39,536 bases of DNA from an uncultured Clostridia bacterium. GTDB lineage: Bacteria > Bacillota > Clostridia > Christensenellales > Borkfalkiaceae. The position numbers and the translations under genes are program-made. This document shows positions 1 to 39,536 of this stretch, piece by piece; the stretch's first letter is position 1; each line of letters opens with the position of its first letter. The notes under the pieces were generated by a model, which was not told the origin of the DNA, searched no databases, and saw only the letters and a program-made list of their open reading frames with translations. The DNA is taken from assembly GCA_947626305.1 (NCBI GenBank), contig CANQRP010000004.1:1-39536 (forward strand). Direction: 5' to 3'.

Positions 1-198
1 CTCATTCACGGCGAAAAGGCGCACTCCTGCTACTTCTCGAAGGACGCCTACGCCGCGATGACAAAGGACAGCAAATACGCGGGGAACAAGGAACTTCTCA
101 TTATCCCGAACGCCGTGCATACCGACCTGTATGACGGCGGCGGAAAAAACGCCATTCCCTTCGACAAGATCGAGGCGTTCTTCAAAGCGAATTTATAA
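1..198 (+). CDS. Alpha/beta hydrolase, C-terminal fragment (5' end outside window)
   Basis: Frame 1 is open from the first base to a TAA at 196-198 and gives 65 residues. The segment begins LIHGEKAHSCYFSKDAY and later reads ELLIIPNAVHTDLYD. This is the usual ending of small serine alpha/beta hydrolases of the YcjY/dienelactone-hydrolase-like group: a strand carrying HGE, a helix, then a strand followed by the catalytic His in a VHTDLYD-type motif. The nucleophile elbow lies outside the window, so the substrate cannot be inferred. The gene converges on the zinc operon, and a terminator hairpin separates the two. The fold is called from motif recognition only. Confidence 0.75.
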   Translation, partial: LIHGEKAHSCYFSKDAYAAMTKDSKYAGNKELLIIPNAVHTDLYDGGGKNAIPFDKIEAFFKANL

Positions 199-241
199 AA
201 GAGCAAAGGCATTACGGTCGGGTCGAATGAACTCTTTGCAT

Positions 242-274
242 AAAAAATCGTCGGACGTTTGTCCGGCGATTTTT
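242..274. terminator. Bidirectional intrinsic terminator between convergent genes
   Basis: The arm 248-256 (ATCGTCGGAC region) pairs with 261-270 around a GTTT loop. The stem is flanked by an A6 run (242-247) on the left and a T run (270-274) on the right, so it can end transcripts from both sides. It sits between the hydrolase stop at 198 and the znuB stop at 301. Confidence 0.85.
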
Positions 275-300
275 GTCGGGAACCGATTTTTTTCCACCGT

Positions 301-1173
301 TTATCGGGAAACGATTTTTTGCCGCACCGCGCCCACCGCGTAAAAGCCGAGGAAAGCGCAAAGGTCTACGGCAACGACGGTGCAGCCGACGGGCGTTTCC
401 AGCCAGATGGACAGCAGGATCCCCGCCAGCGCGCAGACGACGGAGACGACCGCCGCGCAGAAGACGACCCGTTTGAAGCTCTTGAACACCCGCATGGCGC
501 AGAGGACGGGAAAGATAACGAGTGCGGTGATGAGCAGGGAGCCGACGAGATTCATCGCAAGCACGATCACGAGCGCGATGACAACGGCGATGAGCAGGTC
601 GTAGGCTTGCGTCTTTACGCCCGTGGCGCGTGCGAACGTTTCGTCGAAGGTGAGGGCGAAGATCTTGTTGTAAAAGAGGAGATAGAGCCCGATGACGAGC
701 ACGGAGAGCCCGATGCACATCCCCACGTCCAACGGCGTCAGACTCAGGATCTTGGTCGAACCGAACAGAGTAGCGCAGACATCCCCCGTGAGGTTGCTCG
801 ACCCCGAAAAATTATAAACGAGATAGCCGAGCGCGAGTGCGGACACCGAGATGAGCGCAAGCGACGCGTCTCCGTTGAGCTTCGCGCGGTTTCCGCCCGT
901 GCGGAGGAGAAGGACGGCGGCGACGACGGTAATGGGCAGAACGATCCAAGTCTCATTGGTGAGCCCCGCGACGGCGGCGACCGCCATGGCGCCGAACGCC
1001 ACATGGGAGAGCCCGTCTCCGATAAAGGAGAAGCGTTTCAAAACGAGGGTGACGCCGAGGAGGGAGGAACAGAGCGCGATGAGCACGCCCACGATCAGGG
1101 CATACCAAACAAAGTCGTAAACGAAGAACGCCGCAAAATCGGAAAAACTCATAACGGCAAGAAAGGAATTCAT
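301..1173 (-). CDS. znuB: Zinc/manganese ABC transporter permease (ZnuB-like)
   Basis: This 290-aa, very hydrophobic protein has about eight membrane segments and belongs to the ABC-3 permease family that imports Zn2+ or Mn2+. Family signs include the early LLGVTLVLKRFSFIGDGLSH stretch (SFIGDGLSHVAFG being the typical permease signature), AMNLVGSLLITALVIFP in the third quarter, and a GCTVV stretch near the end. The ATG at 1173 overlaps the stop of the ATPase gene in an ATGA arrangement, which indicates translational coupling. It is the last gene of the zinc operon and is followed by the terminator at 242-274. Zinc rather than manganese is inferred from the neighbouring His/Cys-rich proteins. 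Confidence 0.93.
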   Translation of the reverse strand: MNSFLAVMSFSDFAAFFVYDFVWYALIVGVLIALCSSLLGVTLVLKRFSFIGDGLSHVAFGAMAVAAVAGLTNETWIVLPITVVAAVLLLRTGGNRAKLNGDASLALISVSALALGYLVYNFSGSSNLTGDVCATLFGSTKILSLTPLDVGMCIGLSVLVIGLYLLFYNKIFALTFDETFARATGVKTQAYDLLIAVVIALVIVLAMNLVGSLLITALVIFPVLCAMRVFKSFKRVVFCAAVVSVVCALAGILLSIWLETPVGCTVVAVDLCAFLGFYAVGAVRQKIVSR

Positions 1174-1877
1174 TGTTCACCTCCCGTAAACGCTCTGCCG
1201 ATGTCGCTGTTTGCGTATTCTTCCGCCGTTCCGAACCACGCGGTCCTGTGCAAAACGTGAAGGATGTGGGTCGCAAACGTGAGCACGGCGCGAATGTCGT
1301 GCGACACCATGATGACGGTGACGCCCTCGCGATTGAGCGTCTTGATGAGTTCGTACATCTCGCCCGTTACCTTCGGGTCAAGTCCCGCAACGGGTTCATC
1401 CAATAGCAATAAATTTCCCGTGGCGAGGAGGGCTCTTGCGAGCAGAACGCGCTGTTGCTGTCCGCCCGAGAGCTCCCGATAGCACCGCTTTGCGAGATGC
1501 GAGATGCCGAGCCGCTCCATTTTTTCCGCGGCAAGTTGTTTTTCCGCCCGCGTGTAGAAGGGGCGAAGTCCGCTCTTTGCCAAAAAACCCGAGCGGACGA
1601 TCTCCTCCACGGTGGCGGGGAAATCCCGCTGCACGGGCGTCTGTTGCGGCAGATAGCCGATGACGCCGCCCGCTTTTTTGAGTACGTCGCTCTTTTCGAT
1701 GATGCCCGAGAGAGGAGGCTGCAACCCGAGGAGGGTCTTTACGAGGGTGGATTTTCCGCTCCCGTTCTCCCCCACGATGCAGAGGTAGTCGCCCTCGCTC
1801 ACGGTAAAGGATACATGCTCGGCTACCGCTTTGCCCTCGTAGCCGAGGGTGAGGTCTTTACAGTTCAAAAGTTCCAT
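1170..1877 (-). CDS. znuC: Zinc ABC transporter ATP-binding protein (ZnuC-like)
   Basis: This 235-aa cytoplasmic ABC ATPase powers the ZnuB permease. Walker A GENGSGKST is at residues 36-44, the Q-loop GYLPQQ near 74-79, the signature LSGGQ at 136-140, Walker B LLLLDE near 156-161, and the switch His in VSHD further on. The open frame continues well upstream, but the start was placed at 1877 because the sequence just before it reads CTAAGGAG, a strong ribosome site, and because the protein from there matches normal family length. It lies 8 nt after the znuA stop and overlaps znuB by 4 nt. Confidence 0.95.
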   Translation of the reverse strand: MELLNCKDLTLGYEGKAVAEHVSFTVSEGDYLCIVGENGSGKSTLVKTLLGLQPPLSGIIEKSDVLKKAGGVIGYLPQQTPVQRDFPATVEEIVRSGFLAKSGLRPFYTRAEKQLAAEKMERLGISHLAKRCYRELSGGQQQRVLLARALLATGNLLLLDEPVAGLDPKVTGEMYELIKTLNREGVTVIMVSHDIRAVLTFATHILHVLHRTAWFGTAEEYANSDIGRAFTGGEQ

Positions 1878-1885
1878 ACGGCTCC

Positions 1886-2839
1886 TTAGTTGAGGGCGGT
1901 TTTCAGCGTTTGCAAATTCTCCCGCATGAGGGAGAGGTAGTCGGCGCCGTCCTCGATCTGTTTTTTCGTAACGGACTGGATCGAGTTCATCATGAGGATG
2001 GTCTGATCCTTCGTCTTCGTGTTCTTTTTGATCTGTTCGGCGATCTTTCGGTCCGACCCCTCCAACACGAGGATGTAGGGCAGTGCGTTGTCGTCCACCG
2101 CCTTCACGAGATTGGCGATCACTTCGAAACTCGCCTCCGTCGCGGCGGAGCATCCCGAAAACGCCGCAAAGTAGGTGAGCCCGTAGTCCTCCGCAAGGTA
2201 GCGGAAGGGGAAGCGGTCCCCGAAGAGGAGCACCTTCCGCGCGGGGGCTTTCGTCGCCTCGGCGTACTCTTTTTCGAGGGCGTCGAGCCGAGCCGAATAG
2301 CGGTTCAGATTGTCCCGGTAGAGGGCGCCGTTTGCGGGGTCGATCTCTTCGAGCGCCCGTGCGATCGCCTGCGTGAGCCGCGCGGCATTTTTCAGGGAGA
2401 GCCACACATGCTCGTCCTTTCCCTCCTCTTCATGGTCGGGGTCGTGTTCCGCTCCGGGGACCTCCTCCTCGTCGAGCGCATCCACGGCGTCGAGCAGCTT
2501 TACCGTTTTGAGCGAAGGATTCTTTTTGGGGTCGGAGAGCATCTCTTCCACCCATTCGTCCGATTCTCCGCCCACATAGATGAGCAGGTCGCATTTGAGG
2601 ATCTTGACTTTGTCCGCGGCGGAAGGCTGATAGTTGTGAAGGTCGATCCCGGAACTTTGCAGGAGGGTAGCTTTCAGGTCATCGTTCCCTTCGGCGAGCG
2701 TCTGCACCCAGTCGTACTGCGGGAAGATCGTACATACGACGTCGAGCGAGGCGTCCGCCCGTTCCCCGCAGCCCGAAAACCCGCCGAGCGCGAGGAGAAG
2801 GGCGCCCGCTGCGGCGCAGGCGCGAAAGAGTTTTTTCAT
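1886..2839 (-). CDS. znuA: Zinc-binding lipoprotein of ABC transporter (ZnuA-like)
   Basis: This 317-aa solute-binding protein of cluster A-I is exported and lipidated: basic N-terminus, hydrophobic core, lipobox FSGC with the acylated Cys at residue 24. Expected metal ligands are His68 (DLHNYQP) and His144 (DEHVWLS). Between them lies an acidic/His loop (about 122-143, EHDPDHEEEGKDEH), the flexible loop typical of zinc rather than manganese binders. The position of the third His in classical ZnuA reads GDRFPFRYLAEDYGL, a variant I recall from clostridial homologues. A GGAGGT ribosome site spans the stop of the upstream gene. It probably hands Zn2+ to ZnuB. Confidence 0.93.
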   Translation of the reverse strand: MKKLFRACAAAGALLLALGGFSGCGERADASLDVVCTIFPQYDWVQTLAEGNDDLKATLLQSSGIDLHNYQPSAADKVKILKCDLLIYVGGESDEWVEEMLSDPKKNPSLKTVKLLDAVDALDEEEVPGAEHDPDHEEEGKDEHVWLSLKNAARLTQAIARALEEIDPANGALYRDNLNRYSARLDALEKEYAEATKAPARKVLLFGDRFPFRYLAEDYGLTYFAAFSGCSAATEASFEVIANLVKAVDDNALPYILVLEGSDRKIAEQIKKNTKTKDQTILMMNSIQSVTKKQIEDGADYLSLMRENLQTLKTALN

Positions 2840-2842
2840 GGG

Positions 2843-3529
2843 TCAACCTCCGATCGCCTTGCGCTGCTTTTCGAGCGAAAGATACTTGATAAAGGCAAAA
2901 AGATTTCCCGCAAAAGTCAAGAGAGCGACCAGCACGCTCCAGATGAGGTCGGAGCGAATGGAGCAGGCGGGATTCCCGCTGCAATAGACGGGTAAAATTT
3001 GGCTGCCCGACATGGAGAGACAGATCGCATAGAAGACGACGGTCAGCACCGCACAGAGCGCCGAAGCGCCGAGCGGGAGGATCGTCCACTTGAATTCCTT
3101 TTTGCGGAACGCGAATACCAGCGCGACCCCCGAAGCGATAAGTTCGAGGAGGACCGCCAGCAGCGTGAGAAGCGCGAACACCGCCGCGGGCGCGCACCAT
3201 GCCTGCGCATAGAGATAGAAGGGGACGGCGATGTCGTCGTATCCCGGTTCTGCGGCGGTGTAATTCCCCGTGAAGAGCGCTTTCAGAAACGCCGCGCCGC
3301 CGACGGCGACCTCCCGCCCGCCGTTCTCTGTCAGGTCCGTGTTGTGGATGAAAACGGCATCCGTTGCAAGGGTCAGGATCAGCATCACGACGGAGAAGAG
3401 GACGGTCGCGCCGAAGATGATGAGGAAGAGCTCGAGCGCCTTTGCGTTCGCCTCTTCGTATTTTTTCTTGTTTTCCGCTTGTTTTGCGCGCTGTTGACGC
3501 AGCTGCGCCTTGTTTGCATTTGCAGCCAT
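2843..3529 (-). CDS. Putative four-TM membrane protein in zinc operon
   Basis: This 228-aa protein of unknown function has a charged, Lys/Gln-rich cytoplasmic N-terminus (about 1-33), then roughly four hydrophobic segments near 34-58, 112-140, 148-172 and 190-215. A polar, probably outside loop lies between the first two (about 60-105), and a second short outside loop contains two Cys (VYCSGNPAC). The start at 3529 is preceded by AAAGGAG. The gene sits between the Cys-rich lipoprotein and znuA with spacings of 14 and 3 nt, so it is cotranscribed and may serve zinc import or envelope adaptation. I do not recognise the family. Confidence 0.75.
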   Translation of the reverse strand: MAANANKAQLRQQRAKQAENKKKYEEANAKALELFLIIFGATVLFSVVMLILTLATDAVFIHNTDLTENGGREVAVGGAAFLKALFTGNYTAAEPGYDDIAVPFYLYAQAWCAPAAVFALLTLLAVLLELIASGVALVFAFRKKEFKWTILPLGASALCAVLTVVFYAICLSMSGSQILPVYCSGNPACSIRSDLIWSVLVALLTFAGNLFAFIKYLSLEKQRKAIGG

Positions 3530-3543
3530 TCTTTTGTTCTCCT

Positions 3544-4077
3544 TTATTTTGTAACGTAATATGCAAGACCGCTGCCGTCGATCTCGGCGAGCGAGTTTAC
3601 GGCAAAGCGGTAGAAATAAATTTTTTCGAGTGTGTCGGTGGGCTGTCCGTTTTGGTAGGAACGCACGCTGACATATCTCTTATCTGCGTCCGCGAGCTGT
3701 CCCGAAATGTGGATCCACGTCTTGTCGGGGGTATCCTCGCTCTGGTTGCGGGCGGCGGGGATGTCGCCGGCGTAGTCGAGGATAAAGCCGATAATGGTGT
3801 CGTTTCCGCAGGTGCAGCCGTAGCCGGAAGAGCATTTGCGCACCCCGCAGGTGTACTTTTCTCCCGTTTCGGCGTCCTCGATCTCATACACAAAGCAGTC
3901 GAGTGAGACCTCCTTTCCGAGATATTGCTCCGGAAAGAAGAGCATGTTGCTCATCACGCGGAAGAAGGTGACTTCGGTCAACTCATAGGAATCCGCGCCG
4001 CCGCAGGCGGTGAAGAGGCATAGAGCCGCGCACAGAAGACAGATCGCCGAAGCGATTTTTTTCGAGAACCGTTTCAT
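3544..4077 (-). CDS. Cys-rich exported lipoprotein, YcgQ/DUF1980-like layout
   Basis: This 177-aa protein starts at 4077, preceded by GAGGTC. A longer open frame to 4164 adds 29 residues ahead of a perfect lipoprotein signal and was rejected. The lipobox FTAC places the acylated Cys at 25. After a segment reading QYLGKEVSLDCFVYE comes a cysteine cluster (Cys77, 82, 88, 90), then IIGFILDY and TWIHISGQL. The order (partial OB-like strand, Cys cluster, GF.LDY, W..+.G) resembles the C-terminal domain of YcgQ/TIGR03943 proteins that travel with metal permeases. That similarity is from memory and moderate. Its position directly upstream of the zinc transporter genes suggests extracytoplasmic zinc binding or transfer. 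Confidence 0.7.
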   Translation of the reverse strand: MKRFSKKIASAICLLCAALCLFTACGGADSYELTEVTFFRVMSNMLFFPEQYLGKEVSLDCFVYEIEDAETGEKYTCGVRKCSSGYGCTCGNDTIIGFILDYAGDIPAARNQSEDTPDKTWIHISGQLADADKRYVSVRSYQNGQPTDTLEKIYFYRFAVNSLAEIDGSGLAYYVTK

Positions 4078-4206
4078 TTTTTTGACCTCATTCGAATGAA
4101 AATAGAAAAAACGTATGAAAAAACAAGAGGTCGACCTACCCCAAAAGAGCCCACTCCGCCTCAAAAAACGCGGAAGGGCAAGGATAGAGTTTCCCCTTGT
4201 CCGAAA

Positions 4207-4509
4207 TCAGTTGATGAGTTTTACTTTCAAAGAGACGGGCGTTACGCGGCGCGCGGAAAATGCGCGCTGTCTGCGCTCGTCTTTGCCGAGGAACCGCGTC
4301 TCGGGCGTTTCCTGTTCCTCATCGGAGGAGAGCGCCGTGGAGAGCGCGCGGAACAGCTCGTTGCAGTCCTGAATGGTGGCGCAGATCGTGCAGGTCTCCT
4401 CGTTTTCATGAACGTGGTTTGCCTGCGCGGAAGGGAAGATCACGGAAAAGAGCAACGAAAAGACGACCGCAAGCGCGACCGTGACGGCGAAAAAGCGTCT
4501 TCTTTTCAT
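4207..4509 (-). CDS. Small exported His/Cys protein, first gene of zinc operon
   Basis: This 100-aa protein has a signal peptide or signal anchor (basic MKRRR, hydrophobic to about residue 28). Directly after it come His32, His34, Cys40, Cys43 and Cys49 in the arrangement HVHENEETCTICATIQDC, a compact potential Zn2+ site. The remainder is charged and probably unstructured. A strong AAGGAGGG ribosome site precedes the ATG, and a consensus promoter lies just upstream, so it heads the operon. Small proteins with an H-x-H...C-x-x-C...C pattern next to zinc importers occur in other Firmicutes as far as I recall. A role as zinc scavenger or chaperone is inferred. Confidence 0.75.
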   Translation of the reverse strand: MKRRRFFAVTVALAVVFSLLFSVIFPSAQANHVHENEETCTICATIQDCNELFRALSTALSSDEEQETPETRFLGKDERRQRAFSARRVTPVSLKVKLIN

Positions 4510-4532
4510 GCCGTGACCCTCCTTTTTGTCCT

Positions 4533-4561
4533 ATTCTACACCCAAGCGCCCCGTTTGTCAA
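4533..4561 (-). promoter_or_regulatory. Sigma-A promoter of the zinc operon
   Basis: Read on the minus strand: -35 TTGACA (4561-4556), a 17-nt spacer and -10 TAGAAT (4538-4533), about 24 nt before the start of the small His/Cys gene. No clear Zur-type inverted repeat was seen around it, although zinc control would be expected. Confidence 0.85.
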
Positions 4562-4619
4562 CAAAATCGCGCCTCAAAAAAGTGACGGTTTTGTGAATGT
4601 TTTCCGCGGCGGAGCGGCT

Positions 4620-7600
4620 TTATGCCTCGGGACCGTGCCCCAAAACTTGTTCGAGCAGAGTCAGCATCGCCTCGATGTCGATGGGTTTTGCGAGGTGCCC
4701 GTTCATTCCCGCGGCGAAGGCGTCCGCCTTGTCCTCTTCAAAGGCGTTCGCGGTCATGGCAATGACGGGAATGTCGGCAAGCGCCCTGTTTTCGAGCGCG
4801 CGGATCTTTTTCGTCGCCTCGTAGCCGTTCATGATGGGCATCTGTACGTCCATGAGCACGAGGTCGTAGTAGCCGGGTGCGGAGCGCTCAACCATCTCGC
4901 TTGCGATCTGCCCGTTTTCGGCGCTCTCTACCGTAAAGCCCGCTTCGGTGAGGAGTTCTTCCGCGATCTCGCGGTTGAGTTCGTTGTCCTCCGCCAAAAG
5001 GATCCTCCTGCCGACGAAGCGGTAAGAGGGCTTTTTTGTCTCCTCCTTGGGGGCGCTCTTGCCGAGGCTTCTCTCGAGCGCGCGGTGCAGGTCCGAGGCA
5101 AAGAGAGGCTTGCTCACGAATCCGGTCACGCCGGCGCTCCGCGCGTCCTGCTCGATGTCCGTCCAGTCGTATGCCGACATGAGGATGATGGGGGAGCCGT
5201 CTCCGATAATGGAGCGGATTTGCCGCACGGTGGCGATGCCGTCCATGTCGGGCATGGACCAGTCGATGATGTACACTTCGAAGGGGTGCCCGAGTTCGAT
5301 CGCTTCCCGGGTGCGGACGATCGCCTCGCTCCCCGTCACCGTCCACTCCGCGTGCATCCCAATTTGGCGGAGCATCTTGGAGACGCTTTGGCAGGACACG
5401 AGGTCGTCGTCCACCACGAGGGAGTACAGCCCGTTGAGTTCGGCGAGGGAGAAGTGTTCCGGCTCCCCGTCGGCGAACCGGAGTTCGAGCGTCACGGTGA
5501 ATTCGGTGCCCTTGCCCTGTTCGCTCTTCACGGTGATGGTGCCGCCCATGATGTCTACGATGTTTTTGGTGATCGCCATGCCGAGCCCGGTGCCCTGTAT
5601 GCCGCTGACCGTGGAATTGCGCTCCCGCGTGAAGGGTTCGAACACCGTCTTGGCAAACTCCGGACTCATGCCGATCCCGGTATCGCTCACGATGAACTCG
5701 TAAGTGCCGTACCCCTCTTTTTCGGAGGGTTTTTGCACGACCTTGATGAAGACCGACCCGCCGCTCCCCGTAAACTTGATGGCGTTGGAAGTGAGGTTGA
5801 GCATGATCTGGTTGAGGCGGAGCTTATCGCAGAACACCTCTTCGTGGGTGATGTCGATCGTGTCGATGAACAGTTCGAGTTTTTTGGCGTGGATGTCCGA
5901 TTGGATGATGTTCCTCAACCCTTGCAGGATGTCCGCGAGGTTTTCGGGGCGGTCCTCGATGTGGACCTTGCCCGATTCGATGCGGCTCATGTCGAGCACG
6001 TCGTTGATGAGGGAGAGCAGGTGATTGGAAGACTGCGAAATTTTCGTGAGATAGTCGAGGGTGCGCTCCTTGTTGTCGAGATGGGTGGTGGCAAGCGCCG
6101 TAAAGCCGATGATGGCGTTCATGGGCGTACGGATATCGTGCGACATGTTGTTGAGGAAGGTCGTCTTAGAGCGGTTGGCGGCATCCGCCGCGTGCAGCGC
6201 CTCCGAGAGTTCTTCCTTTTGCTGTTCGAGCTGCGCCGTTGCCTCGGCGACCTTCTGTTGCAGCCTGCGCTGGTTGAGCGTTCTCACCACGAGCATCGCG
6301 ATGAAGAACAAAAGGAGCAGGATCGCCGTCACGAGGAACACGATGTAGATGGGGTTGCGCCGCAAAAAGGTGATGAGCCCGCCGTCCGAAGAGGGACGGA
6401 ACTTGGTCACTTCTTCCGTTACGATCGTCGAAACGGCGCTGCGGTCGAGCTTCGCGACGCCTTTGTTCATGATGGAGAGCAAAAGATAGCTCTGCTTGCT
6501 TTGCACGCCCAACGTGTAAGCGGACGTCGCCTCGCCGATCAGCTCGGAGATGAGGCGGTTCCGCTCGTCCTCCCAGATGTACCGCTCCGCAACGTAGGAG
6601 AGCGCCACGGTCGCGTCGCACTCCCCGCTCTTTACCGCTTCCACGCTGTCGTCGAGGGAATCGTAATGCACGACGACGGTATTGGGTCCCACATATTTTG
6701 CGAGATAGTCCGAATAGGAACTATCCGCATATCTCTGTACCGCAAAGCGAACGGGAGCTCCGTCGAGATCGCGCCGTTTGAGAATGGTATGGGTCGTGGA
6801 GTAGTAGGGCTCCGTTACTTTGTACCCGCTCTCCTCCGCGAGGTAGAGGTCGTCGCCGAAGTCGAGCACGATCTCCGCCGTGCCCGAATCGCGTTTTCGG
6901 TAGTATTCGGCGCGGTCTTTTACGGGCTCATACCGATAGTCGAGGTCCACCCCTTCCATCATTTTGTCGAAAAGGGCGGGGAAAATGCCGCACGCCCTGT
7001 CTCCCTCGAAGTAGGAATAGGGTTTGCGGTCGGGGTTCATGAGTACGGTCAACGTCCTTCCGTTTTGTTTGAGTTCTGCGAGATAGGCGCGCTCGTCGGC
7101 ATCGAGAATGAGGTTGCCGTTCAGGTCGGCGGAATAGTACTTGTTGTTGAGAACGTTCCGCCAATCGGGGTTTTGCAGATCGAGTTGCGCGATGGCGGCG
7201 TCGATCTGTTCCATGAGGTCGCTCCTGTCCTTGTTGACGCACACATAAAAGGGGCTCGGCGAGAGGGCCTCTATCACCCACTCGTTCCCCGGAACGCGCA
7301 GGCTGCCCGTCACGATGCCGTCCACTTCCCCCTTCGCAAGCGCCTCCGTCAAAGCGTCGTTGCTGTCATAGCACCGCGTGGAATAGGTGAATTTCCCCTC
7401 CGCGAACTCGGCGAACACGTCGTTTTTGGAATTCCCGTTGAGAACGCCGATCACCGCCCCTTCGTAGGTCTCGTATCTGCCCTTTTCGATGGCGGTATTG
7501 CCCGCTTTCACGGTAAAGATCGTGGCGTTCGTCCCGATGTCCCGCTCAGAAAAGAGGAAGCGTTTTTCGCGCTCGGGCGTTTTGGAGACGGAGGTCACGA

Positions 7601-7919
7601 TGTCGAGTTCCCCCGCGGCGAGCATTTCGAGGCTCTCGTCGTATTGCAGTTCATGTTCCTTCGTCTCGATGCCGGTCCCGTCGTAACGGACATACTCATA
7701 GTCCCAATCCGCATGGTTTGCGATCATTTGCAGAACTTCATAGCCGTACCCGCTGCGTCTTCCGGTCTCGTCGAGGTCATGGTAGCCGTCGAAGTCGAAG
7801 AATCCCACTTTCAGCGTCTGCGCCGCCCGTGCGGAGATCTCCGCGCGGGGAAGAAAGGGGAGGGCGGAAAGCCCGAATACGAATATCAGAAATGCGGACA
7901 GAAATGTTTTCGCCTTCAT
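4620..7919 (-). CDS. BvgS-like hybrid sensor histidine kinase with two solute-binding domains and two receivers
   Basis: This 1099-aa membrane kinase has a signal/anchor at about 8-30. Two family-3 solute-binding (Venus-flytrap) domains follow at about 36-260 and 285-515, in the extracytoplasmic part. A TM helix lies at about 525-547, then a short coiled coil, then the HisKA domain with phospho-His594 (MSHDIRTPMNAIIGF). The HATPase domain has the N box (LTSNAIKF), G1 (DTGIGM) and G2 (GTGLGMAI). The first receiver has Asp886 (YIIDWSMPDMDG) and the second Asp1024 (LVLMDVQMPIMNGYEA), both ending in a conserved Lys-Pro. There is no DNA-binding output domain, so a separate partner or phosphotransfer protein is needed; none is in the window. 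The ligand is probably an amino acid or similar small molecule. The start has a GAGAGGT site and a good promoter. Confidence 0.93.
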   Translation of the reverse strand: MKAKTFLSAFLIFVFGLSALPFLPRAEISARAAQTLKVGFFDFDGYHDLDETGRRSGYGYEVLQMIANHADWDYEYVRYDGTGIETKEHELQYDESLEMLAAGELDIVTSVSKTPEREKRFLFSERDIGTNATIFTVKAGNTAIEKGRYETYEGAVIGVLNGNSKNDVFAEFAEGKFTYSTRCYDSNDALTEALAKGEVDGIVTGSLRVPGNEWVIEALSPSPFYVCVNKDRSDLMEQIDAAIAQLDLQNPDWRNVLNNKYYSADLNGNLILDADERAYLAELKQNGRTLTVLMNPDRKPYSYFEGDRACGIFPALFDKMMEGVDLDYRYEPVKDRAEYYRKRDSGTAEIVLDFGDDLYLAEESGYKVTEPYYSTTHTILKRRDLDGAPVRFAVQRYADSSYSDYLAKYVGPNTVVVHYDSLDDSVEAVKSGECDATVALSYVAERYIWEDERNRLISELIGEATSAYTLGVQSKQSYLLLSIMNKGVAKLDRSAVSTIVTEEVTKFRPSSDGGLITFLRRNPIYIVFLVTAILLLLFFIAMLVVRTLNQRRLQQKVAEATAQLEQQKEELSEALHAADAANRSKTTFLNNMSHDIRTPMNAIIGFTALATTHLDNKERTLDYLTKISQSSNHLLSLINDVLDMSRIESGKVHIEDRPENLADILQGLRNIIQSDIHAKKLELFIDTIDITHEEVFCDKLRLNQIMLNLTSNAIKFTGSGGSVFIKVVQKPSEKEGYGTYEFIVSDTGIGMSPEFAKTVFEPFTRERNSTVSGIQGTGLGMAITKNIVDIMGGTITVKSEQGKGTEFTVTLELRFADGEPEHFSLAELNGLYSLVVDDDLVSCQSVSKMLRQIGMHAEWTVTGSEAIVRTREAIELGHPFEVYIIDWSMPDMDGIATVRQIRSIIGDGSPIILMSAYDWTDIEQDARSAGVTGFVSKPLFASDLHRALERSLGKSAPKEETKKPSYRFVGRRILLAEDNELNREIAEELLTEAGFTVESAENGQIASEMVERSAPGYYDLVLMDVQMPIMNGYEATKKIRALENRALADIPVIAMTANAFEEDKADAFAAGMNGHLAKPIDIEAMLTLLEQVLGHGPEA

Positions 7920-8247
7920 AACGACCTCTCGAATCTTTTGCTTTGCGGGAGCTGCTCCGCCCTTCGCCGAAGGGGGCGCCGCGGGCGCCTCACGAACGCA
8001 AACTCCACCGACCCCATTGTAGCATATCCCGCGGGAGATTGCAACGTTATTCTATAAAATGAGGGAGGTTTTCCCCGAAAAGACGGCGCCGCAGCGCCGC
8101 CCTCCGCATTCCGCCGACACCCTTCGGCAAAATATACTCTTACTGTATATTATTTTCCTGCTTTTCCTCAAAAATGATAAAATAGTTAAAATATTACGGC
8201 ATTTTCCCGGGGACCCGCGAATCGCGGGACCGAAGAAGGGGGTACGC
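7920..8247. other. Divergent intergenic region (328 nt) between kinase and tubulin-like operon
   Basis: The left part holds the kinase leader and promoter. The right part, up to the VWA start, is AT-rich between about 8128 and 8196, in contrast to its GC-rich surroundings. For the plus strand the best candidate is a poor -35 (TTCGGC, 8123-8128), a 17-nt spacer and -10 TATATT (8146-8151). A second -10-like TAAAAT lies at 8178-8183. Just before the ribosome site is a short hairpin (CCCGCG 8214-8219 / CGCGGG 8223-8228). The promoter of the large operon is therefore likely here but weak or activator-dependent. Confidence 0.5.
8016..8044 (-). promoter_or_regulatory. Sigma-A promoter of the hybrid kinase gene
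   Basis: On the minus strand: -35 TTGCAA (8044-8039), 17-nt spacer, -10 TACAAT (8021-8016) extended by TGC directly before the -10 element. It gives a leader of about 90 nt before the kinase start at 7919. Confidence 0.75.
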
Positions 8248-11200
8248 ATGACGAAGGGACGCGCAAGGGCGCTTGTGATCGTTTCGGTATTGGTCTTGAT
8301 ATTCTGCTTTGCCGCGGGGTCGCTCGCGGTCGATTTTCTTTCCGCGCGCGCGGCGGACGAGGTGACGTATCGGCGCAAGATCGTCTCCGTCCTCTTCGAT
8401 AATTCCTATTCCATGCGCAACAGCGGGTCGCAGAACGAAAACAGAACGGAACTTGCAAAGTATTCTCTCGAAATGCTCGCCGCCCTTCTGAGCGAGCAGG
8501 ACGAGCTCTACATCACCACCATGAATCCCCGCGCGGACGGGGACGAGTCTACCATCGAAGTCGACCTTTCCGCGGCGGACAGAGAGTCCGAGATCGGGGA
8601 AAAGATCGTCGATACCAACGCCTTGCACCCGAACGGCACCACACCGGGCACTTCGGTCGGCAAGGCGCTTGCCGTTCTTACGGGGAGAGGACTTACCCTT
8701 GCGGGCGACGCCTCCTATACCGAGACGACGGATACCGAATACTGGCTCGTCATGCTGACGGACGGCAATTTCGACGAAGGAAATACCGACGCTCTGATCG
8801 AACGGAATATCAAGGGCTATCTCGGGCTGCACACCGTGTACATCGCCTTCGGCGGGGATGCGAAGGATCTTACGGACCCCAACATCGCCCTCAACAAGAA
8901 CTATCCCTTCTCCGCTTACTACGTGGTCGATTCGGGAGAACTCGTCTCTGCAATGCAGGATGTGTCCAACAAGATCTCGAGCCGATACGGGGCGGAGGCT
9001 GCCGACGCGCAATACTCCGTCTCGGGGAAGGAAGTCGTCGTCGATCTCGACCGATTCAAGTTTGCGGTGAACAACATCGCGGTGATCGCGCAGGACTGCG
9101 GCGCCACGTTGCAGAGCGTTACCTATCGGGGCAAGACCCTTTCGCCCACCCAGAAGAGCGCGCTCAACGGCTCCTTCGTCAACTGGGAAGAAACGCCGGT
9201 GCAGCTCGTGGAAAACGGTTATGTGGCGGTCGTGTCCGACGGCGATTGCATGTCGGGCGGGCAGGTGCATTTTGTATACGATCGGGAGGTCGGCGAGGAT
9301 GTCTCCATCCTCGTGGAGCCCGCGATCTACATCGACGCCTATCTCGAACGCGAAGTCGAAGGCGCGTGGGTCAAAACGAATATCCAGGAGATCAACGGCG
9401 AAATGCGCCCGGGCGAGGAAGTCCGCGTGCAATACAAAGTTTACAGCTCCGCGACGGACGAAGAGATCGACCTTGCGGAGATCTTCGGCGAACCTTCCGA
9501 AAAAGTCACCTACTGCGGCAGGGGGTACGCGGTCGGCGCGCCCATCCCTCTCGAAAAGGGGAGCAACGCCATCTCCGTCGCCATCTCCGTGCTGGACGGC
9601 TCCTATACAATGTACTCCACCATCATCTGCTATATCGAGGAGAACCCCACCTATTACCGTTTGGAGGGCAGGGTCGAGCAGAAGAGCGGCAGGACCGCGA
9701 CCGTCGTCTACACCCTTTTCGTCAACGATCGGCAAGTGGACCGCGAGGGGCTCAAAGGGTACAACGTAGAGGTCAAGGTCACTTATCCGGACGGCGCGGA
9801 CCGTTCTGCGCAGATCGCAAGCACCGCCGCGGACGGCAGCATGAGCGTCGAATTCGACGGCTCGTCGCTCGACTACGGGCAGTACGTCTTTACGGCAAAA
9901 GTCACCGATTTAGAGACGGGGCTCTCGCGGGTGAACACCCAAACGGTGCCCGTCGTTCCCAACGTGTTCGAAGTGACGTGCAACACGTCGGAAAAACTCC
10001 GCGTCAGCGCCTTTCGTTTAAGCAAGGAATCCTTCAAAGTGGAATTTTCCGCCTTGATGGACGGCACGCCGACCGCCTTTTCCAATTCGCTCATCCGCTA
10101 CAAGCTCTTCCTCGGCGAAAACGATGTAACGGAAAAGAGCACCGTCGAAAAGGGGAATTTGACGATCTATCTGTCCGACGACGTGGTGTCGGACCTCACG
10201 ATCGGCACCAAGACGCTCCGGCTGCAAGCGGACATCCTCGGGCAGACGACGGCAACGGCGAGTTACGAGTTCGAGATCGTCGGCTCCGTCTACCGCGTGG
10301 AGACGGTGGAAAACGGCTCCCGCGAGCTGGACGTGCACGACCTCAAAAACAAACAGGCGGCGGTCTCCTTCCGGGTCTATAAGGACGAGATCCCCTGTAC
10401 GGCGGAGGAACTTTCCGCCGCGCTCGAAAGCGGGGCGGTCGGGACGGATGCCGCTCCCTTCGGCTGGCTCACCTGTCTTCCCTACGGAATGGAGATCTCC
10501 GTGGAGGACAACGGCGACCCGCAGATCGTTTGCAGTGTAAAAAAGGACATCGCCTCGCCCTTCGATTATTTCCTCGCCACCTTCATCTTCGCGCGGGAAA
10601 AGACGGTGACGCTTACCTACGAGGGAGCAACTGCGAGCGACACGATCTCGATCGAAACGCTCAACTGGGGAGAACGCATCTGGCGTTGGGTGCTCTTCCT
10701 CATCATCCTGCTCATTTTGCTGCACATCGCCCTCTTTGTGATTGGCTTCTTTGTGGCAAAGCGGCTCCCGAAGGGCATGATGCTCCGCTTCAGTATCCCC
10801 ACGCAGCCGAACGGGATCGTTACAAAGCCGTCTGCATCCAAAATCAACATGACCTTCAAAGAGATCTTCCTGTGGCATCTCTCGCGCTTTATTCCCTTCA
10901 GGGAATTCGCCAACCAGCGCCCGAGATCGTGCAAAGAGGTCGTATTGCGCGTCAACGCAAAGACGAGACGTCCCGAATTGGTGCCGACGAAGGACATGGC
11001 GGAATATCAATACGTCCAACTCTCTTCCAAGGACGGACAAGCGCTCGCCGAAGTGCTTGCGGATGCCGCCCAAGGAAAAATGCCCGGAAAGATAAAGATA
11101 AGCAGGCGCACCTTCATGACTTTCCTGCGGAAGAATTCCAACGAGGTCATCCAAAAGGGCGCTCCGCAGGGGATCCCCGGTTGGTATTGCGTGCTGAAAG

Positions 11201-11283
11201 TTGTGGATACGCGTACGAAACGGACGAGCGAGGCAGCCGCTTACCACTTCGTAGAGTATCGCCGCAAACGGAAAAAACATTGA
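8248..11283 (+). CDS. Membrane-anchored VWA-domain protein with Ig-like ectodomain and cytoplasmic tail
   Basis: This 1011-aa protein is the first gene of the eight-gene operon. The start at 8248 follows GAAGAAGGGGG and gives a proper signal anchor (about 8-30); an in-frame ATG at 8059 has no such context. The VWA domain (about 43-245) has a complete metal-ion-dependent adhesion site: DxSxS at Asp51-Ser53-Ser55, Thr131/132 (TTPGTS) and Asp172 (MLTDG). About 550 residues of beta-rich, Ig-like repeats follow, with Tyr/Val-rich strands (such as YVFTAKVTDLETGLS). One TM helix lies at about 811-836, and a basic cytoplasmic tail of about 175 residues ends RRKRKKH. The topology predicts VWA outside and tail inside. 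VWA proteins bind protein ligands through Mg2+. Genes for tubulin-like GTPases of the Tubulin_2 type are known to me as VWA neighbours. Tail docking to the tubulin-like proteins is inference. Confidence 0.88.
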   Translation: MTKGRARALVIVSVLVLIFCFAAGSLAVDFLSARAADEVTYRRKIVSVLFDNSYSMRNSGSQNENRTELAKYSLEMLAALLSEQDELYITTMNPRADGDESTIEVDLSAADRESEIGEKIVDTNALHPNGTTPGTSVGKALAVLTGRGLTLAGDASYTETTDTEYWLVMLTDGNFDEGNTDALIERNIKGYLGLHTVYIAFGGDAKDLTDPNIALNKNYPFSAYYVVDSGELVSAMQDVSNKISSRYGAEAADAQYSVSGKEVVVDLDRFKFAVNNIAVIAQDCGATLQSVTYRGKTLSPTQKSALNGSFVNWEETPVQLVENGYVAVVSDGDCMSGGQVHFVYDREVGEDVSILVEPAIYIDAYLEREVEGAWVKTNIQEINGEMRPGEEVRVQYKVYSSATDEEIDLAEIFGEPSEKVTYCGRGYAVGAPIPLEKGSNAISVAISVLDGSYTMYSTIICYIEENPTYYRLEGRVEQKSGRTATVVYTLFVNDRQVDREGLKGYNVEVKVTYPDGADRSAQIASTAADGSMSVEFDGSSLDYGQYVFTAKVTDLETGLSRVNTQTVPVVPNVFEVTCNTSEKLRVSAFRLSKESFKVEFSALMDGTPTAFSNSLIRYKLFLGENDVTEKSTVEKGNLTIYLSDDVVSDLTIGTKTLRLQADILGQTTATASYEFEIVGSVYRVETVENGSRELDVHDLKNKQAAVSFRVYKDEIPCTAEELSAALESGAVGTDAAPFGWLTCLPYGMEISVEDNGDPQIVCSVKKDIASPFDYFLATFIFAREKTVTLTYEGATASDTISIETLNWGERIWRWVLFLIILLILLHIALFVIGFFVAKRLPKGMMLRFSIPTQPNGIVTKPSASKINMTFKEIFLWHLSRFIPFREFANQRPRSCKEVVLRVNAKTRRPELVPTKDMAEYQYVQLSSKDGQALAEVLADAAQGKMPGKIKISRRTFMTFLRKNSNEVIQKGAPQGIPGWYCVLKVVDTRTKRTSEAAAYHFVEYRRKRKKH

Positions 11284-11347
11284 GCGTCGTCGGCGACGGT
11301 CGATTTGAATATAAAACATCATCATAGAAAAAAGAGAGGAGAAACTT

Positions 11348-14300
11348 ATGAAAAACATTCTTTTGATCGGTGTAGGCGGAACAGGCAGCAACGCGGTCGA
11401 CATTCTGTACAGTAAGATGCAGGAGATCGGCAATCTTACCAAGAGCGAAGTCAACGCGATCGTCTTCGATACGGACGTGGGAAGTGTGGAAACGATCAAG
11501 AAAGCGGTGCCCGTCAGCATGGCGGACCCCGCGAGCGTGGGCACGATCTGCGACAGAGTGGGCAAGGAATACATCAGAGAATGGTTCCCTTGCGACGACC
11601 GTGCGGTGCGCGCACAGGAAATGGTGAGAGGCGCTTCCCAGTGGCGGAAAAAGAGCTATTTGGCGTTCCTCAACCTCATGAACAAGCCGCAGGCGCGCTC
11701 GGCGTTCATCAGCGCGCTCGAAAACATGTCCAAAGACCCCAGCGCCACCTGCGAGGTCTACGTCATCGCCTCCATTGCGGGCGGCACGGGCTCCGGCTCC
11801 TTCATCCCGATCGCGCTCTATGCGCGGCGGTATCTCCGCAAACAGCTCGGGAAGAACCCCATCGTCAACGCGATGGTCGCTTTGCCCGACATCTATGCCA
11901 GCGCGCAGACCGAGGACAACCGCATCAAGATCTATGCAAACGCGTATGCGATTTTGAGAGAATTGAACGCGATCTATCTCGTCGCGAGAAACTTCAACGA
12001 GGGCGGACGTGCGGCGCTCAAATCGGCACCCGTCAAATTCCGCATCGGCAATCCCAACGAACCCAACGTCGGACTGTTGTTCGACGCGGATGATAAACAG
12101 TTCTGGACCCCCGAGGCTGCGCCCTTCACGCAGATCTTCGTGCTCGACCGCATCCCCGGGCTCTCCATTCAGGCGCACGACATCGTGCTCGCCAACTCGC
12201 TCTATACCCTTATTTGCACGGACATCGGCGTCGAATTCGACAGCGAGGCGTCCAACCACGAAATTTTGCGTTCGCAGAACAACGGCAGCAATGCGATCTA
12301 CGCCAGCGTCTCCACTTCGCAGATGAATTTCCCCGTTGAGTCCGTTCTCGACTATTTGGCGCACGAGAAGGCGCTCAAAGCATGCGAGGGCGAGTGGCTC
12401 GTTCTGCACAGAGCCGTCGAAAAGAAGATGCGCGAAAAGGAGCAGGAGAGCGAGGACGCGGGTCACAAATACATCGCAAAAGACGGTGAGTATGCCGAAA
12501 TGATCCTCGAAGCGCTCAGGAACGAAGCCGAAGACAACGAGGGCGGCGTGTACGAGCTCGTCGAGCGGGGCACAAGCGTTTACGACGAAGACGGAAAACT
12601 CACGGAGGATACCACCGCGGACCTCTACTTCCATAAGATCGAGGAGGCGATCGAGGCGAAGATCCCCGCACCCGAAGTCGAACGTTTCAAGGCGGATGCC
12701 GACGAATGCAAGACGAAAGAAGACGTTCTCGGCGCCTGCGACGGGATCAAGGAAGCCATCAACGATTATTACAGAGACTGCGTGAGTGCGATCAAGAGAA
12801 CGGCAAGCAGCCTTTCGGAGTCCATCATCACCTTCGACGCCGACAAGGATCCCTTTGCGAGCAACAAGCTCTCCCTCATCGAAGGACTCTTGCAGAAGGA
12901 CGGAAAGTTCGTCCATCCCGTTACCGCAATGGTCCAGCTCTGCCGTTTGAAATCTCTGCTCCTTCAGCACCAGCTCAACTGCAAGGAATGGCGTGAACTC
13001 AAACAGCGGGAGATCCCTCTGCCCGACGAAGAGCGGTTGAGCACCGACCCCGCAAAAGTCAGCACGAATTATGCCGATTCCAAGAGCGCTTACGCCACCT
13101 CTACCGAAGAACAGAAGAACAGATTCTACGACTTTGCCATCAACGACGGCAGCGAGTATCTCGACAGCAGAAAGCGCACGAAATGCGCCGCGGACATCGC
13201 GTTTATCGAGGCGGACGCCACCTATATCGCCAACAAACTCATGGGCGATTCCGTCAGCCAGCTCAAACTTCTCGTCTATAAGCGGCTCTCCAAAAATCTC
13301 GACCTTCTCATCGAAAAATACAAGACCTTCTTCTCCCGCTTCGAAAAGGAGAAGGAGAATCTCGTCGAGGACACCAAGACCGCCCTTCGCAAGGACAGCG
13401 GACTTGTGGACAGCGTTCTCAACGTTTACTCCTCCGAGAAGGACAAGAAGCGCATCCTCGACAAGGTGTTCAAGAACGTCGGACCCGAGAGCGAGAACGA
13501 CCTCAAAGTGACGGACGATCTCGTGGGCAAGGGCGTGTTCACGAGCGTGTATATCGCCGCCGCCGCCACCAAGAACGACGCCGAGTACGACGACCGCAAC
13601 GTCGAGGCATTCCGCTCCCTGTTCGGCAGCATGATCAACGGCTATAAAGAATTCATCAAGAAGAGCGACGCATTCAAGCTCATCGCCTCCTACAACATCG
13701 TCGAGGCAATGGAGGCCTCCTGCGAGGGGAGCGACAGAACGCGGGAGAGCGTGTTCAGCGAATACTTCACCAAGATGCAGAGCCTCGCCACGCCGCCGCT
13801 CAAAGTGGATATGAGAATGGAACTCGGCGACCTCGTGGAACCTTCCAACGTCATCGTGTATATGATGTCTAAGGAGACGGGCAAATACATCAAGAAGCAC
13901 GCCGAAGAATTCAACCTTACCCTGCCGCAGGGGCAGACGAAGGAAGACAATGTGATCAAAGCCTGCGCTTCCGAGTTCATCCGCAAGTATTCGGGCGACG
14001 AGAGCGCGAGAGTTGCGCTTGTCAAGGATGTGTCCGACGCCGTGCTCTACTGCACGGGCGAGATCATGGATATCACGCCTCTGCGCATCCCCAAGTTCAA
14101 CGAACTCAGCGACGAGAGCGATAACATCTACTTCCAGAACTACTCTAAGGCGATCGCAAACTTCAAGAAGTACAACACCGATATGTGGAACCCGCACATC
14201 GGCAACAACCTGTTCCAGAGAGGGTATCTGCCCTATCTCAACGAGAAGAAGGAACAGCTTGAAGACGTAAAGATGGTGAAGGCGCTCATCTACGGGCTCT

Positions 14301-15160
14301 CAGAAGAGAAGATCGTCTTCAAACAGGGCATCGGCTATAACAAGGAGTTCAGCTTCCGCTACGAAAACGACGGCGTACGGCGCATCATCCGCAGCGACGA
14401 GGGCACGCCCGTCACGACGGACAACATCGTGCACCTCATCAATTGGCTGCGCAAAGAGGATGACATCGTAGACGCATGGAGCAGCGCATTCGACGCCAAG
14501 CTCGAATTCCAGAAGAACAACGAACTGCACAACGTCACCACGGAGGCGCAGGTAGCCACGCTCGAAACGGAGCTCACACGGAGCACCTTCCTGAGCTTCT
14601 TCCACTCCAAGCTGTTCCGCGACAAGGACCACAACCGCACCTTGCTCGAACTCGCCTACATGTTGAAGACCAGCGAAGAGGCGTCGAGAGACTGCGACTA
14701 CGCCGACCGTATCCTGATCACGAGTTACGACATCTTCAAAGAACTGATCGGATTCAGAGCCAATCCTGACGTCGTGCCCGATTGGTTCGACCGGATCTAT
14801 AAGCAGCAACTCGACAACGTGTTCGCCTCACTCGCGAAATCGTGGACCATTCAGGCGGCGGGACCCGCTTGCGAGGAACTGCTCAAACAGATCATCAGCT
14901 GGTGCGAGAGCCGCAATACCTTCGTCACCCAGCCGATCTCCGACGACAGCGGCGCGCCCATGATCAAGTTCTCCCTCGAAAACGACGCCTTCAAGAAGAC
15001 GCGCGAGGCGATCGGAAAGGTCAAGGACAGGGCGGCGAAAAACGCACTTGCCGAAGAAGAACGTGAAAAGGAGCGCGAACTCAAAGAGGCGCTCCGTGCG
15101 GAGGCGGCGGTCGCCGACGACGCGAAGGGCGGCAAGAGAAGCAAGAAGGGCGAAGCATAA
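11348..15160 (+). CDS. Giant tubulin-like protein 1 (Tubulin_2-type)
   Basis: This 1270-aa cytoplasmic protein has a tubulin/FtsZ-like nucleotide-binding fold at the N-terminus (about 1-330). Residues 8-15 read GVGGTGSN (T1 loop), 41-43 DTD (T3 region) and 145-151 GGTGSGS, the tubulin signature loop (T4). The order and spacing match the Pfam Tubulin_2 family and FtsZ/tubulin in general, but the protein is about three times larger than FtsZ. The rest is mainly helical and charged, with conserved spots HPVTA (His523) and MWNPH (Met946) that recur in the next gene. It ends in a Lys/Glu-rich coiled coil and basic tail. The ribosome site is GAGAGGAG. GTP binding is expected; polymerisation is inferred. 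It has no TM segment, so it may be recruited by the membrane partners. Confidence 0.88.
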   Translation: MKNILLIGVGGTGSNAVDILYSKMQEIGNLTKSEVNAIVFDTDVGSVETIKKAVPVSMADPASVGTICDRVGKEYIREWFPCDDRAVRAQEMVRGASQWRKKSYLAFLNLMNKPQARSAFISALENMSKDPSATCEVYVIASIAGGTGSGSFIPIALYARRYLRKQLGKNPIVNAMVALPDIYASAQTEDNRIKIYANAYAILRELNAIYLVARNFNEGGRAALKSAPVKFRIGNPNEPNVGLLFDADDKQFWTPEAAPFTQIFVLDRIPGLSIQAHDIVLANSLYTLICTDIGVEFDSEASNHEILRSQNNGSNAIYASVSTSQMNFPVESVLDYLAHEKALKACEGEWLVLHRAVEKKMREKEQESEDAGHKYIAKDGEYAEMILEALRNEAEDNEGGVYELVERGTSVYDEDGKLTEDTTADLYFHKIEEAIEAKIPAPEVERFKADADECKTKEDVLGACDGIKEAINDYYRDCVSAIKRTASSLSESIITFDADKDPFASNKLSLIEGLLQKDGKFVHPVTAMVQLCRLKSLLLQHQLNCKEWRELKQREIPLPDEERLSTDPAKVSTNYADSKSAYATSTEEQKNRFYDFAINDGSEYLDSRKRTKCAADIAFIEADATYIANKLMGDSVSQLKLLVYKRLSKNLDLLIEKYKTFFSRFEKEKENLVEDTKTALRKDSGLVDSVLNVYSSEKDKKRILDKVFKNVGPESENDLKVTDDLVGKGVFTSVYIAAAATKNDAEYDDRNVEAFRSLFGSMINGYKEFIKKSDAFKLIASYNIVEAMEASCEGSDRTRESVFSEYFTKMQSLATPPLKVDMRMELGDLVEPSNVIVYMMSKETGKYIKKHAEEFNLTLPQGQTKEDNVIKACASEFIRKYSGDESARVALVKDVSDAVLYCTGEIMDITPLRIPKFNELSDESDNIYFQNYSKAIANFKKYNTDMWNPHIGNNLFQRGYLPYLNEKKEQLEDVKMVKALIYGLSEEKIVFKQGIGYNKEFSFRYENDGVRRIIRSDEGTPVTTDNIVHLINWLRKEDDIVDAWSSAFDAKLEFQKNNELHNVTTEAQVATLETELTRSTFLSFFHSKLFRDKDHNRTLLELAYMLKTSEEASRDCDYADRILITSYDIFKELIGFRANPDVVPDWFDRIYKQQLDNVFASLAKSWTIQAAGPACEELLKQIISWCESRNTFVTQPISDDSGAPMIKFSLENDAFKKTREAIGKVKDRAAKNALAEEEREKERELKEALRAEAAVADDAKGGKRSKKGEA

Positions 15161-15205
15161 CCGAGACGTTGTTTGTGCGGACCGGGCAAAAAAGGAGGGC
15201 TTTGT

Positions 15206-18200
15206 ATGAGAAATGTTCTTATTTTGGGACTGGGCGGAACGGGAGCGAATGTTGTCGATCTCTTTTTCGCGGACCGCAAAGACGTCTCCTGTTTTGTGCT
15301 CGATTCGGACGCGGAGGCGATCTCGGCGCTCTCCTGTCCCAAAGTGTGCATGACCGAGAACATGTCTCTCGGGAATGCCGTCGAAAAGCTGGACAAAAAA
15401 ACGGTATCCGAATTTTTCCCCTGCGATCCCTCGCAGGGGAAGGCGGATTACATCAGAACGCTGGAGATGGGCAAGGGTGCAAACGGATGGCGCATGAAGG
15501 GGCTTCTCTCCTTCGAATGTATGCTGTCCGATTCCGAAAAGTGCGGGGAGTTCCACAGCGCGCTCGACGCACTCGTCAAGAAGGACGACCGCTATGCGAA
15601 GATCGCGGTGACGATCGTCGCTTCTCTGGCGGGAGGAACGGGCAGCGCACTGTTTTTGCCCGTTGCGCTCTACATCAAGCGCTATTTCCGCTCGAAATTC
15701 GGGCGGGATGTCGCGGTCAAGGCGCTCCTTGCATGCCCCGATGTGTATGCGGGTTCGCTCACGTCGGAAAACAAGGTCAAGGCATGCGCAAACGCTTATG
15801 CCGCTTTGCAGGAACTCAACGCCGTCGACCTCGTGTGCAAGGGATACAACAAACAGGCAAAAGAGGAGAGCAGGTGCCTCGTCCATTACAGGATCGGCTC
15901 TTTGAAGAGCCGCATCGGCGTCCTGTTCGACGCCTCGAACCCGGAGTTTGCCACTCCCTCCGCGCAGCCCTTTGCGGGGGTGTATCTCTTCGATAAGATC
16001 CCCGGCACGGAGACGGTCCCCGCGCACGAGCGGGTCATGGCGCGCATTCTCGGCATGATCGTAGACGACGAAGCTCCGAACACCAAGGAACTTTATTCGG
16101 GCATCTCCGTTGCCGAAGTCGTCTTCGCGGGCGACAAGATCGTCGAGTATGTCGCGAAGAAGAAAGTATATGACGATATGGAGCGGGAGTGGCTTCCGCT
16201 CTATCAAAAGACGCCCAAGGACGAGGAGTGCAAAAATACCGCGGAATTTGCGGAGAACTTCACCGCGCTCTATCGGTCGCTGTATACGCAAAACCGTTAC
16301 AGCCAGCATCTCGCGCTCGGCAGAGAGACGGAAGAGGAGGTGCTCTCCGGGGAAGAGGACGGCGAACCGTCCGTGTCCGAAGAGGAACTTCAAGACTATG
16401 TAAAACGGCTAACGGACGGGTATTTTGCCCTGCTCGACAACGAGTTTGCCAAAAAAGCGAAGGAGGAGATCGAAAACGCCGACAAGGACGTGGCGCCGAT
16501 CGGTCTGTTCGACGGCAAGGCGAAGAAGCGGAAAAAGGTCGCGGCGGTGCAAGACCGCGCCGCGCGCTACCACGCCATTCTCCTCGATTATTTCAAAGCA
16601 GGCACGAAGACCGTTCGGGAGAAGAGAGACCGCGTGCGGGCGGAACTGCTCTCCACCTCGGATCCCAATTCCCTGCTCAACAATCTCATTCTCCGCAACG
16701 GAAAATATCTGCACCCCGTCACGGCGCTTTTGCTCCTGTCCGAAGTCTATCTTCTCCTTCGGAGAGAGGCGCCGACCGCCGAGAAAGACAAGATCTTCGG
16801 CGAAGCATTCTCCGGCAAGGAGCTGCCCGACTTTGTGTTTACGCGTGCGGCGCTCGACCAGAACGTTTCAAGGGAATATGCGCAGTTCGGTCCCGCGCGG
16901 TTGAAAGCGTTGGCGGCTTCCGATGCGGAAAGCCTGTCTCCCAAGCTCGTCGGGGCATTCCCGGAGATCAAGCGGGATTTTATCGACCTCTATTCCTTCC
17001 TCACGGGCAAGCTCGCGGAACGCTTCCTCGATCTTGCACTCGGGGCGCTCTCCGCCTTGATCGAAAAATACAGAGAGCTGTTGGACGCGATCCCGTCCGT
17101 GCTGTCCGATCACCGCACGGACCTGAAACTCGCCCTCGTCGCAAACACCTCCGATACGTGCACGCTCATGAACGTCGGTTGCTCGGAGGAGAACAAACAC
17201 GAGGCATATGCGCGGTACATCAAGGACAAGGGAGCCGCCGCCTCCCGCGATGAGACGACGGGCAGGATCTTCTTCCGCCATGCCGTGCGGGAGGGCAAGG
17301 AGAATCTCTTTGCCGAACTCTGCGAAGAGGAGAGAAAGCGCGTTCTCGAAAACCGCGAGATCAAAACCGCGTGCGAGCGGGATATTTTCCGCGTTCTTCT
17401 GGATCGGGACCTCTTTCGGGAAGATCTCCCCGAACGCACCGAATATCGCGATTTCGAGCAGGCGTTCGGTCTCGTCCCTCTGCCGCTCGATCTCGAACCG
17501 CGGGACCCGTACACGAACGAGCCCGTGGATACGGAGACGGTGACGATGGTCCCTGCCGAAGCGGCGCAGTTCGCCATGGACCGCCTCCGCGACGATGATC
17601 TCTCTCCCCGTCAGGCGGCGGAGAAATACGTTTACTCTCAGGGCGGCTTCGAGGCGAGCGTCCTCGTCTCGGATACCGTTCCGAAGAACAGGCTCTTCGC
17701 CACACGCAAGGTGCGCGGTTTTCCGCTCTACCTTTTCAACAAGATCAACGAAGACGGCGAAGGCGCCGGCTACTACAAGTTTTACAGAAAGGCGCTCAGC
17801 GTCAAAAAGGAACAGGATTCCCCGATGTGGGATCCCCATCTCGTCAAGGAGAACGCGGGGGACTTTCTGCCCTTCATCGACCCCGCCAAACGGGATGAGT
17901 TCGAACGGAGCGTGTATAAAGCCGTACTCTGCCTTTTGCGGAGCGGGCTTTTGAGCGTGGAACAGGCGGAAGGGGACAAAGATTACTTTTGCTATAAAGA
18001 AGAGGACCGCAAGACGGAGGTGCTGGTCGAAAAGAAGCGCGTCACGGCGCCCGAACGGCTCTTCGGGTTCGTGCGGGAAAATCCCGAGCTTGCCGAAATC
18101 TACGGCACGGCATTCGACAGGGAATTCGAAAAAGAGCTCTCCCTGCTCCCTCCCGTCGGTTTCGAAAAGACGGACCTTCCCGTGTTGAAGCGCGCGATCG

Positions 18201-18541
18201 TGAACGGCAAGACCTTCCGTTTTCTTTCGGGCGATCTCATGGCGAACGTCCGCTCGGCGAGACCGCTCGAACGGGTGTCCCTCGTCGATCTTCTGTGTGC
18301 CGCCTCCGCAAAGGCGGCAACGGCAACGGAAGCGGAGGGGCTCGGAAGAACGGTGGGGGCATTGCTCGAAGCGCTTGCGTCGAGCAGACCGCTCAGCGAC
18401 GCGGAGCTCACGCGCTCGCTCTACCGCGAACTTTCGGACCGCCTTCGGAAAGCGTGCGCGGAGGGGCAGGACGCCAAAGCGGATTCGAAAAAATTCCAAA
18501 GAGCGTTTTCCCTGATCAAATCGGAGCAAGAACGGGACTGA
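15206..18541 (+). CDS. Giant tubulin-like protein 2, divergent paralogue
   Basis: This 1111-aa protein starts at 15206 after AAAGGAGGG; an upstream in-frame ATG at 15173 adds 11 unlikely residues. Its N-terminus mirrors gene 1: MRNVLILGLGGTGANVV (T1 loop, 8-15), VLDSDAEA (T3) and LAGGTGSALFLPVAL (signature loop, 143-148). The signature has Ala in place of the last Ser. PDVYAGS and NAYAALQELNA match PDIYASA and NAYAILRELNA of gene 1. The C-terminal half shares HPVTA (His503) and MWDPH (Met874). These islands point to tandem duplication followed by strong divergence, and so perhaps a heteropolymer or heterodimer as in BtubA/B or alpha/beta tubulin. That pairing is inference. The gap to gene 1 is 45 nt. 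Confidence 0.87.
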   Translation: MRNVLILGLGGTGANVVDLFFADRKDVSCFVLDSDAEAISALSCPKVCMTENMSLGNAVEKLDKKTVSEFFPCDPSQGKADYIRTLEMGKGANGWRMKGLLSFECMLSDSEKCGEFHSALDALVKKDDRYAKIAVTIVASLAGGTGSALFLPVALYIKRYFRSKFGRDVAVKALLACPDVYAGSLTSENKVKACANAYAALQELNAVDLVCKGYNKQAKEESRCLVHYRIGSLKSRIGVLFDASNPEFATPSAQPFAGVYLFDKIPGTETVPAHERVMARILGMIVDDEAPNTKELYSGISVAEVVFAGDKIVEYVAKKKVYDDMEREWLPLYQKTPKDEECKNTAEFAENFTALYRSLYTQNRYSQHLALGRETEEEVLSGEEDGEPSVSEEELQDYVKRLTDGYFALLDNEFAKKAKEEIENADKDVAPIGLFDGKAKKRKKVAAVQDRAARYHAILLDYFKAGTKTVREKRDRVRAELLSTSDPNSLLNNLILRNGKYLHPVTALLLLSEVYLLLRREAPTAEKDKIFGEAFSGKELPDFVFTRAALDQNVSREYAQFGPARLKALAASDAESLSPKLVGAFPEIKRDFIDLYSFLTGKLAERFLDLALGALSALIEKYRELLDAIPSVLSDHRTDLKLALVANTSDTCTLMNVGCSEENKHEAYARYIKDKGAAASRDETTGRIFFRHAVREGKENLFAELCEEERKRVLENREIKTACERDIFRVLLDRDLFREDLPERTEYRDFEQAFGLVPLPLDLEPRDPYTNEPVDTETVTMVPAEAAQFAMDRLRDDDLSPRQAAEKYVYSQGGFEASVLVSDTVPKNRLFATRKVRGFPLYLFNKINEDGEGAGYYKFYRKALSVKKEQDSPMWDPHLVKENAGDFLPFIDPAKRDEFERSVYKAVLCLLRSGLLSVEQAEGDKDYFCYKEEDRKTEVLVEKKRVTAPERLFGFVRENPELAEIYGTAFDREFEKELSLLPPVGFEKTDLPVLKRAIVNGKTFRFLSGDLMANVRSARPLERVSLVDLLCAASAKAATATEAEGLGRTVGALLEALASSRPLSDAELTRSLYRELSDRLRKACAEGQDAKADSKKFQRAFSLIKSEQERD

Positions 18542-18578
18542 GTTCCTCCGACGCGACCTTTGAAATCAAGAGGAAATT

Positions 18579-20744
18579 ATGCTGACTTACGTGATCAATA
18601 CATCGGAAAACAAGACGCTGGAAAGCGACCCGCTCTTCAAGCTCGTCGGTTATAATAAGATACGCTGGATGAATTACGGGCTGAGAGACCTCGAGGAGTG
18701 CGCGGACGAGATCTGCGAACGGCAGACGATGCTCGGCGCGGAGGACTTCCGTATCGTGCTTCTCGTGGATTTTTACGGGTTCGATCGCGTCAGAACGATA
18801 TACGGTGCGGAGGGATATTCCTCCGTCGAGTCGGGAGTGGATCTGAGCATCTATTTCCCGCTTTTGGAAGCGTACATGGTCGACCATCTCTTCTCGCGCA
18901 TCCGCAGAAAAGATCTCGTCGTACAGGAAAAACACGTTTTTTACATTCAGGGAGACAAGAACGACGGCTTTAACGTGCTCGAAAACAAGGAGGAGCAGCT
19001 CGAATTTATCCTCGAACCGGAGGAAGAGAGCGTCACCGAGATCGTCAACAACCCCGTCCTCCGTTCCGAGCTCGAGCGCCGTCGGCAAAAGGAGCGGGAC
19101 AAGGAACTCGGGCAGAAGGATTTGACCGAAGCCGAGCGGCAGTCGATCATCGTCGAGTACGCCGACAAGGTGCGGGAACTTTCCGACCTCACCGAGGAGG
19201 AGCTCCTCGAACGTCGGGAGGAGACGGCGCGGAATCTCCAACGGGAGGCGGACGAAGAGGAAGAGCGGGCGGAAGAAGAACCCGAAGAGGAGTATGTCGA
19301 CGTCCCGTGCAAGCGCTATTCCCGCTTCCGTCTGCACTGCACCAAGCGGCTCTCGCTCGACATCAAGATCAGCGACTATCCCTATACCAACCGCAAGGGG
19401 CTCACCTTCCACGAGTTCTTTCTCGCCTTCAAATTGCGGGAGAGCCAGTATAACGGCATCACCCGCCACCATTATTATGCGTCGTTCGGCAGCGGCGCCG
19501 CGAAAGCCGCATTCGACAATCTCTCGCTGTCTCTCTATCTCATCAAGCTCTACGAGCGGGAGGAACGCCTCAACGAGGACAACGAGTTCGTCATCGACCC
19601 CATCGACCCCGAAAAACTCAAACGTCTTCTCATCACTTCGTGGAACAAGATCTGCTCCGCGAGGACGATCGCGCTCAAAAACAGTTCGAAGTATTTCGAC
19701 ATCAAGTCCTTCGTCGAAGAAAAACGGGAGACGCCGGACGTGATCGCGCGGCAGGAAAAGAGCTTTTCGCTTACGGAGAGCAAGAACAAGGCGCGCGCCG
19801 AGTCGAAGAACTTCACGCCCAAAAAGATATACGATTCGATCTGTGCGATCGCTTCGGAGGAGGCGGATACCTTCTCGGAAAAGGACAAAAAAGAGCTGGA
19901 CAAGCTCATGGCGGAATACCTCGTCAAGCGGGACGACACCAAGGAATCGGAGGCGGAGTACGAATTCCGCGCCCTCAAAGAAACTTGCAACATGATCCCG
20001 CAGTGTCCCTCGCAAAACGACTACGAGAACGTCGTGGCAAAAAAGAAGGAGGAGATCGCCTCGCTCCTCAGCAAGACGATCGAGGTGGAATATATCAGCA
20101 AAGACTACACCGAACAGCGCAAGACCGCAGACAAAGCGTACGCGGACTATGTCTCCGCCAAGCAGAATTTGGGCAAGCGGCTCTTCGGCGACTTTTGCGT
20201 GTGGTTTTTGGCGCTCTTCGTCATGCTCATTCCGTTCATCGCCGTCAGGGGGATGTACGGGAACGCCGTCATCGTCTACCTTCTTACGGGCGCGCTGTTC
20301 ACGGGGCTGTTCGTCATTGCCTTTGTCCTGCGCATTCTGCCCCTCATCCATAAACTGAATCGGGCGAAGCAGCTGCTCAAAAAGTGTTATCGGGAGTGCC
20401 GCGCCAAGCAGGAGTTGGCGCTGCTCAATTACAAGTCCCGCTATCAGCGCGACCTCATCAAGATCGAAAATCTGCGCTACGATCTGAGAAACGTCACCCG
20501 CCTGTACAATGAAAACCGCTCAAAGAACCGGAACATCGAGGAGCACCGCCAGATGCTCGAAATGGTGGAGGACAAGCTGAGCGCTATTCTCAACAACCTC
20601 GGCGTGGCGCCCGTCGTCGTGCACTATAACGATCTCGAGGACGAGTTCGACGTCAGCAAGTCGTTCCGGTCCACTTACAACAAGATATACAAGATCTTCT
20701 CCTTGGATGCCATCGAGAATCTGTTCGGAGGGAAGGGACGTTAA
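18579..20744 (+). CDS. Two-TM coiled-coil membrane protein of the tubulin-like operon
   Basis: This 721-aa protein matches no family I recognise. The N-terminal 150 residues look globular (RIVLLVDFYGFDRVRTIYG), with strand/helix alternation but no VWA MIDAS or nucleotide motif. A highly charged, coiled-coil-prone stretch follows (about 155-245, rich in Glu and Arg), then a second globular part (about 245-400), more helix, and a hairpin of two TM helices (about 538-560 and 566-590). A long C-terminal coiled coil (about 595-690) completes it. Both large parts are predicted to be cytoplasmic, which suits a membrane adaptor for the tubulin-like proteins. The ribosome site is AGAGGAAA. The stop is 1 nt before the next start, indicating translational coupling with the giant protein. 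Confidence 0.8.
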   Translation: MLTYVINTSENKTLESDPLFKLVGYNKIRWMNYGLRDLEECADEICERQTMLGAEDFRIVLLVDFYGFDRVRTIYGAEGYSSVESGVDLSIYFPLLEAYMVDHLFSRIRRKDLVVQEKHVFYIQGDKNDGFNVLENKEEQLEFILEPEEESVTEIVNNPVLRSELERRRQKERDKELGQKDLTEAERQSIIVEYADKVRELSDLTEEELLERREETARNLQREADEEEERAEEEPEEEYVDVPCKRYSRFRLHCTKRLSLDIKISDYPYTNRKGLTFHEFFLAFKLRESQYNGITRHHYYASFGSGAAKAAFDNLSLSLYLIKLYEREERLNEDNEFVIDPIDPEKLKRLLITSWNKICSARTIALKNSSKYFDIKSFVEEKRETPDVIARQEKSFSLTESKNKARAESKNFTPKKIYDSICAIASEEADTFSEKDKKELDKLMAEYLVKRDDTKESEAEYEFRALKETCNMIPQCPSQNDYENVVAKKKEEIASLLSKTIEVEYISKDYTEQRKTADKAYADYVSAKQNLGKRLFGDFCVWFLALFVMLIPFIAVRGMYGNAVIVYLLTGALFTGLFVIAFVLRILPLIHKLNRAKQLLKKCYRECRAKQELALLNYKSRYQRDLIKIENLRYDLRNVTRLYNENRSKNRNIEEHRQMLEMVEDKLSAILNNLGVAPVVVHYNDLEDEFDVSKSFRSTYNKIYKIFSLDAIENLFGGKGR

Positions 20745-20745
20745 T

Positions 20746-23700
20746 ATGGTTACGTTTATCAAAGTTCTCATCCTCATTCTGTCACTGTTTTTGATGTTCT
20801 TCCCTCTGCTCCCGATCAAGACCAAGCGGGGGAGATTCAAGACCATCGCAACGCTCAAATACGAAAAACCGCATTTTCGCATGAATGCGGCGTTTCTCCT
20901 TTTGTCGATCGCCGAAGTGATCGCCTTTGCGATCGCGGCGAGGGGGATCTCCATGCTCGGAGAGCTGATCGCGGCGATCCCCTTCGTAGGTACCTTCCTC
21001 GCGGACGTGCTCGCGCGGGTGGACCCCACGCTCGGCTACATCGCCTTTGCGGCGACCGTTCTTTTGTCCAATCTTCTGATTGTGTACGTGTATGCGGCGT
21101 TCAAGGCATCGCTCAAAGCCATTCTCGACCCGTTCGTCTATACCGATGAGGAAAAGCGCGAACGGAGAGAAAAGAGAAGAAAAAAGAAGAAGGAAGAGCA
21201 CAAAAAGAAGAATCGCTCCGACAAGCGCGACCTCGTGCTCCCCGTGGAAGGGGAGGAACCCGAAGAAAAGCCCCTCGTCACCGACAACATCCCCGTCCTG
21301 AAGCATGTGCGCAAAGAGGAGGAAGGCGACGAAAAGGGGAAAAAGCAGGAGGGAAAGAAGGAGGAGAAGAGGGAACGGGCGCAGCAACGCACCCGCGAAG
21401 AGAAGACGGAAGAGGAAAAAGAGAAGCGCAAACCCAATTTTCTCGTGCGGCTCTTCTTTGAATCTCCCGAATATCTGTATGCCAAACCGTGGGTACGCAG
21501 GATGGAGATCATTCTGCAATACTTCGTGTATGTCACGGAGGCGTTCTTCCTGTTGTTCTTTGCGGCGATCTTCCTCTCCGCGCTCTTCCCCGCGTCGCAC
21601 GGGGTATATAATTTCTTGCTCAACACGCTGCAAGTGCGGAACTGGTATTACTATCCCTTCCTGTCTCTCATCATGTTGCAGGAGATCTGCAATATCTTCC
21701 ATACCGATCTCCGTCCCGTGGAAAAGAAGGAGGAGGAGAAGACGGAGGAAGAACTCATCGAAGAGAACAAGGTGGCGCTCCGTGACCTTGCCGCCGAGCT
21801 CAAACGGTACTTCGACCGCGACCACAAACTTCGGTTCTATCCGGGCGCGGAAGTCAAGCCGAACAAATTCGAATATCGGTTCACCAACAGCCAATACATG
21901 GCGGCGCTCGAATATATCCGCCGCAGATTCGCCAACAAGTGGGGGAGCGGGCAATCCTATCTCGAATGTATGGACGCCCTCTATAACGAAGAGCACGTCT
22001 ATTTCTGCGGCTCCTTCTATTCCCAGATCGGCGAATATGTCATTGCCTACACCTATACCCGTCTGCTTTCCGGCGCAAGGTTGATCTTCATCGTCAACGA
22101 CGCACATAAGCGGAACGCGGTACGGAAATATATCCAGAGCCGTCTCGTGGAGATGACGGGAGGAAGCGCAGAGACCACCTGGCGTGTGTACACGAGCGAC
22201 GACCGTCTCGACCAGGCGGACATCCTCGTCGCTTCGCCCGAGGACTTCAAGGACGACAACATCGTGGAAAATTTCCCCGATTTCTTCGAGGAAGTGTGCA
22301 ATGCCGTCTTCATCGACGCGGACAAGGTGGTCTCCCTCGAGAGCTATCTCTGTCCCGTGCTCGCCATTCGCCTGCACAAGGCAACGTCGGACAGGATCCG
22401 CTTCCTGTTCCTCTCTACCGACCTCTTGCGCGGCTTTGCGGCGTCCAGCCTGCCCAAGCTCTTCTGTGTGGAAAAGGTGCTCAGTTTTTCGAGCGCAAAC
22501 GACAACGAGTCGGTGGAATATACCCTTTGGAACAGAGAGAGCCTCAAAAACCGCATTTACTACAAATACGGGCAGAAGCTCATGAGCCTCGAAGGCATCA
22601 TCGCCGAAAAAGCCTACAAATACGGCGTAGACGGCATCCGTGTGATCACGGCGTCTTCCATCGACCACGGTGAGAGAGAGGTGCTCGAAGGGCACGGGGT
22701 GGAGATCAACGAGTTCTTCAAGGACGTTCCCAAGATCAACTACATGATCTATACGGACGAGCGCAGCAATCTCGCGGCGGCGATCTACGCCTGCACCCGC
22801 TTCAAGGGACAGCGCAATTCCGTCAGCCAGATCATCAGCAAACCCTACCTCCTCCGCGACTACTTCATGGCGAAGGCGACGAAGGAGAATTTCATCAAAC
22901 GTTCCTCCTACATCCAGCCGAGGATCACCGAACACGCCAAGAAGGAAAAGCTCAGCCTGCTCAAAGTCTTCTGCCGCGCGTCCGCGGAGGGCGGCATCAG
23001 CGTCGACGAGTTCATCAAAGAAATGCGGGATGTCATCTCGCTCTCCCGCATCCGCGGGGACGTGCCGCTGTGCAAATTCTGCGCCGATCCCTTCTATCGG
23101 GAGCTCGGAGATTGGTTGACGGAGTACGACTACGCCGCCTACCTGATCGCGGCGCTCTGCGACGATCCCGATACCGACGTCAGAGACAGCCACGCCATCA
23201 AAGCGAAGGATTACTATCTGGTGTTCGACCAGATCAACCGCGAACAGTATTCCCTCACCAAGGGCAAGTACATCGTGTTCCGCAAGGTGCGCGAGGTGTT
23301 CGAAAAGGTGTTCTCCTGCAACGACAGGGTGGTCCTCTGCCTCAACGACCGTCCGATCGGAAGCCTCGATACCTTCTCCACCCGGCTTCCCCTCGAATAT
23401 GTCGTCGGTCAGTCCATCGTCTATAACAATGTGGAATACGAGATCGAGCAGATCTCCGCGGACAACAAGATCGTCTTCCTGCGCAGGGAGAACGTCACCT
23501 ACAAAAACTGCCTCGATACCCTGTTTTTACGCCGTTATAAGATCTATTACAGCGAAAAGATCGGGCAGGACGGCGCCGTGTACAATTCCGGCTCCCTTCT
23601 CAAAGAGATCCGCGTCTCCTTGCAGCGCGTGGGCATGGAAGGGGAGACGTACGGGTTTTACAACCTGATGTCCAACAACCAATCGCTGAACTTCAAGCGC

Positions 23701-26700
23701 GGCGTGGAGGGGAACCCCCACCTCGAACGGGAGATGGTAGACCGCAACCGCCGCGTCCTTTCGGACGGCAGAATGCTGCGCGTCACGCTGGATACGGGCA
23801 TGGAGTGCACGGACGGCATGAGGATGCTCCTCTCCGCCGTATTCAACGAATTCATCAAGACTATGTTCCCGATGGCGTACCGCTGCATCGCCGTTCTTCC
23901 CGTGCTCATGGAGGAGATCCCCGCCGAAGAGCCGGAGTGCGACGACGCCGATGCGCGCGCCGTGGAAAAGATCAAGCGCCTCTATCCCTATCGGGTGGAC
24001 GTGGGCGGATCTTTCTTCGACGCCGTTGCCCGCATTTACGAGTACGTCACGGGGGAGAGCGCCGAAGAAGCGGAAGAGGCGGAAGAGGCACCCGTCGAGG
24101 AGCCTGTTGCGACCGCGGAGACCGAGGAGGTTCCCGCAGAACCTTCTTCAAACGAGCCCGAAACGCCCGCGGAGACCGAAACGCCTGAGGAGCCCGAGGA
24201 GCCGTTCGATCTTTGCGCCTTCCTTGCGGAGCATCCCGAATGCCGCGATACGTTGGAAAAGTTTTATCCCGACCCCGCGGAAGAGAACGAAGCGCTCGAC
24301 GAGAAGCTCGACGAGCTCTGTCCGAGACTTTTGCCCGCCGACCGCAAGTGCGTCAAGAAGATCGTTGCGCTCTATCCGAAGATCGCCGCGGCAAGAGCCG
24401 ATTTCCGCGAGACGGACGCGCAACGGATGCAGTTCCTCTTCCTGAACGATTGCACGGAGGACGTGGGCGTCTTCGACTGGTTCTACGATAAGCTCGCGAG
24501 CAATATGCAGGAACTGCTCATCAACGTCTATTCCTACCTGTATTGGCTGAACGCCCGCCGCGACCTCAACCACTATATTTATTTCGGGTTCGACGCCCTG
24601 CCTTCCTGTTACGACCTCGAGGGGGCGTGCAAGCTGCTGGCGGACTACAACATCATCATCAGCGATAACGGCGAACAGAACTACGAGACCGCTTCGGACA
24701 GCGACGAGGAGGAGATGCGTCGGTGCTCTTTCTGCCACAAGCGTATGGAAAGCGGAAGATACAGCTTCTTCGACGAGGAGAAGACGATGTACGTCTGTGC
24801 CGACTGTATGGATCTGGTCGGCAAGCCGGAGCGTCTGCACGAGCTCGACAACGAAGTCCGCAAGTACCTCGAAGCCACCTATCCCGAGATCTCCTTCGGG
24901 CATGCCGAGGTGGAATTCGCGGCGGAGGACGAGCCGCTCAAAAATCTCGGCGAATGGTATTTCCGCATCGACCCCGACCATCGGAAGATCGTCGTCGGCT
25001 ACGATCTGCCCGAGAAAAACGCCAGGATCGCGATCTTGCTCGGCATGATCTCCTTCTGGCAATACGACAACGACCTCATGACCGAATATTCGGGCGCACA
25101 ACTCAGTTATGAAGAGCGGAAATATCTGCGCAAATTCGGCGACCCCGAAACGGTGGAATGGCTTGCGGAAAACATGAGCGAAGAGCGCCGCACGAATGTG
25201 AATGCCATCAAAGAGTGCATCAAGGCGCACAGCGACGACAAGAAGTACACGAGCTTTTCCGCCATGCGCGAACTCGGCGACGCATTGCGCGAGGAAGAAG
25301 ATGGCGTGGACTACGAAGACATCGAGGGCGAAGACTATTCCGACGGGCTCTACAATCCCCGCAAGACGCCTCGCTTCTGGAAGCGCTACCTCAGGAACAG
25401 TGCGTTGGACGAGACCTCTCCCGAGGACGACGAGCCCGAAGAAGAACCTTCGGACGACGAAACCGACGAGGAGATCGCTTCGGACGACGAAACCGACGAG
25501 GAGATCGCTTCGGATGACGAAACCGAAGAAGAACCTTCGGATGACGAAACCGACGGGGAGATCGCTTCGGACGACGACGCCGTGGAGCCTTCCGAAGGCG
25601 ACTCCGAAGAGGGCGAAACGGAGGAAGAGATGCCCGACGAAACGACCGAAACGGACGACACCGTAAACACGGACGAAACCGAAAATACGGAAGAGACCGA
25701 GAGCACGGAAGAGACCGAAAGCGCGGAAGAGACCGAGAGCACGGAAGAGACCGAAAGCGCAGAAGAGACCGAAAGCGGGTCGGCGCCGAAACTCAATTGC
25801 GGGGTCTACCGTCCCGCGAAGCACAATTGCCCGCCGCCCGACGAGGACGACCTCACAGACGACCTTTCCGAAGACCTCGACGAAGACCTCGGGGACGAAG
25901 ACCTCGGAGACGAAGACCTCGGAGACGAGGACCTCGCGGAGGATCTCAAAGAGGACGGCGAGGAGCCCGAGGAGACGCTTTCGGATGACACCGAGGACTT
26001 CCCCGAAGACCTCGACGAAGACCTTGCGGAGGACCTCGGAGAGGACGGCGAAGAGCCCGAAGAAACGCTTTCGGACGATTTCACAGACGACCTTTCCGAT
26101 GACCTCGACGAAGACCTTTCCGATGACCTCGGGGACGAAGATCTCGGGGATGAGGACCTTACGGAGGACCTCGACGAGGACGGCGAGGCGCCCGCAAAGG
26201 AGCCCGTAAAGGAAAAAAAGAAGGAGAAGGCGGCAAAGGGCGCGGCCAAGGTCGGTCGCGCGGCGAAGAAGAAAGAGGGAAAGCGGGAGGATGAGAGCGA
26301 GGAGCGCATCCTGCGGCGGATCCAAGAGAAGAACGTAGGGCTGAAGATCGTGCCCTACGAAGAGGACGAAAAAGAGAATCCCTCCATCCGCGTCTACAAC
26401 GAATTCGTGCGCCATGCCTACAATTTCGACGAGGAATCTTTCTCGCGGGAGGGGGTCGACAACGATAGGTTGCAGCAGATCTACAACTGCGTCATCGGCG
26501 ACTATCCAGAGCTCTTCTGGTTGAGCGGTTATGTCTATTCGGGCGAAAAGGTGCACCTCAGCTTCCGTTGCAGAAAGCCGTCGGGCGGGTTGGACGTCAA
26601 ACAGATCCTCAAAAAACTGCGCGAGATCAAGCGCGGTTCCCGCCATTTCACCCGCGGCATTACCAAAAAGACGGACCCCTACAAGGCGTTGATCAAGATC

Positions 26701-27471
26701 TATAAACGTCTGATCCTGACCCTCGACTACGACGGAAAGGGGCTGGAAGCGGGCATCGATGCGGATCTCACCAAAGACGATCGTCTGCGCTCGCTGCACA
26801 GCGCGATCGTGCGCAGAAAAACCGTCTGCGCGGGCTACGCCTCGGCGATGCAGTACCTCTGCCAGCGGGTCGGCATTCCTTGCGCCTATGTCGGCAGCGA
26901 GTTTGTCGGCAATTCCGGGCACGCCTTCAACATCGTCAAGATCGGCAAATATTGTTACTATCTCGACGCGACGTGGGGAGATCGCTCCAACACCAAGCGC
27001 GGGGACGAGTACCGCGATTTGATCGACTTCGACTATTGCTGCGTGCCGTATCAAGAATTCATCATGGCGCATGAGAGCGCGGTCCACAACCACATTCCCG
27101 ACCCGGACATCTACCCTTGGTTCAAGAAGGAATTGAAGGCGAACCGCCACGAGTACTATCGGTACAGAAAGGCGCTGTTGTCCCGCTACAACGAGGACGA
27201 TCTCGTGCGCATCTTCGCCTATTGCGCCGAGCACTACAACCCAAAGGAGGACGGCAGATTCTCCGTGAGCTTCCGTTGCACGAGCTTGGAGCTTGCACAC
27301 GATCTCTTGAACAAACTGCGCAACCCCGCCACCTATCAGAGGATCGTGGACAACGCCAAAAAGCTCCTCAAAAAGAAGAAGCATGCCGCAAGGTTGTTCG
27401 ACCGCCGGGTGGAGTTCCTCTCCGTAGGCTATACGTCCGTCGTCAAGATCTTCTACAAAAAAGCGAAATAG
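20746..27471 (+). CDS. 2241-aa membrane protein: degenerate helicase-like region, zinc ribbon, acidic repeats, transglutaminase-like domain
   Basis: The start at 20746 has a GGAGGGAAGGG site. TM helices lie at about 4-23, 48-70, 98-120, 255-284 and 303-320, with a Lys/Glu coiled region between the third and fourth. About 370-900 looks like a two-lobe helicase fold with decayed motifs: a Walker-A position reading CGSFYSQIGE (421-430), ASPEDF (496-501), FIDADK at the DEAD-box position (522-527), LSTD (556-559), then ITASSIDHG and a strand domain (VGQSIVYNNVEYEIEQIS) like that after Lhr-type cores. A zinc ribbon has Cys1327/1330 and Cys1351/1354. An acidic repeat tract spans 1555-1815, followed by a Lys/Ala-rich segment. 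The C-terminal transglutaminase-like domain keeps Cys2028 (TVCAGYA), His2059 (GHAFNIV) and Asp2074 (LDATWGD). I infer a processing or cross-linking scaffold. The TGase-like call is firm and the helicase-like call moderate. Confidence 0.85.
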   Translation: MVTFIKVLILILSLFLMFFPLLPIKTKRGRFKTIATLKYEKPHFRMNAAFLLLSIAEVIAFAIAARGISMLGELIAAIPFVGTFLADVLARVDPTLGYIAFAATVLLSNLLIVYVYAAFKASLKAILDPFVYTDEEKRERREKRRKKKKEEHKKKNRSDKRDLVLPVEGEEPEEKPLVTDNIPVLKHVRKEEEGDEKGKKQEGKKEEKRERAQQRTREEKTEEEKEKRKPNFLVRLFFESPEYLYAKPWVRRMEIILQYFVYVTEAFFLLFFAAIFLSALFPASHGVYNFLLNTLQVRNWYYYPFLSLIMLQEICNIFHTDLRPVEKKEEEKTEEELIEENKVALRDLAAELKRYFDRDHKLRFYPGAEVKPNKFEYRFTNSQYMAALEYIRRRFANKWGSGQSYLECMDALYNEEHVYFCGSFYSQIGEYVIAYTYTRLLSGARLIFIVNDAHKRNAVRKYIQSRLVEMTGGSAETTWRVYTSDDRLDQADILVASPEDFKDDNIVENFPDFFEEVCNAVFIDADKVVSLESYLCPVLAIRLHKATSDRIRFLFLSTDLLRGFAASSLPKLFCVEKVLSFSSANDNESVEYTLWNRESLKNRIYYKYGQKLMSLEGIIAEKAYKYGVDGIRVITASSIDHGEREVLEGHGVEINEFFKDVPKINYMIYTDERSNLAAAIYACTRFKGQRNSVSQIISKPYLLRDYFMAKATKENFIKRSSYIQPRITEHAKKEKLSLLKVFCRASAEGGISVDEFIKEMRDVISLSRIRGDVPLCKFCADPFYRELGDWLTEYDYAAYLIAALCDDPDTDVRDSHAIKAKDYYLVFDQINREQYSLTKGKYIVFRKVREVFEKVFSCNDRVVLCLNDRPIGSLDTFSTRLPLEYVVGQSIVYNNVEYEIEQISADNKIVFLRRENVTYKNCLDTLFLRRYKIYYSEKIGQDGAVYNSGSLLKEIRVSLQRVGMEGETYGFYNLMSNNQSLNFKRGVEGNPHLEREMVDRNRRVLSDGRMLRVTLDTGMECTDGMRMLLSAVFNEFIKTMFPMAYRCIAVLPVLMEEIPAEEPECDDADARAVEKIKRLYPYRVDVGGSFFDAVARIYEYVTGESAEEAEEAEEAPVEEPVATAETEEVPAEPSSNEPETPAETETPEEPEEPFDLCAFLAEHPECRDTLEKFYPDPAEENEALDEKLDELCPRLLPADRKCVKKIVALYPKIAAARADFRETDAQRMQFLFLNDCTEDVGVFDWFYDKLASNMQELLINVYSYLYWLNARRDLNHYIYFGFDALPSCYDLEGACKLLADYNIIISDNGEQNYETASDSDEEEMRRCSFCHKRMESGRYSFFDEEKTMYVCADCMDLVGKPERLHELDNEVRKYLEATYPEISFGHAEVEFAAEDEPLKNLGEWYFRIDPDHRKIVVGYDLPEKNARIAILLGMISFWQYDNDLMTEYSGAQLSYEERKYLRKFGDPETVEWLAENMSEERRTNVNAIKECIKAHSDDKKYTSFSAMRELGDALREEEDGVDYEDIEGEDYSDGLYNPRKTPRFWKRYLRNSALDETSPEDDEPEEEPSDDETDEEIASDDETDEEIASDDETEEEPSDDETDGEIASDDDAVEPSEGDSEEGETEEEMPDETTETDDTVNTDETENTEETESTEETESAEETESTEETESAEETESGSAPKLNCGVYRPAKHNCPPPDEDDLTDDLSEDLDEDLGDEDLGDEDLGDEDLAEDLKEDGEEPEETLSDDTEDFPEDLDEDLAEDLGEDGEEPEETLSDDFTDDLSDDLDEDLSDDLGDEDLGDEDLTEDLDEDGEAPAKEPVKEKKKEKAAKGAAKVGRAAKKKEGKREDESEERILRRIQEKNVGLKIVPYEEDEKENPSIRVYNEFVRHAYNFDEESFSREGVDNDRLQQIYNCVIGDYPELFWLSGYVYSGEKVHLSFRCRKPSGGLDVKQILKKLREIKRGSRHFTRGITKKTDPYKALIKIYKRLILTLDYDGKGLEAGIDADLTKDDRLRSLHSAIVRRKTVCAGYASAMQYLCQRVGIPCAYVGSEFVGNSGHAFNIVKIGKYCYYLDATWGDRSNTKRGDEYRDLIDFDYCCVPYQEFIMAHESAVHNHIPDPDIYPWFKKELKANRHEYYRYRKALLSRYNEDDLVRIFAYCAEHYNPKEDGRFSVSFRCTSLELAHDLLNKLRNPATYQRIVDNAKKLLKKKKHAARLFDRRVEFLSVGYTSVVKIFYKKAK
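25408..26190 (+). repeat. In-frame acidic low-complexity repeats inside the giant gene
   Basis: Codons 1555-1815 encode three kinds of short repeat: SDDETDEEIA-type (about 25450-25580), EETES(T/A)-type (about 25680-25785), and (G)DEDL / DLDEDL-type (about 25850-26170) with two longer copies of EDGEEPEETLSDD. The DNA repeats are near-identical (for example GGAGACGAAGACCTC units) and would be prone to length change by slippage. The protein segment is almost purely Asp/Glu and should be disordered. It is a protein-coding repeat and not an array of spacers. Confidence 0.95.
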
Positions 27472-27483
27472 AACATGAGAACG

Positions 27484-27507
27484 GGCGGCGGCGCCTCTGC
27501 CGCCGCC
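27484..27507 (+). other. GC-only intercistronic hairpin before the 407-aa membrane gene
   Basis: GGCGGCGGC (27484-27492) pairs perfectly with GCCGCCGCC (27499-27507) around a 6-nt loop. No T run follows, so it is not an intrinsic terminator. It lies between the stop of the giant gene (27471) and the next ATG (27524), whose ribosome site is weak (GGGGATATG). It may protect the 3' end of the upstream message or limit expression downstream. Confidence 0.7.
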
Positions 27508-27523
27508 TCGGGGATATGAAAAA

Positions 27524-28747
27524 ATGAATGCTGTATTTGCGGCGATCGCTTCCGCGTGGCATGCCGTCTCCTCGGCAGTGATCCGGGGCGTCGGCTTCGT
27601 GGCAGGCACCGTCGGCGGATGGTTTGCAAAGATAGGGCGAAAGTTTTTGTCCTTCGAATGGGTCAAACGCATCTGCGAATTGTTCAAAAAAATCTACGGC
27701 TTTTTGAAGAAGACCGTATTCAACCCGAAAGTGGTGAAGATCGCGAAGATCGTTTTGAGTTTCGCGCTCTTCGGGCTCGCTGTCGCGCAGATGGTCTTTG
27801 CGGCGTTGACCCTATTTTCGGGCGCTTCGGCTGCGTTGACGGGCAAGGCGGACTCCGTGATCTTTTTCGTGCTCAATGCACTTTCCGCCCTCGTTTGCGC
27901 CGCATTTTTGCTCTCTTTTGTGTTTGGGCTGTTCAAAAAGACATTTCGGTACGGCTTTGTCGGCGCATTGCTCTGCTTTTACATCATTGCGATGATGTCG
28001 GCGGAGTTCACGGGCGCACCCCTGTACCGTGACCTTGCGGAAAACATATTCGGGCTCAAAATCGCCGCCATCGTCGTGTTTGCGGTTTTGGCGCTCTTGA
28101 AATTGACGGACGAGGAAAAGCCGACGAGCATCCTTGCCTTTCTTTTTTGCGTCCTTTCGGCTGTGGCGATCGTGCTCCTCTACCGCATGGGGGGCTTCGG
28201 CGGCATTGCGGCGTACGATTTCGGGCAGGAACTTCACCTCGGCGCGGAGGAGGTGGGCGCGCTCGCCTATTTCCGCCGCCTGGGAGAATTTCTCTCGGGT
28301 GCCGAGAGGGGAGGCGGCGTCTCGGGGGCGATCTTGTCGCAGAGCCTCGCCCTGGCGGAGACGTCGGGGAAATTCGCCGCGGCGTTTGCCGCAGCGGGCA
28401 ATTGCCTGGTCTGCTTCGTCTGCTCCCTCGCTCCCTACGTCTTGCTCACGGCGCTGACAGGCTGCTTCATGGGGGCGCTCAACGACCGCCTCGCGCAGAC
28501 GGTCTATCTGTCGAGGACATTAAAGACCTTCAAATATCTCTTTTTCGGCGTCCTCGTTGCCTTCCTCGCGGCGCTCTGCGTGCAGCCGCTCTTCGGGGAC
28601 GGACCGATCGTGCTCCTTCCCGACTTCGTTGCGGCGCTCGTGGCGTTGCTCTCGACCGCCGCGCTCGCGGGGGGCTGCGCCCTGTCCCGCAAGATGATCG
28701 CGGACAAGTACGCCCATAAATTAAAGATCAAGGAGAAGCTCGCGTAA
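27524..28747 (+). CDS. Polytopic membrane protein of the tubulin-like operon
   Basis: This 407-aa protein has about eight TM helices (near 76-99, 110-137, 143-160, 178-195, 205-222, 298-325, 340-360, 366-388). An amphipathic, Trp/Lys-containing N-terminal part (1-70) could lie on the membrane surface, and a Gly/Ala/Ser-rich loop lies at about 225-290. The C-terminus is basic (KYAHKLKIKEKLA). No transporter or enzyme motif is visible and I do not recognise the family. The start at 27524 has only a weak ribosome site and follows a GC hairpin. It is separated by a single base from the next gene, so it probably acts with it. Membrane localisation of the complex is the only safe inference. Confidence 0.78.
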   Translation: MNAVFAAIASAWHAVSSAVIRGVGFVAGTVGGWFAKIGRKFLSFEWVKRICELFKKIYGFLKKTVFNPKVVKIAKIVLSFALFGLAVAQMVFAALTLFSGASAALTGKADSVIFFVLNALSALVCAAFLLSFVFGLFKKTFRYGFVGALLCFYIIAMMSAEFTGAPLYRDLAENIFGLKIAAIVVFAVLALLKLTDEEKPTSILAFLFCVLSAVAIVLLYRMGGFGGIAAYDFGQELHLGAEEVGALAYFRRLGEFLSGAERGGGVSGAILSQSLALAETSGKFAAAFAAAGNCLVCFVCSLAPYVLLTALTGCFMGALNDRLAQTVYLSRTLKTFKYLFFGVLVAFLAALCVQPLFGDGPIVLLPDFVAALVALLSTAALAGGCALSRKMIADKYAHKLKIKEKLA

Positions 28748-28748
28748 T

Positions 28749-29303
28749 ATGGCGAAGACAGGGGCGGCGGGAAGCGCCGCATATCGCGAATGCAAACGGT
28801 ACTTTGCGCGGCGGATCGTCGCTTTGGGGGAGGAACTCGAGGGCGTGCGTTCCGACTTGAAAGCGTCGCTCGAAGGGAGCCGTTCCGCCTATCGGAAGAT
28901 CGGAAAAGAGAGCGCAAGGTTGTTCGGAAACGACCCGTTGAACTTTTTCATGTTTGCGGGTTGCATCCTGTTCCCGTTCGCCGTGCTGTGTGTGCTCTTG
29001 CGCCTTGTCGGCACGTCGGCGCTCGTCAGCCTGCTTCCCGCGATCGCGGGTGGCATCCTCATCGCCGCGGTCGCAGCCGTAAAACTTGCGAAGACGGCGA
29101 AATTCCGCAAAGCACGCGCTTCTTTCCGCGCCGCCTGCACGTCTTCCGAGGAACAACTTGCCCTTCAAAACAAGCTCTTTCGGGTCAAGGCGATCAGAAA
29201 GAAGAAGTTGAAGCGCATCTATAAAATGTTAAAAAAGGATCCGAACATGAGCGAAGCGAAAATCAGGGAACTCAGGGCGGAGTTCGATCGGATCGCAAAG
29301 TAA
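28749..29303 (+). CDS. Small two-TM membrane protein with coiled-coil ends
   Basis: This 184-aa protein starts one base after the preceding stop, with AAGGAG inside the end of that gene (translational coupling). A charged helical N-terminus (about 1-60) precedes a TM hairpin (about 68-88 and 92-112). A long basic C-terminal helix follows (RKKKLKRIYKMLKKD), ending in an acidic/basic segment. Both ends are predicted to be cytoplasmic. The layout is a miniature of the 721-aa coiled-coil protein upstream. No known family was recognised. Given its position it is probably a small subunit or adaptor of the same membrane assembly. Confidence 0.78.
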   Translation: MAKTGAAGSAAYRECKRYFARRIVALGEELEGVRSDLKASLEGSRSAYRKIGKESARLFGNDPLNFFMFAGCILFPFAVLCVLLRLVGTSALVSLLPAIAGGILIAAVAAVKLAKTAKFRKARASFRAACTSSEEQLALQNKLFRVKAIRKKKLKRIYKMLKKDPNMSEAKIRELRAEFDRIAK

Positions 29304-29323
29304 AATACAAAAGTGAGGTTTTC

Positions 29324-31432
29324 ATGAGAAGATTCAAAGAGTGGTTCAGCATTCAGCTTGCAAAGCACCCCGCCCGTGTGGTGCTTCTCGCAATCTTGCT
29401 GTTCAACGTGGTCTTTTTCATTTCGGCGGCGCTCGTCATCAAAAATCTTGCGCTGAACGGAACGGAAGAGATGAGCTTATTCGAGGCGGCGTTCTATACG
29501 ATCACCATGATCCTCGATGCGGGATGTATCCAATTCGTCGTTGCGGACATCGGCGAATCCGGCATCGCGATCGCGGTCGTGTGTCTCGTCATCGTCCTCA
29601 TCGGGATGGTCTCCTTCACGGGCGCCGTCATCGGTTATGTCACAAACTACATCTCCAACTTCATCGAGAACTCCAATTCGGGCATGCGTCGGCTCAGGAT
29701 CTCCTACCACCTCGTCATTCTCAATTGGAATACGCGCGCTTCGGAGATCATCAACGACCTTCTGTATTGCCGCAAGAGGCAAAAGGTCGTCGTGCTTGTC
29801 GGCGGCAGAAAGAAGGAGATCCAGAAAGAGATCGAAGAGCGCATCACGGATACCATCCACCGCGAAAACAGTGCGCTCCTGCTGCGCTGCCGCAAACTCG
29901 GGCTCCGCAAATATTTCGTGTACTTCCGGGAAAAGCTGCACAACAATTTAACGGTCATCCTCCGCGAAGGCGACGTGTTCTCCGCAAAGCAGCTCCACGA
30001 CATCTCCATCGAGCGCGCCCGTTCGGTGGTGATCCTCGGCAACGACGTCAACAATTCCATCTGCCAATACGGCAATCGGGAGAGGATCGAGGAGAACGGC
30101 AGGGGGAATGCCCAAACGGTAAAGACGCTCATGCAGGTATCCGACATCACGGGCGCCGAATATTCTCTCGACAATCAGAAGATCATCGTCGAGATCTCCG
30201 ACGACTGGACCTGGGAGCTCGTGCAGCGCATCATCAGCTACAAACAGGTCCAAGGCAAGTGCAACATCGTTCCCGTGCGGGTCAATCAGGTGCTGGGGCA
30301 AATCCTGTCTCAATTCTCGCTCATGCCGGAGCTCAACCTTGTCTACAAGGAGCTCTTCTCCAACAAGGGTGCGACCTTCTTCGTCGAAGAAAAGAAGGTG
30401 TCCGACGAGAGCGGTTATATCACCGAGTATCTGAAAAACCACCGTTCGGCGATCCCGCTCACGACGCTCAACTCGGGCGACAAGGACTATTTCGTCTATG
30501 CCGCGGGGAACGAAAAGGACATTCAGAAGACGTACGAGCGGACGGAGACCGGTTTCACCGTCAAACTCAACCGCAACTATTGGATCGAAAAGAAAAACGT
30601 CATCATCCTCGGGCACAACAGCAAGAGCAAGGATATCATGCAGGGCTTCTGCGCCTTCCGCGACGAGTGGAACTATAAGGACGGAGAGGACGAGATCCTC
30701 AACATCATCGTCATCGACGACGAGCAGAGCCTCGAAAAGATGAACTATTACCGCGAATATCCCTTCGTCACCGAAACCGTGTCCGCTACCGTCTACGACG
30801 AAGCGCGCATCTGTTCCACGATTGAGCGCTTTGTGGACGCCAACGAGGACGACACGAGCATCCTGATCCTCTCCGACGATTCCGCCCTCACCGAAAACAT
30901 CGACGCCAAGGCGCTCGCCAATCTCGTGTATGTGCAGGATATCATCAGCGCCAAAAAGAGTCGGGACAGCAATTTCGACGTGGAGAGCATCGACGTCATC
31001 GTCGAGATCCTCGACCCGAAGCATCATGACATCGTGAGCAGTTACAGCGTCGACAATGTCGTCATCAGCAACCGCTACATCAGCAAGATGATCACGCAGA
31101 TCGGCGAGAAAGAGGCGATCTTCGATTTCTATACCGACATTCTGACCTACGACACCGAGGACGCCGACGCATACGAGAGCAAAGAAGTGTACACCAAAAA
31201 GGTCTCCGCCTTCTTCGAGAAGATCCCCGGGGAGTGCACCGAAGAGGAGCTCATCCGCGCCGTGTGGAACGCCTCCGTTGACCCGTCCATCCCGAAGGAA
31301 AAACAAAATCCCACGGTCGTGCTCGGCTATGTCAAACCGGGCGGAAGGATCACGCTCTTCGAGGGCGACCGCACGGTCAGAAAGGTCAGGCTCGAAAAGA
31401 ACGACAAGATCATCGTCTTCACCAATCACTGA
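29324..31432 (+). CDS. CASTOR/POLLUX-like ion channel with tandem RCK-type domains
   Basis: This 702-aa protein has TM1 at about 18-38, a pore helix and filter near 55-70 (YTITMILDAGCIQF), and TM2 at about 81-106. In plant CASTOR/POLLUX channels the filter contains ADAGNH/ADSGNH; DAGC (65-68) fits this and not the TVGYGD of K+ channels. The first Rossmann-like RCK domain begins HLVILNWNTRASEIINDL (129-146), matching the family's H-VILGWN start, and a second begins NVIILGHNSKSK near 425-436. The rest matches the family's long cytoplasmic gating ring. The plant proteins are Ca2+-activated or Ca2+-permeable nuclear-envelope channels; bacterial ones are largely uncharacterised. It is the last gene of the operon and is followed by a strong terminator. 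Confidence 0.88.
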   Translation: MRRFKEWFSIQLAKHPARVVLLAILLFNVVFFISAALVIKNLALNGTEEMSLFEAAFYTITMILDAGCIQFVVADIGESGIAIAVVCLVIVLIGMVSFTGAVIGYVTNYISNFIENSNSGMRRLRISYHLVILNWNTRASEIINDLLYCRKRQKVVVLVGGRKKEIQKEIEERITDTIHRENSALLLRCRKLGLRKYFVYFREKLHNNLTVILREGDVFSAKQLHDISIERARSVVILGNDVNNSICQYGNRERIEENGRGNAQTVKTLMQVSDITGAEYSLDNQKIIVEISDDWTWELVQRIISYKQVQGKCNIVPVRVNQVLGQILSQFSLMPELNLVYKELFSNKGATFFVEEKKVSDESGYITEYLKNHRSAIPLTTLNSGDKDYFVYAAGNEKDIQKTYERTETGFTVKLNRNYWIEKKNVIILGHNSKSKDIMQGFCAFRDEWNYKDGEDEILNIIVIDDEQSLEKMNYYREYPFVTETVSATVYDEARICSTIERFVDANEDDTSILILSDDSALTENIDAKALANLVYVQDIISAKKSRDSNFDVESIDVIVEILDPKHHDIVSSYSVDNVVISNRYISKMITQIGEKEAIFDFYTDILTYDTEDADAYESKEVYTKKVSAFFEKIPGECTEEELIRAVWNASVDPSIPKEKQNPTVVLGYVKPGGRITLFEGDRTVRKVRLEKNDKIIVFTNH

Positions 31433-31509
31433 CGGGCGGCGCGGTTTTTTCGGAAAAACGCACCCCATATCCTCATTTCGAACAATTTGTATTCGGACTA
31501 TCGCGAATG

Positions 31510-31557
31510 CAGCCGAACTTCTTCCGTACTCCCGGAAGCTGGTTCGGCTGTTTTTTT
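31510..31557 (+). terminator. Intrinsic terminator of the tubulin-like operon
   Basis: CAGCCGAAC (31510-31518) pairs with GTTCGGCTG (31542-31550). An inner CTTCCG/CGGAAG stem extends it, and T7 follows (31551-31557). It lies 78 nt after the channel stop and closes the eight-gene unit. Confidence 0.93.
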
Positions 31558-31598
31558 GATGTTCGGGCGGGAGAATGCGGCGCGCCGGATTTGAGAGA

Positions 31599-31627
31599 TT
31601 GACGTTTGGCGCGGAATGTGCTATAAT
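31599..31627 (+). promoter_or_regulatory. Sigma-A promoter of the 174-aa gene
   Basis: TTGACG (31599-31604), a 17-nt spacer and TATAAT (31622-31627), placed 33 nt before the TTG start. It lies after the operon terminator, so this gene is an independent unit. Confidence 0.88.
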
Positions 31628-31659
31628 CAAGTTATCCGATACGGGAGGAGGGCACTCGT

Positions 31660-32184
31660 TTGATCGTCGATCGACTTTCCAAGGAAGAACTCGCCAAAAT
31701 TTTTGCGCATTTTCTCTACCGAAACACCGCGGTGGAGGACTATCACCGCGAAAATGTGTGCATGGACGAAAAGCTGTACGCGGCGGTTTTGCGCATCGTG
31801 ACATCCAACCTTCGGAAGGTCGCGCGCAATCACAATTTGCTTCTCTCGGTAAAAGAGGAGGAGCTCGCGTCCGTCGTCAACGCCATGTACCCCACGCGCG
31901 CAATGGAATTTTTGCACTACGCGCAGGAGTTCGCATTTTATTGCACCTATAAACCGGGCTTCGGATGGGACCCTCCCGTTCTCTTGCAGACGCAACCGCC
32001 CAAGGACAAGGCGGTCTATCTGCTCGGCGGCGAATTTCTCCGCGGTTGCACCCGCCGTTGGGACTTCGACGACAGCGCGATGTGCCGCATCAACAAGGAC
32101 ATTTACAACCGCATCTACACCCTGGTTTGTATGGGGCTCCTGCCCGCTCCGGCGAAGACCCCTCCGTGCTCCCCGCGCACGTAA
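31660..32184 (+). CDS. Conserved-looking hypothetical protein with TTG start
   Basis: This 174-aa soluble protein has a TTG start at 31660, supported by GGGAGGAGGG about 8 nt upstream and by a consensus promoter. No ATG/GTG in a suitable place keeps the N-terminal MIVDRLSKEELAKIFAHFLYR helix. It is mostly helical and ordered (VCMDEKLYAAVLRIVTSNL, MEFLHYAQEFAFYCTY), with several His and Cys residues, and ends in a short Pro-rich tail. There are no TM segments. I do not recognise a family. It has no obvious tie to the upstream system other than adjacency. Confidence 0.75.
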   Translation: MIVDRLSKEELAKIFAHFLYRNTAVEDYHRENVCMDEKLYAAVLRIVTSNLRKVARNHNLLLSVKEEELASVVNAMYPTRAMEFLHYAQEFAFYCTYKPGFGWDPPVLLQTQPPKDKAVYLLGGEFLRGCTRRWDFDDSAMCRINKDIYNRIYTLVCMGLLPAPAKTPPCSPRT

Positions 32185-32215
32185 ATTAAGAGAATCGTTC
32201 GTTGTCGTAGTCGGA

Positions 32216-32245
32216 AAGCGGCGAAAAATTCGCCGCTTGTGTTTT
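32216..32245 (+). terminator. Intrinsic terminator after the 174-aa gene
   Basis: AAGCGGCGAA (32216-32225) pairs perfectly with TTCGCCGCTT (32229-32238) around AAA, and is followed by GTGTTTTAT. The T run is short on the opposite strand, so action on plus-strand transcripts is the more likely. Confidence 0.75.
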
Positions 32246-32290
32246 ATCGGGAAATATTCCGTCCCAAGCAACGTTTTTTGTGAATTGTAT

Positions 32291-33491
32291 TTACGGTTTG
32301 TCCCGCAGCTTGTTCGCGGGAGGTTCGACCCAAATACTTAAAATATTCGAGCTTAACTTTTGCTTTTTTTTGATCTCTCTCGATGCACGGTAGATATCGG
32401 TCTCCAGGTAGAGCTGCGGATCCGGAACGGGGTCCGTTTTCTTCCGCAACGCCAACGCAAATGCGGCATTGCCTTCGACCTGTTTCAGGTAATTGCCGTA
32501 AAGGTCGGGGCGAGTGCTTTGTAAAAGTGCAGGCATATCGGGAAAAATCATCTTCCGCACGATGTCCGGCGCAAAATACGGCGTTACGGTAAGATCGAAC
32601 GGATTGACATAGATATGATCGAGGAAATCGATATCCACAATGGCGCCGTGAATTGTGCCGCTTCCGCCTATGGCTTTGATCGCCTCGGAAATGTGTTTCT
32701 GGACTTCGGTAAACCGCTCCAGGGGGTTTTTGATATAAGAGATCACCTCATCCATTCTGTCGAAATAATAACGGACATCCCGCTGCTCCAAACACTTTAA
32801 GGCGCCTCCGTTCAAGATAGACAGCTTTCCGCCCGGAGCTCGCAAGAGGAACATATAATATCCGTTTTTCTTCAACATAAAGAGTTTGGAAAATTTTCTG
32901 TTGAATGTGAGCCCGATGTTTTTTCCGCGATAAAAGCGAATATATTCTTCTCTGCTCAACTCATAGATCCCATTTTCACGATCGGCGAAAATGTCGTAGT
33001 CGTCATCGATATAAAAATATTTGAGGTAAGCGTTGACGTGTTTATAACCGATCTGATTGTCCGCATATATCCTGTAATCGCCGTCGTCGTGAAAATAGTT
33101 CCTGTGCGTATGACCGTTAACATAGACAAAGCCACTCTGCGGTTTGAGATCGGCACACCAATCTTTTAGCGGCATGTGTGTAGCAGGCATTGTCGTAGAT
33201 ATCGCCCCGCAAAAAATCATAATAGGCGGAAAAATCGTCGAAACAAACCGTCAGTTCGTCTTCCGCGATGCAATCGATACCACCGACGCATTCGTCAACG
33301 AAAAAATTGTTCCGAATAATGTCGTATCCTTTGCGGATCGACCTGCGCAGCCCCAGCTCCCTTTCCGCAGCGACAACGGAAGGGTGATACCGATATTCTT
33401 GAGGGACCGCATAGAAGCCGATCGATCGATTTTTAAGCCGTTCGACGAGGGAAATTACTTCTTGATCCTGAGTTGTCGTTTCGTTTGACAT
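32291..33491 (-). pseudogene. Broken metallophosphoesterase-like gene (internal deletion plus frame change)
   Basis: A normal start (ATG 33491, GGAGAC site, good promoter) opens a frame reading MSNETTTQDQEVISLVERL through FDDFSAYYDFLRGDIYDNACYTH, where the sense is lost near 33165-33200. The remaining protein continues in another frame: HMPLKDWCADLKPQ, then FVYVNGHTHRNYF and a further 270 residues to a stop at 32291. GHTH is the C-terminal metal-binding motif of calcineurin-like phosphoesterases. The D-x-H, GDxxDR and GNH motifs that must precede it are absent, so about 150-250 residues of catalytic domain appear deleted at the junction. The region is more AT-rich than its surroundings. The intact protein would have been a phosphoesterase of unknown substrate. 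Confidence 0.75.
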
Positions 33492-33519
33492 CGCCGTCTC
33501 CGCAAAATGCTTTTGGAAC

Positions 33520-33548
33520 ATTATATCATTTGCTCTCGGTTTTTTCAA
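33520..33548 (-). promoter_or_regulatory. Sigma-A promoter of the broken phosphoesterase gene
   Basis: On the minus strand TTGAAA (33548-33543), 17-nt spacer, TATAAT (33525-33520), 29 nt before the ATG. The promoter is intact although the gene is not, so the disruption may be recent. Confidence 0.85.
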
Positions 33549-33638
33549 GAAAAAAGAGGACTTCGGCATGCCGCCCTTGGAGAAAGCCGCCCGTCGGGGC
33601 GAGAAAAAGCCCGTTGATGGAACCTCGCGGTCAAACGC

Positions 33639-33667
33639 TTGTGATTTTTAGGGTATTATGATATAAT
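33639..33667 (+). promoter_or_regulatory. Sigma-A promoter of the 409-aa membrane protein
   Basis: TTGTGA (33639-33644), 17-nt spacer, TATAAT (33662-33667). The ATG at 33666, which would give a longer protein, lies within the -10 element and cannot be used from this promoter. This supports the start at 33717. Confidence 0.82.
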
Positions 33668-33716
33668 GTGCAAAACGGTGTCGAAAATCGTGCGGCACGA
33701 CGGTTCGGAGGGGAAA

Positions 33717-34946
33717 ATGGATCTTCATGAGACGCTCGCTTACGGTAGGCGCGGCGGATTTGTATATCTGAGATACGTCTCCGTTATTTTCTTCTTTCTC
33801 TCGCAGTTTGCGACCTATTTCGTCATCCTGAATGTTCTGACGCAGGCATCGAACGCCTTGAACGCGCTGCAATCGCGCGACATTGTCGGGGTCGTCACCT
33901 CCCTCGTCTCCTTCCGGCTCGAAGGTCCCTCCGGCACGGTCGTCGGGATCATGCGGAATTTGGGATGTCTCGTTATCCCGCTGTACTTCATCGCAACGAT
34001 CTCCTTCGTGCTCAACTTCAACCGCGGAGAGATCGGCAAGATCACCCGCCGCACCGCTGTCATCGCTATTCTGCTTTCTTTTGCCGAGCTGATGGCATAT
34101 GTCGTTCTTCTCGGCGTCGTGACGGTGCTGGCGGAGAGCCTGTTTGCCTTGGTCGCGGAGCAGTACTCGGATATCGTCGGCATCGTGGACCAGATCATCA
34201 AGGCATTCAATGCCGAGGCGGAACTCATCCCGTTCGAAAGCGCAAGCGCGGCGCTCGCATTCGCCGAGAAGTTCGTTACCGAACGGCTCACGCTCACGCT
34301 GCTCAACAATATGCCCTCTTTCAACATCTTTCTCGACCAGTTGCTCTGTTTGCTGCTGTGCGTGTTCTTTTGTTTTCGTCCCAAATGGGCGAACACCGGG
34401 GCGAAAAGGGCACTGTTCCGCGCCTTGGGAGTCCTGCCCACCGCCTACATCGTTGCTGCATTTGTCTTCAACGGACTGATGCACTCGGGCGTCCTTTCTC
34501 CGAGCCTGACGCTGATGAGTCTGTTCCCCGCAAAACGTCTGCCGCATTTCTTGTTCATCGGCTGTATTCTGTATTGCAATCGCTCGCAGCTCGTGAGAGG
34601 AGCGAAAAGAGAGATCGGGTTCGGGTCTGTGCCCTCTACCCAAAAGATATACCGCTCGGTGCCGCCCGTGTTCGAGACAGCGGAAACGGCAAAAAGAAGG
34701 TCCCTCCAAACGGCGGTCTTTCTGAGCGTCTGTCTCTTATTACTGAGCGCGGTGGACTTTTTGCTCGGAGGTCTGCCGTTCGCGGCGAAGTGGGGATTGG
34801 GCAAGTCCTACTACGCCGTATTCTGCATCCCGTTCTTGTTTTTCTTCGATGAGAGAAAACCCGTCGCCAAGCGGAATTATACGGTTTTTTCTCTGGTTTA
34901 TTTCGCGGTGATCGTCGTCGTTGTTTTGATCTATCTCTTCTTTTGA
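33717..34946 (+). CDS. Polytopic membrane protein of unknown function
   Basis: This 409-aa protein starts at 33717 behind GGAGGGG; see the promoter entry for why the earlier ATG is rejected. A short charged N-terminus (MDLHETLAYGRRGG) precedes about eight TM helices (near 18-42, 85-108, 115-145, 215-235, 250-272, 280-300, 340-360, 375-409). One longer amphipathic loop lies at about 145-205 (EQYSDIVGIVDQIIKAFNAEAE) and one basic loop at about 305-335. The C-terminus ends in a hydrophobic helix. No transporter, enzyme or sensor motif is visible. It converges on the GH3 gene and has its own promoter, so it appears monocistronic. Confidence 0.78.
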   Translation: MDLHETLAYGRRGGFVYLRYVSVIFFFLSQFATYFVILNVLTQASNALNALQSRDIVGVVTSLVSFRLEGPSGTVVGIMRNLGCLVIPLYFIATISFVLNFNRGEIGKITRRTAVIAILLSFAELMAYVVLLGVVTVLAESLFALVAEQYSDIVGIVDQIIKAFNAEAELIPFESASAALAFAEKFVTERLTLTLLNNMPSFNIFLDQLLCLLLCVFFCFRPKWANTGAKRALFRALGVLPTAYIVAAFVFNGLMHSGVLSPSLTLMSLFPAKRLPHFLFIGCILYCNRSQLVRGAKREIGFGSVPSTQKIYRSVPPVFETAETAKRRSLQTAVFLSVCLLLLSAVDFLLGGLPFAAKWGLGKSYYAVFCIPFLFFFDERKPVAKRNYTVFSLVYFAVIVVVVLIYLFF

Positions 34947-34956
34947 ACGCCGCATT

Positions 34957-34989
34957 GAAAAAACAGCGACCGGGTTTTCCCGGTCGCTG
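34957..34989 (-). terminator. Intrinsic terminator of the GH3 gene
   Basis: CAGCGACCGGG (34964-34974) and CCCGGTCGCTG (34979-34989) form a perfect 11-bp stem with a 4-nt loop. On the minus strand it is followed by a T run (34963-34957), placing the end of the GH3 transcript about 30 nt after its stop. The same hairpin may also weakly stop the convergent plus-strand gene. Confidence 0.9.
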
Positions 34990-35016
34990 CATATTGCGAT
35001 GTGTTTGAAGAGGGGA

Positions 35017-38000
35017 TCATCCTTTCTTTTTGCCCTTGATGAGCTTGACCGTCACGATCGCCATCCATGCCGCAAGTCCGCCGAAGACAACGACGTCCGC
35101 CACGATCCAGTAGATCTTCCACGTCGAGAAGGACTGCTCGTACTGCGTGACGGTCTCGGAGGCATTTCCGAACTCCGCCGCGATCGTACGCGTGTTGCAA
35201 TAGGTGTAGATGACGTGCTTTGCGACCTTGCGCGCGCAGGCGACCGCCGTCGCGCTCGTCGTATCCTTGAGCCCGATCGCACCGTAATTTGCATCGTTGC
35301 CGTTTTCGAGCCAGATGTCATTCCCCGCGCGGATGCCCTGGTCCACCGTCTTATAGCTGTCGTTTCCGTCGAGATAGTCCGTTACCGCCGTGCCTTTGAA
35401 GCCCCACTCGTCGCGGAGGATCTCGGTCATGAGCGCATGGCTGCCGCCCGTCCACGTGTCGCCGATGCGGTTATACGAGGACATGATCGCGCTTGCCTTG
35501 CCCACCTTGACGCTGAGTTCGAAGGGTCTCAGGTAGACTTCGCGGAGCGCCTGCTCGGAGAGCCAGGTGTAGAGCCCGTTTCTCTGATTCTCCGTCTCGT
35601 TCAGGGCAAAGTGCTTGATGTAGCTGTAAACGCCCTCTTGCGCCGTGCCATAGATGATGCTCGCCCCGATCATGCCCGAGATGAAGGGGTCTTCGCTGAA
35701 ATATTCATAATTTCTGCCGTCGAAGGGGGAACGGTGGATGTTCATGCCGGGGGCATACCAGCCGCCGTAGCCCGCCGTGGCGCCCTCTTTCCCAACCACC
35801 TGTCCGAGCAGGTTGGCGACGTCGGTATTCCACGTGGAGGCTACCACGATCGCCGAAGGGAAACCCGAAAACTGGGGCGTGCTGTGAGGATGCCGGTTGA
35901 ACCCCGTGGGACCGTCGAGGTCGACCATCATGGGCTTTCCGATGGACCTTACGAGAGCGGTCTGATACCCGCCCTTTGCGATGATGGTAAAGAGTTCCTG
36001 CTCCGTGATCTGGTCGAGAAGGGGATCCCAGAGCGAGTCGTCGTCATAGTTCTCCGCTTTCCCGAGTTCGAAGATGAGATCGTCGTTGTAGGAGGAGCCT
36101 TCCTGCCCTAAGTTCTCCACGAGGCGGAGGCTGCCCTCGGCGCCCTGCGTGGGGCGCGTCTCCGTATTTTCCTTGTCGGTGAGCCAGCCGTTGGAGTGGA
36201 AGAGGGCGGTGTCCTTCGCCCGCCGCTCTTTCGTCTCCTGCGGGAAGGTGCCCTTAAAGTCCGCGCGGGTCAGGTATTGAAGATTCCAGCCCGAGACGTT
36301 GGAGCCGTCGATGGATACGCCGCCGTCCGCGTTCTCGCCCGTGAATCGGTTCACGATCTCGGTCCCCGTTGCGCTGTCCGTCTCGATGGCGATGTTTGAC
36401 GCCACTTTGTAGGTAATCACGCCGTCGGTGACGCCCGCGCCCGACGCCGCCTTGGTATGGTGGGCGTCCGTAGAGAGCTTGATGGCATATTCGCCCGCTT
36501 CGAGGACATAGCCGCCGTCCTCGCCCACGCTTCCGCTCAGGTTATAGCAGTCGTAAGACTTCATGTCCTCCGCCTTGAACTTCAACGTGACCGTCTGTGC
36601 GGGATGTTCGCCGCCCTGTGCGTCGAGAAGGTTGGTCTTCGCAAAGGCGACGAGGTTGGCGGAAGATTTCTCCACTCCGCCGGGGGTGTACGGGGGTTCA
36701 TAGTAGACTTCCACCACGTCCTTGCCCGCGCAGTTGCCCGTGTTGATGACGTTGAGTTCGACGGTGATTTCGGTGTCCGCGGTGATTGTGGAACCGTTTG
36801 CGGGGCTGACCGAGCGGATGTTCCACTCGAAGTCGGTATAGGACATGCCGAAGCCGAAGGGATATTGCACAACGCCGTCATAGCCCGTGCCGTATTCATT
36901 GCTCACGTTGTCCCAATAGCCCTCCGTGTCGGCGGTCTCGTACCACTTGTAGCCGACATAGATGCCCTCGAGATAGTCGATATACTGTTCATTGGTGCTG
37001 TTCGTGTACGTCTTTTCGCCCGTGGCGCCGTTTTTCACGTTGGAGTCGGGCGAATTGGCATACGTCGCCGCCGTCTTCAAGTCATAGGCATAGGTGTCGA
37101 CGAGCTTGCCCGAAGGGTTGACCTGTCCGCGCAAGATCTTCGCAAGGGAGGTAAGCCCGCTCTGTCCCGGCGTTGCGATGGCGAGCGCCGCGTCGATGCC
37201 GTCGCTCTCGAGGAAGCCGCATTCGAGCGTTGCCGAAGTGTTGAGGAGCACGACGACGTTTTCGAAATGGCTTTCCACATAGTCGATGAGCCCCTCTTCC
37301 TCCGTCGAGAGCTGCAAATAGGTCCGCGTCTCGTCGCGCGTCACCGTTCCGTTTGCGCTGGAGGGGTTGGACGAGGGCTTGAATTTGAGTTGATATTTGG
37401 GAAGGTCGAGCGATTCTCCGCCCGTTCTCGTGAGGACGACGATCGCAGTGTCGCTGAAAGCGGACGCGGAATTGAGGACGTCCGCGGGATAATCGGCGAT
37501 ATTGGGCTCCACGAGGTGGAAATACTTGGGATCGCCGTTATAGTTGAACCAACCGGGGCGGCTGTCCGTGCCGCCGTTGCGGTTTACGGTGCAGTAGCTC
37601 TCGTAGTATTCCGCGAGCGTGGGGTTGACTTCGAAGGGCTCCTCTTTGAGTCCTTCGAGCGCCTCTCTGAGGCTCACGATCTCCTTCCGCGTGTCGCCGT
37701 TGCTCCACATGGTGAAGTCGCCCGAGCCGCCGCCGCACATCAGCATGCCCTCGTCGCTCGAGCCCCAGCCGAAGAGGTTGACCTTTTTCACGTCCTTTAA
37801 GGGGAGGGTATCCTGCTCGTTTTTGAGGAGAACGAATCCCTCTTCCGCCACTTTTTGCACGGCGAGGTCGCCGTCCGTGGGGTCCAGCGTGTCCGCGGGC
37901 GCAAAGTTGTCGCCGAGGTACTGGTCTACGATGCCCTTGAAGTTGTTCAGAATGACATTTGCCACAATGAACACGACCGCAAGCACGCCGCAAACGACGA

Positions 38001-38031
38001 GTTGAACGATCTTTCCCGTTGATTTCTTCAT
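35017..38031 (-). CDS. GH3-family glycosidase with permuted domain order, anchored at both ends
   Basis: This 1004-aa protein starts at 38031 behind CACAGGAGG. A TM anchor (about 8-30) precedes the alpha/beta sandwich domain (EEGFVLLKNEQDTLPL, IATPGQSG, LVDTYAYD, YPFGFGMSYTDFEW). An FnIII-like domain follows (ELNVINTGNCAGKDVVEVYY), and only then the TIM barrel (LDGPTGFNRHP, WYAPGMNIHRSPFDGRNYEYFSEDP, KHFALNETENQR, GFKGTAVTDY). The nucleophile is Asp885 in VTDY. In most GH3 enzymes the barrel comes first, so this is the permuted type known from rumen beta-glucosidases. A second TM helix lies at about 972-995, with a Lys-rich end. It probably releases glucose or xylose from beta-linked oligosaccharides at the outer face; the exact sugar is not predictable. 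Confidence 0.92.
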   Translation of the reverse strand: MKKSTGKIVQLVVCGVLAVVFIVANVILNNFKGIVDQYLGDNFAPADTLDPTDGDLAVQKVAEEGFVLLKNEQDTLPLKDVKKVNLFGWGSSDEGMLMCGGGSGDFTMWSNGDTRKEIVSLREALEGLKEEPFEVNPTLAEYYESYCTVNRNGGTDSRPGWFNYNGDPKYFHLVEPNIADYPADVLNSASAFSDTAIVVLTRTGGESLDLPKYQLKFKPSSNPSSANGTVTRDETRTYLQLSTEEEGLIDYVESHFENVVVLLNTSATLECGFLESDGIDAALAIATPGQSGLTSLAKILRGQVNPSGKLVDTYAYDLKTAATYANSPDSNVKNGATGEKTYTNSTNEQYIDYLEGIYVGYKWYETADTEGYWDNVSNEYGTGYDGVVQYPFGFGMSYTDFEWNIRSVSPANGSTITADTEITVELNVINTGNCAGKDVVEVYYEPPYTPGGVEKSSANLVAFAKTNLLDAQGGEHPAQTVTLKFKAEDMKSYDCYNLSGSVGEDGGYVLEAGEYAIKLSTDAHHTKAASGAGVTDGVITYKVASNIAIETDSATGTEIVNRFTGENADGGVSIDGSNVSGWNLQYLTRADFKGTFPQETKERRAKDTALFHSNGWLTDKENTETRPTQGAEGSLRLVENLGQEGSSYNDDLIFELGKAENYDDDSLWDPLLDQITEQELFTIIAKGGYQTALVRSIGKPMMVDLDGPTGFNRHPHSTPQFSGFPSAIVVASTWNTDVANLLGQVVGKEGATAGYGGWYAPGMNIHRSPFDGRNYEYFSEDPFISGMIGASIIYGTAQEGVYSYIKHFALNETENQRNGLYTWLSEQALREVYLRPFELSVKVGKASAIMSSYNRIGDTWTGGSHALMTEILRDEWGFKGTAVTDYLDGNDSYKTVDQGIRAGNDIWLENGNDANYGAIGLKDTTSATAVACARKVAKHVIYTYCNTRTIAAEFGNASETVTQYEQSFSTWKIYWIVADVVVFGGLAAWMAIVTVKLIKGKKKG

Positions 38032-38073
38032 AGAGACCTCCTGTGATCCGAATGAGTTTCCCATTCTGTTTCG

Positions 38074-38102
38074 ATTATACAATTTTTTTCATAAAATTTC
38101 AA
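38074..38102 (-). promoter_or_regulatory. Sigma-A promoter of the GH3 gene
   Basis: On the minus strand TTGAAA (38102-38097), 17-nt spacer, TATAAT (38079-38074), 43 nt before the start codon. It is immediately preceded by two copies of a palindromic decamer. Confidence 0.87.
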
Positions 38103-38131
38103 TTGCAATTTTACTTTTTTCGATTGCAATT
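38101..38131. repeat. Pair of ATTGCAATT elements upstream of the GH3 promoter
   Basis: ATTGCAATT occurs at 38102-38110, as the core of the perfect palindrome AATTGCAATT at 38101-38110, and again at 38123-38131. The two are 21 bp apart, about two helical turns. They abut and partly overlap the -35 of the GH3 promoter, as expected for a regulator-binding pair. Confidence 0.55.
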
Positions 38132-38202
38132 TCTGCGGCACGGGAAAGCCGTTTGCCGTCGTCGCGTGCTTAAAACACGCGGGAGCGGAAAAACGCGCGG
38201 AC

Positions 38203-38406
38203 ATGCAAAAAATTCATAAACATCTTGACAAGCGCGCCCTCGCGTATTACAATGGGAAAGAATTGAAAAACGACACGGAATGGGATAAAAGACCTTCTCG
38301 ATCCTTTTCGGAAAGGGGAATAGGAACGCAATTCGACCCCGTTTTCGCCAAGATCATGCTGGAAATGATCGAAGAGGACACAAATTACGAACTCCACGAG
38401 ATGTAG
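38203..38406 (+). pseudogene. Small ORF, possible C-terminal remnant of a signalling protein
   Basis: A 67-codon frame ends GIGTQFDPVFAKIMLEMI followed by EEDTNYELHE. The GTQFDP...ML.MI.ED pattern is what I recall at the end of HD-GYP or related two-component proteins in Clostridia. The N-terminal 40 residues are not convincing as a domain, and no catalytic motif is present. A consensus-like promoter lies inside the first third of the frame, arguing that the full frame is not a functional gene. It is either a decayed remnant or a short peptide gene; the similarity is from memory. Confidence 0.4.
38225..38253 (+). promoter_or_regulatory. Promoter-like sequence within the remnant ORF
   Basis: TTGACA (38225-38230), 17-nt spacer, TACAAT (38248-38253). 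The match is very good, but no convincing gene begins downstream before 38830, and a hairpin with a weak T run at 38467-38489 could end the transcript. It may drive a short RNA of about 230 nt or be a relic. Confidence 0.45.
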
Positions 38407-38460
38407 GGGCTTCGCAGACGGATATTCCATGCCGCCGCGATCTCCCCGATCACTCACTTA

Positions 38461-38489
38461 AAAAAGGCACACCTGCGGGTGTGCCTTTC
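38461..38489. terminator. Terminator-like hairpin downstream of the remnant ORF
   Basis: GGCACACC (38467-38474) pairs with GGTGTGCC (38479-38486) around TGCG, with A6 (38461-38466) before it and TTT after it. The longer T run is on the minus strand, yet no minus-strand gene approaches from the right, so plus-strand use is presumed. Confidence 0.65.
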
Positions 38490-38512
38490 CGATTGCCGAA
38501 TTTTCGGCGCGA

Positions 38513-38673
38513 AAAAAGCCGCCTATTATCTAATTAGAGGAACACATTGCGCGACCATTATAATGAAATTTGACAATATCGAACATTTTATGAAAAAATC
38601 AGATTTTTTTTGACGGAAAGTATTGACAAAAGCGAAGGTATGTAGTATAATGACACCGTAAAAAAGCCGCCTA
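38513..38673 (+). repeat. Duplicated 14-bp element around the pullulanase promoter
   Basis: AAAAAAGCCGCCTA occurs at 38513-38526 and again at 38660-38673, the second copy at the predicted transcription start. Each copy is followed within a few bases by CTAATTAGA (38531-38539 and 38671-38679). The paired occurrence on either side of the promoter suggests a protein-binding element or a small local duplication. Confidence 0.6.
38623..38651 (+). promoter_or_regulatory. Sigma-A promoter of the pullulanase-like gene
   Basis: TTGACA (38623-38628), 17-nt spacer, TATAAT (38646-38651): both hexamers match the consensus perfectly. The start of transcription is predicted near 38658, giving a leader of about 170 nt. 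Confidence 0.92.
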
Positions 38674-38721
38674 ATTAGATATTAGACGCACATATTCGGG
38701 GCAACAGCCCTGCGATCGCAC

Positions 38722-38770
38722 CACAAAGTGAGCGGGCATAAGCAAAAGTCCGCAGTTTTGTGTTTTTTTT
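38722..38770 (+). terminator. Terminator-like hairpin in the leader (possible attenuator)
   Basis: CACAAA (38722-38727) pairs with TTTGTG (38757-38762), and inside it GCGGGC (38732-38737) pairs with GTCCGC (38748-38753) with one G-U pair. T8 follows directly (38763-38770). The hairpin lies between the promoter and the coding region, so readthrough would have to be controlled. The stem has an internal loop and is only of moderate strength. Confidence 0.55.
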
Positions 38771-38775
38771 GGGAG

Positions 38776-38797
38776 TTAGGTAAAACGGTTTACCTAA
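38776..38797. promoter_or_regulatory. LacI-family-like operator palindrome in the leader
   Basis: Perfect 9-bp arms TTAGGTAAA (38776-38784) and TTTACCTAA (38789-38797) flank ACGG. The central GTAAA-ACGG-TTTAC resembles operators of LacI/MalR-type sugar repressors, with a CG at the dyad. It lies about 120 nt after the predicted transcription start and could act as a roadblock. As RNA it could also fold into a hairpin just upstream of the ribosome site. Confidence 0.65.
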
Positions 38798-38829
38798 GAA
38801 ATAAAAAAAATTTATCAGGAGGAAAAAGC

Positions 38830-39536
38830 ATGAGGAAGAGAAGTTTGAGCTGCATCGCATTGTCGCTCATTCTCGTACTCGGGTGCCTTGCGGGGTGTAA
38901 TGACGATACGCCGCAGCCCGTAGGTCCCGATGACAACACGCCGACGGTGAATTACACCGTCAAGTTCGACGTCGGCGCAGAAGCAAGTTCGGCGGGTGTT
39001 AAAACGCCTGCCGACCAGACCGTGAAGAACGGTTCCACCGCCGTGGAGCCCGCTGCGGAGTATGAGGCGGACAGCACATGGTGGCAGACGCACGAGCTTG
39101 TCGGTTGGACGAGAAATTCCGCGGATTGGGATTTCTCGAACGATAAGGTCACGGACAACATTACGCTCACGGCGCAGTGGCAGTCCACCGAGTCGAACAA
39201 CACGGCGGCGGAGTACGAAGAAAAGCTCGAAAAGGGACAGTTTGATTGGGTGCAGGAAGATCACCTCTACGTCCATTACCTGAAAGGCGCGGACGATCCT
39301 TCTGAGCACGGCACCGTCAACCCCGCCAAGGATACCCACTATGCAACGCAGATCGACAGCGCGGTCTACGGCGACTGGGGGCTTTGGGTATGGGAATACA
39401 CGCCCGTCAACAGCGAGGGGAGAGCGTTCTATCCCGCCCGTATCGACGAGAGCGGCGCGGTGTACGACATCGACCTCACCGCGACTTACAACGACGCCGG
39501 TTGGGATTCCGCCGCGCGTGAGAACAAGGGCATCAC
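38830..39536 (+). CDS. Secreted pullulanase-like lipoprotein, N-terminal part (3' end outside window)
   Basis: The ATG at 38830 follows ATCAGGAGG, and the frame is open to the window end (235 codons). The lipoprotein signal has lipobox LAGC with Cys23. Residues about 41-118 form one InlB/Listeria-Bacteroides-type repeat (YTVKFDVG...LVGWTRN...ITLTAQWQ), a small beta-grasp surface module. From about 145 the sequence HLYVHYLKG...YGDWGLWVWEY (183-190) matches the starch-binding PUD domain (CBM41-like) of bacterial pullulanases. The catalytic GH13 part would lie beyond the window. Predicted role: cell-bound debranching of starch, glycogen or pullulan. The LacI-like operator and leader hairpin suggest sugar-controlled expression. 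Confidence 0.8.
   Translation, partial: MRKRSLSCIALSLILVLGCLAGCNDDTPQPVGPDDNTPTVNYTVKFDVGAEASSAGVKTPADQTVKNGSTAVEPAAEYEADSTWWQTHELVGWTRNSADWDFSNDKVTDNITLTAQWQSTESNNTAAEYEEKLEKGQFDWVQEDHLYVHYLKGADDPSEHGTVNPAKDTHYATQIDSAVYGDWGLWVWEYTPVNSEGRAFYPARIDESGAVYDIDLTATYNDAGWDSAARENKGI

Follow-up and report, generated by a model that had tools for sequence, protein, structure and literature searches.

Few members of the tubulin superfamily are as diverged as the Tubulin_2 proteins, for which we know of no experimentally established function. Two described kinds of operon lie closest to the locus considered here. In the main text of Makarova and Koonin (2010; PMC2875224), operons pairing FtsZl1, a Tubulin_2 (PF13809) protein, with VWA proteins are predicted to remodel membranes, and a reviewer of that paper argued for signalling or transport instead (PMC2875224). 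Kaur et al. (2020; PMC7159879) interpret DO-GTPase/GAP1 tubulin systems as serving in biological conflict.

The window, the 39,536-nucleotide stretch of Clostridia DNA analysed here, carries eight co-directional genes, g1 to g8, on its + strand at 8248-31432 (ORF list), with the following features:

7920..8247, + strand: presumed promoter region between g1 and a divergent sensor kinase (ORF calls, scan)
8248..11283, + strand: g1, VWA protein with an N-terminal signal or anchor, a predicted extracellular VWA domain and one late hydrophobic segment
11348..15160, + strand: g2, Tubulin_2 protein A; T1 loop at 11369-11389, T4 loop (GGTGSG) at 11777-11797
15206..18541, + strand: g3, Tubulin_2 protein B; T1 at 15227-15247, T4 (GGTGSA) at 15629-15649
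18579..20744, + strand: g4, 721-aa protein with a predicted transmembrane (TM) hairpin at residues 538-590
20746..27471, + strand: g5, giant membrane protein with N-terminal TM segments, central conserved region, C4 zinc ribbon, degenerate peptidase, acidic linker and transglutaminase (TGase)
21424..23916, + strand: g5 central region, residues 240-1070 counted in the frame from 20707; possible degenerate SF2-helicase-like fold
24724..24807, + strand: g5 C4 zinc ribbon (CxxC...CxxC)
25036..25062, + strand: g5 site aligning with the HELTHxWQ of relatives; here LLGMISFWQ, with HExxH lost
26644..26943, + strand: g5 transglutaminase-like domain (Pfam match)
27524..28747, + strand: g6, polytopic membrane protein, found in the window clade only
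28749..29303, + strand: g7, protein of 184 aa that has two hydrophobic segments, found in the window clade only
29324..31432, + strand: g8, ion channel of CASTOR/DMI1-like type with the motif LDAGCI in its pore region (29513-29530)
31509..31557, + strand: intrinsic terminator closing the operon; long hairpin and then T7 (-27.9 kcal/mol, z -6.0)

The compact layout described in the first-pass annotation (one strand, gaps of 1-64 nt, a strong terminator at the end) was confirmed by the ORFs and the terminator score, the successive gaps being 64, 45, 37, 1, 52, 1 and 20 nt. Scans of both strands over 7000-20000 and 20000-33000, slightly wider than the operon, bear on the independent promoters and terminators that the annotation had named as a refutation; they gave such sites at the chance level set by shuffled sequence: 4 promoter-like sites against 3.6 (sd 1.7) and 2 against 4.8 (sd 2.1), and 19 terminator-like sites against 17.4 (sd 4.4) and 21 against 15.8 (sd 4.5), respectively. 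Within the operon the sole promoter-like site on the + strand is a 9/12 match at 19122-19150, and upstream of g1 the scan likewise gave 9/12 matches only, at 8124-8153. From the sequence we infer a single transcript for g1 to g8. Some starts have alternatives: the g1 frame could also start at an ATG at 8059 (the start at 8248 is preceded by purine-rich GAAGGGGG), g3 could begin at a TTG at 15173, and an in-frame ATG at 20707 would make g5 overlap g4.

Both tubulins annotated at first pass match Tubulin_2 above its cut-off of 27 bits (g2, 9e-36 and 124.3 bits; g3, 2.6e-23 and 83.3 bits) and carry the T1 and T4 (GGTGS) GTP loops, although T4 in g3 reads GGTGSA rather than GGTGSG. In a few relatives, such as G145, one loop or both escaped the motif pattern. 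The tandem tubulin pair was seen in the window clade only; in G072 a second tubulin gene lies on the opposite strand. Pfam scores g1 below cut-off (VWA_2, 0.061), but its profile matches the VWA proteins of other clusters, and its MIDAS motif DxSxS (8398-8415) is kept in 14/14 core VWA proteins. The TM segments claimed for the other six products hold as predictions of a crude hydrophobicity scan, which gives two segments in g1, two in g4, five in g5, eight in g6, two in g7 and three in g8. The same scan marks two weak stretches in g3, which are its T1 and T4 strands.

The central result is the recurrence of part of this operon. Thirteen contiguous clusters share a core in the single order VWA, Tubulin_2, g4, g5, a 14th, split over two contigs, is consistent with it, and the VWA gene belongs to the same operon in all 14. 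Pairwise identities of the four core proteins correlate (Mantel rho 0.60-0.85, permutation p 0.001, n=13), a co-divergence that can reflect species phylogeny and is partly driven by groups of close relatives. Because the core recurs as a unit and co-diverges, the scattering of single homologues that the first-pass annotation had allowed for does not apply to it, and its membrane-linked tubulin/VWA operon is upheld. The co-occurrence of all eight families is not: g6 and g7 turned up in three close relatives alone (window, L009, L010), and g8 usually lies apart. At the level of sequence comparison, VWA, tubulin, g4 and g5 form a four-gene unit that recurs and co-diverges. The cluster is rare and patchy in gut Clostridia; in a class sample of 391 genomes, g5 occurs in five (own genome included), all with Tubulin_2, which itself is found in 14 at E<=0.001, 11 of them above its cut-off.

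Proteins at the g4 position are 620-740 aa long across clusters, and a TM hairpin is predicted in 12/12 of those examined in addition to window g4; profile comparison shows weak homology between cluster groups. In 8/14 clusters g5 ends with a zinc-ribbon/HExxH (HELTHxWQ) peptidase. An alignment of these eight proteins shows four Cys and an EG to be invariant as well, and all eight match DUF6782 at E<=1 (best 5.6e-8). HExxH is gone from g5 of the window, L009 and L010, is likewise missing in G145, whose g5 is short, and is not assessable in G067 and G150. Of the 12 clusters free of contig-end cuts, 8 have a TGase, fused or close by. The fused TGase and peptidase lie downstream of the membrane segments and so, by the positive-inside rule, are predicted to be cytoplasmic, whereas four separately encoded TGases of relatives have, by eye, lipoprotein- or signal-like N-termini and look exported.

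The first-pass annotation had called g5 a TGase/helicase-like giant. The TGase half stands: its core matches PF01841 at 9.5e-7 with Cys, His and Asp all present (VCAGYA, 26824-26841; GHAFN, 26917-26931; and, just past the Pfam match, LDATWGD with the presumed catalytic Asp, 26962-26982). The helicase half finds no support in family models, with no Pfam helicase match, no relevant PDB sequence match and a best hhalign value of 10% to one DEAD protein. Most Foldseek matches shown for a low-confidence model of residues 240-1070 (mean pLDDT 39.6) are SF2 helicases, so that a helicase fold resembling RIG-I/MDA5, MrfA or Hel308 is weakly suggested. Unlike these enzymes, g5 is membrane-anchored, has no Walker A GKT/GKS in residues 240-1070 by motif scan and gives no sequence-profile match to them.

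The CASTOR-like label of g8 fared well. Its profile finds DMI1 (1.8e-6) and CASTOR (3.2e-6/3.3e-6) and no other PDB entries at E<=0.01, values that apply to the whole chain, the best stretches spanning 66-114 residues and none passing alone; in the L014 copy Castor_Poll_mid scores 0.0069, below cut-off. In CASTOR, D265 lies in the filter ADS(A)GNHA, and the filter aspartate is described in PMC6697748 as essential for conduction. D65-A66-G67 is invariant in 15/15 aligned g8 proteins, and its aspartate is a putative counterpart of D265, matched by motif rather than by alignment. Profile similarity and an invariant filter-region aspartate (DAG) thus liken g8 to the plant nuclear Ca2+ channels CASTOR/POLLUX/DMI1, but g8 is bacterial and has three hydrophobic segments against the four TMs predicted for the plant proteins.

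As in FtsZl1 operons, the neighbour of a VWA protein, a type that mostly keeps DxSxS, is in the window a Tubulin_2 protein whose C-terminal extension is long; unlike them as the main text of PMC2875224 portrays them, it has no recognised OmpA-like protein or P-loop GTPase. Beyond them it has g4, the giant g5 (zinc ribbon, peptidase, TGase) and CASTOR, RyR-like and TIR accessories, a separation that refers to the families in that main text; g4 and g5 may overlap with one of the families A1-B9 in its additional files. With the GAP1-N2/DO-GTPase systems (PMC7159879) the locus shares tubulins, a TM protein with an extracellular VWA, a membrane focus, exchangeable effectors and, with the Firmicutes form, two tubulin genes (here g2 and g3). 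Those systems have a pair of VWA genes, of which one is a YtkA fusion, whereas one VWA gene is recognised in the window operon. The eight window proteins matched neither GAP1 models nor the DO-GTPase, which in those systems carries zinc ribbons, up to E 1; G339 and G369 were positive controls for the DO-GTPase, for which other clusters were covered in part. GAP1-M (PF20014) occurs in 1/9 cluster genomes, there on another contig, and the GAP1/DO-GTPase type is present in the same class sample as separate clusters (G369, G339 and, by a sub-threshold match, G286).

We favour, at a probability of about 0.42, a reading of the operon as a membrane-anchored, tubulin-scaffolded sensor-effector machine, a new type within the VWA-Tubulin_2 kind, most likely in a conflict setting. 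The VWA domain would face outwards and bind a metal-dependent ligand on the cell surface or wall, and its cytoplasmic tail and the membrane parts of g4 and g5 would relay its state to the tubulins. These may polymerise on the inner face, the polymer clustering and activating g5, whose attached hydrolase (peptidase or TGase fold) would execute a local or suicidal response; in the window strain, where the peptidase is degenerate, this task probably falls to the fused TGase. TIR and the channel may join in in some strains, the channel letting in Ca2+ or other cations. The setting would be a response to invaders or to cell damage, not growth or division. Such a role probably fits the neighbours best, namely TIR, peptidases, TGase and the likeness in design to the conflict systems of Kaur et al. 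TIR proteins adjoin 4/14 clusters, which is moderate evidence only because TIR genes are common in these genomes (19/20 have one, up to 18 each). In the window no TIR lies nearby, the genome's own being on another contig. Some clusters, and g8 in L023, have TIR as a neighbour, which recalls Thoeris-like systems; no known Thoeris pair was recognised.

Patchy occurrence, with g2 relatives in 2/37 genomes of the genus (own included), was counted for a conflict setting. Counted against it were the PADLOC defence models, which gave no match for g1, g2, g4, g5 and g8, the window proteins scanned, and matched, among three L014 proteins, TIR alone; the lack of mobility signs, g5 and g8 having no plasmid match, g8 no phage match and neither a match in IMG/VR; and the contrast of exported-looking TGases with the cytoplasmic fused one. 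A bolder version, which we consider doubtful, is a tubulin-scaffolded bacterial immune or regulated-death system of a new class, in which g5 would be a membrane-anchored, degenerate SF2-helicase-like sensor (a RIG-I/MrfA-like fold without ATPase) and tubulin polymers a signalling platform. Its interchangeable outputs would be metallopeptidase, transglutaminase and TIR signalling, along with a Ca2+ channel of CASTOR-like type that executes the TIR or polymer signal.

Somewhat unlikely, to our judgement, is the remodelling of membrane or envelope that Makarova and Koonin saw for FtsZl1 (PMC2875224): tubulins would shape the membrane or place wall enzymes, VWA would hold the wall, TGase or peptidase would process envelope proteins, and the channel would report tension or ions. 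Predicted membrane segments in 6/8 proteins and the signal-like N-termini of the four separate TGases agree with it, but the distribution is patchy at both genus (2/37) and class level (g5, 5/391), the TIR and RyR/TrkA-like partners do not build envelope, and the reviewer of that paper preferred signalling or transport. For the mechanosensing proposed at first pass we found no evidence.

The channel, with g6 and g7, might instead be an unrelated neighbour captured by chance, leaving VWA, tubulin, g4 and g5 as one system. Indeed, g8 behaves as an independent accessory: 15/19 g8 loci have no adjoining core gene (several are on short contigs or at contig ends), RyR/TrkA-like and TIR genes sometimes accompany it, and its divergence tracks that of no core gene (Mantel rho -0.02 to 0.13, p 0.22-0.55, n=9). 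Yet in five clusters g8 lies within the core or next to it (downstream in four, upstream in one; window, L009, L010, L014, L022), and 8/19 genomes with g8 hold Tubulin_2 against 14/391 in the class sample, a comparison confounded by lineage and habitat; chance capture seems to us unlikely. VWA domains can serve as adhesins, and these together with the apparently exported TGases of four relatives would suit a contact-dependent or secreted weapon acting on other cells. This is very improbable, as Pfam scans of the window genes showed no secretion apparatus or immunity pair and the g5 TGase/peptidase is predicted to be cytoplasmic.

These clusters give Tubulin_2 a second operon type, with a recurrent four-gene core and a new giant protein family, g5. 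Accessories of predictable chemistry (TGase, metallopeptidase, TIR, Ca2+-channel-like) make the role of Tubulin_2 directly testable. If true, the immune or regulated-death version would connect bacterial tubulins with TIR enzymes and calcium channels, and the locus raises the possibility that cytoskeletal polymers may serve as signalling platforms in bacterial defence.

Eight genes, all on the plus strand, were called as ORFs in 8248-31432 of the window, with gaps from g1 to g8 of 64, 45, 37, 1, 52, 1, and 20 nt (assuming start sites at 15206 for g3 and 20746 for g5). A long hairpin followed by T7 lies after g8 (31509-31557; -27.9 kcal/mol, z -6.0), bearing out the single-strand run with short gaps and a strong terminator at its end described in the first-pass annotation. 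Independent internal promoters and terminators, named there as evidence to the contrary, were scanned for over 7000-33000, and promoter-like and terminator-like sites are no more frequent than expected by chance. The same gene order is kept in two relatives, L009 (genome G061) and L010 (genome G062, the same record as G007, as g8 coordinates agree), indicating that the eight genes are real; g4 to g8 of these loci, which form a clade with the window, share 40-81% identity with their window counterparts. The source assembly comprises 1.54 Mb and is 74% complete.

Features flanking the operon (window coordinates)
301-2839, minus strand: ZnuABC-type metal uptake genes (ABC-3 permease, ABC ATPase, and ZnuA)
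4620-7919, minus strand: hybrid sensor kinase with SBP_bac_3, HisKA, HATPase_c, and two receiver stretches, upstream of the operon and divergent
within 31599-32238: promoter of the small gene after the operon, sigma-70-like TTGACG-17-TATAAT (11/12, extended -10, strong)
TTG 31660 to 32184: small gene of 174 aa, preceded by Shine-Dalgarno-like GGGAGGAGGG, no Pfam match
32216-32238: 10-bp hairpin closing the small gene

Full-length relatives of the sensor kinase are present in genus members that do not carry the cluster, and no other window protein lies beside them in the five stretches read. We therefore claim no regulatory link between kinase and operon, and by the same result an empty insertion site is not definable. 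Antisense to the kinase is a 1154-aa ORF (4593-8057, plus strand) without a Pfam match, probably spurious, and just past the operon, at 31599-32238, lies a small unknown gene. Searches of plasmids with g5 and g8 and of phages with g8 gave no match, and neither g5 nor g8 is present in IMG/VR.

In the VWA protein encoded by g1, an N-terminal anchor and a DxSxS motif are joined by a hydrophobic segment late in the chain. Two Tubulin_2 proteins follow (g2 and g3; Pfam 9e-36 and 2.6e-23), both with T1 and T4 loops. The 721-aa g4 product has a transmembrane (TM) hairpin within its C-terminal third, and g5 encodes a giant membrane protein. Next come two membrane proteins, g6 and g7, found in the window clade only, and the channel-like g8.

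A scan of GTDB genomes for g8 relatives yielded 19 loci, and Tubulin_2 occurs in 8 of the 19 genomes carrying g8. All nine Tubulin_2 clusters from these genomes (G061, G062, G066, G067, G070, G072, G074, and two in G078) show the order VWA, tubulin, g4-position gene, g5 relative. A profile built on the g5 central region (A1) matched five genomes in a class-level sample of 391, weakly in G145 (3e-16). The same sample holds 14 genomes with Tubulin_2, 11 of them above the cutoff, and all five g5 genomes belong to these 11, a small unbiased sample that includes the window's own genome. The four further g5 genomes are consistent with the core order, G114 and G401 plainly so; additional ORFs separate VWA from tubulin in G145, and in G150 the core is spread over two contigs with g5 as two overlapping ORFs. 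The core thus totals 14 clusters, window counted, many of the genomes compared being metagenomic assemblies. A phylum sample of 398 genomes gave matches in G000 and G114 only.

In local profile-profile comparison both g5 (E 3e-23 and 3e-17) and VWA (E 2e-24 and 1e-23) of the window clade are tied to each of the other two groups, and DxSxS is kept in 14/14 core VWA proteins. Over 13 clusters, G150 omitted, every one of the six pairings among VWA, tubulin, g4, and g5 shows correlated pairwise identities (rho 0.60-0.85; p 0.001 by permutation, the lowest attainable), a correlation for which species phylogeny and clusters of close relatives may account in part. Rather than being scattered singly, the core homologues keep their neighborhood. 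Co-occurrence of the eight families, named in the first-pass annotation as a check, holds for these four genes; g6 and g7 are confined to the window clade, and g8 lies mostly elsewhere (15/19 loci). Several clusters have features of their own: an extra tubulin gene in opposite orientation adjoins the core in G072 (L036/L037), the complete core is present twice in G078, as divergent copies (L040 and L041), and in G114 (L044/L045) the core is preceded by a Ser/Thr protein kinase and followed by a subtilase-domain protein, both candidate partners.

Homology of g4 is strong inside groups and weak across them: comparing the window clade with the two other groups, hhalign gives 7% and 0.5%, as against 55% between those two. 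The G145 gene at this position matched no g4 profile. A TM hairpin is present in 12/12 g4-position proteins examined and in the window's g4. We treat g4 as one family because of position, size, hairpin, and co-divergence rather than profile matches; its AlphaFold model is of low confidence (mean pLDDT 41.6).

In its longest frame g5 encodes 2254 aa. TM segments at the N terminus lead into an extended, conserved central region, after which come a C4 zinc ribbon, a domain resembling a peptidase, an acidic linker (D+E making up 45% of residues 1531-1870), and a transglutaminase (TGase) domain. Cys, His, and Asp are all present in the last, confirming the TGase-like giant of the first-pass annotation. 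The zinc ribbon and a HELTHxWQ...EG peptidase occur in g5 of eight clusters (G066, G070, G072, G074, two in G078, G114, and G401), and the putative metallopeptidase model DUF6782 matches all eight at E<=1, the best value being 5.6e-8. The site reads LLGMISFWQ in the window, L009, and L010, where HExxH is lost; the short G145 g5 is without the peptidase, and those of G067 and G150 are truncated by contig ends. A DA1-like identity was considered for the g5 peptidase and rejected: the DA1-like Pfam model matches 2/8 (best 0.11) versus 8/8 for DUF6782.

Of the 12 clusters that contig ends leave intact, 8 have TGase fused or nearby: it is fused to the g5 end in the window, L009, L010, and G074, and a separate downstream gene encodes it in G070, G072, G078a, and, five genes on, in G066. 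It was not detected in G078b, G114, G145, or G401. The 1970-aa g5 of G074 (L038:12910-18822), in which the HELTH peptidase is intact and a TGase is fused, is intermediate between the two architectures. Charges around the TM segments predict that the soluble part of g5 lies inside the cell, whereas the separate TGases have, judged by eye, lipoprotein- or signal-like N termini, so the predicted topologies conflict.

The same giant had been called helicase-like, which sequence profiles do not support. No helicase model matched 12 g5 members in Pfam, GKT/GKS is absent from g5 residues 240-1070, and PDB profile searches gave one irrelevant match with g5 (to E 10) and two with a nine-member profile. 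Against 30 DEAD-type ORFs, hhalign reached 10.1% for one match and then 2.8%, with 30 random decoys at <=1.0%. A weak structural likeness comes from an AlphaFold model of residues 240-1070: SF2 helicases are the majority among the 50 Foldseek matches listed, led by RIG-I, MDA5, and MrfA (E 3.6e-4 to 7.7e-4; TM 0.13-0.17 over the query), and nitrogenase Fe protein and SRP GTPases, P-loop NTPases of other kinds, are also listed. As the model is of low confidence (mean pLDDT 39.6), this list is a hint only, and a degenerate SF2 fold is possible.

At E<=0.01 the g8 profile matches only DMI1 (1.8e-6) and CASTOR (3.2e-6 and 3.3e-6) in the PDB, in keeping at profile level with the CASTOR-like channel noted earlier. 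Of the aligned g8 relatives, 15/15 keep the DAG of the putative filter, and CASTOR conduction requires the filter aspartate (PMC6697748). The gene is rare (4/391 genomes of the class; 3/61 relatives, all three within the genus). It adjoins the core in the window and in 4 of 19 loci (L009, L010, L014, and L022); the other 15, several of them short contigs or contig ends, have no core gene near g8. The association is biased, since 9 of the 13 other clusters came via g8-bearing genomes. In contrast to the core, g8 is 56-81% identical among the nine clusters' genomes compared, and it co-diverges with none of the core genes (p 0.22-0.55, n=9); its behavior is that of a channel gene moving on its own. 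Members of one polytopic membrane protein family also lie near g8, in differing arrangements, at window 33666-34946 and L019:8664-9884.

A TM protein, F1, adjoins g8 in L010, L014, L023, and L026. We rejected RyR as its identity: of two copies scanned, that of L014 matches below the cutoff (3.9e-5) and that of L023 not at E<=0.05, with TrkA_N at 0.032 only. In L010 (12614-15151, minus strand) the next protein after F1 has 218 aa, an AVTGHR stretch, and a weak DNA_processg_A match (0.0039); we take it to be possibly a SLOG-like nucleotide-ligand sensor. Gene orders are g8-F1-TIR in L014 and F1-g8-TIR-LRR in L023, and F1 and a TIR gene lie downstream of g5 in G074. The L023 row (8077-14064) is possibly a stand-alone TIR-to-channel module; no tubulin core lies on the stretch examined and no Tubulin_2 in its genome. 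Four of the 14 core clusters have TIR proteins next to them (G066, G074, G401, and, convergent, G078b); a family search covered 8 of the 13 other clusters, and the remainder were examined visually or with a profile of three sequences. No TIR is near the window operon. This adjacency is moderate evidence, because 19/20 genomes searched have TIR genes.

Tubulin and VWA genes have been paired before. Makarova and Koonin (2010; PMC2875224) pair FtsZl1 (Tubulin_2) with VWA proteins and propose membrane remodeling. Kaur et al. (2020; PMC7159879) describe GAP1-N2/DO-GTPase conflict systems, about half with tubulins, and in Firmicutes two tubulins with a membrane VWA. Tubulins and membrane VWA are common to both, whereas the present core is without GAP1. 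GAP1-M occurs in one of nine cluster genomes, on another contig, and no DO-GTPase is among the window's eight proteins. Separate Kaur-type clusters are found in other genomes of the class sample, G369 (GAP1-N2 2e-39) and G339 (DO-GTPase2 1e-9); G286 has GAP1-M below the cutoff (2e-4). Because tubulins and VWA are shared, GAP1 and DO-GTPase are missing, and the Kaur type stands apart in other genomes, we place it as a second operon type within the known tubulin/VWA kind. No description of it was found in the literature searched, whose scope excluded subscription papers, preprints, and supplementary files.

Its biological setting may be conflict, which we favor because of its neighbors and its patchy distribution (2/37 genomes of the genus). 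The defense role raised as one possibility by the first-pass annotation draws on this gene company and patchiness, and is weakened by the five window proteins scanned, none of which matched known defense models. Envelope remodeling instead of conflict is a serious rival. We propose that the outward-facing VWA domain would sense the state of the surface or wall while the tubulins polymerize beneath the membrane, anchored by g4 and g5. Clustering would then trigger the action of g5 or its attached hydrolase, a response possibly amplified by the channel or a TIR enzyme.
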